DNA of 64,000 bases, from the NCBI GenBank assembly GCA_021202275.1, contig JAJQDI010000003.1:62001-126000 (forward strand), read 5' to 3'. The translations under genes and the position numbers were made by a program. The first letter of the stretch is position 1. Every line of letters starts with the position of its first letter. The notes beneath the pieces are model-generated. The model was not told where the DNA came from. It saw only the letters and a list, made by a program, of their open reading frames with translations, and made no database searches. Positions 1 to 64,000 of the stretch are shown here, piece after piece. Source of the stretch: Bacteroides sp. Its GTDB lineage: Bacteria > Bacteroidota > Bacteroidia > Bacteroidales > Bacteroidaceae.

Positions 1-281
1 GAGGCGAACTGTCGCGCGTCACCTTCATTGCGCGCGCCTACCGACTGTCCCACACTCACTTCGGAACCCACTTTGTTGAGCAGGGAAATGGATCCGGACA
101 TCCAGGTAAGGATACCCATTGCCCCGATAGCAGCCAACGCTTCACTTCCTATACGCCCTACCCATGCCATGTCTGTCAGGCTATAGGCCATCTGTATAAA
201 AGAGGTGGCCATGATGGGCATAGACAATCGGAAAAGCTGACGCATCACGGGTCCTTCTGTCAGATTACGGATTCCCTGCAT
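1..281 (-). CDS. MATE-family efflux transporter, N-terminal part (runs off the window)
   Basis: Reads leftward and is cut by the window edge, so only about 93 N-terminal residues are visible. The start ATG is at 281. A second in-frame ATG 12 codons later is the other possible start. The visible part is a first transmembrane helix with the typical MATE opening (MRQLFRLSMPIMATSF), then TDMAWVGRIGSEALAAIG, then the GxxxxxGAR-like turn found in this family of Na+ or H+ coupled drug/toxin exporters. A Bacteroidetes -7 box lies at 308-315. The next gene is divergent. Substrate cannot be inferred. A second, unrelated-position MATE gene lies at 27.4 kb. Confidence 0.85.
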   Translation of the reverse strand, partial: MQGIRNLTEGPVMRQLFRLSMPIMATSFIQMAYSLTDMAWVGRIGSEALAAIGAMGILTWMSGSISLLNKVGSEVSVGQSVGARNEGDARQFA

Positions 282-307
282 ATACTTGTGTAGTTGATTT
301 GAGGGCA

Positions 308-315
308 CAAAGTTA
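308..315 (-). promoter_or_regulatory. -7 box (TAACTTTG) of the leftward MATE gene
   Basis: On the minus strand this reads TAACTTTG, matching the Bacteroidetes consensus TAnnTTTG, 27 bp upstream of the MATE start. No TTTG is seen at the usual -33 distance. Confidence 0.5.
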
Positions 316-443
316 CTTATTTGATTCAGTAGCTGTTCGGATTTTCCACAAATAATTTGTTATCGTTGTTTTTTGCCCTTTCTTTTCCCGGTTCGGAACC
401 GGCTTATTTGGTTTTTATTGCCGGTATAATCTTTTATATTGTG

Positions 444-451
444 TATATTTG
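444..451 (+). promoter_or_regulatory. -7 box (TATATTTG) of the DMT transporter gene
   Basis: TATATTTG matches TAnnTTTG. It ends 10 bp before the ATG at 461 and 19 bp before the in-frame ATG at 470, so transcription would start very near the first ATG. This favours the second ATG as the real start, or a nearly leaderless mRNA. A hairpin (CCGGTTCGGAACCGG, 388-402) lies upstream. Confidence 0.45.
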
Positions 452-460
452 CGGATATAA

Positions 461-1389
461 ATGTTGCTTATGCTCTTCAGAACGAAACATCACGGATGGT
501 ATCATTTGCTTGCTGCTCTTACAGTTATTGTATGGGGTACTACTTTTGTCTCTACGAAAGTGCTCATTCAGTACGGGCTTTCGCCGGTAGATGTGCTGTT
601 CTATCGTTTTCTGCTGGCTTATTTCTGTATGTGGTTTGTTTCTCACGGTCGTATCCTGGCCGACCATTGGCGGGATGAAGGGCTTTTTATGTTGCTGGGT
701 TTGTTTGGAGGTTCTCTGTATTTTGTTGCTGAGAATACCGCGCTGGGGCTAACATTGGCCTCCAACGTCTCCCTGATCATTTGTACCGCTCCTGTACTGG
801 CCGCACTGCTTACCTGGCTTTTGCACCGCGGACAGCAGATCCCCTCCCGTCTGGTAGCAGGATCACTGATCGCTTTTGCCGGGGTAACATTGGTCGTTTT
901 CAACGGACATTTTGTGCTTCATCTGCATCCGGCCGGAGATGTGCTCACTCTGTTGGCTGCTTTGATGTGGGCTTGTTATTGCCTGTTGTTGCAACGTTTA
1001 CAAAAGCGTTATTCCACCACATTCATTACCCGTAAAGTCTTTTTTATGGACTGGTGACGATGCTTCCTTTCTTTTATTTTTCTTCGCTGACCACAGATCT
1101 TCTGATACTTTCTCTGCCGGTGGTGTGGCTCAATCTTATTTTTCTGGGTGTGGTAGCTTCTATGCTTTGTTATCTGATGTGGAATACGGCGGTCCGACAT
1201 ATCGGCGCGTTGCAGACCACTAATTATATCTATGTAGTGCCTTTAGTGACTTTACTGACCTCTGCCTGGGTATTGAATGAGATCATTACCTGGATCGCAC
1301 TGGTCGGATCGGCTTTTATTCTTGCGGGTGTCTATCTGGCTGAGCGGGGATGGCCATCGTTCCGAAAAGATTCCGGCCTGTCGGAATGA
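461..1389 (+). pseudogene. DMT-superfamily (EamA) transporter, frameshifted
   Basis: Two halves in different frames together make one EamA permease of about 307 residues. The first half (461-1057) has the first EamA repeat, with WGTTFVSTK near the N-terminus and five helices. The second half continues from about 1042 to 1389 with the second repeat (YLMWNTAVRHIGALQTTNYIYVVPL in parts) and a normal end. The break is in a run of six T at about 1040-1045; one more T restores a continuous reading frame (KVFFYGLVTMLPFF). EamA proteins export small metabolites such as amino acids; the substrate here is unknown. Either a homopolymer sequencing error or a true frameshift. Confidence 0.8.
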
Positions 1390-1473
1390 ACCTCACTGTA
1401 TGTATGAAAAAATATCCTCTTTTGGGGAGAGTTTCACTATATATGGTTAAATTTGTAGCACCACACCAATTTA

Positions 1474-1962
1474 TTGGCGCAATGCTTTGTAAAAACACTG
1501 TTTTGGTTCTTTTTTGCTATAGAATTGTTTTTTTTGTTGTTCGCAGGATTCTTTTTTTCTTCCTGTAAAGACGAACATAAATCCCTGTCTGTCTCTGAGA
1601 GCCAGATTGTGTTTCCGGCCGGAGGAGATACCTGTTCTTTTGAGATCACTTCCTATATATCCTGGACAGTTTCTATAACAGCTCCCTGGGTAACGACTTC
1701 TGACTCTGCCGGAACAGGAGATGCGCAGTTGACCCCGACAGCCTCTTCCCATACAACACGGGAAAACCGCAGTACAGGGCTTATTGTTTCCGCAGGAACT
1801 GGAGGCTGTGAGGTTGAGATCATACAACAAGCCTCTTGTCTGACTTTCAGTACCCGGGAATTGCTCTTTGACGCGGCAGGTTATTACCAGAAGTACATTT
1901 CGTATGCCGCTTGCTCCTGCTGTTCTGAAAGAAAAATAAACCCTAATATTCACTATAACTGA
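1474..1962 (+). CDS. BACON-domain lipoprotein, apparently truncated
   Basis: The protein begins with a hydrophobic signal segment ending in a lipobox-like FFFSSC, so it is probably an outer-membrane or periplasmic lipoprotein. The start shown is TTG; no in-frame ATG precedes the signal. Residues about 35-115 fit a BACON domain (strand pattern with SWTVSITAPWVTTS, then the closing CEVEIIQQAS). Right after this a second domain seems to begin (CLTFSTRELLFDAAG), but the frame ends about 30 residues later in unrelated-looking sequence, so a longer ancestor was probably cut by a deletion or frameshift. BACON domains are linkers or glycan-proximal modules in Bacteroidetes surface proteins. It ends 7 bp before the GNAT gene. 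Confidence 0.6.
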   Translation: MAQCFVKTLFWFFFAIELFFLLFAGFFFSSCKDEHKSLSVSESQIVFPAGGDTCSFEITSYISWTVSITAPWVTTSDSAGTGDAQLTPTASSHTTRENRSTGLIVSAGTGGCEVEIIQQASCLTFSTRELLFDAAGYYQKYISYAACSCCSERKINPNIHYN

Positions 1963-1969
1963 TTTTTTA

Positions 1970-2467
1970 ATGAAACTGATCGAAGCTGACCTTTCTGCTA
2001 TTCCCGCTATCCGGAAGATTGCAGATGAAGTATGGCCCCAAACATTCGGGAATATCCTTTCTGCGTCACAGATCTCCTATATGATGGATATGATGTATAG
2101 TACGGATGCTCTGGAGCGCCAGATGCTGGAGCAGGGACATCGCTACATCCTGGCTCTGGACAGAGAAGAGCCTGTAGGATATGTATCTTATGAAACCGGA
2201 TACCGGGGCCGATCCTGGACCAAGATACACAAGATCTATGTACTTTCCACCATGCAAGGGCGTGGAGTGGGGCGTTTGTTCATGGAAAAAGTGGCTGGTA
2301 TTGCTTGTAAGTATGGCGATGATCAGTTGTCGCTCAATGTTAACCGCCACAATCCGGCTATTGCTTTCTATCAGCGCATGGGTTTTGAGATCATTGATCA
2401 GGAAGATATTGATATTGGGGGTGGTTTTCTGATGGAAGACTATGTGATGAATTGTCCGGTCAGATAA
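1970..2467 (+). CDS. GNAT-family N-acetyltransferase
   Basis: A 165-residue protein of the usual GNAT length. The acetyl-CoA binding loop is plain: KIYVLSTMQGRGVGRLFMEKV at about residues 90-110, with the Q/RxxGxG/A motif. LSLNVNRHNPAIAFYQRMGFEI (in part) is the family's C-terminal strand-helix. It would transfer acetyl from acetyl-CoA to an amine, whose identity the sequence does not give. It starts 7 bp after the lipoprotein gene, so the two may be co-transcribed. Followed by a gene-poor stretch of 490 bp. Confidence 0.85.
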   Translation: MKLIEADLSAIPAIRKIADEVWPQTFGNILSASQISYMMDMMYSTDALERQMLEQGHRYILALDREEPVGYVSYETGYRGRSWTKIHKIYVLSTMQGRGVGRLFMEKVAGIACKYGDDQLSLNVNRHNPAIAFYQRMGFEIIDQEDIDIGGGFLMEDYVMNCPVR

Positions 2468-2961
2468 TGTATGGTTTCATGGAATGCCATTCTGCATATA
2501 AAACTTTTTTAGGAAAACACTCTTTATAGCGATAAAAGGAGATAAAGAACTCTAAACTATCTGTTGTTTGTCTGGTGGTTAACTAAAATATTAACGGTTC
2601 TGTGGTTCTCTTTGTGTCAGAGAAAGTGCTCCTCAGACAAAAGAGGGCCAAAGTGACTTACTATAGAAAGTTGTTGTTGTGTAATAAATTGATAAATAGG
2701 TTTTTAGACCTCTGACTGTGGGGTGTATCTCTTCCATTACTGACTTATTCTTATTTCGGAAAGTGTAGAAAAAGCGATGGTTTTGACTTTTTGTGTGAGC
2801 ATATTACCCCTTGTTCCCGGTTTAAGTTTTCTAAACAATGACTGCGAACCCTATCAACTCATATTTGTTTTACTTACACTTATCAGGGCCGCCTCTTCTG
2901 TGAAAGAGTGCTCCTGAAAATGTTTCTATTTATATAATTTTTAATTTAAACTTTAGCAATT
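2468..2961. other. gene-free stretch upstream of the small repeat protein
   Basis: No convincing reading frame. The octamer GTGCTCCT appears twice (about 2626 and 2908), each after GAAAG or GAAAGA. The last 40 bp are very AT-rich and lead into the ATG at 2962, as expected of a long 5' leader. No promoter box of the usual form was clear. Confidence 0.4.
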
Positions 2962-3156
2962 ATGAAAACTAAAAATTCAAGTCAAGGTCAAGGTCGTGGT
3001 AGCCAGGCACGTAATGAAGAAAGAGATTCAAACGGACGTTTTACTTCTGAACATAATCAGAGAGGACAAGGTTCACGTTCATCTGAAGGCAGAAAAAATG
3101 AAAATGAGGAAAGAGATTCTCAGGGACGTTTCAAATCAGAAAGTAGTAAGAAGTAA
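2962..3156 (+). CDS. small hydrophilic protein with two RDSxGRFxSE repeats
   Basis: A 64-residue protein with almost no hydrophobic residues apart from Phe. It has two copies of NEERDS(N/Q)GRF(T/K)SE about 30 residues apart, separated by Gly/Ser/Arg/Gln-rich stretches (SSQGQGRGSQ, RGQGSRSSEG). Basic and probably disordered. I do not recognise the family with certainty. It recalls short stress-induced repeat proteins (KGG-type), but the KGG motif itself is absent. The long leader before it and a strong hairpin with T tail after it (3233-3270) argue that it is a separate, expressed gene. Confidence 0.6.
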   Translation: MKTKNSSQGQGRGSQARNEERDSNGRFTSEHNQRGQGSRSSEGRKNENEERDSQGRFKSESSKK

Positions 3157-3232
3157 GAGCTTACCTTTCGTGGTCGTTCAGACCAATAGGAATAAATAAA
3201 AGTATGTGGTGTAATTACCACCTATTTATGGG

Positions 3233-3270
3233 ACAAGGGAGTGATAATGTATTTATCTCTCCCTTGTTTT
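3233..3270 (+). terminator. rho-independent terminator after the small repeat protein
   Basis: ACAAGGGAG and CTCCCTTGT form a 9-bp stem, extended inside by GATAA/TTATC, followed by TTTT. Confidence 0.75.
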
Positions 3271-3428
3271 ATGCCTTTACTGCGTATATACTTAGTAGAT
3301 GAATTTTTATGAATACAATGACTCTTATTTATTAATTACCAATTCCTTAAAAAGCAATCATGTGTTTTTTAGTATATTTGTACTACGTTATTCTTATTTT
3401 AGTACCGTTTGTATACTACAACACAATT

Positions 3429-3899
3429 ATGAAAGATGAATTTTGTTTTAAACCTAGACTGGCACTGGGAGACATGTAGGGAGTTCTGGGTGATATAGCG
3501 TTACTTATTCTGGTGGCTGTTTTTTATCTGTTTAGTATTGGGAAAGGTAGTTTGGTATTTGTTCCTTGTCCTTGGAGTAAATATTTACTGATAACGATAG
3601 GAGTAATGGTATGGGTGATTGATGTCTGAAGGCCCTGGAAAAAAATTAAACTGAGAGGAGTAAGTAGATTGATCCTTGTAGAGGATGATACTTTATCTTA
3701 TCCGACTGTTGTCAACGGAGTTATACAAAACGTCAGTTTCCGACAGAAGGATGTACAGTCTGCACGTTACAATAATGAAGATGAGGATTTTATCGTGGTG
3801 ACAAACGATTTCAAAGAATATACATTTGATAAGACCTACTTCAGTAAGGTAGCAGAGTTTGAAAGATTCAGGGGTCTTTTCAGAAAGAACAGAAACTGA
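3429..3899 (+). pseudogene. small membrane protein of unknown function, two in-frame stops
   Basis: One reading frame runs from ATG 3429 to the TGA at 3897-3899, giving about 156 residues broken by TAG (3477-3479) and TGA (3627-3629). Between the stops lie two membrane helices (DIALLILVAVFYLF and YLLITIGVMVWVI). After them comes a soluble domain beginning KKIKLRG and containing VTNDFKEYTFDKTYF, resembling small PH-like domains of bacterial membrane proteins. Both stops are one transition away from TGG (Trp). This could be real decay or base-calling error. Function unknown. Confidence 0.6.
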
Positions 3900-3904
3900 A
3901 TTTA

Positions 3905-3954
3905 TTCCATTCAAAAACACCTGGAATCCATATTCCGGGTGTTTTTGAATGGAA
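3905..3954. terminator. long bidirectional terminator hairpin
   Basis: Perfect 17-bp arms (TTCCATTCAAAAACACC and its complement), continued inward by GGAAT/ATTCC, about 23 bp of stem in all with a 4-nt loop. It sits between the convergent decayed membrane protein and the aquaporin gene. A/T runs on the arms suit termination on both strands. Confidence 0.8.
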
Positions 3955-4033
3955 TGAAGTTTAGGTCAAAAAATAAGGATTCTTTTTGTCTGATTTCTCT
4001 ATAGATCTTGTCTGATTTTTTTTAACCATAAAA

Positions 4034-4729
4034 TCATTGGGCAATGGATTCCTTTTTTGTACGTTCCGTAGAGAGAAATTTCCAAATGACCGCACTCAGT
4101 GCTGCTCCGACAAAAGGAGCCACAATAAACAGCCAGAGTTGAGAGAGTGCTCTTCCACCTTCAAACAGGGCTGGCCCTATACTACGTGCCGGATTCACAG
4201 AAGTTCCTGTAATGGGAATACATACAATATGGATCAGTGTTAAACTAAGTCCGATAGCCAGACCTGCGACGGTCGGATTCCCTTTCTTACTATCTGTCAC
4301 TCCCAATACTACCAGGACAAATATACAAGTAAAAAACGCTTCTGCAAGAAAAGCGGTAAGTGTAGAGGTTGTTTCTGCATAACTGTTTGCTCCGGTGAGG
4401 GTAGCCGATGCAGTGGGGTAACCTTGTACCAGAAGAAACAGTAGAGTAGAGCCCAGAATGGCACCGATCACCTGGAACAGCATATATAATGCTCCTTCTT
4501 TTCCACTCATACGTCCGCTTAGTATACAACCCAGGGTAATGGCAGGGTTGATGTGACAGCCTGAAACCCCTCCGATGGCATGGGCCATTGCTACAACAGA
4601 CAGACCAAAAGCAAATGCTATGGCAACTACCTGGGCTGGGCTACCTGCTCCTCCGTTGAATACGGCACTACCGCAACCCATTAAGACGAGTACCAGGGTT
4701 CCGATCATTTCTGCGATGTATTTTTTCAT
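4034..4729 (-). CDS. aqpZ: aquaporin (AqpZ-like MIP channel)
   Basis: A complete 231-residue MIP-family channel with six helices. Both NPA boxes are present: HINPAITLG at about residue 59 and SVNPARSIG at about residue 178. The Arg after the second NPA is the selectivity-filter Arg. The short loops and length fit water-selective AqpZ rather than glycerol facilitators, which are longer and have Asp after NPAR. It would let water cross the inner membrane during osmotic change. It is alone, convergent with the preceding gene, and its own upstream region (4730-5320) is long and AT-rich. Confidence 0.92.
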   Translation of the reverse strand: MKKYIAEMIGTLVLVLMGCGSAVFNGGAGSPAQVVAIAFAFGLSVVAMAHAIGGVSGCHINPAITLGCILSGRMSGKEGALYMLFQVIGAILGSTLLFLLVQGYPTASATLTGANSYAETTSTLTAFLAEAFFTCIFVLVVLGVTDSKKGNPTVAGLAIGLSLTLIHIVCIPITGTSVNPARSIGPALFEGGRALSQLWLFIVAPFVGAALSAVIWKFLSTERTKKESIAQ

Positions 4730-5322
4730 ACATTAAAAGTTTGAATGAATATATTATCTGATAAAAATATTTTTTATGCTTCTGACAAAATGTTGCATGA
4801 ATAATCTTATAGACGAAAACATTCGCACAACAAATGATCCCTGGTGTACACCTTTTCCCAGAGCCCTGTAGAACCAGGTTACTCCGGTTCAGGCATATGC
4901 CGGAACCGGAGTAAAGGGATAGGTTGGAACTGTATCGGGCCAGATTGAAAAGACTTGTTCCCCGGTTAAATCACTTAACTAAAACAACTCCTATGTATCT
5001 GGCTTCCGGAAACAAAGTTATAAAAAAATATGGAATTTCTATGACTTTTTCAGTGTATACGGTGGGGGTGTATTGCAAAATACATAATTTTTTTTGCATC
5101 CGCAGCTACAAAAAGTAAAATAAACAGAAAGATTGAATGGAGTTTGGTTTTCGGTGGTAATTTCCTTTTCTTATTTCGGATCGGGTAGCAAAACTTTCCC
5201 GGATGTTTATTTCTGTGGAAAAAAACTTATTTATTATTTTTCTTAGGTTTCATCTTACATATATGTATCGTTGATAATCAGGCAAGATCTCTGTCAATAA
5301 AGTATATCTGAGAAAAAATGCC
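4730..5322. other. 590-bp intergenic region between aquaporin and small exported protein
   Basis: Divergent promoters are expected here. The only strong structure is the nested palindrome at 4879-4914 (listed separately). I looked for a cobalamin or other riboswitch before the TonB module and saw no recognisable conserved box. Confidence 0.4.
4879..4914. repeat. nested palindrome / hairpin
   Basis: Perfect 12-bp arms TTACTCCGGTTC and GAACCGGAGTAA enclose a loop that is itself the palindrome GGCATATGCC. A related hairpin with the same CTCCGGTTCAGGC opening is found at 32026-32053. It may act as a terminator-like or protein-binding element. Confidence 0.6.
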
Positions 5323-5330
5323 TACCTTTG
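5323..5330 (+). promoter_or_regulatory. -7 box (TACCTTTG) of the first TonB module
   Basis: TACCTTTG matches TAnnTTTG and lies 24 bp before the ATG at 5354. This is why the earlier in-frame ATG at 5318 is rejected as the start. Confidence 0.6.
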
Positions 5331-5353
5331 CAGTTCTCAAAAATATATGTGGA

Positions 5354-5692
5354 ATGAAAGCAGTCAAAAGACCTTTATTTTCTCTGTTTCTGCTTAGCTT
5401 ATTTACTCTGTTCCAGATGAGCACCCTGCTGTTTGTCCATGTTCACGAAGTAAGTGGAGTAAAGATCGCACATTCCCATCCCAATACCGGTCAGCATGAT
5501 CACACCACATCGGAATTACTACTGATCGGTTTCCTGGGTCAGTTGGAAGTCTCCTCTGTATTATGTGGAGAAGATTTTATTCGTCTGATACCCCGTTATT
5601 GTGAATTGTGTACAGACCGTCCGATACTTGTAGCAGACCGCTGCTTAACGGGTAGTTGCCTGTTGCGTGCTCCTCCGTTCTTTTCTATCTGA
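5354..5692 (+). CDS. exported His/Cys-rich small protein ahead of a TonB receptor
   Basis: About 112 residues. A signal-type helix (LFSLFLLSLFTLFQMSTLLF) is followed by clustered metal-type ligands: HVHEV, HSHPNTGQHDH, a Cys, then CELC and a further Cys pair, ending LLRAPPFFSI. A second protein with the same plan and the ending LRGPPTV precedes the other TonB receptor at 28.9 kb. The CxxC plus C-terminal LR(A/G)PP recalls DUF2946-type proteins that sit beside metal receptors in Proteobacteria; that link is my inference. It is probably periplasmic or membrane-anchored and may bind or sense Cu, Zn or a similar metal. It is followed after 167 bp by the receptor. Confidence 0.6.
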   Translation: MKAVKRPLFSLFLLSLFTLFQMSTLLFVHVHEVSGVKIAHSHPNTGQHDHTTSELLLIGFLGQLEVSSVLCGEDFIRLIPRYCELCTDRPILVADRCLTGSCLLRAPPFFSI

Positions 5693-5859
5693 TTTTACTC
5701 CTTTCAGTGGAACCTGACAGGTACTTTGCTTGTCTGGAAACGTTTCCTTTCTTTTGTTGACTACTTTTCTTCCTGTCCTCTGGAAGTAAGAAGGATGTCT
5801 TCACAGTAGGTATTTATATTCACACGACTTGTATTTCTAATTTTATTGTAAACTCACAA

Positions 5860-8149
5860 ATGAAACACTTTATTTTTTTCATATTCCTGGTGACAGGCGT
5901 TATCGTTCAGGCTGCCAATCCGATTAAAGAAGGAAATATGATCTCCGGACACGTTATTGTGCAAGGGAGCGAAGAAAACATCCCGTATGCTACCATTCAG
6001 ATCGTAGGTAGTAGTCTGGGAGCAGTGTCCAATGAACAGGGGCAATTTGAATTTCACAAGTTACCCGCGGGAGAATATACGCTGCGTGTACAAGCGATGG
6101 GATATCGTACACAGGAGAAAACAATTACCGTAAGTGCGGATTTCACTGCTGTAGTTCATTTCAAAATGGAAGAGGAGAGTTTTATGACCGATGAAGTCGT
6201 TGTTTCTGCCAATCGCAACGAGATCAGCTGTAAAAATGCGCCGGTAGTCGTAAATGTCATGAGTGCCAAATTATTTGAGATGGTCAATTCTACCGATTTG
6301 GCTCAGGCACTCAATTACCAGTCGGGATTACGTGTAGAGAATAATTGCCAGAATTGTGGATTTCCTCAGGTCCGTATCAATGGTCTGGACGGTCCTTATA
6401 CAGATCCTGATCAATAGCCGTCCTATCATCAGCGCATTATCCGGAGTATATGGCCTGGAACAGATCCCGGTAAATATGATCGAGCGTGTGGAGGTTGTAC
6501 GTGGGGGTGGATCCGCGCTATTTGGAGCAAATGCCGTAGGAGGTATGATCAATATCATCACCAAAGACCCGATCAACAACTCTTTCCAGATCTCAAGTAA
6601 CCTTTCAAATATGAATGGTAAGTCGTGGGAACAATATGTCGGTGCCAATGTATCTTTGGTTGCCAAAGATAATTCGTATGGGATCGCTTTGTATGAGTCT
6701 TATCGCAACCGTAATCCTTACGATGCCGATGGAGACGGCTTTTCCGAATTAGGCAAACTGAATATGAATACCTTTGGTTTCCGTTCTTATTACCGTCCGA
6801 CCCCCATGAGCCGTATCAATCTGGAATACCATACCACCAATGAATTCCGTCGGGGGGGGGATAAATTTGATTTGCAGCCACATGAGTCCGATATTACGGA
6901 ACAGACCAAGCATGTGATCAATAGCGGAGGGTTGAGCTATGATCCGGGTTGGAATGAATATAAACAGAAGATATCACTTTATTCTTCTATTCAACATGTA
7001 GACCGTAACAGTTATTACGGCGCTTTGCAAGATCCCGATGCGTATGGAAAGACAGATGATCTGACCTGGGTCGTGGGCGGAATGTATGTACGGGATATGA
7101 ATAAATTCCTGTTTGCACCGGCTACTTTCACCGGAGGATTGGAGTATCAGAACAATTCCCTGCACGATGTAATGACGGGTTATCACCGGGATATGAAGCA
7201 GGATGTGCGTATCGGCGGGGGATTTTTGCAGAATGAATGGCGTTTCTATCAATGGACCTTGCTGATGGGTGCCCGGCTGGACAAACACAATCTGATTGAT
7301 CATGTAATTTTCAGCCCGCGCGTCAATCTCCTTTATAAACCGACTGAGTCTTTTCAGGGACGTCTGACCTATTCGACGGGTTTCCGGGCTCCGCAGGCGT
7401 ATGATGAAGATCTGCATGTTACTGCCGTAGGCGGAGAAGGAGTACAGATCCGTCTGGCGGATGGATTAAAAGAGGAGCGTTCCAACAGTTTCAGTGGTTC
7501 GGTAGACTGGACAGGGCATATCGGACACTGGCAGACTAATCTGTTGGTTGAGGGATTCTATACAGGTCTGCGCAATGCTTTCTTTCTGGAAGATGTGGGA
7601 CACGATACCAATGGTGATCTGATCCAGGAATGTCGTAACGGCGACGGAGCCAAAGTATATGGAGTTAACTTGGATGGAAAGATCGCGCATGGCAGGGATG
7701 CACAGTTACAGGTCGGTTTCACCGTACAACGTAGCCGTTATAACTCGGATGAAGTGTGGACGGAGGTTGACAATGTGGAACTTACTACCCGCAATATGCT
7801 CCGTACTCCTGACTATTATGGCTATTTCACTTTCTCCTCGGCACCTTTAAAGAATTTCGACTTTTCGTTATCAGGTACCTATACCGGTCGTATGTATGTG
7901 CCGCACATGGCTGGTTACATCAATGAACCGCGTCTGGAGCATACATCTGATTTTGTTGACCTGAATATCAAACTGAATTATACGTTTATCTTGCGTGATC
8001 ATTTACGGATGCAGGTAAGTACCGGCGTACAGAATATATTTAATAGTTTTCAGAAGGATCTGGACAAGGGCAAGTTCCGCGACTCGGGTTACTTCTATGG
8101 TCCTACCCAGCCACGCACTTATTTTGTGGGTATCAAGTTCAGTAACTGA
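5860..8149 (+). pseudogene. TonB-dependent outer-membrane receptor, frameshifted
   Basis: Signal peptide (residues 1-19), a carboxypeptidase-D-like Ig domain (about 30-105, GAVSNEQGQFEFHKLPAGEYTL), a plug domain with the conserved CQNCGFPQVRINGLDGPYT and VERVVRGGG-type segments, then a 22-strand barrel ending in a C-terminal aromatic (FVGIKFSN). The reading frame breaks at about 6404-6410: TATACAGATC lacks two bases compared with TATACACAGATC, which would give GPYTQILINSRPI as in relatives. The TAG after DPDQ follows. With the two bases restored the protein is about 763 residues, full length. It would import a metal chelate, heme or similar ligand with TonB energy; the neighbouring His/Cys-rich protein suggests metal. 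A run of nine G lies at 6852-6860, in frame. Confidence 0.85.
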
Positions 8150-8204
8150 TCTATAGGAACATAGCATATCTACTGCCGGGTGGCGAAAAGATCCGGATGG
8201 AAAG

Positions 8205-8240
8205 AACTCCTGTATGGTACTCAACCGTAGCAGGAGTTTC
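8205..8240 (+). terminator. terminator after the first TonB receptor
   Basis: AACTCCTG and CAGGAGTT form the stem; partial pairing continues inside (GGT/ACC). Ends in TTTC. Confidence 0.6.
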
Positions 8241-8410
8241 TCAGGACAGGAACACCATAGAGGGGTGGAACATGTGTGAAGTATGATCCTTTCTTCCTGT
8301 CTGTGAGGTTATCATCCGGATCCGGAAAAAACCGTTGGAAAGGGAAGAAGAGGAAAACAAAATCTATGTATATTTGCAGGTATTGTGTAACCCCCGAAAC
8401 ATTTCACAGG

Positions 8411-9183
8411 ATGAACAACAGAGAGATCGACCTGATGGTCAGTAATTACGGAGAAGTAAAAAACATCGTTACGACCTGGCTATCCTTCCCTGGGGTGCTA
8501 CCGAACCCCATAATTTACATTTACCTTATCTGACAGATTGTATATTACCACACGATATCGCTGTAGATGCGGCACGGCTGGTTCTGGAGCGTTCAGGTAT
8601 ACATTGTATGGTTATGCCACCGGTTCCTTTCGGCGCGCATAATCCCGGTCAGCGCGAACTGCCTTTCTGTATTCATACCCGTTATGCTACTCAACAAGCT
8701 ATCCTGGAAGACATTGTGGCCTCTTTGTATGTACAGGGAATGCGGCGTCTGCTTATCCTCAGCGGACATGGTGGCAATCATTTCAAAGGGATGATCCGTG
8801 ACCTGGCTTTTTCCTATCCGGATTTCCTGATAGCCACGGCAGATTGGTTTGCGGTGGTGCCGCCTGCCAGGTATTTTGAAGAGAAGACAGATGATCATGC
8901 CGGAGAATCGGAGACTTCTGCCATGTTGTATTACCGGCCGGAACTGGTAGCAATGGAACAGGCGGGGGAAGGACAGTCAGAGCCGTTCAACATACCCTCA
9001 CTGAATGCAAAGGTTGCCTGGGCACCTCGTCACTGGGATAAAGCAACGAAAGATACGGGAGTGGGTAATCCGAAACTGGCTACAGCGGAAAAAGGAAAAC
9101 GCTATGTGAATGATGTGGTGGAGAAATTGAGTGTACTTTTTGAAGAACTTTCTACTTTACCCCTATACAAGTGTAGTCAGTAA
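8411..9183 (+). pseudogene. creatininase-family amidohydrolase, frameshifted near the N-terminus
   Basis: The ATG at 8411 opens MNNREIDLMVSNYGEVKNI. After this the frame changes at about 8468; one more C (ATCCGT instead of ATCGT) gives RYDLAILPWGATEPHNLHLPY, the family's conserved first metal-binding block. The rest is intact: PVPFGAHNPGQRELPF, a Ser-Gly-His-Gly-Gly-Asn block (LSGHGGNHF) and DDHAGESETSAMLYY, which carry the His, Asp and Glu metal ligands of creatininase and MftE/ArfB-type enzymes. Restored length is about 257 residues, normal. It hydrolyses a cyclic or linear amide of unknown identity. The gene stands alone and converges with DUF4878. Confidence 0.85.
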
Positions 9184-9387
9184 ATCATAGCTGGCATAAA
9201 AAATAAGTATGCAGGCAGATCGGTCTATACAAATGGGTCAATTGGTAACCAACACTAAGGGAATTGGTAACCAATTCTGCCCGGATCGGTTACCAGAACT
9301 GCTCTGTTTTTAAGATTTTTGTCGGTTTATAATAAATACAGGTCTCTGTAAGGAGAACCGCATTTATCTGTCAGGCAGAAGGGGAGA
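9184..9387. repeat. convergent intergenic region with repeated GGTAACC palindromes
   Basis: Contains GAATTGGTAACCAATTC (9261-9277, a perfect 17-bp palindrome), a near copy AATTGGTAACCAA at 9240-9252, and a third half-related CGGTTACC at 9287-9294. No T tail follows, so it does not look like a simple terminator. Confidence 0.5.
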
Positions 9388-9795
9388 TCATTTGCCGCTC
9401 ATATCTATCTTCCAGTCCGATTTCTGTTTCACCATATTATAGGTCATCTCTTCGTCGTCACCATTTTTAAAAGTGAGCTTCAGTACCACTTTCGCAGTCT
9501 CACCGTCGGCAGCGATCTCTTCGGATACAATGTCGATCTTATCGATACCACCTTTCTGGTCAATGGCCATTTTACCTTTCTCCTGCATCATGGCAGCCAG
9601 CATCTGACGACCTTGTCTGGCTTCTTCCGCACTGACATCGTCGGACATCGCGATCCCTTCGGCGAATTTTTCATAATTGCCACTTTTCAGGTAATTAGCG
9701 TACTTTTTCGCGGCTTCTCCCGGAGATCCTGCCGAACAAGCGGCAAGTGTCAGTACTACAGTAGCTAAGAATGCAAAATGAATCAACTTTTTCAT
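9388..9795 (-). CDS. DUF4878-type lipoprotein
   Basis: Start chosen at ATG 9795, which gives the standard lipoprotein signal MKKLIHFAFLATVVLTLAAC with the lipobox Cys at residue 20. The 135-residue protein continues with PGEAAKKYANYLKSGNYEKFAEGI, the helix and cone-shaped beta-sheet pattern of the DUF4878/NTF2-like group, ending DWKIDMSGK. Periplasmic or outer-membrane anchored; no enzymatic residues are evident, and these domains are usually thought to bind ligands or envelope partners. It follows the YiiX-like gene by 25 bp on the same strand, so the two form a likely operon. Confidence 0.8.
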   Translation of the reverse strand: MKKLIHFAFLATVVLTLAACSAGSPGEAAKKYANYLKSGNYEKFAEGIAMSDDVSAEEARQGRQMLAAMMQEKGKMAIDQKGGIDKIDIVSEEIAADGETAKVVLKLTFKNGDDEEMTYNMVKQKSDWKIDMSGK

Positions 9796-9820
9796 ACACG
9801 TTGTTTTTAAGTGATTGTTA

Positions 9821-10495
9821 TTAGAATTGATAAATAAGTTCGATCTGAGGATTGTTGCTGATGTCACTGGGCAGGATATAAGATCCGTTCAACGCCGGCA
9901 TACTGAGGGGGGTGATCCTTTCCTCTGCCAGGTCTGTGCCCTCTTTCAGGTAGCATCGCTGTACCAGTTCGGTACAATAGACGCGCGTGCTGTCGGAAAG
10001 ATCGTACTGGTGGTCGAACAACATACCGGTTTCATAATAGGCCAGTGCCTGCCGGGCAGCCAGCCGGTTGCGCGCCGGATCGCCCTGCACACGCATAAGC
10101 GCTCCGCAGGCGGCACGATCTCTGGCGAAAAAACGCTGAACTGGCTCCATCTTCACTCGGTCTGGATCTCCCCGGAAGTCGGGTTCGCCGGGTACGGCAT
10201 GGATCACCTGCCACACACTGTCCTGACAGATCACGATGCCTATGTGCGAATACATCCCTTTCCGGTCGGCAGCCAGTACCATGCGACTGGCTATACCTGT
10301 ACCCCGGCGAAACACCAGATCGCCTTCCCGCAACAAATGCTCGGGAAATACGGAAACAGAGGTTTTTTCTCTCTTATGGCATCCACAAGAAAGAGAAAGA
10401 AAGAGGAATATCAGAACAGGAATGTAGAGATTCGATCTGTACAAAAGGTATATGTCAGTTAAAAGATGTGGGGCAAATATAGTTTTTATTTTCAA
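9821..10495 (-). CDS. YiiX/YebB-like permuted NlpC/P60 cysteine hydrolase
   Basis: The hydrophobic segment LYIPVLIFLFLSLSCGC looks like a lipoprotein signal. The hydrolase domain follows with EGDLVFRRGTGIASR, YSHIGIV (catalytic His) and FDHQYDLSDSTRVYCTELV (catalytic Cys near the C-terminus), the order typical of circularly permuted NlpC/P60 papain-like enzymes. These are thought to cleave amide bonds in cell-wall or lipid substrates at the envelope. The longest frame starts at 10495, but a -7 box (TATATTTG, 10474-10481) lies inside it, so an in-frame TTG at 10444 could be the true start. Leads the operon with the DUF4878 lipoprotein. Confidence 0.8.
   Translation of the reverse strand: MKIKTIFAPHLLTDIYLLYRSNLYIPVLIFLFLSLSCGCHKREKTSVSVFPEHLLREGDLVFRRGTGIASRMVLAADRKGMYSHIGIVICQDSVWQVIHAVPGEPDFRGDPDRVKMEPVQRFFARDRAACGALMRVQGDPARNRLAARQALAYYETGMLFDHQYDLSDSTRVYCTELVQRCYLKEGTDLAEERITPLSMPALNGSYILPSDISNNPQIELIYQF
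10474..10481 (-). promoter_or_regulatory. -7 box (TATATTTG) for the YiiX-like gene
   Basis: Minus-strand TATATTTG. It lies downstream of the large palindrome at 10497-10532, whose centre is about 33 bp from the box, where a repressor or activator would contact the -33 region. Confidence 0.45.
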
Positions 10496-10496
10496 A

Positions 10497-10532
10497 GCTT
10501 GTTTACATTTTCCGTGGAAAATGTAAACAAGC
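10497..10532. repeat. 36-bp near-perfect palindrome (operator or hairpin)
   Basis: Arms of 17 bp (GCTTGTTTACATTTTCC and its exact complement) separated by GT. No U tract follows on the minus strand (TTTGAAAATAAAAAC), so termination is less likely than a DNA operator upstream of the YiiX-like gene. Confidence 0.55.
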
Positions 10533-10565
10533 CCTTATGTGTGGACCCGAGAACCGGAAGAAATA

Positions 10566-10667
10566 AAGAAAAAAGGAATCATATCTCTTTGCAGATCATA
10601 TGACTCCTTTTTCAGTGTGTTACCTAAAAACAATTTTTACCCCCTAAAAAACTAACCTATCTTTTAT
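10566..10667 (-). ncRNA. putative small RNA under Crp/Fnr control
   Basis: On the minus strand a TATCTTTG -7 box (10673-10680) is followed about 100 nt later by an intrinsic terminator: GGAGTCATAT pairs with ATATGATTCC (one mismatch) over 10575-10607 and ends in six T. The RNA has an AT-rich 5' half with a GGGGG run. It has no sizeable ORF; only a six-codon ATG-TGA frame overlaps the hairpin. An Fnr-type box is centred 29.5 bp upstream of the -7 box. It lies just downstream of the Crp/Fnr gene on the same strand. It could also be an attenuated leader of the YiiX-like gene. No known RNA family was recognised. Confidence 0.5.
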
Positions 10668-10672
10668 GTATG

Positions 10673-10680
10673 CAAAGATA
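10673..10680 (-). promoter_or_regulatory. -7 box (TATCTTTG) of the putative small RNA
   Basis: Exact match to TAnnTTTG on the minus strand. Lacks a TTTG at -33, as expected of an activator-dependent promoter. Confidence 0.55.
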
Positions 10681-10702
10681 TGTGGTTTGTAGGATATGTA
10701 AA

Positions 10703-10716
10703 TTGACATAGGTCAA
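10703..10716 (-). promoter_or_regulatory. Fnr-type box TTGAC-ATAG-GTCAA
   Basis: Perfect inverted repeat with the 5-4-5 layout of Crp/Fnr sites. Centre (10709.5) is 29.5 bp from the first T of the -7 box of the small RNA, equivalent to about -42 from the expected start, the class II activator position. It lies right after the stop codon of the regulator gene. Confidence 0.65.
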
Positions 10717-10724
10717 AAAGTATA

Positions 10725-11309
10725 TCAAAGTGCTCCCGAACGTACCCGGCTCAGGGTTTCCGGTGTCATCAGCAGATAAGAGGCGATGTGCGACAACGGT
10801 GCCCGTTTGATTACCTCAGGATGTGTCCTGAGCAGAAAATTGTATCGTTCGCGCGCGGTCTCGAACCGCCACGAATCCGCTTTCACCTGTGAGACGATCA
10901 GGGAGTATTCCAGTATTTTCCGGTAGAACATATTGATCTCCCAGGAACACTCCATCAGTTTCTGGAGTGTATCAAACGGCAACAGGTAGACTACCGCGGG
11001 TTCCAGAGCCTCTGCCATCAGGTGAGACGGTTCCTGCTTGAGCATACTTTCTATACACATCAGGATGCACCCCTCGTAGGAGAAATGCTCCGTTACATCT
11101 TTTCCGTTCTTGTAATAGAATTGCCGCATCATCCCTTTGCCTACGATCACAATGTGCTGGCAGGTCTGACCTTCATTGATCAGGAATTCATCTTTGGCCA
11201 GATCCTTACGTATAAGTACCTCTTCCAGTAGCCTGCGCCCTTCGGGGTGCATCTGCGGGTAGCGTGAATTGACAGCGGCATCTACCGCTTGTTTCATTAA
11301 TGTATCCAT
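10725..11309 (-). CDS. Crp/Fnr-family transcriptional regulator
   Basis: 194 residues, the common length in Bacteroidetes. Residues about 25-125 form the cyclic-nucleotide-type beta-roll (LINEGQTCQHIVIVGKGMMRQFYY). A dimerisation helix follows, then a short winged helix with APLSHIASYLLMTPETLSRVRS. The recognition helix has E-T-L-S-R, the Glu/Ser/Arg set that reads TTGAT/ATCAA half-sites in E. coli FNR. The N-terminal Cys cluster of FNR is missing, so it is not an FNR-type iron-sulfur oxygen sensor; its signal is unknown. Boxes of this kind lie in its own promoter and at three other promoters in the window. It is divergent from the 25-codon ORF. Confidence 0.88.
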   Translation of the reverse strand: MDTLMKQAVDAAVNSRYPQMHPEGRRLLEEVLIRKDLAKDEFLINEGQTCQHIVIVGKGMMRQFYYKNGKDVTEHFSYEGCILMCIESMLKQEPSHLMAEALEPAVVYLLPFDTLQKLMECSWEINMFYRKILEYSLIVSQVKADSWRFETARERYNFLLRTHPEVIKRAPLSHIASYLLMTPETLSRVRSGAL

Positions 11310-11356
11310 ACTCTTTTTACCTGTTTATGTGCGCTTTTTCTCATAGATTTCACTAG

Positions 11357-11364
11357 CAAAGTTA
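11357..11364 (-). promoter_or_regulatory. -7 box (TAACTTTG) of the Crp/Fnr gene
   Basis: Minus-strand TAACTTTG, 48 bp before the regulator's start. The box at 11373-11386 is centred only 15.5 bp upstream, inside the promoter, which suits autorepression. Confidence 0.6.
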
Positions 11365-11372
11365 CAAAATTC

Positions 11373-11386
11373 TTGATATGAATCAA
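11373..11386. promoter_or_regulatory. consensus Fnr box TTGAT-ATGA-ATCAA
   Basis: Exact match to the Fnr-type consensus TTGATNNNNATCAA. It overlaps the core promoter of the Crp/Fnr gene and lies 79 bp upstream of the -7 box of the divergent small ORF. Confidence 0.7.
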
Positions 11387-11421
11387 TTAATAAGCGATGA
11401 AACCGGTTGATTTTACACTTT

Positions 11422-11435
11422 TTGCTTTATATCAA
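11422..11435 (+). promoter_or_regulatory. Fnr-type box TTGCT-TTAT-ATCAA (one mismatch)
   Basis: Centre 11428.5 is 29.5 bp from the first T of the -7 box at 11458, the same spacing as at the small RNA and the MATE pump. Confidence 0.55.
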
Positions 11436-11457
11436 GTCCGGAAGATGACAATTGCAT

Positions 11458-11465
11458 TACCTTTG
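11458..11465 (+). promoter_or_regulatory. -7 box (TACCTTTG) of the 25-codon ORF
   Basis: Exact TAnnTTTG match 34 bp before the ATG at 11500. No -33 TTTG at normal spacing. Confidence 0.55.
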
Positions 11466-11499
11466 TCATGTTTTCAAGGATAACTAATTTTTAAGGTAA

Positions 11500-11577
11500 A
11501 TGGAAAAAGCGAAAAAGGTATTTGTCCGGTTCCTGTGTAAGATCAACAACAACGCGGAACTGGTATGGGGACTTTGA
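11500..11577 (+). CDS. putative 25-residue peptide
   Basis: ATG 11500 to TGA 11577 encodes a basic then neutral peptide: MEKAKKVFVRFLCKINNN, continuing to a C-terminus ending VWGL. It has its own -7 box, an upstream Fnr-type box and a strong terminator 38 bp after its stop, so a monocistronic transcript of about 175 nt is likely. The ATG follows the AT-rich TTTTTAAGGTAA leader usual for Bacteroidetes starts. I do not recognise the family. The transcript could act as an RNA instead. An amphipathic basic N-terminus with one Cys may suggest membrane association; that is only a guess. Confidence 0.5.
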   Translation: MEKAKKVFVRFLCKINNNAELVWGL

Positions 11578-11614
11578 TCTCAGATCATATCTCCTGTAAG
11601 GTAAAAAGTAAGTG

Positions 11615-11645
11615 CCCCTGTTGTCCGCGGACAACAGGGGTTTTT
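11615..11645 (+). terminator. strong terminator after the 25-codon ORF
   Basis: Perfect 12-bp stem CCCCTGTTGTCC / GGACAACAGGGG with a GC centre, followed by TTTTTG. Confidence 0.85.
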
Positions 11646-11699
11646 GTGTGGTGCCCGGACTCTTTTCCGGAAATGTGGCACCAGTTTGTTGGCTGAAAA

Positions 11700-11731
11700 T
11701 TTGTTGCGTATCTCTGTGAAGGCTATCTTTG
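11700..11731 (+). promoter_or_regulatory. full promoter of the alpha-2-macroglobulin/PBP1C operon
   Basis: TTTG at 11700-11703, a 20-bp spacer, then TATCTTTG at 11724-11731: an exact Bacteroidetes -33/-7 promoter, 25 bp before the ATG. Confidence 0.75.
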
Positions 11732-11756
11732 TTAGATCCATCAATACCGTATCGGG

Positions 11757-14700
11757 ATGAAAAAGCTGAACTTTTCTTTGTCCATGGCTTATTGTTTCTG
11801 TATGAGCCTGCTTCTACTGATGTCCTGTAAGAATAAACAGGAAGAAATAGTTCCCTCTGCCGAATATGCCGCCTATATCAGTGCGTATACAGGCGGTGTG
11901 ATCTCCTCTTCCTCTACCATCCGGATAGAGTTGGCTGCCGGACTGCCCATGGTAGAATTGAATGTTCCGCTGAAAAAGAACCCTTTTCGTTTTTCTCCTT
12001 CGCTGAAAGGAAAAGCCTGGTGGATAGACAACCGGACCATTGAGTTTGTGCCCGATGAAGGCGCGCTGAAACCGGGCAGGCTCTATGAAGCCACCTTCCG
12101 TCTGAGCGATTTCCTGGATATAGACGACTCTTTAGAGAAATTTACGTTCACTTTCCGGGTCATGGAGCGTCGTCTGGCTTTGGATGTGGAAGCTCCGCAG
12201 AGTATGCCGGATGCCGCCGGCCGGATGCAGGTCGAAGGAACCCTCCGTTTCAGTGAAGAGATGGAGCCGGACCAGGTAGCCTCACTGCTTTCCCTGAAAG
12301 GATATACAGCCGGTCAGGAGCCTTCTCTGACTCTCCATCCCGGAGCGCGCGCCGATACGTATCGGTTTACTGTTTCAGATATACAGCGTGACAAAAAGGC
12401 GTGGACACTGGAAGTCTGGGCCGATGCCTGTCCCCTGGGCATTGAACAGAGGGAGAGAAGAAATGTGGTTGTCCCTGCGGCGGATGAATTCTCTTTTCTC
12501 TCCGTAGAACAGATTGCCTATCCGGAGAATGGCCTGCGGGTCACCTTCTCCGATCCGCTTTCTGCCGATCAGGACCTGCGGGGACTGTTGCATCTGCCCG
12601 AATTGAGGGAGTATACCTATCAGGTAGAAGGAAACCGGGTAGATATTTATTTTGAGCCTACACAAGCCGATCGGTATACCCTTCATATAGACGGAGGCAT
12701 ACGTAACTGGCAGGGGCGGCAGTTGAACGAATGGAAGCAGATCTTTTTTCAGGGACAGGCCATACAGCCGCAGGTAAAGCTCCAGACCACAGGTACTATT
12801 CTGCCCGACTCCAAAAATCTACTGATCCCGTTCCAGGCGGTGAACCTGCGTGCGGTAGACCTGACGGTAGTCCGCATTTTCGAGAAAAATGTACTGACGT
12901 TTCTGCAGGATAATTCCTATTCCGGTTCCAATGAACTGCGCCGTTCGGGGCGTATGGTCTACCGGAAGACCCTGTGGCTGGATCGGGATCCTTCCAGAGA
13001 TCTCACCCGCTGGGAGGACTTCTCTGTAGATCTGAGCCAGCTCATCCGTCAGGAACCTGGCGCCATCTATCGGGTGATGCTCTCTTTCCGACAGGAATAT
13101 TCGCTCTATCCCTGTGGAGGTCGGTTACCGGAAACGCATCGTTCCGGAGATACCGGACCATCCGCGGAAGGGCTGACGCGGTTGATACCCGAAGAAGAAC
13201 CTGATTACGACGAATCTGTATGGGACGAACCCCGTACGTATTACTATATGGAAAATGAGGGGTACGACTGGAAACAATACGACTGGAAGCACAGAAACAA
13301 TCCCTGTCATCCAAGCTACTACATGCTTTCCAGCCGCAAAGCCTCCTGCAATGTACTGGCTACCAATCTGGGACTGATGGTGAAGAGAGGAGAGGGAGGC
13401 CGGGTGTGGGTGGCAGTGAGCGACCTGCTTACCACCCAACCGGTGGGTCAGGCGGAAGTCACTCTCTACAATTTCCAGCTTCGCCCCATCGGGCAGGTAC
13501 GTACCGATGCCGATGGTCTGGCTGTGGTCGAAGTCAAAGGAGTACCCTTTGTAGCGGTGGCCGCACACAACGATCAGAAGACCTATCTGAAACTGCCGGA
13601 CGGAGAAGAACTGTCGGTGAGCCGTTTCGATGTAGGCGGCAAACGTGTAGAAAAAGGCCTGAAAGGGTATATATACGGCGAGCGCGGCGTCTGGCGACCG
13701 GGCGATACCCTGCATGTCTCTTTCATCCTGGAAGACCGGCAGCAGCGGATTCCCTCTTCCCATCCGGTATCTATGGAGATCTACACCCCTACAGGGCAGT
13801 TCTACAGCAAGCAACTCTCTACCCGTGGAGAGAATGGATTCTATGCCTTTCATCTGCCTACGCGTACCGGAGACCCGACCGGGGTCTGGAACGCCTATGT
13901 CAAAGCAGGAGGGGCTACGTTCCACAAATCCTTGCGTATAGAAACGGTGAAGCCCAACCGGTTGCGTATGAACCTTTCTCTGCCGGGGCAGCTTCTGGAG
14001 GCCTCCCAGGGAGAAATCCCCGTCACACTCTCCGCCGCGTGGCTCACCGGGGCTACCGCCTCTTCCCTGAAAGCGGATGTGGAGTTGTCGCTGAAACGGG
14101 TGAATACACAATTTTCCGGCTACAGCAACTATGTATTTAACGATCCGGCTGCCGCTTTTGAGAGCGCGCAGGAAGAGGTGTTCAAAGGTGTACTCAACGA
14201 GAAGGGAGACGTGCGGTTCAACCTGCGACTGCCGCAGGCACAGCACGCACCCGGTCTGTTGCAGGCCCATCTGACTACCCATGTTTACGAACCGGGAGGA
14301 GATGCCAGCATACAAACCGTAAGTGTGCCCTATTCGCCCTTCTCTACCTACGTCGGTATCAACCTGAACGCAAGCAAAAGACAGACCTATCTGGAGACCG
14401 ATCAGGATCACTGGTTCGATGTGGTGACCGTAAACAGCCAGGGACAGCCTGTAGACCGTCCGGACCTGGAATACCGGATCTACAAAGTAGACTGGAGCTG
14501 GTGGTGGGAAAACCGTAACCAGACCTTTGAATCCTATATCCACAACACTTCCGTCTCTCCGGTAGAGTCGGGCCGTATCCGTACTACCGGTGGAAAGGGG
14601 CGTTTCTCCTTCCGGGTCAACTATCCGGGATGGGGACGTTACCTGGTCTATGTGAAAGATGGAGCAAACGGTCATGCCACGGGAGGCACTGTGCTCATTG

Positions 14701-17400
14701 ACTGGCCCGACTGGCGGGGACGTTCGGACAAGGCCGATCCGAGCGGACTGACGATGCTTACTTTTTCTACCGACAAAGAGAGTTACCAGGCAGGCGAGCG
14801 GGCCGTTGCTTACCTGCCTTCCGCGGCCGCCGGCAGGGCATTGGTATCCATAGAAAATGGTACTACGGTATTGCGCCGGGAGTGGGTATCGCTCTCCGAA
14901 AAGGGGGAAACGAAATATACGTTTGATGTGACGCCGGAGATGGCACCCAATGTCTACCTGCATGTGACCCTTCTGCAACCCCACGCGCAGACAGCCAATG
15001 ATCTGCCGATCCGTATGTACGGAGTGATACCGGTGATGGTTCACGATCCCGGTTCGCGCCTGGAGCCACAGATCCGTATGCCGGAAGTCCTGCGTCCCGA
15101 ACAGGCCTATACCGTTACGGTCAGTGAGAAAAAAGGAAAGCCCATGACCTATACACTGGCGGTGGTAGACGATGGTTTGCTGGATCTGACCTCGTTCCGC
15201 ACCCCTGATCCGTGGGAGGCTTTCTATGCCCGGGAAGCCCTGGGGATACGTACCTGGGACATGTATCAGCAGGTGATCGGAGCCTATTCGGGCAGTTACG
15301 GTTTGCTCTTTGGTACGGGTGGGGACGAGACGTTGAAACCTTCCGACGCGAAGGCCAACCGCTTCCGTCCGGTAGTGAAGTTCCTGGGACCGTTTACCCT
15401 CCGCAAGGGAGAGAGCCGCAAGCACGAGATCCGGTTGCCGATGTATGTCGGCTCGGTACGCACCATGGTAGTAGCCGGCTACGAAGGCGCGTATGGAAAT
15501 ACCGAACAGACTACCCCTGTGCGGTCGCCGCTCATGGTCTTGTCTACTTTGCCCAGGGTGCTCAGCATCAACGAAGAGATCGCGCTGCCCGTCAATGTCT
15601 TTGCCATGGAAGAGAGTGTAAAGCTGGTGAACCTGCGGGTAGAAACAACCCCGGGTCTGGTACTGGAAGGTAGCGACAAACAGTCTCTGACATTTTCCGG
15701 TCCGGGCGATGAACTGGCCCTGTTCCGCCTGCGTACAGGAATGCAGACCGGAAAAGCTACCGTAAAGATCACTGCCACCGGAGGAGGCAAGACCACTACG
15801 GAGACGGTGGAAATCGAGATACGTAACCCCAATCCGGCGGTAACACTCTCTGAGAGCCGGTTGCTGGAAGCGGGTGCTGTGGCGGAAATGAACTATCAGG
15901 GGGGGGATGCCTGGTACCGATAGCTGGACCCGACTGGAACTTTCCCGCATCCCGGCTGTGAACATCAATCGTCGTTTCGATTTTCTCTATACCTACGAAC
16001 ATCACTGCACCGAGCAATTGACTTCCAAAGCATTGCCTCTCTTGTTCATCGATCGTTTCAGACACGTGGATCAGGCAGAGCAGGAGAAGATCCGTAGCAA
16101 TGTATCCGAAGCGATCCGTTTGTTGTACGGCAGGCAACTGCCCGATGGCGGATTCATCTATTGGCCGGGACATACGTCTGCCGATGAGTGGATCACTTCC
16201 TATGTGGGTAACTTCCTGGTACTGGCGCAGGAGCGTGGATACGAAGTGAATACACAGGTGATGGCCCGCTGGAAAAGCTACCAGCGCAAGCGGGCACAGA
16301 ACTGGATGAGCGTAACGGGTGGCACGCGGGTAGGAGCCGCTGCCGATATGGAGCAGGCCTATCGGCTCTATACCCTCGCGTTGGCCGGAGCGGCCGAGAT
16401 AGGGGCGATGAACCGTTTGCGCGAGCTGCCCGATCTCTCTTACCAGGTACGGGGCCGTCTGGCTGCTGCCTATACGCTGAATGGAAAGAAAACCATAGCG
16501 GAAGAATTGCTTGTGCGCGGAGCCGGAGAAAAAGATACCTATTACGGGTCGCCTTATGGATCTTCCCAGCGAGATGAAGCGATGTTGCTGGAGACACTGA
16601 TCCTGCTGGACAGAGACCAGGAGGCGTTCGGACAGGCGCGCCGGCTTTCCGCGATGATGGAGACCGAGGAATATTTCAGTACGCAATCCACTGCTTTCTC
16701 TCTGATGGCTATGGGGCGTCTGGCAGGGAAGATGTCCGGATCGATCCGGGCCGCGTGGAGCCTGAACGGAGCGGCTCAGGCAGCCGTACAGAGCACGCAA
16801 GCCATACATACGTTGGATCTTCCGGATGCTTCGGGACGATTGTCGCTCACCAATCAGGCAGAGGGGATGCTCTATGCTTCTCTGATCACACACCAGCAGT
16901 TGCTCAACGATACACTGCCGGAGCTATCGGAAGGCTTGAAGCTGGAGGTCCGGTATGTGGATGCTGCCGGCAATCCGGTGAATGCGGAGAATCTGGCACA
17001 GGGAAGTGAGTTCGAAGCCCGGATCCGGGTGACCAATACCAGCCTCAACCGGGACTACCGGGATCTGGCACTGACCCACATCGTACCTTCGGGATGGGAG
17101 ATCTACAACGAGCGTCTGCGGGAGGCAACAGACGATGACTCTGCTGTGGAGACAGCGGCTTCCGGGGCAGGTACCGCCCCCTCATCGGCACAGAGCAGAG
17201 TATATACCTATCAGGATATCCGTGACGACAGGGTACTGACCTATTTCGACCTGCCACGGGGCAGGTCGGCCGACTTCCGTGTCCGGCTGCAAGCCAACTA
17301 CGCGGGAGAGTTTGTATGGCCGGCTTTGCAATGCGAAGCCATGTATGAACCCACCGTCCGCGCGCGTACCAGAGCCGGAAGGGTAGTGGTACAGCGTTAG
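11757..17400 (+). pseudogene. bacterial alpha-2-macroglobulin lipoprotein, single frameshift
   Basis: About 1,880 residues when joined. Residues 1-24 are a lipoprotein signal (LLLLMSC). MG-type beta-sandwich domains follow, with the bait-region area around residue 1100-1160. The complement-like part follows the break: GMPGTDSWTRLELSRIPAVN, then CTEQ, the CxEQ thioester motif that covalently traps proteases, and an alpha/alpha toroid. The break is a run of eight G at 15899-15906; seven G would join the frames as NYQGGMPGTD. The gene is followed 7 bp later by PBP1C, the classic pairing (as yfhM-pbpC in E. coli), in which the trap guards the periplasm and PBP1C repairs the wall. A slippage-prone G run makes real phase variation conceivable but unproven. 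Confidence 0.9.
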
Positions 17401-17407
17401 ATACCGG

Positions 17408-19780
17408 ATGTACCTATGTCAGAAGGCTGGAAGAAGATATCTCAGTGGGGGGAAGCAGTGGTTGTCGCGCCTGCGGACAGGATGGCAATCGATGAGCTAC
17501 CGGCGTCGCGCGATGTATGGTATCTCGCTGGTCTTGCTGATCGCATATATTTGTTGTCTGCCCCGGCAGCTGTTTGATGTACCCTATGCTACGGTGGTGA
17601 CAGATCGCCAGGGAGAACTTCTGGGAGCACGTATAGCCACCGACGGGCAGTGGCGTTTTCCACCCAGGGACAGTGTACCTGTGAAAGTGGAAACCTGTTT
17701 ACTGGAGTTTGAAGATCGTTATTTCTACCGGCACTGGGGCGTGAACCCGTTGGCTATGGGACGGGCCCTTCGTCAGAATCTGGGAGAAGGCAGGGTCGTG
17801 AGCGGCGGGAGCACCCTGACGATGCAGACCATTCGCCTGTCGCGCAGGAAGCCGCGTACACTTCGTGAGAAATTCCGCGAATGTATGTGGGCCACCCGAC
17901 TGGAATTCCGGTATCCGAAGAAAAAAATATTGGCCATGTACGTGTCTCACGCCCCTTTCGGGGGAAATGTCGTGGGGCTCGATGCCGCTTCGTGGCGCTA
18001 TTTCGGTCGGGAACCGGAAGCGCTTTCCTGGGCCGAAGCGGCTACATTGGCCATTTTGCCCAACGCACCCTCCATGATACACCTTTCCCGGGGCAGGGAG
18101 GCTTTGCTGCGGAAGCGTAACCGGTTGCTGGAAAGATTGCATCGAAGTGGAAAGATCGATTCCACCGATTATGAACTGGCACTGGAAGAGCCCTTACCGG
18201 GCGAGCCGTTGCCGCTGCCGGCAACCGCCTTTCATCTGGTCGATTATTTTCATCGTTCCTCTGCCGGGCAGCGGGTGGTATCTACATTGGACAGGGAGTT
18301 GCAGCTGCGTGTAGAAGAGGTGGTAGAGCGATGGAACCGGGAGTTTTCCCAAAGTGATATCCGCCACCTGGCAGCATTGGTCATTGATCTGCACAGCCAT
18401 GAAGTAACGGCCTATTGCGGAAATACACGCCTCCATCCAGAGCAGTGGGGCAATCAGGTGGATGTGATCCGCTCTCCCCGCAGTACGGGGAGCATACTCA
18501 AGCCTTTTCTGTATGGTGCCATGCTTCAGGAGGGTGAACTGTTGCCTCATACCTTACTCCCTGATATTCCTATGAATATCAACGGGTTCACTCCGCAGAA
18601 CTTCAACAAGCAATACGAGGGGGCAGTACCTGCTTCGGAAGCAGTGGCCCGCTCGCTCAATATTCCTACCGTACATATGCTCCGGAGGTACAGTGTACCC
18701 CGGTTCCAGCAGATCCTGACGCAATCCGGACTCTCCACACTCACCCGTTCGCCTTCTCATTACGGCCTTTCGCTGATCCTGGGAGGGGCCGAAGCCACGC
18801 TGTGGGATGTGACGGTAGCCTATGCCGATATGGCGCGTTTGCTGGCGGGTCGTCCGGAGAAAGCCTGCCACCTGCTGGTGGAGAACAAAGAGGGAGCTCC
18901 TTCCCATAAGACCCCTTTTCACCGGGGAGCGGTGTGGCAGACTTTTGAAACGCTGAAAGAGGTCAATCGCCCGGAAGAGATCGACTGGCGCCTGATCCCT
19001 TCCATGCAGACCGTCGCCTGGAAAACAGGAACCAGTTACGGGTTCCGGGATGCCTGGGCGGTGGGAGTGACCCCGCGCTATGCGGTAGGGGTCTGGGTGG
19101 GAAACGCTACGGGTGAGGGAAAGCCTGGCTTGACGGGAGCCCGCACAGCCGGACCGGTGATGTTCGATATCTTCAACCTGCTGCCTGCTTCCGGGTGGTT
19201 CGAAGTACCGTATGAAGAGTTTACCGAGGCAGAGATCTGTACGGAATCGGGACATCTGAAGGGACGTTTCTGCGACCATTGGGAGCAGAGGCTGGTGATG
19301 CCTGCCGCGTTGAAAACGGAGGTTTGCCCCTATCATCATCCGGTCTGTCTGACGGCCGACGAAAGTTTCCGGCTGTATGCCTCCTGCGCAGAAGGTATGC
19401 CTACGGTAGAGTGCAACTGGTTCACACTGCCTCCTGCCTGGGAATGGTACTACCGGCAGCATCATCCCAACTATCGTGCACTGCCACCCCTCAGTCCGGA
19501 TTGCGGAGTGGACAACTACCTGCCCATGCAGTTTATCTATCCGCAGATGAATGCCCGGATCGTGTTGCCGCGGCAACTCGATGGATCGGCCGGAAATGTT
19601 ACGTTCGAACTGGCACACAGCGATCGGCACGCAGTAGTCTACTGGCACCTGAACGATACCTATTTGTCGGAGACAAGAGATTTTCACAAACTCACCCTGA
19701 CTCCCGAGCCGGGCAGACATTCCCTGACGGTAGTAGACGACAAAGGCAACCGTCTGTCAGTTGCCTTTGTTGTAGAATAG
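17408..19780 (+). CDS. pbpC: penicillin-binding protein 1C
   Basis: 790 residues, complete. A membrane anchor (about residues 35-55, YGISLVLLIAYICCL) precedes a GT51 glycosyltransferase domain with FEDRYFYRHWGV (catalytic Glu) and GGSTLTMQ. The transpeptidase domain has the three active-site motifs: GSILKPF (Ser-x-x-Lys), SLN and KTGTS. The C-terminal ~90 residues form the PBP1C-specific beta domain. It polymerises and crosslinks peptidoglycan at the inner membrane. Its start is 7 bp after the macroglobulin gene and the two share one promoter. No internal break. Confidence 0.95.
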   Translation: MYLCQKAGRRYLSGGKQWLSRLRTGWQSMSYRRRAMYGISLVLLIAYICCLPRQLFDVPYATVVTDRQGELLGARIATDGQWRFPPRDSVPVKVETCLLEFEDRYFYRHWGVNPLAMGRALRQNLGEGRVVSGGSTLTMQTIRLSRRKPRTLREKFRECMWATRLEFRYPKKKILAMYVSHAPFGGNVVGLDAASWRYFGREPEALSWAEAATLAILPNAPSMIHLSRGREALLRKRNRLLERLHRSGKIDSTDYELALEEPLPGEPLPLPATAFHLVDYFHRSSAGQRVVSTLDRELQLRVEEVVERWNREFSQSDIRHLAALVIDLHSHEVTAYCGNTRLHPEQWGNQVDVIRSPRSTGSILKPFLYGAMLQEGELLPHTLLPDIPMNINGFTPQNFNKQYEGAVPASEAVARSLNIPTVHMLRRYSVPRFQQILTQSGLSTLTRSPSHYGLSLILGGAEATLWDVTVAYADMARLLAGRPEKACHLLVENKEGAPSHKTPFHRGAVWQTFETLKEVNRPEEIDWRLIPSMQTVAWKTGTSYGFRDAWAVGVTPRYAVGVWVGNATGEGKPGLTGARTAGPVMFDIFNLLPASGWFEVPYEEFTEAEICTESGHLKGRFCDHWEQRLVMPAALKTEVCPYHHPVCLTADESFRLYASCAEGMPTVECNWFTLPPAWEWYYRQHHPNYRALPPLSPDCGVDNYLPMQFIYPQMNARIVLPRQLDGSAGNVTFELAHSDRHAVVYWHLNDTYLSETRDFHKLTLTPEPGRHSLTVVDDKGNRLSVAFVVE

Positions 19781-19807
19781 AGAATGATCTCTTTGTGTAT
19801 CCCGGGA

Positions 19808-20821
19808 TTATCTGTGGCCCGCGCCTCCGCCGCGCATTTCACTGCCACCGCCGTGCATCTCGTTGCCACCACTGTGCATTTCATTTCCACCGAAGTTTTC
19901 CCGGTGAAGATTTCCCGAAGGGGCAAACTGATGCATAGAAGATTGCCTGACAGGAAGGTTCTCTATATTATTCCTGTGTTGATTGAAGTTGCTATTGGGC
20001 CAGGAAGAGTCTTTGTGCATGGGGCTGACCGAATTTTCATCCGCTTTGCGTATCTGCATAGGCTCGGGATGATAAACCTGCGGACGATAGACCGGTATCT
20101 CTCTGTTGTCATTTCTCAGGCTCGTCTGTGTGGTCGGGAGGACAGTATGTCGGTCACCGTCTTTCAATACGGAAGGTGTCACCTCTTTCCGGGTGAATCC
20201 GGCTACCTGGCGCGCGTCGGGACCCGCGGAATAATATCGGTTGCCTGCGCTGCGCTGGAAATTGTTCATCAGTGTGATCCTGCCGGCATCGTTCCGCACG
20301 ATGTTCTCAGAGGCAAGTCTGTGATGGAGGTCGTGATCCATGATGTGGTTCTTGTCCACCACATTCCAGTAATAGTCATGCTCCGGTCTCCATCCTCTCC
20401 AGGAGTCTACGGAAATATCCACGCCGGGGGCTACAGGTGCCCAGGCATAATTGTTGCCCGTTTCGCCCCATACCACCCATGAAGGGGCCCATTCGTATCC
20501 GGGAACCCATAACCATCCGTAGGAGTTGTCATACAACCAGCTCCCGTAATGGAAAGGAGCCCATCCCCAGTCGTACGCTGAATCCCAGTACTATCCTTCC
20601 GTGGTATATTCCCAATGTCCGTTGGTGGCATAAGGCCGGAAATCCGATACATTCGGGTGCCATACATTGCCATACTGCGGATATTCGATCCATGTACCGT
20701 ACGGAGAAAGGGTGTTGTAAAACTCCTGGAACGTAATGGCGGCCTTGTTGGCAGTCTGGGCAGAAAGCGATAGACTGGCCGCGACCATACACATAATTAT
20801 AAACGTATAGATCTTTTTCAT
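19808..20821 (-). pseudogene. DUF6600-type Trp-rich exported protein with an in-frame stop
   Basis: Start ATG at 20821 gives a Sec signal (MKKIYTFIIMCMVAASLSLSAQ). The body is a tandem of short Tyr/Trp/Pro blocks (FYNTLSPYGTWIEYPQYGNVW, PFHYGSWLYDNSYGWLWVPGYEW), the pattern of DUF6600 proteins. The frame is cut by TAG at 20591-20593 at YTTEG*YWDSAYDWGW, where relatives have Trp; TGG to TAG is one transition. After it the frame runs on to a C-terminus with the repeated unit GGNEMH/GGSEM. Envelope or periplasmic protein of unknown function. Confidence 0.75.
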
Positions 20822-20903
20822 ACTCTTGATTTTTAGTTTTTGATGAATTGAATTCCCTTTTAACATATCACACTCTGCTTTGTTCGCTTTGTTCGGAAGT
20901 ACT

Positions 20904-23483
20904 TTATATCCAACGCACATATGCGAAGTCCATGCGGTGTGCCATATCTTTGTTTTTGGGAAACATACGGAAGGCATAACTGAATATCCCGGATTGCCTG
21001 ATTACATACTTATCGCTGAACCGGAGACGTGATCCCTGCTCTCCGCTCATCGTTAATTCTTTAGCCGCGACGAAGGTATTGGTATGTGTTTCCGGATCGT
21101 AACTGGTCAGTACAAGATCTATACCCGGTTCTTCGTTCATCTCTTTCCTGTCTATAACGATCTCTATATTCACCTCATTTCCATCAAGCAGCAGCGAAGG
21201 ACCTGTCAGAACCTGTCCTCTGGTATCGGTCATGGCAATGGATACTACTTCTACGCTGTCCCATCCGGCCACGGTATCCTTTTTCCAGGCAGCCAGTTCT
21301 TTGGCCTTTTCGAATTGGTTTTCGGAGATATACCGGGTACGGTCGGCCAGCGGACGATAGAATGTAGCCGTGTATTCATCAATCATCCGTTTGGTTGTGT
21401 ACCGCGGAGCAATGTAAGCCATGGAATTTTTGATGTACTGTATCCATTCGGCAGGGATCTCTTCCGTATCTCTTTTGTAATAGAGCGGTAAGATGGTATG
21501 TTCAAATGTGTAGTAGATGTATTCTGCATCCAGCTGATCCTGATACTCCTCGTTGTCATAGATCTGTTTTTCAGATAAGGCCCACCCGGCATCCTTCCGG
21601 AATGCCTCGTACCACCATCCGTCGAGTACGGAGAAGTTGAGAGCTCCGTTCATTACTGCCTTCTGACCCGATGTGCCCGAAGCTTCCATCAGCCGTACAG
21701 GAGTATTGAGCCAGATATCCACTCCGGATATCATTCGTTTGGCGAGCTCCATGTCATAGTCTTCAAGGAACAAAACCTTGCCCTGAAATTCCGGCATACG
21801 TGAGATATCTATCACTCGTTTGATCAGGTCTTGTCCGGCTCCGTCTGCGGGATGGGCTTTCCCGGCAAACAGGAATACTACCGGATACTGCTCGTTGTTG
21901 ACCAGCTTCGACAGGCGCTCTGTATCCGAAAAAAGCAATTGTGCCCGCTTGTAAGTAGCAAACCTCCGCCCGAATCCTACGAATAGCGCGTTGGCATTGA
22001 AGCCTTCGATCACCCCGTATACCTCTGCCGGCGAAAAGTGGATTTTCATGGCGCCTGCCCTGAACTGTTGTTGCAGGTAGCGGATAAACAGTTTTTTCAG
22101 ATCCAGACGTATCTTCCACAGTTTCTCATCCGGCACGGATTGTATCCGGCTCCATTTGGAAGGCTCCGACTGGTGGGTGTAGAAGTCCGGGCCGAAAGTT
22201 TCTTTATACAGATCTTTCATCTCTCCGGAAGTCCAGGTAGGCATATGTACACCGTTGGTCACGTGTCCCACATACAACTCTTCGGCAAAGTAGCCTTTCC
22301 ATACCGGTTGGAACATGACGCGGGATACTTTCTCGTGCAGCAGGCTCACTCCGTTGGCTTGCAGGCAGGTATTGAGGGCAAATACGCTCATACTGAATTT
22401 CTCCTGCGATCCCGGCTCCGCTCTTCCCATGTCTGCGAATTCCTGCCAGGAGATGCCCAGCCGGGGCGGATAACTACCCATGTATTTACCCAGCAGGCCC
22501 TCGTCGAAATAGTCGTGTCCGGCAGGAACAGGAGTGTGTACGGTATATAATCCGCTGGCGCGTACCACTTCCAGTGCCTGGTTGAATTCCAGTCCTTGTC
22601 CTTCGATCAGATCCAGTAAACGCTGGATATTGATGAAAGCTGCGTGCCCTTCGTTGCAATGGTACACTTCTTTCCGGATGCCCAGTGTATCCAGTAACTG
22701 AATACCACCTATACCCAGCAGGTATTCCTGTTTGATACGGTTTTCCAGGTCGCCACCGTACAATTCGTGCGTGATGGGCCGGTCCAGGTCACTGTTCATA
22801 TTGTTGTCCGTATCCATCAGATAGAGTGATGTACGGCCAACATTCGCCTTCCAGATATTGGCGTAGATATTCCGTCCGGGATACGGTACTGCCAGCACCA
22901 GCGGAGAGCCATCTTCGCGGAGGACCTGCCGGATGGGAAGTTCTTCAAAGTTCTGTGGCTGATACTCCGCTACCTGGTGCCCGTCCGGTGAAAGGGTCTG
23001 TCTGAAGTATCCGTACCGGAAGAGCAGACCTATCCCGGTAAGGTCTATCCGACTGTCGCTTGCCTCTTTCAGGTAGTCTCCGGCCAGGATGCCGAGTCCG
23101 CCCGAATAGATCTTCAATACATTCGTCAATCCATATTCCATACTGAAATAGGCTACGGAAGGCTTTGCCGGATCGGGCTCCTGGGACATATAGTCCCGGA
23201 AGAGTGTAAGTACCTCCTCCATACGTTTCATCAATCCCTCGTCTTTCGTAATATCCTGTATTCTTTCCAGGGTGAGGTATTGCAGTAGAAGTACCGGGTT
23301 GTGTCCGACCGTTTGCCACAGTCCGGGATCTAATGCTTCAAAAAGCTCCATGGCTTCTGTGTTCCAGCTCCACCACAGGTTATGGGCCAGATTGGTGAGT
23401 GGAGCCAGCTTATCGGATAGTTCCAGTTTGGAATGGATGGTACGCCAGTCAGGATCGTTGGTATGGCTTGTTACGGTTCTCAT
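20904..23483 (-). CDS. glgP: alpha-glucan (glycogen/maltodextrin) phosphorylase
   Basis: 859 residues, complete. The N-terminal domain (DUF3417-like, NLWWSWNTEAMELFEAL) and the phosphorylase core are both present: YFSMEYGLT, the glucan-binding CNEGHAAF and the PLP-phosphate site EASGTSGQKAVMNG at about residue 640. It belongs to the compact (~850 aa) phosphorylase group that releases glucose-1-phosphate from glycogen or maltodextrin in the cytosol. It begins without a clear -7 box. The DUF6600 gene lies 82 bp downstream on the same strand. Confidence 0.93.
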   Translation of the reverse strand: MRTVTSHTNDPDWRTIHSKLELSDKLAPLTNLAHNLWWSWNTEAMELFEALDPGLWQTVGHNPVLLLQYLTLERIQDITKDEGLMKRMEEVLTLFRDYMSQEPDPAKPSVAYFSMEYGLTNVLKIYSGGLGILAGDYLKEASDSRIDLTGIGLLFRYGYFRQTLSPDGHQVAEYQPQNFEELPIRQVLREDGSPLVLAVPYPGRNIYANIWKANVGRTSLYLMDTDNNMNSDLDRPITHELYGGDLENRIKQEYLLGIGGIQLLDTLGIRKEVYHCNEGHAAFINIQRLLDLIEGQGLEFNQALEVVRASGLYTVHTPVPAGHDYFDEGLLGKYMGSYPPRLGISWQEFADMGRAEPGSQEKFSMSVFALNTCLQANGVSLLHEKVSRVMFQPVWKGYFAEELYVGHVTNGVHMPTWTSGEMKDLYKETFGPDFYTHQSEPSKWSRIQSVPDEKLWKIRLDLKKLFIRYLQQQFRAGAMKIHFSPAEVYGVIEGFNANALFVGFGRRFATYKRAQLLFSDTERLSKLVNNEQYPVVFLFAGKAHPADGAGQDLIKRVIDISRMPEFQGKVLFLEDYDMELAKRMISGVDIWLNTPVRLMEASGTSGQKAVMNGALNFSVLDGWWYEAFRKDAGWALSEKQIYDNEEYQDQLDAEYIYYTFEHTILPLYYKRDTEEIPAEWIQYIKNSMAYIAPRYTTKRMIDEYTATFYRPLADRTRYISENQFEKAKELAAWKKDTVAGWDSVEVVSIAMTDTRGQVLTGPSLLLDGNEVNIEIVIDRKEMNEEPGIDLVLTSYDPETHTNTFVAAKELTMSGEQGSRLRFSDKYVIRQSGIFSYAFRMFPKNKDMAHRMDFAYVRWI

Positions 23484-23760
23484 ATATCCATGTTATCAGT
23501 AGGATTGAGCAAAAAATGATGTTTTTATCGTTGGAGAACAGTCGGGTAGTCCCTTTTGTTTTTGCGGGTGGATGATAGGGAAAATGAATTCCGTCAGCGA
23601 GAGGTTCTAAGCAGGTTGTATGCAATATATCGATGGACTTGCTGATCCGTTACCCGAGATTTTCGCTTTTAAAAGTGTTCTGTTACAGTCTCATGAAAAT
23701 ATATTTCTGGAATGTCATTTTTCATTTTCAGAGTAATCTTTTAATTATAAGGAATGATCT

Positions 23761-24398
23761 GTGTTTATGCATGACTTCTGGACGAATAGAAAAAACTTGC
23801 AGAAAATATCTGAGTTCTTGTATCGAAAGCTTCGATCTCCAGGTTTAGACATACAGCTACAAGTAGATCTCATTCAAATATTAGGTACAATAAAATGGCC
23901 TTACGCCAAAAGGTTAGCAATAAAAAATATGTATAGTACAGTACGTGATTTGAGACACAGAAGTGTTATAGTATTGGAGTGGGTAGGTAATGCTCCTGAT
24001 CCTCTCTTGTTAAATAAGAGAATGATGAACGATGGAGACGCTCAACTTAGAGGTTCTGTTTCCATTGCTATGTGTCAGATCTTCTGGCATGATCATCCGG
24101 AAACAAAAGATGCAATAGCGGAATGTATGTTTGAAGCGGTGATAAAAGAGGAAGATCCTGTAGCATGAGCACTGGAAGGAATGCTAATAACGATCCAGAC
24201 TTTGTTAAAGAAAAAAAATGATCAAATGAGAGTCGGTATGGGATGATTACTGGGGATAGTTTAAAAGCGAAAGACAAAATGGCTGTTTTCCTGGAAAAGC
24301 ATCTGAAAGATAAAGTGTACAATACTTTCATTACGATGTGGTAGATAGATCTGGAATTCATGCTTTTTTTCAAAGAGTTTAAAAACCTTACCCGATGA
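23761..24398 (+). pseudogene. decayed helical-repeat (HEAT-like) protein
   Basis: The frame from 23761 (GTG; ATG at 23767) runs as paired helices (KNLQKISEFLYRKL, DIQLQVDLIQILGTIKWPYAKRLAI, DAQLRGSVSIAMCQIFW) that look like HEAT-type repeats. It meets TGA at 24166-24168, after PVA and before ALEGMLITIQTLL, where TGG would read through. A later frameshift in the A8 run near 24210-24220 and a TAG after ITMW follow, ending at about 24398. Function unknown; possibly a regulatory or immunity-like repeat protein. The multiple lesions favour true decay here. Confidence 0.5.
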
Positions 24399-24729
24399 AA
24401 CAGAAAAGGATCAGAGGGGACGGTACTTCATCCAGTGTATGCGGGATAATAGTCTTTTCCTGTCCGGAATTGATGGTATATATACTGTTGTCGATGATGT
24501 AGAAGTATAACCTGTTTATCTTTTCGGATGATCAGGGTATTCCATGAATTATGTTCCGGACTGCTGAACCCTGAGGTGTTTTGTTACTGTTGGTAGTATC
24601 TTTAGGTTACCTCAGAATGAATACGTCCATCTGCTATCATTTTTTCCTGAATAACTAAATAAACATAACAAGGCGGACTTTTAAGCAAACAATGATTATC
24701 TTTATACGATAATCATTCGGCTTAATCCT
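24399..24729. other. 330-bp stretch before the AraC gene
   Basis: No intact gene. A short open stretch (GRYFIQCMRDNSLFLSGIDG in translation, about 24419-24511, plus strand) looks protein-like and may be another gene remnant. The last 60 bp are AT-rich and carry the AraC gene's leader. Confidence 0.35.
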
Positions 24730-25602
24730 ATGAATACAAAATCAGATGTAGTAATTTATAACTATCTGGATACCTTTTTCTGTTGTTATGTAGAAAATGA
24801 AAAGCTATGTGAGGATATGGTATCCGATCATACGCTGGTATACATCTGTTCCGGGGAAATGATTCTGGTTACAAAGGAAAAACGGTTTATCCTGAAAAAA
24901 GGAGATTCTTTCTTTCTGAAACGTAATCATCTGATTAGAAAGATCAAGCAGCCGACAAAGAATGGCGAGAGTTTCAAAGGGCTTTTTCTGCAACTCAAAA
25001 CACCGTTCCTCAAAAAAATGTTTGCTGAACAACGGATCACTCTTCCGGTAAATGGAGGCAAGTCTACAGGGAATTCCCATCATGTAATGTTGGAAAAACA
25101 TCTGTTTTTCGATGGATTGTTTATGTCGCTCGAACAATATTTCAATACAAAGGAATATCCCTCTACAGAATTGATGGATGCCAAGTTAAAAGAAGCTGTC
25201 TTTGTGTTGTTACAACTGAAACCGGAACTTAGCTCTGTGTTGTTTGATTTTACCGATCCGTGGAAAACCGACCTGGCGGATTTTATGATAAACAATTATA
25301 AATGTGATCTTTCCGTTGAAGAATTTGCTCGTTATACCGGACGTAGCCTGTCGACATTCAAGAAAGATTTTGCTCGTATTTATCAGGAGACACCCAGTAG
25401 GTGGCTGGTTAAAAAGCGGTTGGAAGAGGCTAGGGATCTTATCAATAACAAAGGACAAAAACCTTCGGAGGTATATTTGAATATAGGCTTTAAAAACCTT
25501 TCTCACTTTTCAACTGCTTTCAAAAAGCAATTCGGATATACCCCGTCAGTAGCTGCGGCAAAAAAAGGGGGGGATCATCGGATGTTACCAACAATCAGGT
25601 AA
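24730..25602 (+). CDS. AraC-family transcriptional regulator
   Basis: 290 residues. The N-terminal ~150 form a cupin-like sensing domain (LRFILKKGDSFFLKRNHL region). The C-terminal ~100 carry the double helix-turn-helix of AraC proteins: DLSVEEFARYTGRSLSTFKKDF and the second motif KPSEVYLNIGFKNLSHFSTAFKKQFGYTPS. It lies just upstream of a YqhD-like dehydrogenase in the same direction, as the E. coli activator YqhC lies next to yqhD. It is therefore a good candidate activator of that gene in response to reactive aldehydes; that role is inferred from synteny only. Confidence 0.85.
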   Translation: MNTKSDVVIYNYLDTFFCCYVENEKLCEDMVSDHTLVYICSGEMILVTKEKRFILKKGDSFFLKRNHLIRKIKQPTKNGESFKGLFLQLKTPFLKKMFAEQRITLPVNGGKSTGNSHHVMLEKHLFFDGLFMSLEQYFNTKEYPSTELMDAKLKEAVFVLLQLKPELSSVLFDFTDPWKTDLADFMINNYKCDLSVEEFARYTGRSLSTFKKDFARIYQETPSRWLVKKRLEEARDLINNKGQKPSEVYLNIGFKNLSHFSTAFKKQFGYTPSVAAAKKGGDHRMLPTIR

Positions 25603-25659
25603 CGTTTCAGAAAACAAATTTATGACTTTTTAGAAAAACAATCACACTGGATCAGTTCG

Positions 25660-25688
25660 TATATTTGCATGGCTGAACGAAAACGTTC
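25660..25688 (+). promoter_or_regulatory. promoter and small palindrome upstream of the dehydrogenase
   Basis: TATATTTG (25660-25667) is a -7 box. Eight bases later GAACGAAAACGTTC (25675-25688) is a perfect 5-4-5 palindrome near the transcription start, a plausible operator. Confidence 0.45.
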
Positions 25689-25727
25689 GTCATGTAATTT
25701 TTGTATCTATCTATTAATAAAAAAAAT

Positions 25728-26872
25728 ATGAATAACTTTATTTTTCAGAATCCGGTAAAACTCATTGTGGGTAAAGGAATGATCTCAGAATTAGCCAATG
25801 AAATACCTGCCGGGAAACGCGTCATGGTAACTTTTGGAGGGGGTAGTGTAAAGAAGAACAACGTATATAATCAGGTAAAAGAGGCTCTGGAAGGCTTTTA
25901 TACCGTAGAGTTCTGGGGGATCGAAGCGAATCCTACCATAGAAACCCTTCGTAAAGCCATTGCTTTGGGAAAAGAAGAAAAAATAGACTTCCTCCTGGCT
26001 GTGGGAGGCGGCTCTGTAATTGACGGAACCAAACTGATTTCTGCCGGTCTGTTATATGACGGCGACGCGTGGGATCTGGTACTGGGTGGTAAAGAAACAC
26101 GCACAATTCCTCTGGCAACCGTACTTACTCTTCCGGCAACAGGCTCGGAAATGAATGCGGGTGCAGTGATTTCCAATAAGGCTACCCGGGAGAAGTTTGC
26201 CTTTTTTCCAATTATCCCGTATGTTCCATTCTCGATCCCGAAGTGACTTTTACACTTCCCGACAATCAGATTACCAATGGACTGGCCGATACATTTGTAC
26301 ATGTTATGGAACAATACCTGACCGTTCCCGGTGTGTCTCGGCTTATGGATCGTTGGGCAGAGGGTATACTCCAGACGGTGGTGGAAATAGCACCGTTGAT
26401 TCAAAAAGATAAACACAATTACGATCTGATGGCCGAATTCATGCTTTCAGCAACAATGGGGCTTAACGGGTTTGTTGCACTGGGTGGTGTACCCCAGGAT
26501 TGGGCAACACACATGATAGGACACGAACTGACTGCACTACACGGTCTTTCACACGGACATACCCTCGCAATCGTTCTTCCCGGTACCATGAATATACTGC
26601 GCGAGAGCAAAGGCGACAAGATCCTTCAATACGGCGAACGTGTCTGGGGTATAACCGAAGGAACACGTGACGAACGTATGGATATGGTCATCTCGAAAAC
26701 CGATGAATTTTTCCGTTCACTCGGCCTTACAACCCGCCTGAGTGAAGAAAATATCGGAACCGATACTATTAATGAAATAGAACGCCGTTTCAATGAACGT
26801 GGAGCAGCCTTCGGTGAGAATCAAAACGTGAACGGCGAAATTGCTAAGAAAATTCTATCCGATAGAATATAA
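25728..26872 (+). pseudogene. iron-type alcohol/aldehyde dehydrogenase (YqhD-like), frameshifted
   Basis: The first half (ATG 25728) has the NAD(P)-binding block with GGGSVKKN, GGGSVIDGTK and LPATGSEMN. The second half has the metal ligands (DTFVHVMEQYL, HMIGHELTALHGLSHGHTLAI). The frames change in a run of six T at 26202-26207; one more T gives FAFFSNYPVCSILDPEVTFTL, matching the family. Full length is about 382 residues. GGGSVKKN and the HGLSHG block resemble the NADPH-dependent YqhD/BdhA group, which reduces toxic aldehydes such as methylglyoxal or butanal in the cytosol. Directly downstream of an AraC regulator. Confidence 0.85.
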
Positions 26873-26967
26873 TATTACCTCTATGTTATCTTTTCCCCAT
26901 CTTAAAAGCATAGTACCGGATAGGTTGTTTCCAAAGTGCTTCAATCCATATTTTCTGGTAATTTTGT

Positions 26968-27016
26968 AAAGAAGAAAAGTCCTGTAAATGTATCATTTAC
27001 AGGACTTTTCTTCTTT
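26968..27016. terminator. bidirectional terminator between dehydrogenase and tRNA-Ser
   Basis: Perfect 23-bp stem (opening AAAGAAGAAAAGTCCTGT) with a 3-nt loop. A-rich and T-rich arms give U tracts in both directions. Serves the rightward dehydrogenase and the leftward tRNA. Confidence 0.85.
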
Positions 27017-27032
27017 TTGCTATTTATATCAG

Positions 27033-27119
27033 CGGAAGCGGCGAGATTCGAACTCGCGGAACAGTTGCCCGTTCGTCAGTTTAGCAAACTGGTGGTTTCA
27101 GCCACTCACCCACACTTCC
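27033..27119 (-). tRNA. tRNA-Ser (anticodon GCU)
   Basis: The minus strand folds as a class II tRNA. Acceptor GGAAGTG pairs with CGCTTCC (one G-U), the D-loop region is GAGTGGCTGAAACC, the anticodon loop is TTGCTAA with GCT at 27083-27085, a long variable arm follows, and the T arm is GCGAGTTCGAATCTCGC. 87 nt. CCA is not encoded. It decodes AGC/AGU serine codons. An exact promoter lies at 27149-27180. Confidence 0.95.
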
Positions 27120-27148
27120 TTCAGAGGCATTTTCTCTCAAATGCGATG

Positions 27149-27180
27149 CAAATATAGGCTGAACTTTTGTACTATGCAAA
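27149..27180 (-). promoter_or_regulatory. full promoter of tRNA-Ser
   Basis: Minus-strand TTTG (27177-27180), 20-bp spacer, TATATTTG (27149-27156). Confidence 0.75.
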
Positions 27181-27332
27181 TGTTTGGAAAAGATTTTTTA
27201 TGCCAAAATCGTCTCTTTCCGGTAAGCAACTCAACTTCAAGATGTAATACAGAAGAGAAGATGTGAACGGTTGTGTGAAAAGATTACAAGGATGTTTTTG
27301 TTTGTGAATTTCCCCTTTCCCACAGTGGAATA

Positions 27333-27346
27333 TTGATATATATCAA
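27333..27346 (+). promoter_or_regulatory. consensus Fnr box TTGAT-ATAT-ATCAA before the MATE pump
   Basis: Exact TTGATNNNNATCAA. Centre 27339.5 is 29.5 bp from the first T of the -7 box at 27369, the class II position and identical to the spacing at two other promoters in the window. Confidence 0.75.
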
Positions 27347-27368
27347 TCGCCCGGTGCGGAGGAATGGA

Positions 27369-27376
27369 TAAATTTG
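27369..27376 (+). promoter_or_regulatory. -7 box (TAAATTTG) of the second MATE gene
   Basis: Matches TAnnTTTG, 29 bp before the GTG start at 27406. No -33 TTTG, as expected if an activator is required. Confidence 0.6.
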
Positions 27377-27405
27377 CACTTCGAAAAGAGAAGGATGTAT
27401 AACAC

Positions 27406-28755
27406 GTGAAGAAGATATCCCAGGAAAGTCTGAAACTCAGACTGGCTAAGCTGGCCGCTCCCATATTTATAGAGACCTTGCTCATTATGATGCTGGGGGC
27501 AGTGGATGTGATTATGTTGAGTCGCCACTCGGATACGAGTGTGGCCGCGGTAGGTGTGGTGAATCAGATCATTATGCTTACTTTCTTAGTCTTTGAGGTT
27601 ATTAATCTGGGGACTTCTGTCCTTTGTTCGCAATACATTGGTGCCCGGATGGAGAAGCGGGTGGTACAGGTAGTAGGGGTATCCCTTATTGTGAATCTGG
27701 TAGTGGGGCTGACTGTCAGTCTGTTTCTCTGCACGCTGAACCGCACTATACTCGGCTGGATGGGGCTGGGACCGGAACTGATGGATGCCGGGTCGGGATA
27801 CATGCGGATCGTTGGAGCGTTTGCTTTTTTTCAGGCTATCTCCATGACCTTATCCGCTTCTCTGCGCAGTGCCAACAAAGCGGTCTATCCCATGCTGGTG
27901 ACCGTGGTGGTAAATCTACTGAATATCCTGGGAAACTATACCCTTATCTTTGGTAAGTTCGGTTTTCCGGCTCTGGGTGTGGAAGGGGCAGCCATCTCTA
28001 CGGCGTTTAGCCGGGGAGTAGCCATGGTGATCCTTTTCATCATTCTTTTTCGCAAGCACATCCGTCGGTTCCCTTTGTCCTATTTTCGTCCGTTCCCCTT
28101 CGAAGAACTACGTAACCTGCTGAAGGTAGGCCTTCCTTCTGCCGGAGAGCAATTGTCTTACAGTTCTTCCCAGGTAGTGATCGCCTTTCTGATCAATAAG
28201 GTCGGAGTAGAGGCGCTGGCAGCCCGTACCTATTGTGTCAATATCATTATGTTTTCCTACCTGTTCTGCATCTCCATAGCTCAGGGAGGAGCCATTTGCA
28301 TCGGCTACCTGATCGGCGAGGGTAAACCTCAGGCCGCCTTTATCCTCGGAAAGTATGTAATGAAAAAATCCATACTCATCACACTGATCCTGTCCGCTAT
28401 ACTGGCCGTATCGGGTCGTACCATTCTGGGATGGCTCACCACCAATCCGGAGATTATCCGTCTGGGAGCCATGGTCCTGATCATAGATGTGATCTTAGAG
28501 ATCGGGCGTCCCATCAATATCTTTGCTACCAACGCCCTGCGCGCGGCCGGAGATGTCAATTATCCTTTCTATGTAGGGCTGATCGTTATGTGGAGTGTGG
28601 CAGTCGGAGGAAGTTACCTGTTGGGCATACATCTGGGCTGGGGACTCCTGGGTATGTGGGTGGCATTCGTTTTGGACGAGAACATCCGCGGAGCTATTTT
28701 TGTGCGTCGCTGGTATGGCATGAAGTGGGTCTCCAAAGGGTTTGTACGGCGCTGA
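27406..28755 (+). CDS. MATE-family efflux transporter
   Basis: 449 residues with twelve predicted helices in two pseudo-repeats, complete. The start is GTG at 27406, directly followed by KKISQESLKLRLAKLAAPIFIE, the usual amphipathic opening. Conserved MATE features include the first-helix GAVDVIMLSR and the midpoint GLPSAGEQLSYSSSQ. It exports cationic drugs or metabolites using a Na+ or H+ gradient. The perfect Fnr box at -42 in its promoter suggests it is induced by the Crp/Fnr regulator encoded 16 kb away, or by a relative. Confidence 0.9.
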   Translation: MKKISQESLKLRLAKLAAPIFIETLLIMMLGAVDVIMLSRHSDTSVAAVGVVNQIIMLTFLVFEVINLGTSVLCSQYIGARMEKRVVQVVGVSLIVNLVVGLTVSLFLCTLNRTILGWMGLGPELMDAGSGYMRIVGAFAFFQAISMTLSASLRSANKAVYPMLVTVVVNLLNILGNYTLIFGKFGFPALGVEGAAISTAFSRGVAMVILFIILFRKHIRRFPLSYFRPFPFEELRNLLKVGLPSAGEQLSYSSSQVVIAFLINKVGVEALAARTYCVNIIMFSYLFCISIAQGGAICIGYLIGEGKPQAAFILGKYVMKKSILITLILSAILAVSGRTILGWLTTNPEIIRLGAMVLIIDVILEIGRPINIFATNALRAAGDVNYPFYVGLIVMWSVAVGGSYLLGIHLGWGLLGMWVAFVLDENIRGAIFVRRWYGMKWVSKGFVRR

Positions 28756-28828
28756 CGCTCAGGTGAGATCTTTTCTTCTCCGGTTTGCCGGAAAATCATC
28801 CGGAAAGAATTATTCACTTTTTTTACCT

Positions 28829-28858
28829 TTTGGGTGATCAAATAATCTACTACCTTTG
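28829..28858 (+). promoter_or_regulatory. promoter of the second TonB module
   Basis: TTTG (28829-28832), 18-bp spacer, TACCTTTG (28851-28858), 32 bp before the small protein gene. Confidence 0.6.
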
Positions 28859-28890
28859 TTTCCATCTTATCGTAAAGAAGGAATATACAG

Positions 28891-29211
28891 GTGAAAACGA
28901 TATCCGGAAAGAGAGCGTTGCTCGTATGGCTATTATTGGCTGTATGGAGTCTGCCTGCTGTGGTACGTCCTGTGCATATTCATCACGAAGCCTGTATGGC
29001 CGCGACTTCCGGTGAAGAAGACCATACCACAACACACGATTGTCAACACTGTCTGTTGTGCAGTTTCACACTGGCCCCTTATGTGGAAGCTGTGGTTACA
29101 GAACTTCCCCCAGTCCCGGTTTTTGTTTTCCGGCAGTGGAACGCAGTTGCTGCTACGGGACATATCGAACGACACTTTACTCCCACACTCCGAGGGCCTC
29201 CTACAGTATAA
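28891..29211 (+). CDS. exported His/Cys-rich small protein (second copy)
   Basis: 106 residues, GTG start at 28891. Signal helix ALLVWLLLAVWSLPAVV, then HIHHEAC, HTTTHDCQHCLLC, and the ending RHFTPTLRGPPTV. The order (signal, His cluster, CxxC, then LRGPP at the extreme C-terminus) repeats that of the protein at 5354 and recalls DUF2946-like proteins. It lies 99 bp before a TonB receptor and is followed by a His-rich DUF4625 lipoprotein, so a role in metal capture or sensing at the envelope is likely. Sequence identity with the first copy is low outside the motifs. Confidence 0.65.
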   Translation: MKTISGKRALLVWLLLAVWSLPAVVRPVHIHHEACMAATSGEEDHTTTHDCQHCLLCSFTLAPYVEAVVTELPPVPVFVFRQWNAVAATGHIERHFTPTLRGPPTV

Positions 29212-29310
29212 CCTCTTTTTCCGGTCTTTCCGAACGTACGGATGGTAGTGCCAACTCTGGTCTGGCAGCTATCCACACATATCATTTTATTCCATTTAAT
29301 CAGTAATAAT

Positions 29311-31449
29311 ATGCATATCCGGATCATTCCGGTTGTGTGTATGCTCTGTCTGATGCCGGCTCTGTCTGCCCAACCACAGGATTCGTTGAAAAGGGTAGAT
29401 CTGGAAGAGGTGGTGGTCAGCGATGCTTATCGCCTGCCTGTCACACTTCGTTCTACGTTGCTGGCAGAGGTTGTGGGTAAAGAGTGGCTTACGAGCCATT
29501 TCACCGGCAATCTGGTGCAGACGTTGCAACACATACCGGGAGTACACGCAATGAATATAGGCTCCGGTTTCTCCAAACCCATGATACGTGGTATGGGTTT
29601 CAACCGTATTGCGGTTGTGGAAAACGGTATCAAACAGGAGGGACAGCAATGGGGAGCCGATCACGGTCTGGAGACAGACGCTTTCAATGCCGAACGGGTG
29701 ACAGTGATCAAAGGTCCGTCTTCGCTCCTGTATGGCAGTGATGCCATGGGCGGGGTCATTGAACTGGGGCGGGTACCCACCCCCGTAGAACCGGGACTTT
29801 CGGGGGAAGCCGCTTTGTTAGGAAAAACGGTCAATGGCACTGCCGGAGCTTCTGTGATGCTGGGCTGGAAGCAGGGCCGCTGGTACCTGAGGGGACGGTT
29901 GTCTGCCCAGAGCTACGGCGATTATCGGGTACCTACAGATACGGTAGTCTATCTTACCCGCCCCATGCCTGTGTACGGTCGATTGAAAAATACAGCCGGA
30001 AGGGAAACCAATGCCAATCTGTTTGCCGAATACCGCTACCGACGATATTTCTCTTCCTATGCCTGGAGCAATTCGTCTCAGAAAGCGGGATTTTTTCCCG
30101 GTGCGCACGGTATACCAGATCTTTCCAGATTGGAAGACGATGGCAATCATCGGAACATTGAGTTGCCCTACAGCCGTGTCAATCATATGAAAGTATCTAC
30201 CCGTCAGCAATACATCCGGGAGCGGACTACCTGGATCTGGGATGCCGGTTTTCAGCGCAACGATCGGGAAGAGTGGAGTGCTTTCCATACCCACTACGGT
30301 ACCCAATCGCCTCCCGAACGGGACCCCGACAAAGAACTTGCTTTCACATTGGATACTTACAGTTCGGCGCTGAAAATGAAGATCCCCGGTGAGGGAAAGT
30401 GGGAACATACGACAGGCTGGGATCTGCAGGTACAATACAACCGGGTAGGGGGCTATTCGTTCCTGTTGCCGGCATATCGCCGCCTGACTACCGGATGGCT
30501 CTGGCTCACTACCTGGCGGCCTGTGTCTACACTTACCGTGAGTGGCGGCTTGCGCTACGACCGGGGCAGAATCCGGGTAAAATCCTACGAAGATCCTTAT
30601 CTGAAAGAGTATCTCACAGAAATGGGATATAGTGATACGGAGATCGATGCGTATCGGTGGCGCAGCTATGAGACAGATCGCTCTTTCGGAGAACTGTCCG
30701 GTTCGTTGGGAGTGGTGTGGAAACCCGCGCGGGCACATCAGATCAGCCTGAATCTCGGAAGGAGTTTTCGTCTTCCCGGCGCGCACGAACTGGCCTCCAA
30801 TGGGGTGCATCACGGTACGTTCCGACACGAACAGGGAGATCCTGCCCTGGATTCCGAACAAGGCTGGCAGCTGGATCTGGCATATTCTTACCAGCGAAAG
30901 GGGGTGATTCTTAGTCTCAGTCCTTTTGCCAGTTGGTACCGTAACTATATCTACCTGCGTCCCTCCGGTGAGTGGTCGGTATTGCCGCATGCCGGGCAGG
31001 TCTATTACTATACCGGTGCCAGAGCGTTTTTTACCGGTGCTGAGATCTCTGCGGAATTTCGTTTTTCCTGTGGGTGGGACTATCGTGTAGCCGGGGAGTA
31101 TGTGTATGCCTGCAACCGGAACGAGCATATAGCACTTCCTTTTTCTCCTCCGGCAACCCTGCGGCAGACACTGGGCTGGCAACGGGAGAGAGTAAGGGTT
31201 TATCTGGAGATGGAGAATATCTCCCAGCAGAACCGTACAGATCGGAATGAGGAAGAGACAGCGGGAGCTACGCTGTTTCACATGGGAGCTTCCGCGTGGT
31301 TCCGGATCGGCACTGTGCGACCGGAAGTGCGGTTGACTGCTCAGAACCTGTTTGATCGGCGGTACTACAATCATCTGAGCTTTTACCAGAAAGTGGAGAT
31401 ACCGGAGCCGGGACGTAATTTCCAGTTCGTACTCAGGCTGCCTTTCTGA
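29311..31449 (+). CDS. TonB-dependent receptor, ZnuD/CirA-like, probable metal uptake
   Basis: 712 residues from ATG 29311, which gives a clean signal peptide (MHIRIIPVVCMLCLMPALSAQ). Unlike the first receptor it lacks the carboxypeptidase-like N-domain and begins at once with a TonB-box-like DLEEVVVSDAY. Plug: IPGVHAMNIGSGFSKPMIRGMG and GPSSLLYGSDAMGGVIEL. Barrel: FRLPGAHELASNGVHHGTFRHEQGD (in part), which resembles the segment before the late barrel strands in ZnuD-like receptors, and the ending PGRNFQFVLRLPF with terminal Phe. Sits between a His/Cys small protein and a DUF4625 lipoprotein. Zinc or another transition metal is the most likely cargo; not proven by sequence. Confidence 0.85.
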   Translation: MHIRIIPVVCMLCLMPALSAQPQDSLKRVDLEEVVVSDAYRLPVTLRSTLLAEVVGKEWLTSHFTGNLVQTLQHIPGVHAMNIGSGFSKPMIRGMGFNRIAVVENGIKQEGQQWGADHGLETDAFNAERVTVIKGPSSLLYGSDAMGGVIELGRVPTPVEPGLSGEAALLGKTVNGTAGASVMLGWKQGRWYLRGRLSAQSYGDYRVPTDTVVYLTRPMPVYGRLKNTAGRETNANLFAEYRYRRYFSSYAWSNSSQKAGFFPGAHGIPDLSRLEDDGNHRNIELPYSRVNHMKVSTRQQYIRERTTWIWDAGFQRNDREEWSAFHTHYGTQSPPERDPDKELAFTLDTYSSALKMKIPGEGKWEHTTGWDLQVQYNRVGGYSFLLPAYRRLTTGWLWLTTWRPVSTLTVSGGLRYDRGRIRVKSYEDPYLKEYLTEMGYSDTEIDAYRWRSYETDRSFGELSGSLGVVWKPARAHQISLNLGRSFRLPGAHELASNGVHHGTFRHEQGDPALDSEQGWQLDLAYSYQRKGVILSLSPFASWYRNYIYLRPSGEWSVLPHAGQVYYYTGARAFFTGAEISAEFRFSCGWDYRVAGEYVYACNRNEHIALPFSPPATLRQTLGWQRERVRVYLEMENISQQNRTDRNEEETAGATLFHMGASAWFRIGTVRPEVRLTAQNLFDRRYYNHLSFYQKVEIPEPGRNFQFVLRLPF

Positions 31450-31499
31450 CAGATCTTGTCGGAATGAAGCCATTTGTTTAATTAAAAACAATAATGACA

Positions 31500-31985
31500 A
31501 TGAAAACAATAAAAATCAATTCATCTATCGTTTTTCTTTCTTTCTTTTCTTTCTTTTTGTGTACGGTTGCTGCTTGTGATAGCGATAATGACGGCGATAC
31601 TACCCGGCCGGTGATCCGGATCATAGCTCCGGCAGAAGATGCTCATCTGCTTATCGGTGATGAAGAGGGAGTTTTATTTGAAGCGGAGTTTTCCGATGAC
31701 ATTCAACTGGCTTCTTACAAAATAGATATTCATTATGCCGGTGATGGACATATGCATACCCGGCATGGGGATGGGGAGGAAGAACTTCCTGAATTCAGTT
31801 ACCAACGCTCTTTTACCTTACAGGGGACTCGTGAGCAGGTATCTCATCGGAATATTGTGATCCCGGAAGGAGTACGGCCCGGTGAATATCATCTGGTTGT
31901 CTATTGCAGCGACACTTCCGGCAATGAAAGTCTGGTAGCCAGAGATATTGTATTGATAGAAGAGGAACATGATCACGATCATTGA
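31500..31985 (+). CDS. DUF4625 His-rich lipoprotein
   Basis: About 161 residues (ATG 31500; an ATG two codons earlier is also possible). The signal ends FFLCTVAAC, then an acidic stretch DSDNDGD. The DUF4625 Ig-like domain follows (TTRPVIRIIAPAEDAHLLIGD, then IHYAGDGHMHTRHGDGEEEL). The tail is EEEHDHDH. The His clusters in the loop and tail suit metal binding at the outer membrane. It is the third gene of the TonB module, 50 bp after the receptor, and probably hands metal to it or stores it. Confidence 0.8.
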   Translation: MKTIKINSSIVFLSFFSFFLCTVAACDSDNDGDTTRPVIRIIAPAEDAHLLIGDEEGVLFEAEFSDDIQLASYKIDIHYAGDGHMHTRHGDGEEELPEFSYQRSFTLQGTREQVSHRNIVIPEGVRPGEYHLVVYCSDTSGNESLVARDIVLIEEEHDHDH

Positions 31986-32025
31986 TCTCTCCTGTCAGAT
32001 ATTATAATTACGTAATATATAAAGG

Positions 32026-32053
32026 CTCCGGTTCAGGCCAGCTTGAACCGGAG
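32026..32053. terminator. terminator-like hairpin shared by convergent genes
   Basis: CTCCGGTTCA and TGAACCGGAG form a 10-bp stem with an 8-nt loop. It overlaps the last codons of the AlaX-like gene and follows the DUF4625 gene by 40 bp. Its opening matches the hairpin at 4879-4914. Confidence 0.55.
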
Positions 32054-32494
32054 TCTCAGTATACCATCGGTATACGAATGGGTTGTGATGCGGAATGTAC
32101 CGATCTCAGAGGTATTGGATACGTGAACTCCGATACAGGCACAGGCATCGTAATCGCCGATCTTCACAATACGTAGCGTTTCACTTACCTTTTCGGGAAG
32201 TTTACTCAGATCTACTAATCCGGCAGCTTCTTCCCTTGTCATAAATTCGATAGTGACAGGCAGGTGTTGCGCGATCACTTCATTCACTTTTGCCTCTACC
32301 TGTTGCAGTTGCTCTTCAGTAGGTGCTACAAGCAGTTCATAGTCGCACTTGCTTTTCTTTCGTTCGATATGAGCGTTTTTAGATCGCGGACATCCGAAAG
32401 TACGTACTATGGTTGCGTTGAGGATATGCTCCGCGGTGTGCATGGGCGAAAGGGACATATCCTGAAATTTTTCGTTTGGTTGGTTTATTTTCAT
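32033..32494 (-). CDS. AlaX-like alanyl-tRNA editing protein
   Basis: 153 residues, the size of the short stand-alone editing domains. Zinc ligands visible: HTAEH at about residue 20 (HxxxH) and CACIGVHV near residue 110 (Cys and His). Homologous to the editing domain of AlaRS and ThrRS; such proteins deacylate Ser-tRNA(Ala) or similar mischarged tRNA in the cytosol. Convergent with the TonB module. Upstream, on the right side, lies the inverted-repeat-flanked GxxExxY gene. Confidence 0.85.
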   Translation of the reverse strand: MKINQPNEKFQDMSLSPMHTAEHILNATIVRTFGCPRSKNAHIERKKSKCDYELLVAPTEEQLQQVEAKVNEVIAQHLPVTIEFMTREEAAGLVDLSKLPEKVSETLRIVKIGDYDACACIGVHVSNTSEIGTFRITTHSYTDGILRLRFKLA

Positions 32495-32511
32495 GACAAA
32501 TTAATTTTTTG

Positions 32512-32539
32512 TTTCAGACAGAAGAACAAAAGAACATAT
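32512..32539 (+). repeat. 28-bp dispersed repeat, left arm around GxxExxY
   Basis: Begins TTTCAGACAGAAGAACAAAA. Identical, in inverted orientation, to 32991-33018. Weaker similarity continues inward (AAGAC then GAAG), about 45 bp in all. Further copies lie at 47.2-47.4 kb. Position may be off by one base. Confidence 0.8.
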
Positions 32540-32577
32540 AAGACGGAAGAACGGAAACAAAAGGGTATGCTTTTTTG

Positions 32578-32979
32578 CTAATCATTTTGATTATTCTTTT
32601 TAGTGGTTTGTTTGTATTGTCTGAATTTTCTTTTTATTTCGATCCGTTCGCCACCGAAATTCATGAGCAGGCCATTGTCTATCCGGGTAGCTGTCAGGTA
32701 ATTTACCAATTGGGCTTCGTGTGCCGGGATCAGGCTCTGAACGGCTTTAAGTTCGACGACTATAGTATTCTCTACAATCATATCTGCTTTGAATTCTCCT
32801 ACGATCGTGTTTTTGTAGTATACCTTTATGGGAAATTCTGTTTCCACATGAATGCCTTTCTCTTTCAGTTCAAGAACCAATGCCTTTTGATAAACAGATT
32901 CCAGAAAGCCAGGTGCAAAATACAATCTGACCTGATAAGCACATTGGATAATTATCTTAATCAGATCTTCCGTTCCCAT
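32578..32979 (-). CDS. GxxExxY protein
   Basis: 133 residues, typical for the family. The name-giving motif is seen as PGFLESVYQKAL at about residues 23-34; IVGEFKADMIVENTIVVELKA carries the conserved acidic/Lys residues of a nuclease-like fold (E-x-K). The basic, Gln/Asn-rich tail ends KKNNQND. The family's function is unknown; related short proteins are found in intervening sequences of 23S rRNA genes. Here the gene sits between perfect 28-bp inverted repeats, as if it were part of a small mobile or inserted cassette. Confidence 0.88.
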   Translation of the reverse strand: MGTEDLIKIIIQCAYQVRLYFAPGFLESVYQKALVLELKEKGIHVETEFPIKVYYKNTIVGEFKADMIVENTIVVELKAVQSLIPAHEAQLVNYLTATRIDNGLLMNFGGERIEIKRKFRQYKQTTKKNNQND

Positions 32980-32990
32980 CCTTCAGTCTT

Positions 32991-33018
32991 ATATGTTCTT
33001 TTGTTCTTCTGTCTGAAA
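32991..33018 (-). repeat. 28-bp dispersed repeat, right arm around GxxExxY
   Basis: Exact inverted copy of the repeat at 32512-32539, 12 bp upstream of the GxxExxY start and 9 bp from the end of the SanA-like gene. Confidence 0.85.
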
Positions 33019-33026
33019 AAACTGTT

Positions 33027-33665
33027 TTACTCAGGTATATGGATCATCTCTCCTAGGTATTTCGGTTGTTTGTTGACAGCCAGGTCTCTGAACACGGCCA
33101 CCCGTGCCAGTAATTCACGTATACGTGTCTTGAAACCTGCTTTCTGAGTTACATCTTTCGCATTGTAACCGATCGGGTGTATGCCGTATGCTTCTGCCAG
33201 ATAAATAGCGCGTTCGTTATGAAATTTCTGGGATATCACTGTGAAGTCGTTCAGTCCGAAGATCATCTTTGCCCGTACCATGGAATCCAGTGTACGGAAT
33301 CCGGCATAATCCGGATAGATGTGAGAGGCCGGTACTCCTGCAGCTACCAGTGAATCTTTCATGGCCTGGGGTTTGTTGTAATCCTGCCGGCTATTGTCTC
33401 CGCTTACAATAAAGTATTTCACTTTTCCTGCGTGGTAAAGTTCCGCTGCCGCCTGTATGCGGTATTTGAAATAAAGATTTACCCGGCCATTACCCAGTTG
33501 GGGAGCAGTACCCAGAATAACTCCCACTTTCCGGTAGGGAATATCTGCTACGGAAAAATAGGTCTGTTTCTTGGTTTTTCCGACAACAGAGTTACAGACG
33601 ATAATGGTGATAACCATTCCTGCAAGCAGGACCAACAAAATATAGAGCCAGGTCATTTTACGCAT
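33027..33665 (-). CDS. SanA/YdcF-like DUF218 envelope protein
   Basis: Start chosen at ATG 33665 so that the protein opens MRKMTWLYILLVLLAGMVITII, a single membrane anchor; a longer frame to 33752 adds an unlikely hydrophilic lead. 212 residues. The DUF218 domain shows GVILGTAPQLGNGRVN, FIVSGDNSRQDYNKPQAM and the nucleotide-type DYAGFRTLDSMVRA and SQKFHNERAIYLAEAYGI blocks. SanA relatives influence outer-membrane or peptidoglycan barrier function (vancomycin exclusion in E. coli). Upstream lies a short terminated RNA (33849-33910) that may attenuate it. Confidence 0.85.
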   Translation of the reverse strand: MRKMTWLYILLVLLAGMVITIIVCNSVVGKTKKQTYFSVADIPYRKVGVILGTAPQLGNGRVNLYFKYRIQAAAELYHAGKVKYFIVSGDNSRQDYNKPQAMKDSLVAAGVPASHIYPDYAGFRTLDSMVRAKMIFGLNDFTVISQKFHNERAIYLAEAYGIHPIGYNAKDVTQKAGFKTRIRELLARVAVFRDLAVNKQPKYLGEMIHIPE

Positions 33666-33848
33666 ATAAATTAAATCTTGGAAAGCAGCTTTCCCTCTTT
33701 CCTTGTATGAAAACCCGCAATTTCGGATAAAAGTTCGTTTTTTCGTATCCATCCCGGTTCTCCTTCTCTTCTTTATCTATCAGGAAAGAGCCGGACATAA
33801 AAAATATCCCTCTATTCCAACTGACCTCTGCTACGTGGAATAAAGGGC

Positions 33849-33910
33849 AAAAAAGGAGTCACGCCTGACTCCAACCTTTGTTAACCTTAAATCTAATACT
33901 ATGAAAAACA
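33849..33910 (-). ncRNA. short terminated RNA (sRNA or attenuated leader)
   Basis: On the minus strand a full promoter (33916-33946) is followed about 40 nt later by GGAGTC-AGGCGT-GACTCC and six T. This predicts a ~60-nt RNA. The next gene downstream on this strand is the SanA-like gene, 184 bp away, so the hairpin could be an attenuator. Read on the plus strand the same stretch has a 13-codon ATG ORF (MKNTLQRYGSSGE) with no support for expression. Layout (TATCTTTG, AT-rich leader, GGAGTC hairpin, T6) repeats that of the RNA at 10.6 kb. Confidence 0.5.
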
Positions 33911-33915
33911 CATTG

Positions 33916-33946
33916 CAAAGATACGGTTCTTCCGGAGAATAGCAAA
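33916..33946 (-). promoter_or_regulatory. full promoter of the short RNA
   Basis: Minus-strand TTTG (33943-33946), 19-bp spacer, TATCTTTG (33916-33923): exact consensus. Confidence 0.75.
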
Positions 33947-34037
33947 CTTTCCGGTAAAGAAAATGTGTTTTATAACATTGTTTAAGATTTTCCTTTCTCA
34001 ACTATTTAATTATGTGAATAAACTCCCCTGTACTTTC

Positions 34038-36065
34038 CTACATTTCAAACTTCTCTTTCATCAGCTCTTCCAGTTTCAGCAATTCATCCCGGTACTGAGC
34101 AGCTTCAATAAACCCCAGTTTCTTAGCAGCCTGCTGCATCAGTTTACGGGTACGTTGTATACTCTTTTCCAATTGTGGTCTGCTCATGTATTCCACAATC
34201 GGATCGGCTACCATAGCTACCGTTTCGGGTTCTACATACGCATATCCCGTAGCTACCTCCTGCGGCTCTCCTGTGCCAAACACAGCCAGGTTGCGTGCTT
34301 TGCGTATTTGTTGCGGAGTGATGCCATGCTCTTCGTTGTAGGCAAGCTGTTTTTCCCACCGGCGATTGGTCTCGTCGATGGTACGTTGCATGCTATCTGT
34401 GATTTTATCCGCATACATGATCACCAGGCCATTCACATTACGTGCCGCGCGGCCCGCTGTCTGTGTCAGCGAACGGTGGGAACGGAGGAAACCCTCTTTG
34501 TCAGCATCCAGGATGGCTACCAGGGAAACTTCCGGCAGGTCCAATCCTTCACGCAACAGGTTCACACCTACCAACACATCAAACATTCCCTGGCGCAGTT
34601 CGTCCATGATCTTTACCCGTTCCAGTGTATCCACATCGCTGTGGATATAATTGCATCGCACATCGTTGTTGAGCAGGTATTCCGTCAGTTCTTCCGCCAT
34701 ACGTTTGGTGAGGGTAGTCACCAATACCCGTTCGTTGCGCTCTATACGCAGTTGGATCTCCTCCATCAGGTCGTCTATCTGATTGAGACTGGGGCGTACT
34801 TCAATGATGGGGTCCAGCAAGCCGGTAGGGCGGATCACCTGTTCCACCACAATCCCTTCGGACCGGATGAGTTCATAGTCCGCAGGGGTTGCACTCACAT
34901 AGATCACTTGCGGGGTCATCATTTCAAACTCTTCAAACTTCAGCGGACGATTGTCCATCGCTGCCGGAAGCCGGAACCCATACTCCACCAGATTGATCTT
35001 GCGGGCACGGTCGCCTCCGTACATGGCGCGGATCTGTGGTATAGACACATGACTTTCGTCTACGACCAACAGAAAATCTTCCGGGAAAAAGTCCAGTAAA
35101 CAGTAGGGGCGTGTACCCGGTGCCCGTCCGTCGAAATAACGCGAATAATTCTCAATACCCGAACAGTGCCCCAGTTCACGCAGCATTTCCATATCATACG
35201 TTACCCTTTCGTACAGCCGTTTGGCCTCGAAAGGTTTACCTACACTTTCAAAGAAAGCAACCTGTTTTGTCAGATCATCCTCGATCTGATGGATGGCCCG
35301 GAAGGTCGTCTCTTTGGTAGTCATAAAGAGATTAGCCGGATAGATCTTATAACTTTCAAACGTTTTCGTCATGGCCCCACTGATGGGATCTACCTCCTCG
35401 ATAGCATCAATCTCATCTCCCCAGAAAACCACACGCAGGATGTGGTCGGTATAAGCTAAAGAAATATCTACTGTATCTCCTTTGACCCGGAAATTGCCCC
35501 GATTCAGGTCGATATCGTTACGTACATACAGACTCTCTACCAGTCGTCTCAGGAATACATTCCGGTTCACCGTACGGCCTCTTTCGATCTCGATCACGTT
35601 TTCGTAAAAGTCGGCCGGGTTTCCCATACCATAGATGCAGGATACGGAAGAGACCACGATCACGTCTTTTCGTCCCGAAAGGAGAGCGGAGGTAGCTGCC
35701 AGACGCAGTTTATCGATCTCATCGTTGATCATGAGGTCTTTTTCTATATACGTATCCGAACCTGGAAGGTAGGCTTCCGGCTGGTAATAGTCATAGTAAG
35801 AAACATAATATTCCACGGCATTTTCCGGAAAGAAACTTTTAAACTCACCGTACAGCTGTGCCGCCAGGGTTTTGTTGTGGCTCAGTACCAGAGTAGGTTT
35901 GTTCACATTGGCTATCACATTGGCTATGGTAAAGGTCTTTCCCGAGCCGGTTACCCCCAGGAGGGTTTGTGCGGGTACATAGTCCAGTACCCCTTCGGTG
36001 AGTTGCGCAATGGCTTCTGGCTGGTCACCGGTGGGTTTGTATGCGGATGTCAATTGAAAATTCAT
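34038..36065 (-). CDS. uvrB: excinuclease ABC subunit B
   Basis: 675 residues, complete. Walker A GVTGSGKTF near residue 39, the beta-hairpin YYDYYQPEAYLP, helicase motif II VVDESHV, and motifs V/VI (LLREGLDLPEVSLV, QTAGRAARN). The C-terminal UVR domain (LMQQAAKKLGFIEAAQYRDELL) contacts UvrA and UvrC. It opens damaged DNA in nucleotide excision repair. uvrA is 8 kb to the right on the other strand, as often in Bacteroidetes. The ATG at 36065 opens MNFQLTSAYKPTGDQPEAI as in relatives. Confidence 0.97.
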   Translation of the reverse strand: MNFQLTSAYKPTGDQPEAIAQLTEGVLDYVPAQTLLGVTGSGKTFTIANVIANVNKPTLVLSHNKTLAAQLYGEFKSFFPENAVEYYVSYYDYYQPEAYLPGSDTYIEKDLMINDEIDKLRLAATSALLSGRKDVIVVSSVSCIYGMGNPADFYENVIEIERGRTVNRNVFLRRLVESLYVRNDIDLNRGNFRVKGDTVDISLAYTDHILRVVFWGDEIDAIEEVDPISGAMTKTFESYKIYPANLFMTTKETTFRAIHQIEDDLTKQVAFFESVGKPFEAKRLYERVTYDMEMLRELGHCSGIENYSRYFDGRAPGTRPYCLLDFFPEDFLLVVDESHVSIPQIRAMYGGDRARKINLVEYGFRLPAAMDNRPLKFEEFEMMTPQVIYVSATPADYELIRSEGIVVEQVIRPTGLLDPIIEVRPSLNQIDDLMEEIQLRIERNERVLVTTLTKRMAEELTEYLLNNDVRCNYIHSDVDTLERVKIMDELRQGMFDVLVGVNLLREGLDLPEVSLVAILDADKEGFLRSHRSLTQTAGRAARNVNGLVIMYADKITDSMQRTIDETNRRWEKQLAYNEEHGITPQQIRKARNLAVFGTGEPQEVATGYAYVEPETVAMVADPIVEYMSRPQLEKSIQRTRKLMQQAAKKLGFIEAAQYRDELLKLEELMKEKFEM

Positions 36066-36580
36066 GAAATCTTTTCCTTATATTAAAGTTATACCTGTTG
36101 TCTGAATGTATCTTGCCTGTTGTTCCTACATAAACAGTTCTACGGGCAGATCGGTTTCCTGTGTTCTTTGAATAAGGGTCGCTTCTGTTCCTTTTATTTG
36201 TTGGGATCCCTTTATACATATATCTGTGACCGCTGTCTTACAGAGAAGACGGCGGCTTTCAGGCGGTTTATAAAGGTGGGGAGAATGACAGCTTCAAACA
36301 GAAAGCAATATTCGGCAAAATAATTGGATTATACAAACAGAAGTCCGGAATATTTGATCTGTCGCGTGTGGTTTTTCACAAAAAATTCTTTTCTTTGTGT
36401 ATATTTACAGAATATAGGATTCGGCTGGGCATAGCCTCAATAAGTTTGGCTCTGCGTTCGGCTTTCACAGGATTTATCGGAATACTTGATTTTCCATACC
36501 GTACATCGTACATGAGTACATCGTAAATAAACTCTGCCTTTCGGTAGAACAGTTGTTAGAATATTAAGACCTTGAAACAC
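36066..36580. other. 515-bp divergent region between uvrB and the PaaK gene
   Basis: No convincing gene. Around 36416-36475 there is a GC-richer block (CGGCTGGGCATAGCCTC, then AGTTTGGCTCTGCGTTCGGC) that looks like an intergenic repeat word in Bacteroidales genomes; that recognition is from memory. Near 36240-36300 an A-rich purine stretch is seen. Promoters for both genes must lie here but no exact -7 box was found. Confidence 0.35.
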
Positions 36581-37882
36581 ATGATTTGGAACGAGAACAT
36601 TGAGTGTATGGATCGTGAGAACCTGAGAAAGATCCAGAGCATCCGACTGAAGAAGATCGTCACACACATTTATCAGAATACCCCTTTCTACCGGAAGAAG
36701 ATGCAGGAACTGGGTATTACTCCGGATGATATAGAAAGCATCGACGATATAGTGAAACTGCCTTTTACGACCAAGCTGGATCTGCGTGACAACTATCCTT
36801 TCGGTATGTGTGCCGTGCCTATGAGCCAGATCGTACGTATCCATGCTTCTTCCGGTACTACCGGAAAACCTACAGTCGTAGGATATACCCGGAAAGACCT
36901 GTCGACCTGGACCGAATGTCTGGCACGCTGTTTCTATGCCTATGGTGCTGATAATTCCGATATATTTCAGGTAGCCTACGGGTATGGACTTTTCACTGGT
37001 GGATTGGGAGCTCATTACGGTGCTGAGCACATTGGTGCTTCCGTGATCCCGATGTCGAGTGGCAATACCGAAAAGCAGATCACACTGATGCACGATTTCG
37101 GGGCTTCTGTTTTGTGTTGTACCCCTTCTTACGCACTCTATATAGCCGATGCGATCAAAGATTCGGGCATTCCCCGCGAAGAGTTCAGACTCAAAGCCGG
37201 AGCATTTGGTGCCGAGCCATGGACAGAGAGTATGCGCAAGGAGATCGAAGAAAAACTGGGTATTAAAGCCTATGACATCTACGGGCTGAGTGAGATTGCC
37301 GGGCCCGGTGTAGGATACGAATGTGAATGTCAGAGCGGGACTCATTTGTGCGAAGATCATTTCTTCCCGGAGATCGTGGGTCCGCAGACCTTACAGCCGG
37401 TAGAACCGGGTCAGACGGGTGAGTTGGTATTCACTCACCTCACCAAAGAGGGAATGCCCCTGCTTCGCTACCGTACCAAAGACCTGACAGCCCTCCATTA
37501 CGATACCTGTGCGTGCGGACGCACCTTGGTACGTATGGACCGTATCCTCGGATGAAGCGATGATATGCTTATCATCCGTGGTGTGAATGTGTTCCCGACA
37601 CAGATCGAATCGGTGATCCTGGAACTTCCGGAATTTGAACCGCACTACATGCTGACGGTAGATCGGGTCAACAATACTGATGTGATGGAACTGAAAGTAG
37701 AAGTACGGGCCGATTGTTATTCCGATGAGATCAACAAGATGCTGGCACTGAAAAAGAAACTGACGGCTCGTCTGCAAAGTGTGCTGGGGCTGGGAGTAGA
37801 TGTGAAACTGGTAGAGCCGCGTACCATCGAGCGTAGCATGGGAAAAGCCAAACGAGTGATCGATAACCGTAAACTGATATAA
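36581..37882 (+). pseudogene. paaK: phenylacetate-CoA ligase (PaaK family), in-frame stop
   Basis: ATG 36581, about 433 residues. Conserved adenylating motifs: [19 protein letters not shown] (P-loop), [36 protein letters not shown]. The only break is TGA at 37553-37555 in MDRILG*SDDMLIIRGVN, where relatives have Arg; CGA to TGA is one transition. The rest continues in the same frame to 37882. The enzyme activates aryl acids such as phenylacetate to CoA thioesters with ATP. It is followed by an ACT-domain protein, a pair usual in Bacteroidales beside indolepyruvate oxidoreductase genes, though those are absent here. Confidence 0.9.
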
Positions 37883-37885
37883 GAT

Positions 37886-38311
37886 ATGATAGCCAAGCAA
37901 CTTTCTGTTTTCCTGGAAAACAAATCAGGACGTCTCACAGAGGTGACTGAAGTATTAGCCAAAGAGGGGATCAATCTCTCCGCGTTGTGTATCGCTGAAA
38001 ACGCGGATTTCGGTATCCTGCGTGCCATTGTGTCCGATCCTGACAGAGCTTACAAGGCTTTGAAAGAGAATCATTTTGCCGTGAACGTGACCAATGTGGT
38101 AGGGATCACCTGTCCCAACGTACCGGGGTCTCTGGCACAAGTGCTTACTTATCTTTCGGAACAAGGCGTTTTCATCGAATATATGTATTCCTTTGCCTGT
38201 AACAATGTGGCCCATGTGATCCTTCGTCCCGATGATCTGGACAATTGCATCCGGGTACTGACGGAGTACAAAGTGGATCTGTTGGCGGCAAGTGATCTGT
38301 ATAAATTGTAA
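37886..38311 (+). CDS. two-ACT-domain amino-acid-binding protein
   Basis: 141 residues consisting of two ACT repeats (QLSVFLENKSGRLTEVTEVL and VVGITCPNVPGSLAQVLTYL), each with the Gly/Pro turn where ligands bind. It starts 3 bp after the PaaK stop, so translation is coupled. ACT pairs without an enzyme bind amino acids; here a branched-chain or aromatic acid effector controlling the ligase or its pathway is plausible. Followed by a repeat element (38322-38384). Confidence 0.88.
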   Translation: MIAKQLSVFLENKSGRLTEVTEVLAKEGINLSALCIAENADFGILRAIVSDPDRAYKALKENHFAVNVTNVVGITCPNVPGSLAQVLTYLSEQGVFIEYMYSFACNNVAHVILRPDDLDNCIRVLTEYKVDLLAASDLYKL

Positions 38312-38321
38312 AGAGATTTAC

Positions 38322-38384
38322 GATTTACGGATTTACGAACCGTTGGTCGACGAAGTCAACCAACGGTCAGCAAAGCTAATTACG
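38322..38384 (-). repeat. composite intergenic repeat, left of the bamD operon
   Basis: Read on the minus strand: ATTAGCTTTGCTGACCG, then GTTGACTTCGTCGACCAACGG, then repeated TTTACG/CGTAAATC words. Two ~21-bp units. A related copy with three units lies in opposite orientation at 41212-41300. Confidence 0.6.
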
Positions 38385-38684
38385 AATGAAATAACAGGGT
38401 ATGATCTGTATCAATAGTAAATTTTACATGGAATGATGTTACGATTTGTAAGTCAGCAAGTCCGGAGGACTTGAATTTGAGCCTATTCAGGGTCGTTACT
38501 ACAACACTTACAAATTGTTTTTTATAAAGAAACGATTGGATTTTTATCCCTGCTCTTACATGCAAAGGAGCACCTTTGTATTTCTGGCGTTCCTCCGTGT
38601 TACTTGTCAGTTAATAATCATGACCGCAGAGAGTAATCGTTGACCTGGTTTGTATATAAATTGATTTTTAATTGATTCTATAGA
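38385..38684. other. 300-bp gene-free stretch
   Basis: AT-rich, no coding signal that I trust. It holds the end of the repeat and the leader of the lipoprotein gene. Confidence 0.35.
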
Positions 38685-39068
38685 ATGAATATATCTAAAA
38701 TAATTCTGCTTTTTATATCTTTCCTGATAATGAGCAGTTGCGCTCAGAAGGCAAAAAATGAAACGGAAATTCCTGTGGCTGAATTACAGATCTATCAGCA
38801 GGTAGATAGCCTGGTCAATGAAGAATTGGCATTGCTTCAGAAAACCATTGTAAACAACCTGAAGATTGTAGACAATCACATGGTATTTCCTTTATCTAAA
38901 GAGGAATTTATCGCACTCGGACTTCCCGGATTTTATTATGAGAATCTACAACAGGAATTGAAAGAGACCAATGAGTGGATAGATGCTTCCGGATTGGAGA
39001 ATGTGGAAGAAATACTCGCGGAGTCATACCAGAGTTTGTATGAGCTATATGGTTCGCCACAGGAGTGA
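38685..39068 (+). CDS. small lipoprotein of unknown function
   Basis: 127 residues. The signal peptide MNISKIILLFISFLIMSSC ends in a lipobox Cys at residue 19. The mature part is acidic and helical with a coiled-coil-like stretch (QQVDSLVNEELALLQKTIVNNLK) and ends in acidic helices (LENVEEILAESYQSLYELYG). No family recognised. Lies 148 bp before bamD in the same direction; bamD has its own promoter. Confidence 0.65.
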   Translation: MNISKIILLFISFLIMSSCAQKAKNETEIPVAELQIYQQVDSLVNEELALLQKTIVNNLKIVDNHMVFPLSKEEFIALGLPGFYYENLQQELKETNEWIDASGLENVEEILAESYQSLYELYGSPQE

Positions 39069-39187
39069 CAGGGTGGCGTACTGTGTATTTCTGATCAGAC
39101 ATCCCGAAAGTAGGCGGTTTGATAGAGAAAATAAGGCTTTTTATCTTAAAAAAACATGGATTAATTGGTTTATTCCGCCCGATTCTT

Positions 39188-39195
39188 TAACTTTG
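39188..39195 (+). promoter_or_regulatory. -7 box (TAACTTTG) of the bamD operon
   Basis: TAACTTTG matches TAnnTTTG, 21 bp before the bamD ATG. This rules out the longer frame that starts upstream. Confidence 0.6.
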
Positions 39196-39216
39196 CACAT
39201 TATTTTTGAATCGAGA

Positions 39217-40032
39217 ATGAAAAAGAATATCCTTTTAGCTCTTTTGACAGTGCTCTTACTCTCTTCGTGTGGGGAATATAATAAGTTACTGAAAAGTACG
39301 GATTATGAGTATAAATACGAAGCAGCAAAGACCTATTTTGCCCAGGGTAAGTACAACCGTTCGGCTACGTTGCTGAATGAGTTGATCACTATTCTGAAAG
39401 GGACCGATAAAGCGGAAGAATCTCTGTATATGTTGGCCATGAGCTATTACAATCAAAAGGATTATGTGACCGCCGCTCATACGTTCATGACGTATTTCAA
39501 TACTTATCCGCGGGGTCAATATACCGAATTGTCCCGTTTCCATGCCGGAAAAGCTCTTTATATGGACTCTCCGGAAGCACGATTGGACCAGTCGGGCACT
39601 TATCAGGCCATTCAGCAATTGCAGTTGTTCCTGGAATATTTCCCGGAAAGCAGCAAGAAACAGGAAGCGCAGGATATAATGTTTGAGTTACAGGACAAAC
39701 TCGTGAGAAAGGAACTTCTGTCGGCCAGGCTGTATTATAATCTGGGCAATTATCTGGGTAACAATTACCTTTCTTGTGTGATCACGGCTCAGAACGCGTT
39801 GAGAGAATATCCCCATACACAGTACCGCGAAGAACTTTCTATCTTGGTGCTGCGTTCCCGGTATGAGATGGCCATACACAGTGTGGAAGAACGAAGGGAC
39901 GAACGGTATCGTGAAACTATTGACGAGTATTATGCCTTCCGGAATGAGTTTCCCGAAAGTAAATACCTCAGAGAGGCGGAACGTATATTCAAAGATTCTG
40001 TCAAAGAGATAGGAGAAGAAAAAGAAGATTAA
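39217..40032 (+). CDS. bamD: outer-membrane assembly lipoprotein BamD
   Basis: 271 residues from ATG 39217, which gives the lipoprotein signal MKKNILLALLTVLLLSSC. TPR-type helix pairs follow (YEAAKTYFAQGKYNRSATLLNELI, ESLYMLAMSYYNQKDYVTAAHTF, and the BamD-specific PESSKKQEAQDIMFELQDKL). It is part of the BAM complex that folds beta-barrel proteins into the outer membrane. Followed 16 bp later by the omega subunit and then DUF4293, a conserved gene order in Bacteroidetes. Confidence 0.93.
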   Translation: MKKNILLALLTVLLLSSCGEYNKLLKSTDYEYKYEAAKTYFAQGKYNRSATLLNELITILKGTDKAEESLYMLAMSYYNQKDYVTAAHTFMTYFNTYPRGQYTELSRFHAGKALYMDSPEARLDQSGTYQAIQQLQLFLEYFPESSKKQEAQDIMFELQDKLVRKELLSARLYYNLGNYLGNNYLSCVITAQNALREYPHTQYREELSILVLRSRYEMAIHSVEERRDERYRETIDEYYAFRNEFPESKYLREAERIFKDSVKEIGEEKED

Positions 40033-40048
40033 AATCAGATATAAATTT

Positions 40049-40384
40049 ATGGATTACAAAAAAACAAACGCGCCGGCTAATACCATTACCCGTGACATGA
40101 TGCAATTGTGTGCGGATACAGGGAATGTGTATGAGACTGTAGCAATTATCGGTAAACGTGCTAATCAGATCAGTGTAGAGATCAAAAGTGATCTTTCCAA
40201 GAAGCTGCAGGAGTTTGCTTCGTACAGCGACAATCTGGAAGAGGTTTTCGAGAACCGCGAACAGATAGAGATCTCACGTTACTACGAAAAGCTTCCGAAA
40301 CCCACATTGATCGCCGCACAGGAATATGTGGAAGGAAAGGTATATTACCGCAATCCGGCTAAAGAAAAAGAAAAACTTCAGTGA
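40049..40384 (+). CDS. rpoZ: RNA polymerase omega subunit (Bacteroidetes type)
   Basis: 111 residues. NVYETVAIIGKRANQISVEIKSDL carries the conserved omega core (A-x-x-x-x-x-R-A-x-x-I). The longer C-terminus (EYVEGKVYYRNPAKEKEKLQ) is typical for this phylum. It helps assemble and stabilise beta' in RNA polymerase. Placed between bamD and DUF4293, likely one transcript. Confidence 0.9.
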   Translation: MDYKKTNAPANTITRDMMQLCADTGNVYETVAIIGKRANQISVEIKSDLSKKLQEFASYSDNLEEVFENREQIEISRYYEKLPKPTLIAAQEYVEGKVYYRNPAKEKEKLQ

Positions 40385-40558
40385 TCCGGTAGCGATCTGC
40401 CGGGATCATACGAAATAAAAATAGTCAGGTATGAAGTCGGAATCTGATGTCCGTTACTTGTACTTGACTATTTTTATACTATCTATTCATGTTATGCGAA
40501 CAGGTAGGTGAACATAGCTGTGACTACACCTGTTTCTCTATTAAAAATCTTCAATAAT

Positions 40559-41008
40559 ATGATACAACGCATTCAATCTGTCTATCTGTTATTAGTGACC
40601 GGACTGTTGATACTTGCTATGGTATTTCCGGTAGGTACATTTGTGGCTGCCGACGGCGCGCCTTATACATTTACCAACTTCGGAGTGAATACGGGGGTTA
40701 TTGTCCACTCTACGTGGGGACTCTTTGGATTGTTGCTGATCAGTGCGATCCTTGCGTTTGGTACCATCTTCTTGTTCCGCAATCGTATGTTGCAGATCCG
40801 GATCTCTGTTTTCAACGCCATACTGATGATAGGCTATTACCTCTCTTTCGCCGTATTTGTATATATGCTGAAAGACGATCTGGATGCTTCCTATACGCTC
40901 TCCTGGGCATTGGGATTACCATTGATTGCCCTGATCCTGAACTATCTGGCTATCCGTGCCATTGGTAAAGATGAGGTGTTGGTAAGAGCTACCGATCGGT
41001 TAAGATGA
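40559..41008 (+). CDS. DUF4293 integral membrane protein
   Basis: 149 residues with four membrane helices (VYLLLVTGLLILAMVFPVG, WGLFGLLLISAILAFGTIF, VFNAILMIGYYLSFAVFVYM, LGLPLIALILNYLAIRAIG). The opening MIQRIQSVYLL and the ending IGKDEVLVRATDRLR are the DUF4293 signature. ATG 40559 is used because it starts this signature; the frame is open further upstream. Function unknown. Last gene of the bamD cluster. Confidence 0.88.
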   Translation: MIQRIQSVYLLLVTGLLILAMVFPVGTFVAADGAPYTFTNFGVNTGVIVHSTWGLFGLLLISAILAFGTIFLFRNRMLQIRISVFNAILMIGYYLSFAVFVYMLKDDLDASYTLSWALGLPLIALILNYLAIRAIGKDEVLVRATDRLR

Positions 41009-41321
41009 AAGGATTTACGATTTACGGATTTACAATTTAGAAATGCTTTGTAATGAAGCATTAAATAACTTATCTGCTAAATATATTAATTAAGACCCAT
41101 TCGGTCGGACGTATATGGCGGATGCGTACATTGTATGTATCCGCCGTATATATATAAAGATAGGGCTGGTGATAGGGAAGGGCATTTTGCCTATACGATG
41201 TAATTTCAATCGTAATTAGCTTTGCTGACCGCCTGGTTAGCTACGCCGACCTTCGATTGACTTTGTCGACCGTTGGCTCGTAAATTGTCCATTCGTAAAT
41301 AACTTCGTTTTCAGCGAAGCT
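41009..41321. repeat. intergenic region with the second composite repeat
   Basis: 41013-41035 holds the TTTACGATTTACGG word also seen at 38.3 kb. 41212-41300 (plus strand) reads ATTAGCTTTGCTGACCG followed by two more ~21-bp units (GCTACGCCGACC..., ACTTTGTCGACCG...) and ends in CGTAAAT words: the inverted, longer relative of 38322-38384. Between them no gene is seen. Confidence 0.6.
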
Positions 41322-42044
41322 TTATTTTTTCAGATCAAACAGATAAGTAACTTTTGCCGAAATGACAGAATGTGCCGAACGGGAGAAATAGTCCTTTTTG
41401 GTATTGTTGTAGAAGTCTGCAAGGCCAAAGTAGTAGCGTCCTTCGAGCAGAAAATTACCTGCTCCGGTCCGGATCTCCAGACCTGCTCCTCCTGTGATCC
41501 CATAATCAAACCGGTTGTCTGCCATCTTGCCGTATTGTTCAGTGGTACCCAACTGGGTATAGGGTTTGGTAGTCTCCTTTTCACTGAGCAGAAAAGCCAC
41601 TTCGGGCCCCAGGTTCAGGAAAAAACGTACGCCCCGTTCCCGTCCAAAAGCCAGATGTGCCAGAAAAGGTACTTCTATGTAGTTCATGGTACGGAAATAA
41701 GGATCATCGGTCTGTTCTTCGTCCAGTGCTTCTTTCCATCCCCGCTGGGAAAAATTGATCTCCATCTGCAGGCCACAGATCATGGCGAAGTATTTTTCGG
41801 AAATATAACGTGCTGTAATCCCTCCGTTGCTCCCCATCTGTCCGCCTTGTTTCACGGAAGGCGAGAGGGTTACCATGGCGTAGTTCATTCCGCCATTGAT
41901 ACCCACAGCAAAGTTGCTCCGTTGCTCGCCCAGTTGAGCTGAAGCGGTGCTACACAGCAGGAACAGGAAGGCGATAAGCAAAACCGGCCTTCTGCCTTTA
42001 CGGAACAGAGATCCGGGACTAACAGGTGGTATATAGGCGTTCAT
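41322..42044 (-). CDS. PorT-like outer-membrane beta-barrel protein
   Basis: 240 residues with a signal peptide (LLIAFLFLLCSTASAQ). Eight or more amphipathic strands with alternating aromatic residues, and the family's NYIEVPFLAHLAF motif near residue 120 and a Phe-rich end (VTYLFDLKK). PorT-like barrels are small outer-membrane proteins of Bacteroidetes; PorT itself serves type IX secretion, but this is a generic member. Its start codon overlaps the stop of the upstream LysM gene (TAATG), so the two are translationally coupled. Confidence 0.82.
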   Translation of the reverse strand: MNAYIPPVSPGSLFRKGRRPVLLIAFLFLLCSTASAQLGEQRSNFAVGINGGMNYAMVTLSPSVKQGGQMGSNGGITARYISEKYFAMICGLQMEINFSQRGWKEALDEEQTDDPYFRTMNYIEVPFLAHLAFGRERGVRFFLNLGPEVAFLLSEKETTKPYTQLGTTEQYGKMADNRFDYGITGGAGLEIRTGAGNFLLEGRYYFGLADFYNNTKKDYFSRSAHSVISAKVTYLFDLKK

Positions 42045-43852
42045 TATTCGAAATCAAGTTTGATCAGTTCGTAATTTTTCGTAAAGCGGACAAAGAAGAC
42101 CTTGCGGTTGATGAAACCTCCCCAGTTGTTGACACGGTCGAACTTAAAACCTGTCTGCACCGGGTTGATATTCATCCGGGAAAGATTGTTTTCCAGTCCC
42201 GATCCGTACAGGGACAACCTTTTCAGGAAGAAGAAGGCAGTATCGTAGCCTAGCATACCGTATTTCGGATAGTTATTACCCATTTCCTTACCGTACCATT
42301 TGTGGAACTTGTTGGTGAAGTTGACCGCTCCCGGCAACAGGTTGTTGGTATAGAAGGAAGAATAGAAATAAGTATCCAGTTCAAAGAACCCTTCCAGGTG
42401 ATCTTTGGTATAGGTCTGCCATTCGGGATAGCCGAACAGATGGATCGCCGCGGATGGATTTTCCCGGACTAACAAGGTCAGGATTGGCAGATACCTGATC
42501 AGTGTTACATCCGATCCGTTGTCGGGAATGAATATATTTTCTTTGTCCGGCTGGAGCAGGTTTTTCAGAGAGGCAGCTGTCGGAGTTCCCGAAGCCATCT
42601 GTACGGTGATTCCCCGGTTTGTCAGTTCCTGCTTCAATCCGGCGATGAATTCCGCCTTTTCCGTACCATCTCCGGTTTCTAAGATGATCACATTGGCCCG
42701 TGGGAAGAGGCGTACGAAATGTTCATACACTTCTGAGTAGAGATAAGACTGTGGCGTATTGATCTGGTACACCGAAGGATTGCTGAAAACCTCGTTGTCC
42801 CGTGAGGTGAACGGGATCACTAAACGGATATCATGCTGTTTGGCAAATTCTGCCAGCGGCTTGATATGGTTCTGATGCAGGGGCCCGAAAATGATATCCA
42901 TGGATTTCATCTCCTCCTTGGCCAGGATAGGAGCAAGGGAGGTGTTTTCCGTACCTGAATCATATACATACAGGTCGATCGATACTCCGGTACGTTTGAG
43001 GCTGTCTACGGCCAGCAGGAATCCTTCGTAGTACTCCAGCATGCGGTTGACCTCGTTGCGTCGGTTGACCTCCGGTAGTAGCGGCAGGATCAGACCTGCT
43101 TTGATCGTGGAGATGCTATGAGCTTGTTCCTTGTTTTCCAGGAACAACTGTCTGTCGCTCGGTGCACTGGTGAATGACGGATCGGTCGTTTTCCCCGGAG
43201 TGAGTACCGTGGGGGTAGACGGATAGGGGATGCAGATAAATTTCCCTCTTTTCAGCCCTTCCGTACGCAACTCGGGATTGGCGGCCATCAGTTCTTCCTG
43301 TGTGATACCGTATTCGCGGCTCAGACTGAATATGGTCTCTTTGCGCTTTATCTTGTGCATATCGCGGCAGCGGGACTGTACAGCCCCCTGTGTAGAAGGT
43401 CTAGATTCCGGAACCGCAACCAGGGCAACTGTTGTGTCCTCTTCCGGCTGAGGGATAAGGATCACCTGACCGATACGGAAATTCTCCGCGCTGAGTCCCG
43501 GATTGGCATCGCAGATAGCCTTTGCCGATACTTTGTATACGGTGGTGAGTTTGTAGAGTGTCTCTCCGGCCTGAATGGTATGGAAGGTTTCACCTTTCTG
43601 TTGGGCCGCTGCTTGTGGGATGCGCAATGCCTGTCCGGCATATATCTTTTCCTGACTACCGGGATTCAGGCGGACGATCTCTGCCTGGTCTACACCATAC
43701 ATACTGGAGATGGAATAGAGGCTCTGGCCTTTTTCGACAGTATGTAAAAAATAAGAAGGGTTCTCCTGAGCCGGCAGTGAAACAGATGCGAAAAAGGTAA
43801 GAGTCAGCAGAAGAAATATGTGTCGGATGAAGTCCATCGGTGTCTCTTTCAT
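42044..43852 (-). CDS. LysM peptidoglycan-binding protein with a periplasmic-binding (PBP1) domain
   Basis: About 602 residues. Start set at ATG 43852 (MKETPMDFIRHIFLLLTLTF), downstream of the -7 box at 43887-43894; a signal peptide follows. Three LysM repeats (VEKGQSLYSISSMYGVD; IQAGETLYKLTTVYKV; IKRKETIFSLSREYGI) occupy residues about 35-210. Residues 265-600 form a type I periplasmic-binding fold (AGLILPLLPEVNRR, FGPLHQNHIKPLAEFAK), as in amino-acid or branched-chain receptors. It probably anchors to murein and binds an unknown ligand. The PorT-like barrel gene overlaps its stop. Confidence 0.88.
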   Translation of the reverse strand: MKETPMDFIRHIFLLLTLTFFASVSLPAQENPSYFLHTVEKGQSLYSISSMYGVDQAEIVRLNPGSQEKIYAGQALRIPQAAAQQKGETFHTIQAGETLYKLTTVYKVSAKAICDANPGLSAENFRIGQVILIPQPEEDTTVALVAVPESRPSTQGAVQSRCRDMHKIKRKETIFSLSREYGITQEELMAANPELRTEGLKRGKFICIPYPSTPTVLTPGKTTDPSFTSAPSDRQLFLENKEQAHSISTIKAGLILPLLPEVNRRNEVNRMLEYYEGFLLAVDSLKRTGVSIDLYVYDSGTENTSLAPILAKEEMKSMDIIFGPLHQNHIKPLAEFAKQHDIRLVIPFTSRDNEVFSNPSVYQINTPQSYLYSEVYEHFVRLFPRANVIILETGDGTEKAEFIAGLKQELTNRGITVQMASGTPTAASLKNLLQPDKENIFIPDNGSDVTLIRYLPILTLLVRENPSAAIHLFGYPEWQTYTKDHLEGFFELDTYFYSSFYTNNLLPGAVNFTNKFHKWYGKEMGNNYPKYGMLGYDTAFFFLKRLSLYGSGLENNLSRMNINPVQTGFKFDRVNNWGGFINRKVFFVRFTKNYELIKLDFE

Positions 43853-43886
43853 TTGTTTTTTACTTAATATTTCCGGATTGCACCGA

Positions 43887-43894
43887 CAAAGGTA
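43887..43894 (-). promoter_or_regulatory. -7 box (TACCTTTG) of the LysM gene
   Basis: Minus-strand TACCTTTG, 35 bp upstream of ATG 43852. No good -33 TTTG. Confidence 0.5.
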
Positions 43895-44300
43895 CAAATA
43901 ATGTCATACATTCCCACCATTCCGGAGAAAAGAAAATAACATTGCGTTTTTTTAAAAGAGTTTAGCTTTCAGAGAGAAAAGGTAAAGGATTAGGTATTTA
44001 AAAAAGGTAAATTACAGCTGGGCCGGTGGCTGGACTTCCCCTCTCTGGCAGGGGCAAATCCTGGGGAGGACCGATGCAGGGAGTGCGTGGAAGAAAAGAT
44101 ATATTTAGTAATGATTTTTGTGGAAAATTAAAGCCGCTTTCCTCCTTTATTTCAGCCGGAAACACTAATTTTGCAGGTCCTGTGGCGCACATGTGTGCAT
44201 AGGGGACCGGAAGTCCGGTCACCCGTCGTGTTTCTCTGCTTCCGGACAGGGAAACTTTCTTTGTGCGGCACCGGGATATGGAACAAACCGAATTTATGGA
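43895..44300. other. divergent region between LysM gene and uvrA, with a GC-rich structured block
   Basis: Mostly AT-rich, but 44017-44090 is GC-rich and can fold (CCCCTCTCTGGCAGGGG at 44038-44054, and CTTCCCC with GGGGAGG). Another hairpin, GACCGGAAGTCCGGTC, lies at about 44206-44221 in the uvrA leader. No gene recognised. Confidence 0.4.
44167..44174 (+). promoter_or_regulatory. -7 box (TAATTTTG) of uvrA
   Basis: Matches TAnnTTTG; leaves a leader of about 125 nt that contains a GC-rich hairpin. Confidence 0.5.
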
Positions 44301-47135
44301 ATGGGAAAGATGATACAGGAAACAGAATATATAAATGTGTACGGAGCGCGTGTACACAATCTCAAAGATATCGATACGGAGATCCCCCGCAACAGCCTGA
44401 CGGTGATCACAGGGCTGAGCGGCAGCGGAAAATCTTCATTGGCTTTTGACACGATCTTCGCGGAGGGACAGCGGCGTTATATAGAGACTTTTTCTGCCTA
44501 CGCGCGGAATTTTCTGGGAAACCTCGAGCGCCCGGATGTGGATAAGATCACAGGACTGAGCCCGGTGATCTCCATTGAGCAGAAGACTACCAACAAGAAT
44601 CCCCGATCTACCGTAGGTACCACTACCGAGGTCTATGACTACCTACGTCTGCTCTATGCCCGCGCGGGTGAGGCCTACTCTTACGCTTCCGGAGAGAAAA
44701 TGGTGAAGTATACCGAGGAACAGATCGTGGAGCTGATCCGCAACGAGTATCCCGGCAAAAAAATATACCTGCTGGCTCCGGTGGTACGTACCCGTAAGGG
44801 ACATTACAAAGAGTTGTTCGAACAACTCCGCAGAAAGGGATATCTGAATGTGCGGGTAGACGGTGAGTTGCGCGAGCTGGTACACGGAATGAAACTGGAC
44901 CGCTATAAAAATCATGATATTGAAGTAGTGGTCGATAAGATGGTGGTGATAGACAAAGAGAGCCAGCGTCTGAAACAAAGTGTGGCTACGGCCATGCGAC
45001 AGGGAGACGGACTGCTGATGATCTTAGATGCGCAAACGGAGAGTATACGGCATTATAGCAAGCGGCTGATGTGTCCGGTGACTGGAATTTCGTACCGGGA
45101 GCCTGCTCCGCATAATTTCTCTTTCAACTCTCCTCAGGGTGCCTGTCCGCGTTGCAAAGGGCTGGGTATGGTGAGTCAGATCGATGTAGACAAGGTGATC
45201 CCCAACCGGAAACTCTCTGTTTATGAAGGAGCCATCGCTCCGCTGGGCAAATATAAGAACGTGATGATCTTCTGGCAGATCGGTGCGTTGCTCGAGAAGT
45301 ACGATGCTACGCTGAAGACACCGGTACACAAATTGCCCGATGATGCGATAGATGAAATGCTGTATGGATCGGACGAGCGTATACGTATCAAGAGTTCCCT
45401 GATCGGGACCTCTTCCGACTATTTCACTGCGTTTGACGGGGTGGTCAAATATATCCAGATGATGCAGGAGAAGGATGTGTCGGCTACCGCGCAGAAGTGG
45501 GCAGAGCAGTTTGCCCGTACCGCTGTCTGTCCGGAGTGTAAAGGAGCCCGTCTCAACAAAGAAGCGCTTCACTTCCGCATTCATGATAAGAATATTTTTG
45601 AGCTGGCAAATATGGATATCTCCGAACTGTATGACTGGTTGCTGCGTGTGGATGATTTTCTCTCCGGCAAGCAACATCAGATCGCTGTGGAGATCCTGAA
45701 GGAGATACGTACCCGGCTGAAATTCCTGCTGGATGTAGGGCTCGACTATCTTTCGCTGAACCGCGGGTCGGCCAGTCTCTCCGGCGGAGAGAGCCAGCGT
45801 ATCCGGTTGGCTACGCAGATCGGTTCGCAATTGGTGAATGTCTTGTATATCTTGGATGAGCCAAGCATCGGACTGCATCAGCGGGACAACCTGCGTCTGA
45901 TCAACTCTCTGAAGGAATTGCGTGACCTGGGCAATTCGGTGATCGTGGTAGAGCACGATAAGGATATGATGATGGCATCGGACTATGTGATCGATATGGG
46001 ACCCAAAGCCGGACGGCTGGGTGGAGAGGTGGTATTCGAAGGTACTCCTGTGGAGATGCTGAAAGCACATACGCTGACATCGGCCTACCTGAACGGAGAG
46101 AAAAAGATTGAGGTTCCCAGGAAGCGCCGGGAAGGAAACGGCAAGTCGATCAAACTGATCGGTGCCAAAGGAAACAACCTGAAAAATGTGACTGTGGATT
46201 TCCCATTGGGTAAGCTGATCTGTGTGACCGGAGTTTCGGGAAGCGGCAAATCTACCCTCATCAATGAGACCTTGCAACCCATCCTTTCACAGAAATTCTA
46301 CCGCTCGCTCCAGGACCCGTTGGAGTATAAAGCGATTGAAGGGCTGGAACATATAGATAAGGTGGTGAATGTAGACCAGTCTCCGCTGGGACGTACTCCG
46401 CGTTCGAATCCGGCTACCTATACCGGGGTCTTTTCGGATATACGCAACCTGTTTGTCAACTTGCCCGAAGCGAAGATACGCGGTTACAAGCCGGGACGCT
46501 TTTCGTTCAATGTTACGGGAGGACGTTGCGAGACCTGTTCGGGAAATGGATACAAGACGATCGAGATGAACTTCCTGCCCGATGTGTATGTGCCCTGTGA
46601 GGTATGCCATGGCAAACGTTACAACCGGGAGACACTGGAAGTGCGCTTCAAAGGAAAATCCATTGCCGATGTGTTGGATATGACCATCAACCGGGCGGTA
46701 GAGTTTTTCGAGAATGTGCCGCAGATCCTGCGTAAGATCAAAGTGATACAGGACGTAGGGCTGGGGTATATCAAGCTCGGACAGTCTTCCACTACACTCT
46801 CCGGTGGAGAGAGTCAGCGGGTGAAGCTGGCAACGGAACTGTCCAAACGGGATACCGGAAAGACGCTCTACATTCTGGATGAACCCACTACAGGGCTTCA
46901 CTTTGAAGACATCCGGGTATTGCTGGGCGTATTGAACCGCCTGGTAGATAAAGGCAATACGGTGATCGTCATCGAACATAACCTGGATGTGATCAAATGT
47001 GCCGATTACATCATCGATATGGGTCCCGAAGGAGGACGGGGCGGAGGTGAACTCCTGAGCTACGGTACTCCGGAAAAGGTGGCGAAAAGCAAGAAGGGAT
47101 ATACACCGAAGTTTCTGCGGGAAGAACTGAAATGA
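44301..47135 (+). CDS. uvrA: excinuclease ABC subunit A
   Basis: 944 residues from ATG 44301 (MGKMIQ; ATG 44310 is also possible). Two ABC modules: Walker [10 protein letters not shown] near residue 35 and GVSGSGKST near residue 645; signatures [12 protein letters not shown] and [12 protein letters not shown]. The zinc finger [11 protein letters not shown]...CEVC is at about 740-770. DNA-damage sensor of nucleotide excision repair that loads UvrB. The open frame upstream of 44301 is not used, as the promoter lies within it. Ends 33 bp before the first copy of the 28-bp repeat. No break. Confidence 0.97.
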
Positions 47136-47167
47136 TTTCAGACATAAGAACAGATAATCAGAAGATT

Positions 47168-47195
47168 TTTCAGACAGAAGAACAAAAGAACATAT
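47168..47195 (+). repeat. 28-bp dispersed repeat, copy 3
   Basis: Identical to the repeats flanking the GxxExxY gene. Forms an inverted pair with 47254-47281, 58 bp apart, without a gene in between. Confidence 0.85.
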
Positions 47196-47253
47196 AAGAG
47201 TTATAAGTTTTAAGTTGTAAATATATGGCAGTCGACATATGTAATCTTTCTTC

Positions 47254-47281
47254 ATATGTTCTTTTGTTCTTCTGTCTGAAA
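47254..47281 (-). repeat. 28-bp dispersed repeat, copy 4 (inverted)
   Basis: Exact inverted copy of 47168-47195. Confidence 0.85.
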
Positions 47282-47344
47282 TAATATATTCGTATGTTTT
47301 CGTCCTTAGTAAAAGAATATATCCTTTTGTCTATATCTGAAATT

Positions 47345-47372
47345 ATATGTTCTTTTGTTCTTCTGTCTAAAA
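47345..47372 (-). repeat. 28-bp dispersed repeat, copy 5 (one mismatch)
   Basis: Same as copy 4 except one base near its outer end (GTCTAAAA for GTCTGAAA). Ends 6 bp before the YbaK-like ATG. Confidence 0.8.
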
Positions 47373-47378
47373 AAACTT

Positions 47379-47868
47379 ATGTCTGTAAAAAAGATAAATA
47401 AAACCAATGCTGTCCGTCTGCTGGAGAGGGCAGGCATTTCGTATCACCTCATTCCTTATGAGGTAGATGAGTCAGATTTGAGCGCGGTACATGTCGCGGA
47501 ATCTCTGGGAGAAGATGTGGAGCAGGTCTTCAAAACCTTAGTATTGAAAGGCGATAAGAACGGGCATTTCGTTTGTATCATTCCCGGAGACAAAGAGGTC
47601 GATCTGAAACGGTCTGCCCGTGTATCGGGTAATAAGAGTTGCGCCCTGATACCCATGAAAGAACTGTTGCCTGTGACCGGATACATCCGCGGCGCCTGTT
47701 CTCCTTTGGGTATGAAAAAAACAACTTCCCACCTATATTCACGAAAGTTGCCTTCGTTATCCGTATATCTATGTAAGTGCCGGAGTACGCGGACTTCAGA
47801 TCGAGGTTTGTCCGAATGAATTGATTGGCCTTGTAAAGGCAGAAGTTTGTATGTTATTGAATGAATAA
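47379..47868 (+). pseudogene. ybaK: YbaK/EbsC-type aminoacyl-tRNA deacylase, frameshifted near the end
   Basis: ATG 47379, about 163 residues once repaired. Motifs: KTNAVRLLERAGISYHLIPYEV, GEDVEQVFKTLVLKG, GYIRGACSPLGMKK. The frame shifts in a run of seven A at 47715-47721; six A gives KKQLPTYIHESCLRYPYIYVSAGVRGLQI, the expected C-terminus, to TAA 47868. YbaK hydrolyses mischarged Cys-tRNA(Pro) in the cytosol. The 28-bp repeat lies in its leader, so its expression may be influenced by that element. Confidence 0.88.
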
Positions 47869-47883
47869 TTACGTGAAAATGTA

Positions 47884-47891
47884 TATATTTG
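47884..47891 (+). promoter_or_regulatory. -7 box (TATATTTG) of the peptide transporter
   Basis: Exact TAnnTTTG, 43 bp before the ATG at 47934. Confidence 0.5.
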
Positions 47892-47933
47892 CATTCATAA
47901 TAAAATCAATTCATCCATCTAAATTAAAAACCT

Positions 47934-49598
47934 ATGTTTGAAGGACAACCTAAAGGTTTATACGCTTTAGCATTAGCAAACACTGGCGAGCGGTTCGGGT
48001 ACTACACCATGCTTGCTATCTTTACACTGTTTTTACAAGCGAAATTCGGTTTCACGGCAGCTACCACTTCTACGATCTTCGGTAGTTTTCTCGCGTTTGT
48101 CTATTTCATGCCTCTTGTCGGTGGTTTTTTGGCCGATAGAGTCGGATATGGAAAAATGGTAACCAGCGGTATCGTAGTGATGTTTTTCGGATACCTGTTG
48201 CTGGCCGTTCCGACTTCTGCCGATGCCGGCAAGCCGTTGATGTTCGGTGCCTTGTTCCTGATTGCCTGCGGTACGGGCTTTTTCAAAGGGAATCTGCAGG
48301 TACTTGTCGGAAATCTGTACGATTCGGCCCAGTTGAGTGGTAAACGCGATACAGGTTTCAGTCTTTTCTATATGGCCATCAATATCGGTGCGTTGTACGC
48401 TCCTACGGCTGCTACCAAAGTAACCAATTATGTATTGGGAAAGGCCGGGATGCACTACAATGCCCAGATCCCTTCCCTGGCTCATCAGTACCTCAGCGGT
48501 ACCATTACCGCGGAAGGCAGCGAGACACTGACTGCTTTGCAGGCTGTACAGGGCTTTGCCGGTGATACGGCAACTTTTTGTACCAGCTATATTGAGAAAC
48601 TGTCAGAAGCTTATAACTACGGTTTCGGAGTTGCCTGTATCTCACTGATCCTTTCTATGATCATCTATGTGGTATTCCGTCCCTCCTTCAAACATGCGGA
48701 TTACAACTCCAAACAGGCCAAAGCGGCCAACATCACAGAGACAGAGTTATCAAAAGAAGAAACACGCGAACGCATCACTGCGCTTCTATTGGTATTTGCT
48801 GTGGTGATCTTTTTCTGGATGGCTTTCCACCAGAATGGTCTGACCATGACATTTTTCGCGCGTGACTATACGGCATCCTCCGTGAGCGGACTGGATCGTA
48901 TCGGATTTGACGTGGTCAATCTGACTTTCCTGTTGATCGCGGTATATGGTGCTTTCTCTATCTTTCAATCCAAAGCAGCCCGATCCAAAGCAATATCTGC
49001 TGTAGTGGTATTGGCATCTATCGGATTCCTGTTGTGGAATTACTCGAGAATGAGTCCCGAAATGGACATTCTTCCCCAGATCTTCCAGCAGTTCAATCCT
49101 TTTTTTGTAGTTGCCCTGACCCCGGTTTCTCTGGCTGTCTTTGGCTACCTGGCAAAGAAAAAGAAAGAACCTTCGGCACCCCGCAAGATCGGTATTGGTA
49201 TGGTGATCGCAGCGATCGGATTTTTAGTACTGGCTGCAGGTTCTATCGGCTTGCCTACTCCCGATCAGGTAGAGGCTGCCGGTGGTCTCGACCCCAACCA
49301 GCTTGTATCTCCCAACTGGCTCATCTCTACATATCTGGTATTGACATTTGCCGAGCTTCTGCTCTCTCCGATGGGTATCTCGTTTGTGTCCAAAGTAGCA
49401 CCTCCGAAGTACAAAGGAGCTATGATGGGATGCTGGTTTGCCGCTACTGCTATCGGTAACTATTTAGTAGCTGTGATCGGATATCTCTGGGGCGGTATGC
49501 AGTTGTGGATGGTATGGAGTGTACTGATCGTATGCTGTCTGCTTTCCGCATTGTTCATCTTCTCCATCATGAAGAAATTGGAGAAAGTGGCTAACTAA
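47934..49598 (+). CDS. POT-family peptide:H+ symporter
   Basis: 554 residues, 14 helices. N-terminal POT signature: ANTGERFGYYTMLAIFTLFL (the ExxER-type start appears as GERF) and GGFLADRVGYGKMVTSG. The second signature FSLFYMAINIGALYAP is the family's F-Y-x-x-I-N-x-G. A long insertion between helices 6 and 7 is usual in Bacteroidetes. Imports di- and tripeptides by proton symport across the inner membrane. Monocistronic, with a terminator at 49721-49757. Confidence 0.92.
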   Translation: MFEGQPKGLYALALANTGERFGYYTMLAIFTLFLQAKFGFTAATTSTIFGSFLAFVYFMPLVGGFLADRVGYGKMVTSGIVVMFFGYLLLAVPTSADAGKPLMFGALFLIACGTGFFKGNLQVLVGNLYDSAQLSGKRDTGFSLFYMAINIGALYAPTAATKVTNYVLGKAGMHYNAQIPSLAHQYLSGTITAEGSETLTALQAVQGFAGDTATFCTSYIEKLSEAYNYGFGVACISLILSMIIYVVFRPSFKHADYNSKQAKAANITETELSKEETRERITALLLVFAVVIFFWMAFHQNGLTMTFFARDYTASSVSGLDRIGFDVVNLTFLLIAVYGAFSIFQSKAARSKAISAVVVLASIGFLLWNYSRMSPEMDILPQIFQQFNPFFVVALTPVSLAVFGYLAKKKKEPSAPRKIGIGMVIAAIGFLVLAAGSIGLPTPDQVEAAGGLDPNQLVSPNWLISTYLVLTFAELLLSPMGISFVSKVAPPKYKGAMMGCWFAATAIGNYLVAVIGYLWGGMQLWMVWSVLIVCCLLSALFIFSIMKKLEKVAN

Positions 49599-49720
49599 TA
49601 CAAGATCAGGTTCTGGAACAATGTGTTCCGGAGATTCCGGCTCTTATATACAGACTGTTGTCTTCACATGATTTGTACTGCCAAAATCGGACAGATTAAG
49701 TAAGAATGAAGAGAGTTCCC

Positions 49721-49757
49721 GGACTGAGTCCTAAACTGAATAGGACTCAGTCCGTTT
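49721..49757 (+). terminator. terminator after the peptide transporter
   Basis: 13-bp perfect stem GGACTGAGTCCTA / TAGGACTCAGTCC with a 7-nt loop, followed by GTTTTCTTTT. Confidence 0.85.
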
Positions 49758-49772
49758 TCTTTTACTTGAATG

Positions 49773-49925
49773 CTATTGTTGTTTATAAGAATGCGGATCA
49801 AGAGCAGATCTTATTATCTCTGACATCCCATTCTCATCATAAAGAATTTCTGTCAGCAGATTACCCTTCCAGTCATCCATAATAATCCCGGAAAAATTAT
49901 CTCTCGAAAGATAACTGAAATCAGA
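49773..49925 (-). pseudogene. C-terminal remnant of an unknown protein
   Basis: On the minus strand about 50 sense codons (SDFSYLSRDNFSGIIMDD, then WKGNLLTEILYDENG) lead to TAG at 49773-49775. They are preceded by two stops and then the IS3 remnant. The sequence looks like the end of a beta-rich secreted or lipoprotein gene cut by the insertion or by decay. The family is not recognised and its 5' part is not found in the window. Confidence 0.45.
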
Positions 49926-51140
49926 TTATTATTCATTATATTCTCATCCGGAATTGTGATCACAACTATGGATTTGTTTTTTCATTATTCGATCCACATA
50001 ATATGGATGTTTATATGAATGTCTTTGGTCAAAATGAAGGATCACTCCCGTAAGCTGGGGCATTTTCTTAAAAGCCTTTTCCATCATTTCTGTAACCAGA
50101 AATAAATTCATTTGTCTTCCGATAGTATAGCTAATGATCTTCCCACTATATAGATCCAGGCTTGGAGAGAGAAAGTGTTTATTTCCTCTGACAGCAAACT
50201 CTGTCACATCGGTTGTCCATTTCTGGTTGGTCCCCTTAGCCCGAAACTTCCTGTGCAGAAGATTACCGACCTGTGTATGGGCCTCTGTTTTATAGAAACG
50301 ATATTTCTTAGGTCTTACACTGGACTTTATCCCTTCTTACTTCATCAGGTATAAAACCGTTTTATGGTTCAGCAAATATACCTGCTGCCGCAAACAGAGA
50401 ATGATCCTGCGATAACCGTACCGGCCTTTATGGATATGGAATATATGAGGGACCCATTTCTTTTTCTGCTCATATTTATTACGCTTACTCCTCTTTTGGC
50501 AATAGTAATAGAAACTGCTTTGGCTATGCCACTCACATTTAAAAGAAGCTAGAGAGGATATCTATGCCTAAATCTTTGAATCACCTGGACTTTCCAGTTC
50601 TGTTTTTCTCTTCTTGTCGGATTAAGGCTGCCAATTTTTTTAAGTAATCATTCTCAGCACGAAGACGGAGGTTTTCCTTTAAGAGTGATTCATAGGAATT
50701 CTTCGGTAAAGGTTCGGGGGACAGGGTTTACTTTTTTCATAACACGAATACATTTTGGGTGAAAAGCTTCTGTTCCAAACCTCTAATAACTCTTTAACCA
50801 ATTCCTTATGGAAGAGGTGGAAAGAAGATATTTGAAAGGGGCCTGACGCAAAGATAGTTGATTATTTAATATATCCTCAACTACAGTATGTTTATAACTG
50901 GTAGTGCAATGACGGGCACTCTTATAAGTAAGAGAGACCACAATTACCGTGAATACGGTAAGAACCCGTCCAGCAACGAATCATAACCTCGCTAATGCCT
51001 AAAAGATTACTTACATGACGGTAGGAATAACCTGTATGAACCACTAAAAAGACCGCATGCGCAGGATCACTCATACTGAATTGAACTCTGGATATTGACA
51101 TAAAAATAATACTTAAATTATGTCTAACTTTTGGGATGCA
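49926..51140 (-). mobile_element. degenerate IS3-family insertion sequence (IS150 group)
   Basis: Three pieces on the minus strand. OrfA N-terminus (about 51146-50922; GYSYRHVSNLLGISEVMIRCW, a helix-turn-helix). OrfA C-terminus around 50690-50580 (ESLLKENLRLRAENDYLKKL, the leucine-zipper end). OrfB from about 50600 to 49944 with HKGRYGYRRI, NHKTVLYLMK then a TAA, GTNQKWTTDVTEF (first Asp of the DDE integrase) and LDLYSGKIISY. Frameshifts and the stop make it non-functional; the C-terminal catalytic part is lost. A possible terminal sequence (ATCCCAAAAGTTAGACAT on the minus strand) lies at about 51119-51137; the left end is unclear. Confidence 0.8.
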
Positions 51141-51224
51141 CTTCAATATGTGTCTCTACAAGCAATCCTCTGTAAGGGGTAGAGATATGTTTTTATTCGG
51201 ATACGACCTTATTCCAAAGAATAT

Positions 51225-51704
51225 CTATAGAAGATTTATAAATACGATCAGGCGTTTTTTTATCTGGAAGATTACCAGACAAATCAGAGATAATACCACC
51301 AGAGCACACATGATCAAAATGTCATGTAGTCTGACTTCTTCTCGTATATATCCCAATGCGTACCAGGGAATAGCTGTTATAAAAACAATGGAAAACATTC
51401 TGGCGTTCTGAGAGATATAGTGGGACATGAAAAGTTTGTCGAACTCTTTTTTGTCTACCAAAGGAGCTTGTGTCCTGTAGTATTCTTTTTTCATATCAAA
51501 CCTTTTTCTGGTTTCATAGCCCACATAATAGGCTATGCCTGCCCAAAGCAAAATAAAAAAACACATCGCTATTCCGCCCGTTCCATCGTCAAAGATATAG
51601 GTATAAGGCAGACCTCTGATGGGAGCTATCACAAGAGATAGAATGATGAGGGTTACAATCATTCCGATCACTGTCTTGATTCCATATCTATGGTAACTAT
51701 TCAT
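51225..51704 (-). CDS. small four-helix membrane protein of unknown function
   Basis: 159 residues with helices at about 12-32 (VIGMIVTLIILSLVIAPI), 45-62 (GIAMCFFILLWAGIAYYVGY), 106-120 and 132-150. The loop between helices 2 and 3 is charged. Basic tail. No family recognised. It lies 10 bp downstream of a lipoprotein-like gene on the same strand, so the two are probably a pair; an immunity-like role is possible but not supported by any motif. The base composition is more AT-rich than the core genes. Confidence 0.6.
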   Translation of the reverse strand: MNSYHRYGIKTVIGMIVTLIILSLVIAPIRGLPYTYIFDDGTGGIAMCFFILLWAGIAYYVGYETRKRFDMKKEYYRTQAPLVDKKEFDKLFMSHYISQNARMFSIVFITAIPWYALGYIREEVRLHDILIMCALVVLSLICLVIFQIKKRLIVFINLL

Positions 51705-51714
51705 GGGATTGTTT

Positions 51715-52397
51715 TTATAAAAATGCTGTACAGGCAGAGGCTACCGCAGCCATTCTACCTCCAACAATGGGATTTAAGCCTGTTGCTAACAGAGCCTGAT
51801 AGCCCCACCAGGCATCTGCAAATGCTATACTGCTGGCATTTGCACGGGTTTGTGGTTTGTTGAGAACCTCGGACCACAAATCCAGATTCTTGTTCCAGTA
51901 TTCGCTTGATTCCTGGTAAACTAATATAAAACCCATAACAGCTTTCTTTTGATCATAGCTTAATTCTTCATCAGATTCCACTTCATCAATCAAATTTATT
52001 TCTGCATAATTCCTCAGTATGGTTACTATATAATAAAACTCCCGATGGGTATGATTGTTTTCACTTCCTCTACTGTGATTCCGTAATTGAAAGGTTGAAT
52101 TTCTCCTTCTGTATCATCTGAACGGGTTGTCACATTTTTAGAAACATACTTATTGGCGGAGGTGATAATAAAATCTTCAAGTTCTTCACTTTTTAATGAA
52201 GCAGCTCTTGTAGAAGTGTTGATTAAATCTTTATACACTTCCTCCAGACAGTCGTTGTGGATTTTAGCAATTTCTTTTCCCATTTTTACCATTTCACTTT
52301 CTTCCTCTTAAATGGGAAACATAGTTTCTTCCACGTTTGTGCATGAATAAGTACTCAGTAACAATAAACTTAATGCAATAACAATATAATTTTTCAT
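51715..52397 (-). pseudogene. lipoprotein of unknown function, stop and frameshift
   Basis: ATG 52397 opens a lipoprotein signal (MKNYIVIALSLLLLSTYSC). An in-frame TAA at 52308-52310 follows after 29 codons. The frame then continues EEESEMVKMGKEIAKIHNDCL to a break at 52041-52043, where three C on the plus strand should be four (giving IGEFYYIVTILRNYAEINL), and ends with a Gly/Ala-rich hydrophobic tail (GLNPIVGGRMAAVASACTAF). About 227 residues when repaired. Function unknown. A -7 box TATTTTTG lies at 52424-52431. Next to a four-helix membrane protein. Confidence 0.6.
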
Positions 52398-52743
52398 AAC
52401 TGTATACTTTTAATTAGATATTTCAAAAATAATAAAATAATTTACATATGTTTTTTAGAAAAAACATTTTGATTCAAATATATTTTTGAAATGTAAATAT
52501 ATAATCTCCTATTTTAAGAATAAAACAGGAAGCGATTCAACATACAAAAATGAAAGTATCTACAAGTTCTAAGTCAGCGGTCTACACACTCAATCGCAGA
52601 TTGATACAGCCTATATAATGGGGTGGATATTCATATACAAACAGATTTTACAGGCACCCAAACAGTCATCCGTATTTGCATAAGGCTGCCTGAAAAAAGC
52701 AGGGAGCGGTTTTTTCTTTTTAATAGAAGATCATTTCCAATTT
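52398..52743. other. 346-bp gene-free stretch
   Basis: Very AT-rich near 52400-52500, with the probable -7 box for the lipoprotein (TATTTTTG, minus, 52424-52431). No gene seen. Its right end meets the corrected end of the EEP-family gene. Confidence 0.4.
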
Positions 52744-53816
52744 TTAACGCAGAATCACCTCCATACATACCGGATTATGATCGCTGTATTCCAGATCGGG
52801 CGAGTAGTAGTTGACTCCTTCGAACCGATCGGAATGGAAGATGTAGTCGATGCGTAGTATTTTTTTAGGTAGCGGAACGTATACATATATCCTTTTCCGG
52901 CGGTATGGAATCCGTCGCGAAGTCCGGCTTCCCGAAGTGTCCGGTAGGTATAGGAAGAGGGTGGGGAGTTGAGGTCACCACAGAGGATAACGGGATGGGG
53001 AGAGTGGACGACGAGTTCTTTCACCGTGTCGGTTTGTTGCGCCCGCAGAATAAAATTGTCTTGCAGGCCAGTGAACAACCGGGTAAGTGCGTGGGTATAA
53101 TTGCGTCTGTTGTCTGTTGCGAGTTCCTTTTCCAGTTTTCTTTTGTTCTGGCTCACGTGGGTGGTTTGCAGGTGGTTGTTGAATACGCGGATGGTATCTG
53201 TCCCGATCGCGATGTCGCACCACATGCTGCAATTGGCTGTGTGTTCGTATTTTATCAGCTGGCTGTCTGCAATGGGGTATCGGCTCAGTATAGCCAGTTG
53301 AAGCAAGGGCTCTTTGGAGTAAGGAACCGCGCAATACGGCCACTCGTCGAAAACAGATAAGATACTGTCCATCGGAAATTCGCGGCTTGCGCGAAACTCC
53401 TGGAAGCAGAGGATATCTGCCTGGTGGTCTTTCATTGCCTGTGCCACCTGCCGACAGGTAGTTCCGGAAATGTCGTTTCCAAAGCTGTCGATATTGTATG
53501 TGGCGATGCGTAGGATCTCCCCCTGCGGAGAGGTCTGGTGTCCGAATTGATAGATGCTGCTCAGGTAGTCCCAGTTGGCCAGAATGGCCAGTAGAGGCAC
53601 CCATACCCAATAGCGCCAGCGAACCGCCCAGTAGAGGATAGCCAGCAGATTAAATAGGAGCAATCCGGGAAGCACCAACCCCGGCAGAGGAAAAAGGGCG
53701 GAAGAGGCCGGGGAGACATATTGCGCGTACCACCCTCCGACCGTAAGAAGGGCCAGGAAAATGGTAGCAAGGATACTGAATGTATAAAAGAGTCTGGATA
53801 CTGCTTTTTTTCCCAT
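52744..53816 (-). pseudogene. membrane-anchored endonuclease/exonuclease/phosphatase (EEP) protein, C-terminal frameshift
   Basis: ATG 53816 (MGKKAVSRLFYTFSIL) gives a start with two or three membrane helices in the first 110 residues. The EEP domain follows: LRIATYNIDSFG, ADILCFQEF (catalytic Glu), VFNNHLQTTH, VILCGDLNSPPSS (catalytic Asp/Asn). The final EEP motif is out of frame: T7 on the plus strand at 52860-52866 should be eight, giving KKILRIDYIFHSDRF and YSDHNPVCMEVIL to TAA 52744-52746. Phosphodiesterase or nuclease at the inner membrane; substrate unknown. About 358 residues. Confidence 0.85.
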
Positions 53817-53889
53817 GGAAAGGATTGTTTGATGGTTCGGGATCAGAGGGGCCGGAGTCGGTATGTCCGGTTTCTGATCTTTATGGAAG

Positions 53890-54064
53890 AGTTTGTTTAC
53901 CTGTTTAAATTTTAAATTTTGAGTTTTAAGTTCTGAGTTATAAGTTTTACCTCTCAAACAGAAATAACATACAAAGAATCCATCCACTAACACTTATCAC
54001 TTACTACTTATCACTTTCAACTAATTTCAATCGTACATCGTCAATCGTCAAATCGTAAATCTTG
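53890..54064. repeat. low-complexity word repeats between EEP and kinase genes
   Basis: Three neighbouring families of short words: TTTTAAATTTTGAGTTTTAAG with TTATAAGTTTTAC (53905-53948), CACTTATCACTTACTACTTA with TCACTTTC (53990-54018), and CAATCGTACATCGTCAATCG with TCAAATCGTAAATC (54029-54060). The first and last recur near the 28-bp and composite repeats. Confidence 0.55.
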
Positions 54065-56663
54065 TTATTCTGGTTCTATGTATTTCCTAACTGTTGCCTG
54101 CAGGTCTTCTTTCCGGAAAGGTTTGCGCAGGATCTCCGTACATCCGGCGTCGCAGGCTTCCTTTTCTTCCGTTTCATCGGAAAAGACATCGAGCGCAACG
54201 ATCGGAAGGGTAGTGGTGAGTTCGCGGATGACGCGCGTAGCACTCAATCCGTCCAGGTCGGGCAGGTGTATAGTGGTCAGGATCAGATCGGGCTTCGTCT
54301 CTTCGTAGGTAAGCACCACCTGCATTCCGTTAGTAGCCCGTACGATCTCATAGTCATCAGCCAGGGCTGCCCGTATGGCTTCGTAGTCCTGGTCGTTTTC
54401 TTCGGCTACCAGCAGTTTGAACGGTTTCTCCTCTGTTTCCTCTTTATGGAGATCTATTTGCTCGCGGGATATCACTTCTTTAGGCGTGTGGTAGGGAAGG
54501 GTAAAGGTGAAGGTGCTTCCTTTCCCTACTTCGGAGGTAACGGAGATGCTGCCTTCGAGCTTCTCCACGATTGTTTTGCAGATGGATAGTCCCAGGCCCG
54601 TGCCTTGCACAAAATTGTTGGCTTTGACAAACCGGTCGAACACTTTATCTACCTTTTCCGGGGAGATACCCGTTCCGGTATCTGTGACGTAGAACCGGAT
54701 CGTGTCTGCTTCCTGTTGGTATCCATACCGTATGCTTCCTTCGCGGGTAAACTTGAACGCGTTTCCGATGAGGTTGGAGAATACCTGAAAGATACGGTTC
54801 TTATCGGAATGGATGCGGATGTGGGGGTTCGACTCTTCGAAGATCAGATTCACTCCTGCCGGGCAGCGGAATATGTGCGCGTCGTGGATCTCTTTGCAGA
54901 GTGTATGAAGCTGTACGGGAGCCAGCGTGAACTCTACAATGCCGGACTCTATCTTGGAAAGATCCAAGATCTCGTTGATCAATTGCAGCAACCGTTCGTT
55001 GTTGGCTTCTACGATCTTGTAATATTCCAGCCTTTCGTCTTTGCTGTCGCTTTCTGAGATGATCCGGGAGAATCCGACGATCGCGTTGAGCGGAGTACGT
55101 ATCTCGTGGCTCATATTGGCCAGGAAAGCCGATTTCAGTTTGTCGGAGTGTTCGGCCCGTTCTTTGGAGAGTTTCATTTCCCGCTTCATCAGCTCCAGTT
55201 GGGTGATGTCCCATTCGATGGAGATGATGAGCGGAGAAAGGCCCTCCGTTTCTACTTTTATCTTTTGTTTGTCGAGGATCACCAGGTTACCTTCCCGGTC
55301 TTTCTCTTCTACGATCCAGTGTTTTTTTCTTTCCCGTAGTTGCGATTTCGATATCTTCCTGCCATTTTTCGCGGGCGATCTCAGGCGGATAGAAGTCGAA
55401 ATCATTTTTACCGATGGCATCTTCCATAGATACTTTCCGGTTGTACGACTCCCGGTTGCGGTAGAGGTACCGGAAGTCGTTCTGTACATCTTTTACCACG
55501 ATACTGGCAGGTAGATGGTCTATGGTGTGGTTGAAGATACGGGTGAGCCGTTTGAGCTTTTTCTCATACCGGATCCGCTCCGAAATGTCGTGGGTAAACG
55601 ACCAGAACGTCTCTTCTCCTTCGTCTGTGGTCACTTTGTAGATGGTACCCTCGAAAGCCAGAACATCTTTGTTGTGGAGCAAAGGATTGCGTATGGTATA
55701 TACCTGAGCGTGGGGCGACTCGGTGAGTTTCATACGCTTGTGCCAGTCTTCCGGGGATTGCATGTCTCCTACGATGTCGTAGATCTTGAGGCCGGAGAGA
55801 TCTGCCTGTTCACTGATGAGATGGTTTTTACGGAATTTTCTATTGGTGAATATCAGGGTACCGTCCCGGCGGGCGGCAAAAATGCTTTCGGTGGCATTAT
55901 TGACGGCGTGTGTGAGGGTGTTGATATCGTTTCTGCGTCTTTGTATGTCGGTAATGTTCTGTATATACCCTTCCAGAAAGACGGAATTGTCGGGCAGTAC
56001 TTCGCATAGATACGAGTTGACCCGGACGTAATGGATCTGGTGATTGAACAGGATGCGGTAGTCGATGCTTTGTCCGTTACGGCCTTTGAGCTTGTTTTCC
56101 AGCCACTCCAAAAGACTTTCGCGGTCTTCGGGGATCACGAAGTTGAGGTAGGTATCCAGGAGCATGCGACGGATTTCCGAAGTAGACATGATTCCTGTGT
56201 TGCCGGAGAAATAGAGTGCTTTTTCCTGGGAGTGGTAGCTCCAGTGACCCAGAAGTGCGGTCTGCTCGATGGCAGATAACTTACGGTTTGCCTTGTCTAA
56301 CTCGATCTGGCAGGTGCTGCATCCGGTGACATCGCGCAGCTGACACAGGATGCCATCGGCATAGGGCTGCAGGATACACTTAAAATGGGAAGTGCCGGTT
56401 TCCGACGGTAGAGCATACTCCCGGACCACTTTGGTCTGGGTGTTGACCGTGTGCAGGAGATCTCTCCGGAATTCCGACGACAGGGCAGCAGGGAATATAT
56501 CCGGCAGATGGGTTCCTGTCAGGTTTTTCCCTCTCAGGTACCATACGTCTTCCTGCGCCAGAATGTCCAGACATATACCCTCTTTACTTAACCAGATAAT
56601 TGTATCAGAAGTCAGTTTCAGGATCTCTTTGCAATGATGAAGATCATGTAATATCCTTTCCAT
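54065..56663 (-). pseudogene. PAS-rich hybrid histidine kinase, frameshifted, with a degenerate receiver
   Basis: About 865 residues when joined. No membrane helix is obvious, so it is probably cytosolic. Four PAS-like domains fill residues 1-490. Then the kinase: H-box FLANMSHEIRTPLNAIVGFS, N-box NLIGNAFKF, DTGTGIS and GTGLGLSI. The C-terminal receiver reads LLVAEENDQDY...PDLILTTIHLPDLDG...RKPF: the phosphoacceptor Asp is replaced by Thr while the Lys is kept. The frames break in a run of seven T at 55322-55328; six T joins GKKKHWIVEEKDREG. It presumably integrates redox or small-molecule signals; partners unknown. Confidence 0.85.
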
Positions 56664-56799
56664 ATATTCGGTCTTTACCTACTGGAGTTATGAATTTTGT
56701 CAAAACTACGAATATATTTTATGAATTGCAATTTTTTATATAAAATATGTTTTGGATTTCAGGTGCTGTACCTCTCTGGCGTGCATCTGTATCCGGGAT

Positions 56800-57988
56800 T
56801 TACGCCCGTCTGGCTTTTTCCCAGGCTCCGTGTGGGTTGCCTTTCCGCTGGTAGAGGTAGCGGAAACCTCTCAGTACGTTCACGTTCATAAACAGGAAAT
56901 AATAGGGAACGAAAAGGTATTTATTTTTAATCTGTTTCCGGGAAAGGTAATACCCCCAGAGGCCCAGGATGTAAAAAAAAGATCTGCTCTGTCAGTAGTA
57001 CTCCGTAGAGCAGGGGAGAGGCTCCGCCCAGCAGCAGGATATTCAGCGGAAGCAGGAGGAACAGCAGGATAGGAGTGATGGACCAGCGCAGTACGCGGTG
57101 CGAGACATACTGGAAGCTGAGTATACCGTATCGGAAGGGATTGAGCAGCGGACGCAGTCTGACAATAGATTGCAGCCCTCCCGCGGCAATGCGTACTTTG
57201 CGCTTCTCTTCTTCTTTCATGTCTGCCGACCCACCTTCCAGGGCGTAGGCCTCTTTGCAATAGGCAATGGTATAGCCTCGCATGGTGATGCGCAGCGAGA
57301 GGATGAAGTCGTCCAGAAGCGTATCTTTCTCCATCTCTTCAAACAGTTCCCTGCGGACGGCGAACAGTTCTCCGGCGGCTCCTACGGCCGAGTAGAGGCG
57401 GGAGTCCCATTCTTTGAGTTTGGATTCGTATTTCCAGTAAAGTCCTTCTCCTCCGGCGGCCGCTCCGTCTTTGGTTTGTACCGCGATGCGCTTTTCGCCG
57501 GCTACGCATCCGACGCGCGGATCGGAAAAGGCTTTGACAATCTCCTGGATGGCTTGTGGGTTCAGGTCTGTATTGGCGTCTGTGAATACGATCAGGGGGG
57601 TAGTAACGAACCTGACACCCCGGTTCATCGCGGCGGTTTTTCCCTGCCGTTCGGGCTGAAAACAGACAGTGGCCTGTGGCCAGTTTTTCAGCAACTCGTT
57701 GGTACGGTCGTTGCTTCCGTCTGTGACCCAGAGGATGTGCAATTTGTCTGAGGGATAGTCGAGCGCCAGGCAATTCTTCATTTTTTCATTGACCACAGAT
57801 TCTTCGTTGAAAGCAGTGATGAAGAGCGTGACTTCGGGCAGAGAAGCATCTTCGGGCAGGCTGAGTGCGCGCCGTGGCCGGAACCTTTCTTTGATGCGGA
57901 CCAGGAGATAAAGAACGATCCCGTATCCCAGGTAGGTATAGAACACGATGAAAAGGCTTATCCAGAAAAAGAGTATCAGGAGTTTCAT
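56800..57988 (-). pseudogene. membrane glycosyltransferase family 2, C-terminal frameshift
   Basis: ATG 57988 starts with a membrane helix (LLILFFWISLFIVFYTYLGY). The GT2 domain has FITAFNEESVV, VTDGSNDRT and FTDANTDL (the DxD-like metal site). C-terminal helices follow. The frame breaks in a run of eight A on the plus strand (56973-56980); seven gives EQIFFYILGLWGYYLSRKQIKNKY and an end at 56800-56802 (about 396 residues). It adds a sugar from a nucleotide-sugar to a lipid-linked oligosaccharide at the inner membrane. Last gene of the polysaccharide operon. Confidence 0.85.
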
Positions 57989-58105
57989 ATGGCTTTTATT
58001 TGATAAGAGAACGTTGGCGCATTTGGGTTCGGATGGGTTGTGGCCTGCCGGGCTGCCGGAACAGGCAGCCCGGTCAGAGAAAATGGTTTCCGGCAAAAAC
58101 AGGCT

Positions 58106-58954
58106 TCATTTGACTAAGTTGGAATCTTCATCTTTGTATGCTTTCTTTTTAAAGAAGATCCCTGACAAGTTTTTTATGCCCCGGACGAAGCGCACTTTGA
58201 AACTGTTGAAAAGCGTACCATCTGCTCCTACAGTACCATATCCCGTGACGGCGCGCGCTTTGCGTTTGCGCACAAAGATGATCTTGCCATACTTTTTCAG
58301 CTGGAAGGCGAGATAGCCGTCTTCGCCCCGTTTGATATCTACCCGGATCCCCTCTTTTTTCGCGTATTCGGTATGGTAGGCGAATACCAATCCGCGCACG
58401 CTCAGTTCGGGCCTCTGGAACGATTGCAGCCACAGGTGGGTATCGCGTATGAATTCATAGCATTTCAGGCCCAGCCAGGAGTGGTCTTTGTCGGGGATAT
58501 AGCTCCACAGAGAGCTGGCAGCTACCACACCCGGACGCTGGAGAGCTTCTACCATGGTTTCTACATAGCGGGGCGGATACATGGAGTCGGAATCTATGTT
58601 GATGTGGTGTTTGCCCCGTGCCTGATTCAGTCCGCACAGACGGGCATAACCGCAACTGTGGCGCGTCTCTGTGTAGAAGGGCAGTTCTACGGCTTTGTAG
58701 ACATCTGCCGTACGGTCTGTGGAGTCGTTGTCTATCCCGATGATCTCTACCGGATATTTGCAGACCATCTCACTGAGCGACCACAGGCAGGCCAGTAGTC
58801 TTTTCTCTTCGTTGAAGCCGATCACAGAGACCGTTACGAGCGGATCTTCACTCTGTATTTTTTTCAGTTTCGTGCGTACTTCTTCTATGATGGCTTCGGG
58901 AGCTTCACTGAACGGTTTTTCGTAGACTTGCAGGTAGTGGCTGTACCAACTCAT
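58106..58954 (-). CDS. glycosyltransferase family 2
   Basis: 282 residues. VTVSVIGFNEEKRLLACLWSL is the nucleotide-binding opening, IDNDSTDRT the first Asp motif, and NIDSDSMYPPRY the DxD motif. Soluble, no clear membrane helix. The ATG overlaps the preceding stop (ATGA, 58951-58954). Transfers a hexose or similar residue during surface polysaccharide assembly. The reading frame is intact. Confidence 0.88.
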   Translation of the reverse strand: MSWYSHYLQVYEKPFSEAPEAIIEEVRTKLKKIQSEDPLVTVSVIGFNEEKRLLACLWSLSEMVCKYPVEIIGIDNDSTDRTADVYKAVELPFYTETRHSCGYARLCGLNQARGKHHINIDSDSMYPPRYVETMVEALQRPGVVAASSLWSYIPDKDHSWLGLKCYEFIRDTHLWLQSFQRPELSVRGLVFAYHTEYAKKEGIRVDIKRGEDGYLAFQLKKYGKIIFVRKRKARAVTGYGTVGADGTLFNSFKVRFVRGIKNLSGIFFKKKAYKDEDSNLVK

Positions 58955-60106
58955 ATGTTTTTCTCTTTAAGTTGTTTCTCAAATAATTCTTTCCACAGCA
59001 GGGCGATCCGCTCCATCCGGAAGCGTTCGGAGTTGATCCGGGCCTGCTGCCCCATCCGGCGGCGGCGTTCTTCATCGGCAAGGAGCAGGCTGATTTTCTC
59101 TGCCAGTTGTTCCGTGTTGCTGTTTTCTACCAGCAAGCCGTCTTCTCCGTCTTTTATGATGTCTCTGGGGCCACAGGGACAGGCAAAGGAGACGACCGGA
59201 ACGCCGCACGACATGGCTTCGGTCAGGACCATGCCGAAGCCCTCGAACCGGGAAGAGAGTACGAAGACAGAGCTTTCGCCATATTTGTCTGTAATGTTGG
59301 GAACGGTATGTTCCAGTATGCAACTCGGGGTGAGGCCCAGTCTGTTGATCTGTTGCTGAAGTTCTTCCCGCATCCCTTCTCCGTAGATACGCAATGTCCA
59401 GTCGGGATATTTCCGGGCTACGATGGCCCAGCTGTCGATCAGCAGGTCGAATCCTTTCTGCGGCGCGTATCTGCCCGCGGCGATCACTTGCTTGTGGCTG
59501 CAATCGGAACAGGCACCGATAGGGGTGATGATGGGGTTGGGGATCACACAGGTATTGCTCAATTCAGGCCAGAAAGCAGCTTCTTCGTGCGTCAGGATAA
59601 CCACTTTAGAGAGCTTGCTCAGGTTGCTCACCAGCTGGTCTGCCCAACGTTTTTTTCAGCAGATGGACCAGCGGGTTGCGGGAGTGCAGGGCACCTGCGT
59701 GATAGGAATGGCGGGTGACATGGAATTCGCCGATCTTTACGCTTCCGTCTTTGAGGGAATGGATGAACTTTATCTCCCGGCGCAGGGTAGAGATCGTAAT
59801 ATCCGGTTTCAGTTCGTACAAGACACGGGAAAGTCTGTTTTTGAATTTCCGGTACCGGAACGGATACTTGACGAGCTTGCCGAGGCGCGACTGGTCGAAG
59901 GGCCAGTCGAACGGAACATCGATATCGATGTGTCTGACCTTTGGTGAAAGGGGGTAATGCGGCGGTTTGCCCACCTGTTCCGAGGTAACGATCGTGACCG
60001 CGTATTCCGGGAAATGCTCCGCGAAATAGTTGGCTTTGAAGGTGATGATCCTCTCCAGTCCGCCGGGGGCGTACAAGGAGGGAAGATAGTATACCAGTTT
60101 TACCAT
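58951..60106 (-). pseudogene. glycosyltransferase family 4, frameshifted
   Basis: ATG 60106. N-terminal GT4 domain: YYLPSLYAPGGLERIITFKANYFAEHF. C-terminal domain: VIAAGRYAPQKGFDLLIDSW, SSRFEGFGMVLTEAMSCGVPVVSFACPCGPRDII (the E-x7-E motif). The frame shifts at about 59638 where GG (CC on the minus) has one base too many: GRQLVSNLSKLSKVVILTHEE is restored by removing it. About 385 residues. Strongly similar along its length to the GT4 at 61018-62169, so the pair looks like a tandem duplication around the GT-D gene. Confidence 0.88.
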
Positions 60107-60109
60107 GCG

Positions 60110-61021
60110 TTACTTGATTTGAGCGATGATCTGTTTTTCGCACTCCTGGTCTACCGGCATGGCCACCTGACCGCCTCCGGGAGCTTCGTTCACATACTTT
60201 CTTTCCAGCCGCACCTTGCGTCTGGCTCCCATGCGGCACCATTCGTATTCGATATCCACATGCCCGGCATCGATGGCCTGGTAACCGGCTTTGTGCAGGT
60301 CGTAGGCCATCACGGTGGCGGTAGGTCCCAGGGCAATAAGTATGAGAGCCTCTTTCTCCAGCTTTCTGGCTTCGGTGAGGATCTCTTCGTAGGTGTCGAA
60401 GGCATTCTGTGGCGGACAGAGGATGCGACGGATGCTGCGGGTATTGTCAAAAAGATCGTTGCTGATGCCCAGGCGGCTTTTTTCGCCTTCGATAAATACC
60501 ACATCCCGGTCTTTCCAGATCTCTTTCATGGCGGTGAACCACCCCATACACCGTTCTTTGGAAGCAAAGTCCATGTAAGGTCTGGTAACAAAGGTGTTAT
60601 AATAGGTTTTATCGGGGTTGAGGTACTGGTCCCACAAACGTCCGTACAGGTAGAAATGCGTTCTCCAGAAGCGGCGCGCCTTGCGGTTGTATCTGTACAG
60701 ATCGGTAAATGCGTCGGATATACACACCAGATGTCCGGGCTCGTTGCTGGTAAGCACCTCAATGAGGCGGCTTGCCAGTGTGGGATCGCCTTTCTGGAAA
60801 CCGATGGTTCTGCATTCGGTCAGCAACATTTCGCCATCTCCGAAACGGCTGACGGAACTTTTGTTTTTTACAATGTGTGCAATCGTTTCATCTATAGAGG
60901 CCACTTCCGGGATGATCTGTTGTTTCCTGCGCAATGCCATATACCAGAAATTGTACCATTCTACCGTACTTCCGTATCTGAGTTTGTAACGTAGGGTAAC
61001 GAAAAGCTGTTTGATGTTCAT
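60110..61021 (-). CDS. GT-D-fold (DUF1792) glycosyltransferase
   Basis: 303 residues. SVSRFGDGEMLL is the family's characteristic opening (RxGDGE), followed by TAFTDLYRYNR-like helices, RPYMDFA, FIEGEKSRLGISNDLFDN and LIALGPTATVMAYDLHKAGYQAIDAGHVDIEYEW. This is the DUF1792/GT-D type found in glycosylation loci of serine-rich adhesins and in polysaccharide clusters. Overlaps the upstream GT4 by 4 bp (ATGA) and ends 3 bp before the next GT4 start. Confidence 0.9.
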   Translation of the reverse strand: MNIKQLFVTLRYKLRYGSTVEWYNFWYMALRRKQQIIPEVASIDETIAHIVKNKSSVSRFGDGEMLLTECRTIGFQKGDPTLASRLIEVLTSNEPGHLVCISDAFTDLYRYNRKARRFWRTHFYLYGRLWDQYLNPDKTYYNTFVTRPYMDFASKERCMGWFTAMKEIWKDRDVVFIEGEKSRLGISNDLFDNTRSIRRILCPPQNAFDTYEEILTEARKLEKEALILIALGPTATVMAYDLHKAGYQAIDAGHVDIEYEWCRMGARRKVRLERKYVNEAPGGGQVAMPVDQECEKQIIAQIK

Positions 61022-62169
61022 GATACGATGCTTTTAAACAGTTGGTCCCAATGCCGGGCAATATGTTCCAATTCAAAGCGTTTCACGTTTTCCCGGGCAT
61101 GCTGGCCCATTTGTTTGCGTAACTCTTTGTTCTCAATCAATATACATAGTTTTTCGGCCAATTGTTCTATGTTGCCGTTTTCTACCAGTAATCCGTCTGC
61201 TCCGTCTGTAATGATGTCGCGCGGTCCGCAGGGACAGGTGAAAGCCACCGGGGGAACCCCGAAAGCCATCGCTTCACCCAGCACCATGGGCATTCCTTCG
61301 TAACGGGAAGAGAGGACAAATATAGAGCTTTCAGTGAATTTATCGGCGATCTGTGTGGTAGGTCCGTTCAGTTCACAGGAAGATTCTATTCCTAACTCCT
61401 TGGCCTGTTTGTGGTAAGACGCAGGATCGCCGTCACCAAAGATCTGCAACTTCCAGTCGGGGTGTTTCTCTGTGACCCGTTTCCAGGCCGGAAGCAACAG
61501 GTCGAACCCTTTCTGATAGGTGTATCTTCCGACTGCAAGCACTGTCTTGTTTTCGCAGGAAGAGGGCTTGTCTATCCGGAAAGTTGCCGGATTGTGTATG
61601 CACATGACATTATCCAGCTCTGTCCATTTTTCTTTATCCTCATGCGTGAGTACAACGAACTTATGGAGTTTCCGCAGCCGGGTAATCAGTTGTTTCATCC
61701 ACATACGTGACACGAACTGACGGAGACTGGCCAGGGCCTTCACATCATTGAGGTTTCTGTAGTTGTCGCGGCTGAAGTGGATCTCTCCGATCTTGGCACT
61801 TCCGTCGCGGATAGAGGTGATGAAATTGATCTCCCTTCTCAACGTGGAGATGGTGATATCCGGACGCAGTTCATATAGTTCCTTTGTCAGTCTTTTCCTG
61901 TACAGATTCTGGTAGTATATGTATTTCACGATCCTCATAGCCAGATTGGTCTGGTGCATGCGGTCGAAATTGATGTCGAGGTTCCTGACCCGGATCAGGG
62001 GAGACAGTGGGTAATAGGGTTTTTTGTCTTTTTCTTCGGTAAGGATGATATGGACTTCATATCCCAACTGTTCGGCCAGGTAATTGGCTTTCAGCGTCAG
62101 TACCCGTTCGAGACCTCCCGGAGCGTAGAGCCCGGGAATGCAATATGCGATTTTTATTTTTCGTTCCAT
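61018..62169 (-). CDS. glycosyltransferase family 4
   Basis: 383 residues from ATG 62169, which opens MERKIKIAYCIPGLYAPGGLERVLT. C-terminal domain: VLAVGRYTYQKGFDLLLPAW, SSRYEGMPMVLGEAMAFGVPPVAFTCPCGPRDI with the two catalytic Glu. Closely related to the GT4 at 58951-60106. The start overlaps the 3' end of the next GT4 gene by 16 bp. Transfers a sugar with retention of configuration at the cytosolic side of the membrane. Confidence 0.9.
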   Translation of the reverse strand: MERKIKIAYCIPGLYAPGGLERVLTLKANYLAEQLGYEVHIILTEEKDKKPYYPLSPLIRVRNLDINFDRMHQTNLAMRIVKYIYYQNLYRKRLTKELYELRPDITISTLRREINFITSIRDGSAKIGEIHFSRDNYRNLNDVKALASLRQFVSRMWMKQLITRLRKLHKFVVLTHEDKEKWTELDNVMCIHNPATFRIDKPSSCENKTVLAVGRYTYQKGFDLLLPAWKRVTEKHPDWKLQIFGDGDPASYHKQAKELGIESSCELNGPTTQIADKFTESSIFVLSSRYEGMPMVLGEAMAFGVPPVAFTCPCGPRDIITDGADGLLVENGNIEQLAEKLCILIENKELRKQMGQHARENVKRFELEHIARHWDQLFKSIVS

Positions 62170-63281
62170 AATTCGTTGACCACTTGTTGCATTTGTACTT
62201 TCCAAGATAATGTATTTGCTATGGATTGCCTGATTTCACCGGGTGTGAGATGCACATTCCGGTAGAAATTCAATACAGCTGCTATATCGAGAGGATCTTC
62301 CGTGGGCGGGATCTTCATTACATAGGGCGACTTTTCGAAGTCTTCATCTATCTCTGAATAGATAAACGGGATGCCCCGCGCCGCGTATTCCCTGTTTTTA
62401 AGCGATTTGAGGTGAGTGATGCCGCTGCGATGCCTGGCCAGGCTACCGATGCCCAGGTGACTCTGATTGAATACGGCATCCAATGGTTCGCCATAGAGCG
62501 GGCCGTGAAAGAGAACATTGTCTTGTATGTGATTTTCAACTACCATCCGGCGGTATGCATCCGTTACCTGCGGCACTCCCTGGCCTACGATGTGCAGGTA
62601 TACGCTGGTTTCCGGCCTGTTCCGGTAGTAGTTGGCTATACCTGCTATGGCCCTGTCGAATCCGTGCCAGGGGTGTATGGTGGCTACGGCGATCAGATGG
62701 ATCTCATCTTCGGCGGGAGGCTGCTGTTTTTTCAGGGGGATTGCATCCAGGTCGATCCCGTTGGAGATGCGGATGGTGGGGCGGCCAAAGATCTGTTCGT
62801 GATCGGAGAAAGTCACGATCTTATCGACATATCTGGCCATTGTACCTCTGAGGCATTTGTCTATGAAAAGAACCCGCTGGTAGGCAAAGGAGAGCCCTTT
62901 GTATTCCTGGTCATAAGGATAAGTAGGGATTTCCAGGGCGATCTTTATCCCGTGGCGATGTAGCCGGCGCAGCATATGTATGAGAAAGGGGGTGGTGTTG
63001 TGATCGCTGCGTATGTAGAAGAAGCGGATGTTCTCTTTCAGGGCATAGTTGACAATACATCCCAGGCCGGTTCTCTTGCGTATTTTTCCCTGAATACCCT
63101 CTCCGTAATCTTCCAGTACCTGACCATCGATCATGCGGCATTTGTGATTGTGCTCGTCTGTCAGGTAACATGTACGTACGTCTATTCCACACTGCTGAAG
63201 TGCCTTCACCTGGTACCTGATTTTTTTGCTGATACCGTTGAACTCTTCGAAACCATGAAATATGAGGAATACTGCTTTCAT
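62154..63281 (-). CDS. glycosyltransferase family 4
   Basis: 375 residues. FLIFHGFEEFNGISKKIRYQVKAL (N-terminal domain), IRISNGIDLDAIPLK, LIAVATIHPWHGFDRAIAG, FHGPLYGEPLDAVFNQSHLGIGSLARHRSG. The catalytic Glu motif of GT4 is weak here (KNREYAARGIPFIYSE), so this may be a divergent subfamily. Ends overlapping the next GT4 gene. Intact. Confidence 0.85.
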   Translation of the reverse strand: MKAVFLIFHGFEEFNGISKKIRYQVKALQQCGIDVRTCYLTDEHNHKCRMIDGQVLEDYGEGIQGKIRKRTGLGCIVNYALKENIRFFYIRSDHNTTPFLIHMLRRLHRHGIKIALEIPTYPYDQEYKGLSFAYQRVLFIDKCLRGTMARYVDKIVTFSDHEQIFGRPTIRISNGIDLDAIPLKKQQPPAEDEIHLIAVATIHPWHGFDRAIAGIANYYRNRPETSVYLHIVGQGVPQVTDAYRRMVVENHIQDNVLFHGPLYGEPLDAVFNQSHLGIGSLARHRSGITHLKSLKNREYAARGIPFIYSEIDEDFEKSPYVMKIPPTEDPLDIAAVLNFYRNVHLTPGEIRQSIANTLSWKVQMQQVVNELWNEK

Positions 63282-63288
63282 AGGAGGC

Positions 63289-64000
63289 TTATTTTTTCAG
63301 TATGCTTTTTATTTTCCCGATGATGTCATATTCTCCTCTTCCCTGGATATAGACCGCGAAGAGGATCACGAAAACGATTCCTTTGATGATGCCGGAAAGG
63401 AAGATGTTCATATCGTGTGTCAGCTGATATACCGGGTACAGGACGGCTGCCAGTATCAGGCCGAGTACAACCGGAGACACCAGCTGAGCGATGAAGGGTT
63501 GCATCTGGCGATGGAAGGTGATCCTGTACATGACCCAGTAGCATTGTATGAAATTGATGGTGAAAGTGATACAGATGGCCCATGCCACAGCTTCCAGGGT
63601 GCCGAAGACAAAGATGCCGACCAGCATACCAGCAACATTCAATACAGAGGAGAAAAGGCCGCACACAAACAGACTTCGAGTATCTCCGGAAGCCTGGAAG
63701 ATGGAACCGGAAGAGGACAAGACAATCTGTATGCCCACCGAGAAAGACAGAATCTGAAAGACAGGCACAGAAGGCAGCCACTGATCTCCGAAGATGATGA
63801 GTGTGATCTCTTTGGCTGTAAAGAAAAGAAGGACACTCAGGGGTATACCGATATAGGCCAGTATACGGATGATGCGTTCGTAGGAAGAGGCGAGGCGCGT
63901 GAGGTCGTTCTGATAATCACTGAATATGGGATGCATGACGGGTGTGATCACCTGCGTGATATTTTGCAGGGGAAGCATCATCAACCGGTAGGATTTTTCG
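63289..64000 (-). CDS. MOP-superfamily polysaccharide flippase (Wzx-like), C-terminal part
   Basis: Runs off the right edge; about 237 C-terminal residues visible, beginning EKSYRLMMLPLQNITQVITPVMHPIFSDYQ. At least six helices, including the family's LLFFTAKEITLIIFGDQWLPSVPVFQIL block. Flips a lipid-linked oligosaccharide across the inner membrane. It heads the visible part of the leftward operon of glycosyltransferases, 8 bp before the first GT4. Confidence 0.88.
   Translation of the reverse strand, partial: EKSYRLMMLPLQNITQVITPVMHPIFSDYQNDLTRLASSYERIIRILAYIGIPLSVLLFFTAKEITLIIFGDQWLPSVPVFQILSFSVGIQIVLSSSGSIFQASGDTRSLFVCGLFSSVLNVAGMLVGIFVFGTLEAVAWAICITFTINFIQCYWVMYRITFHRQMQPFIAQLVSPVVLGLILAAVLYPVYQLTHDMNIFLSGIIKGIVFVILFAVYIQGRGEYDIIGKIKSILKK

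Follow-up and report, generated by a model that had tools for sequence, protein, structure and literature searches.

We describe a predicted regulon in Bacteroides. Its 194-residue Crp/Fnr-type protein, here called REG, probably activates a small RNA, a 25-residue peptide and a MATE efflux pump in the class II manner, and probably represses the gene that encodes it. The window, a stretch of 64,000 nucleotides from Bacteroides sp. (contig JAJQDI010000003.1, positions 62,001 to 126,000), contains four Fnr-type boxes at defined spacings from promoter elements, and these boxes and spacings recur at orthologous genes of other Bacteroides genomes. The features of the window are as follows, with the evidence in brackets.

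10570..10668, minus strand: candidate sRNA, predicted +1 through terminator, about 99 nt long (conservation, covariation, repeats)
10673..10680, minus strand: -7 element TATCTTTG of the sRNA promoter (exact pattern search)
10703..10716, minus strand: Fnr-type box TTGACCTATGTCAA of the sRNA promoter (exact pattern search; 28/28 confident copies alike)
10725..11309, minus strand: Crp/Fnr-type regulator REG, 194 aa (cNMP_binding domain, AlphaFold2 model, Foldseek, recognition helix)
11357..11364, minus strand: -7 element TAACTTTG of the REG promoter (sequence; 15.5 bp from box centre)
11373..11386, no strand assigned: Fnr-type box TTGATATGAATCAA over the REG promoter, predicted autorepression site (sequence; 27/75 REG loci)
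11422..11435, plus strand: Fnr-type box TTGCTTTATATCAA of the micro-protein promoter, one half-site imperfect (exact pattern search)
11458..11465, plus strand: -7 element TACCTTTG of the micro-protein promoter (exact pattern search)
11500..11577, plus strand: 25-codon ORF MEKAKKVFVRFLCKINNNAELVWGL (conserved ending NNNAxxVWG[FL])
11615..11645, plus strand: terminator-like hairpin and T-run 3' of the 25-codon ORF (sequence)
27333..27346, plus strand: Fnr-type box TTGATATATATCAA of the MATE promoter (exact pattern search)
27369..27376, plus strand: -7 element TAAATTTG of the MATE promoter (exact pattern search)
27406..28755, plus strand: MATE-family efflux transporter MATE1, 449 aa, GTG start (Pfam MatE 4.3e-51; TIGR00797)

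An exact pattern search for TTG-N8-CAA followed after 22 bp by TAnnTTTG returned three matches in the window, at 10673-10716 (minus strand), 11422-11465 (plus) and 27333-27376 (plus), each with 29.5 bp between the box centre and the first T of TAnnTTTG, in agreement with the boxes and distances read in the first-pass annotation. The pair occurred on average 0.00 times in 100 dinucleotide shuffles of the window, while the box alone (TTGAYN4RTCAA) was found three times against a shuffled mean of 0.56, with at least three in 1 of 100 shuffles. The unusual feature is the box paired with TAnnTTTG at a set distance, more than the box alone. The whole genome (4,428,892 bases in 33 contigs) contained four exact pairs and none of the reversed pattern. 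Three of the four fall within 17 kb that includes REG, and the fourth (G000:C28:185711-185754) precedes a HAD-type hydrolase gene. The regulon had been described as local, which holds for this concentration of sites; a purely local regulon is ruled out by the fourth genomic site and by sites throughout the genus. The -33 TTTG was present at 0/102 sites, most tested positions being fixed by the search pattern itself; its absence, also pointed out before, is true of the window promoters and carries little weight because the box takes up most of that place.

The textbook class II position of an activator is centred at -41.5. In the available text of PMC9723704, TAnnTTTG spans -12 to -5 in Flavobacterium; with the element starting at -12, a distance of 29.5 bp therefore places the box centre at -41.5. 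The class II position obtained in this way depends on the Flavobacterium placement, as that text gives it, and on predicted start sites.

We then examined whether REG has the properties of a Crp/Fnr protein. It matched PF00027 (cNMP_binding; 36 bits against a cut-off of 27.5), and Pfam reported no separate HTH family for it. The AlphaFold2 model (pLDDT 93.8) had A. fischeri FNR as its best Foldseek match and also matched CRP, so that Pfam, AlphaFold2 and Foldseek place REG in the superfamily, with a cNMP-binding-type beta-barrel followed by a helix-turn-helix. Its recognition helix, TPETLSR, aligned with TVETISR of E. coli FNR (b1334), which bears out the E-T-L-S-R set named earlier and gives REG a predicted FNR-type E..SR reading head. 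E184, S187 and R188 were invariant in 51 aligned sequences (REG plus 50 of the 80 REG loci). REG has no cysteines near the N-terminus, where E. coli FNR carries those of its [4Fe-4S] cluster; Cys85, in the N-terminal domain, is invariant. For the signals first proposed (anaerobic, nitrosative and redox), the sole backing here is this one cysteine. PADLOC gave no match for REG or MATE1, and among open-access papers judged by title and abstract we found none on REG. The only PDB sequence match was 3dn7, a Crp-type protein of Cytophaga hutchinsonii of equal length (E 1.9e-13, residues 34-191), whose record names it just a cyclic nucleotide binding regulatory protein; we know of no targets for it.

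The fourth box in the window, a perfect one, overlies the promoter of REG itself, its centre lying 15.5 bp before the TAnnTTTG of that promoter (11364-11357, minus strand). A box at 15.5-18.5 bp from REG's own TAnnTTTG was found in 27/75 REG loci, and a protein bound there would likely block the promoter.

The terminated RNA proposed as a target is a conserved candidate sRNA with a covarying terminator and a boxed promoter. Its terminator hairpin showed compensatory changes at 10 of 11 pairs in an alignment that kept 20 of 27 flagged sites and excluded seven DUF4250 leaders without terminator. A perfect 10/10 box stood at exactly 29.5 bp in all 28 covariance-model matches with E <= 4.4e-7, a figure that is partly circular given that the model was seeded with box-bearing copies and that copies unlike the seeds are few. 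On G046:C9 the sRNA lies about 45 kb away from REG and retains its box. The TTAGTTTT motif was also found in DUF4250 gene leaders and is thus not unique to the sRNA.

The sRNA holds two GTTTTTA-type repeats, predicted to be unpaired. With a matrix from its second repeat, the FopS seed region in the window ranked 5th of about 128,000 positions. Rfam gave no match up to E 1 for the sRNA region of the window. A relative in locus L245 scored 34.4 bits with GibS (RF04182; cut-off 115), and a weaker model match in L270 (E 1.7e-4) resembled FopS below the threshold (36 bits, with 56 required); in 10 other weaker matches neither FopS nor GibS was detected at E 0.01 or better. A plain copy of FopS (RF04319) or GibS was rejected, as it fails the Rfam gathering scores, and a search for a phage origin gave no match. 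In its short length, unstructured 5' part and terminator the RNA is like GibS and FopS of Bacteroides, as far as the available text of PMC11697453 and PMC7366714 describes them, and unlike them it is without an Rfam match.

MATE1 belongs to the MATE family (TIGR00797, 229.8 bits against a cut-off of 147.4; PF01554 above its cut-off), and its earlier proposal as a target is favoured by a predicted site at the expected distance in 27 of 30 loci, 17 at 29.5 and 10 at 30.5 bp (30 of 31 matches tested). The single exact geometry claimed before stands for the three window promoters, and at MATE1 across the genus the spacing varies. In the remaining three loci (L175-L177) the box lies 57.5-58.5 bp before the element, which in one of them deviates from TAnnTTTG by a single base. 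The distance between MATE1 and REG is at most 200 bp in 17 of 31 genomes, but 16 kb in this one; all 31 MATE1 genomes have a REG match, compared with 93/120 overall. As background, the pair occurred at 2 of 1222 ORFs flanking 80 loci, both of them MATE1.

A second family, MATE2, had a 29.5/30.5 pair in 21 of its best 30 loci (of 63); nine lacked it, three of these having a box at 51.5-52.5 bp. The HAD gene had the 29.5 pair in 2 of its best 30 loci (of 53) and a box at 41.5 (nine) or 42.5 (one) in 10, and the 2/30 count weakens it as a core target. In a few cases elsewhere in the genus, the putative target is a gene of the VOC family or one of MFS-like type. The 25-codon ORF, which had no NCBIfam match, encodes a micro-protein that is conserved, though rare (4/133 Bacteroides genomes by exact pattern of the NNNAxxVWG[FL] ending); the divergent box at 29.5 bp is likewise present in L005, L015 and L026, in keeping with the proposed role as a target.

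Across 120 Bacteroides genomes the pair occurred 117 times, compared with once for the reversed pattern. The enrichment on which the original claim depended was thus seen in genus, genome (4 versus 0) and window shuffles (0/100). A variable-gap search over 31 spacings gave 348 matches against 34 reversed; among the 150 matches listed, 49 were at 29.5, 17 at 30.5 and 36 at 15.5-17.5, with at most seven at any other spacing. The exact downstream site was found in 12/75 REG loci; contig ends cut some of the 75. Most genus matches share ancestry. The candidate sRNA, MATE and micro-protein genes keep their putative boxes even after gene order has changed, and the genus comparison supports one predicted regulon; the comparative tests likewise bear out a Crp/Fnr regulon with probable activation near -42, as first suggested. 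Some genomes that have no REG match at E <= 1e-30 (e.g. G115, G042, G059, G101) nevertheless contain pairs, most of which adjoin other Crp/Fnr genes, and REG is therefore not alone in using the geometry. For REG relatives in other genera of the family, a perfect box near TAnnTTTG was found in 1 of 18 (L283). The first-pass annotation did not include the predicted autoregulatory box, MATE2, further targets or the paralogues' use of the geometry.

The boxes at 29.5 bp could instead be repressor sites, at which bound protein would keep the promoters of pump, RNA and peptide shut until a signal releases it, as TetR-type pump repressors do. A box over about -48 to -35 could impede RNA polymerase, and the box on REG's own promoter looks repressive. 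However, spacing at the targets is 29.5 and less often 30.5 bp, while the own-promoter boxes drift over 15.5-18.5; such a set spacing fits contact with polymerase, and -41.5 is the class II position. Activator sites can shift by whole helix turns, and the deviating MATE spacings, which jump to 51.5-58.5, resemble such shifts. We consider repression at the targets unlikely.

It is also rather improbable that a different Crp/Fnr protein binds the boxes and that REG adjoins them for other reasons, even though the genome has three further Crp/Fnr-type genes and paralogous Crp/Fnr genes in the genus show the same geometry at neighbour genes. The helices of the other three, read by eye, are TPQSLSR, TTSNAIR and TRLNISK, so that E..SR occurs in REG alone among the four Crp/Fnr-type genes found (in an assembly 95.5% complete, from which a Crp/Fnr gene may have been missed), and the REG loci of many species have boxes at the REG promoter and at neighbour genes. 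Chance palindromes near AT-rich promoters were rejected by the window shuffles and the reversed-pattern control in the genus, and we give them almost no credence: TTG and CAA are short, one half-site of 11422-11435 is imperfect and the box without a -7 element is merely mildly rare, but no pair arose in the 100 shuffles, the reversed pattern was nearly absent from the genus and the boxes are conserved at orthologous promoters.

In the favoured model of activation by REG, a REG dimer is predicted to bind TTGAY-N4-RTCAA boxes, to activate the MATE pump, sRNA and 25-residue peptide from about -41.5 and to repress its own gene through the box over its promoter. The signal, some small molecule or a reactive species, would be sensed by the N-terminal domain, in which Cys85 is invariant, and the sRNA would likely relay it to mRNAs; the sRNA repeats resemble the seed region of the window's FopS RNA. 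We infer REG as the binder, its two modes of action and this type of signal from sequence comparison. The genus target list (two MATE families and, in a few cases, VOC-family and MFS-like genes) suggests, without proving it, defence against a toxic compound. More speculatively, and with less chance of being right than wrong, a cluster-free FNR-type protein may run a genus-wide Bacteroides defence circuit with self-repression, two MATE families and a two-seed, FopS-related sRNA that retunes outer-membrane or polysaccharide genes during pumping; class II activation would fit the Bacteroidetes sigma factor since TAnnTTTG starts at -12 like a -10 element, and the NNNAxxVWG[FL] peptide would serve the pump as a regulated partner or as its cargo.

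The predicted regulon is new, but its type is known. The E. coli FNR box is TTGAT-N4-ATCAA, and FnrS is an FNR-activated small RNA of Escherichia coli. REG resembles E. coli FNR with its class II promoters in the predicted type of box, its T-x-E-T-x-S-R helix and a box centre 29.5 bp before the first T of a -10-like element; it differs in its 194 residues without an N-terminal cysteine cluster, in promoters of the Bacteroidetes TAnnTTTG type and in targets (pump, RNA and peptide) beside or near the regulator. It is also like HcpR of Porphyromonas and Bacteroides with SnoA, where the available text of PMC13370916 and PMC12750200 describes a Crp/Fnr-type regulator that in Bacteroides is adjoined by a target gene and by the locus of an RNA. 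According to the former, a preprint, B. thetaiotaomicron HcpR has 222 aa and controls hcp, and SnoA is antisense to the hcp promoter at a level independent of HcpR. Unlike HcpR so described, REG has 194 aa (a comparison of length, not sequence) and its RNA has its own box promoter.

If true, these predictions would describe a compact module in which an FNR-type activator fits Bacteroidetes promoters at -41.5 as in E. coli, and which includes a dedicated sRNA and efflux pumps. Because paralogues share the geometry, the motif-plus-spacing rule could aid in assigning targets to other Crp/Fnr proteins of the genus. To our knowledge, there are few gut Bacteroides transcription activators for which a site has been predicted, the geometry at promoters is fixed and targets have been listed.

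The first-pass annotation had read three Fnr-type boxes, each centred exactly 29.5 bp ahead of the first T of a TAnnTTTG element, as a local regulon of three promoters, and had proposed a genome scan for enrichment of this pairing. We searched for TTG-N8-CAA followed, after 22 bp, by TAnnTTTG. The window contained three matches at this exact geometry, and 100 dinucleotide shuffles contained 0; the whole genome (4.43 Mb, 33 contigs) contained four, and the reversed pattern 0. The three sites were thus recovered, but the set is not purely local, as a fourth site was found on contig C28 and the arrangement recurs across the genus. A box in the promoter of REG, the predicted regulator gene, had also been overlooked. 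The features are as follows:

10570-10668, minus strand: candidate small RNA
10725-11309, minus strand: REG, a 194-residue Crp/Fnr-type protein
11373-11386: own-promoter box of REG, TTGATATGAATCAA, its centre 15.5 bp ahead of REG's TAACTTTG
11500-11577, plus strand: 25-codon ORF (the peptide), ending NNNAxxVWG[FL]
27406-28755, plus strand: MATE1, a MATE-family efflux gene
33845-33911, minus strand: FopS small RNA (RF04319, 70.9 bits)
C28:185711-185754: fourth genomic site, preceding a HAD-type hydrolase gene and a tilS-like gene, divergent from feoAB

We then scanned 120 Bacteroides genomes, all at least 80% complete, for TTGAY-N4-RTCAA, 22 bp and TAnnTTTG. The results showed 117 occurrences in 68 genomes, counts that are not independent events because the matches share ancestry and some of which need not be promoters, against one occurrence of the reversed pattern; the proposed enrichment therefore held in the genome and in the genus. 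When the gap was varied over 31 spacings, 348 matches were obtained versus 34 reversed. Among the 150 of these listed, 49 lay at 29.5, 17 at 30.5 and 36 at 15.5-17.5, and any other single spacing accounted for at most 7. As background, we took the flanks of 80 REG loci, excluding the surroundings of REG itself, and examined 1222 ORFs that start with ATG and encode at least 120 aa. Two of them carried a box at a spacing of 29.5 or 30.5, and both were MATE1.

REG has a cNMP_binding domain (Pfam, 36 bits), and its AlphaFold2 model (mean pLDDT 93.8) had A. fischeri FNR as its top structural match. The recognition helix, TPETLSR where E. coli FNR has TVETISR, agreed with the E-T-L-S-R set noted earlier, and the N-terminal cysteine cluster of E. 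coli FNR is absent from REG. In an alignment of REG with 50 relatives at 49-80% identity (51 sequences), P183, E184, L186, S187, R188, V189 and R190 were invariant, as was Cys85, which the model places directly ahead of the helix after the barrel strands, presumably near the position of the ligand-binding cassette in CRP. A PF00027 search of the 95.5% complete genome identified four Crp/Fnr-type genes, with helices TPETLSR (REG), TPQSLSR (C15), and TTSNAIR and TRLNISK (both C10). Because E..SR was present only in REG, REG is the likely, though not proven, reader of TTGAY.

FNR and CRP activate class II promoters from a site centred at -41.5. In the excerpted Flavobacterium start-site map (PMC9723704), TAnnTTTG occupies -12 to -5, and with its start at -12 the predicted box centre therefore falls at that same position. 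Spacing was nearly constant at targets, whereas own-promoter boxes varied over four positions: in a scan of 75 REG loci comprising the window and L005-L078, with some truncated at contig ends, 27 showed a 9-10 of 10 box at a distance of 15.5-18.5 bp from the TAnnTTTG of REG. This contrast is the main argument for target activation, and the 29.5 sites are predicted to be class II sites. If TAnnTTTG starts at -12 here too, the own-promoter box would cover the -33 region, where a bound protein would probably block polymerase. L019 and L020 each carry one box that would fill both roles: its distance to the REG element is 17.5 or 18.5 bp, and to the element of the divergently oriented MATE gene it is 29.5 bp. 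The downstream box or the own-promoter box was absent at many REG loci, and among 18 REG relatives outside Bacteroides but within the same family, one (L283) had a perfect box near a TAnnTTTG.

To describe the targets, we classed by eye 102 distinct site sequences from part of the 117 sites. Twenty preceded the small RNA, 16 MATE1, 15 a second MATE family (MATE2), 14 a DUF4250 gene in small-genome species, four a VOC-family gene, and one each the HAD gene and an MFS-like gene; a single representative from each of the MATE2, DUF4250 and VOC groups was assigned by Pfam, and the MFS-like type by eye. The remaining class comprised 31 sites; for 17 of these, a Crp/Fnr gene sharing 24-47% identity with REG lay no more than 1.5 kb away. 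Paralogous Crp/Fnr genes had a 29.5 box right past the stop codon, ahead of an SDR- or NmrA-like gene (types by eye), and this order of regulator, box and target recurred (L118, L121, L127, L137, L204, L231). In small-genome Bacteroides (L135, L136, L141, L198, L213 and others), the leader of the DUF4250 gene behind the 29.5 box contained TATTAGTTTT, resembling the small RNA repeat.

Twenty small RNA copies could be aligned. The terminator hairpin is formed by 11 pairs; in 10 of these, both bases have changed together in a compensatory manner at least once. The 5' part is predicted to be unpaired, with two GTTTTTA-type repeats; no conserved ORF was seen by eye, and the window copy had no Rfam match. 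A covariance model gave 28 matches (E <= 4.4e-7, one per genome) in 133 genomes, and all 28 confident copies had a 10/10 box at exactly 29.5 with a perfect TAnnTTTG, a result that is partly circular, since box-bearing copies were used as seeds for the model. The box was absent at two weaker matches checked (L270, L271), and was retained in genome G046 (contig C9), where the small RNA lies ~45 kb from REG. With a matrix of the second repeat, the window's FopS RNA ranked 5th of ~128,000 positions, making a shared seed type possible. The peptide ending occurred in 4 of 133 genomes by exact pattern, which diverged copies may escape, and NCBIfam held no family match for the peptide. In L005, L015 and L026, the peptide ORF was oriented divergently to REG and had a box at 29.5, and in L026 two such short ORFs stood in tandem.

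For MATE1, 27 of 30 loci combined a perfect TAnnTTTG with a 9-10 of 10 box, at a spacing of 29.5 in 17 and of 30.5 in 10. MATE1 lay <200 bp from REG in 17 of 31 genomes, and the window copy, 16 kb from REG, retained its box. All 31 MATE1-bearing genomes had a REG match, versus 93 of 120 overall. Of 63 MATE2 loci, the best 30 were examined, and 21 of these had the pair (29.5 in 19, 30.5 in 2); in the window's own genome, no MATE2 match was found at E <= 1e-120. Boxes also stood farther from TAnnTTTG: 10/10 boxes at 57.5-58.5 in the other three MATE1 loci (L175-L177, 62-64% identical, one with TAnnTTTG off by one base), 10/10 boxes at 51.5-52.5 in L350, L356 and L360 among the nine remaining MATE2 loci, and boxes at 41.5-42.5 before the HAD gene in 10 of 30 loci (in the range L312-L328). 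Such distances are reminiscent of class I activation, and these are possibly class I-like sites.

Upstream of the window's MATE promoter, an iron-containing alcohol dehydrogenase appears to be split, as if by a frameshift, into two overlapping ORFs (25701-26246, N-terminal Fe-ADH; 26243-26872, ADH_Fe_C), followed by a tRNA gene (Rfam tRNA, 27033-27119, minus strand). As tRNA-like sequence also lies just upstream of REG in L010 and L013 (by eye), the region may have been rearranged. At G000:C15:130337-130828 (L372), another MATE-type gene lies directly upstream of the Crp/Fnr-type gene with helix TPQSLSR; by eye, part of this MATE gene shares one long open frame with the Crp gene, which suggests that the MATE gene is broken. 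A MATE gene paired with a Crp gene may be a unit that recurs.

Among the papers listed by searches of open-access literature, none concerned REG by title and abstract. The nearest published arrangement found, hcpR-snoA-hcp of B. thetaiotaomicron, resembles the REG locus, as far as the excerpt describes it (PMC13370916), in combining a Crp/Fnr gene, an RNA and a target, but differs in protein length and RNA layout. In P. gingivalis, the MATE gene PG0827, which has an antisense RNA, is 920-fold up under iron limitation according to the excerpted report (PMC10434189). Taken as a whole, the target pattern suggests that the cell exports or removes some toxic compound.
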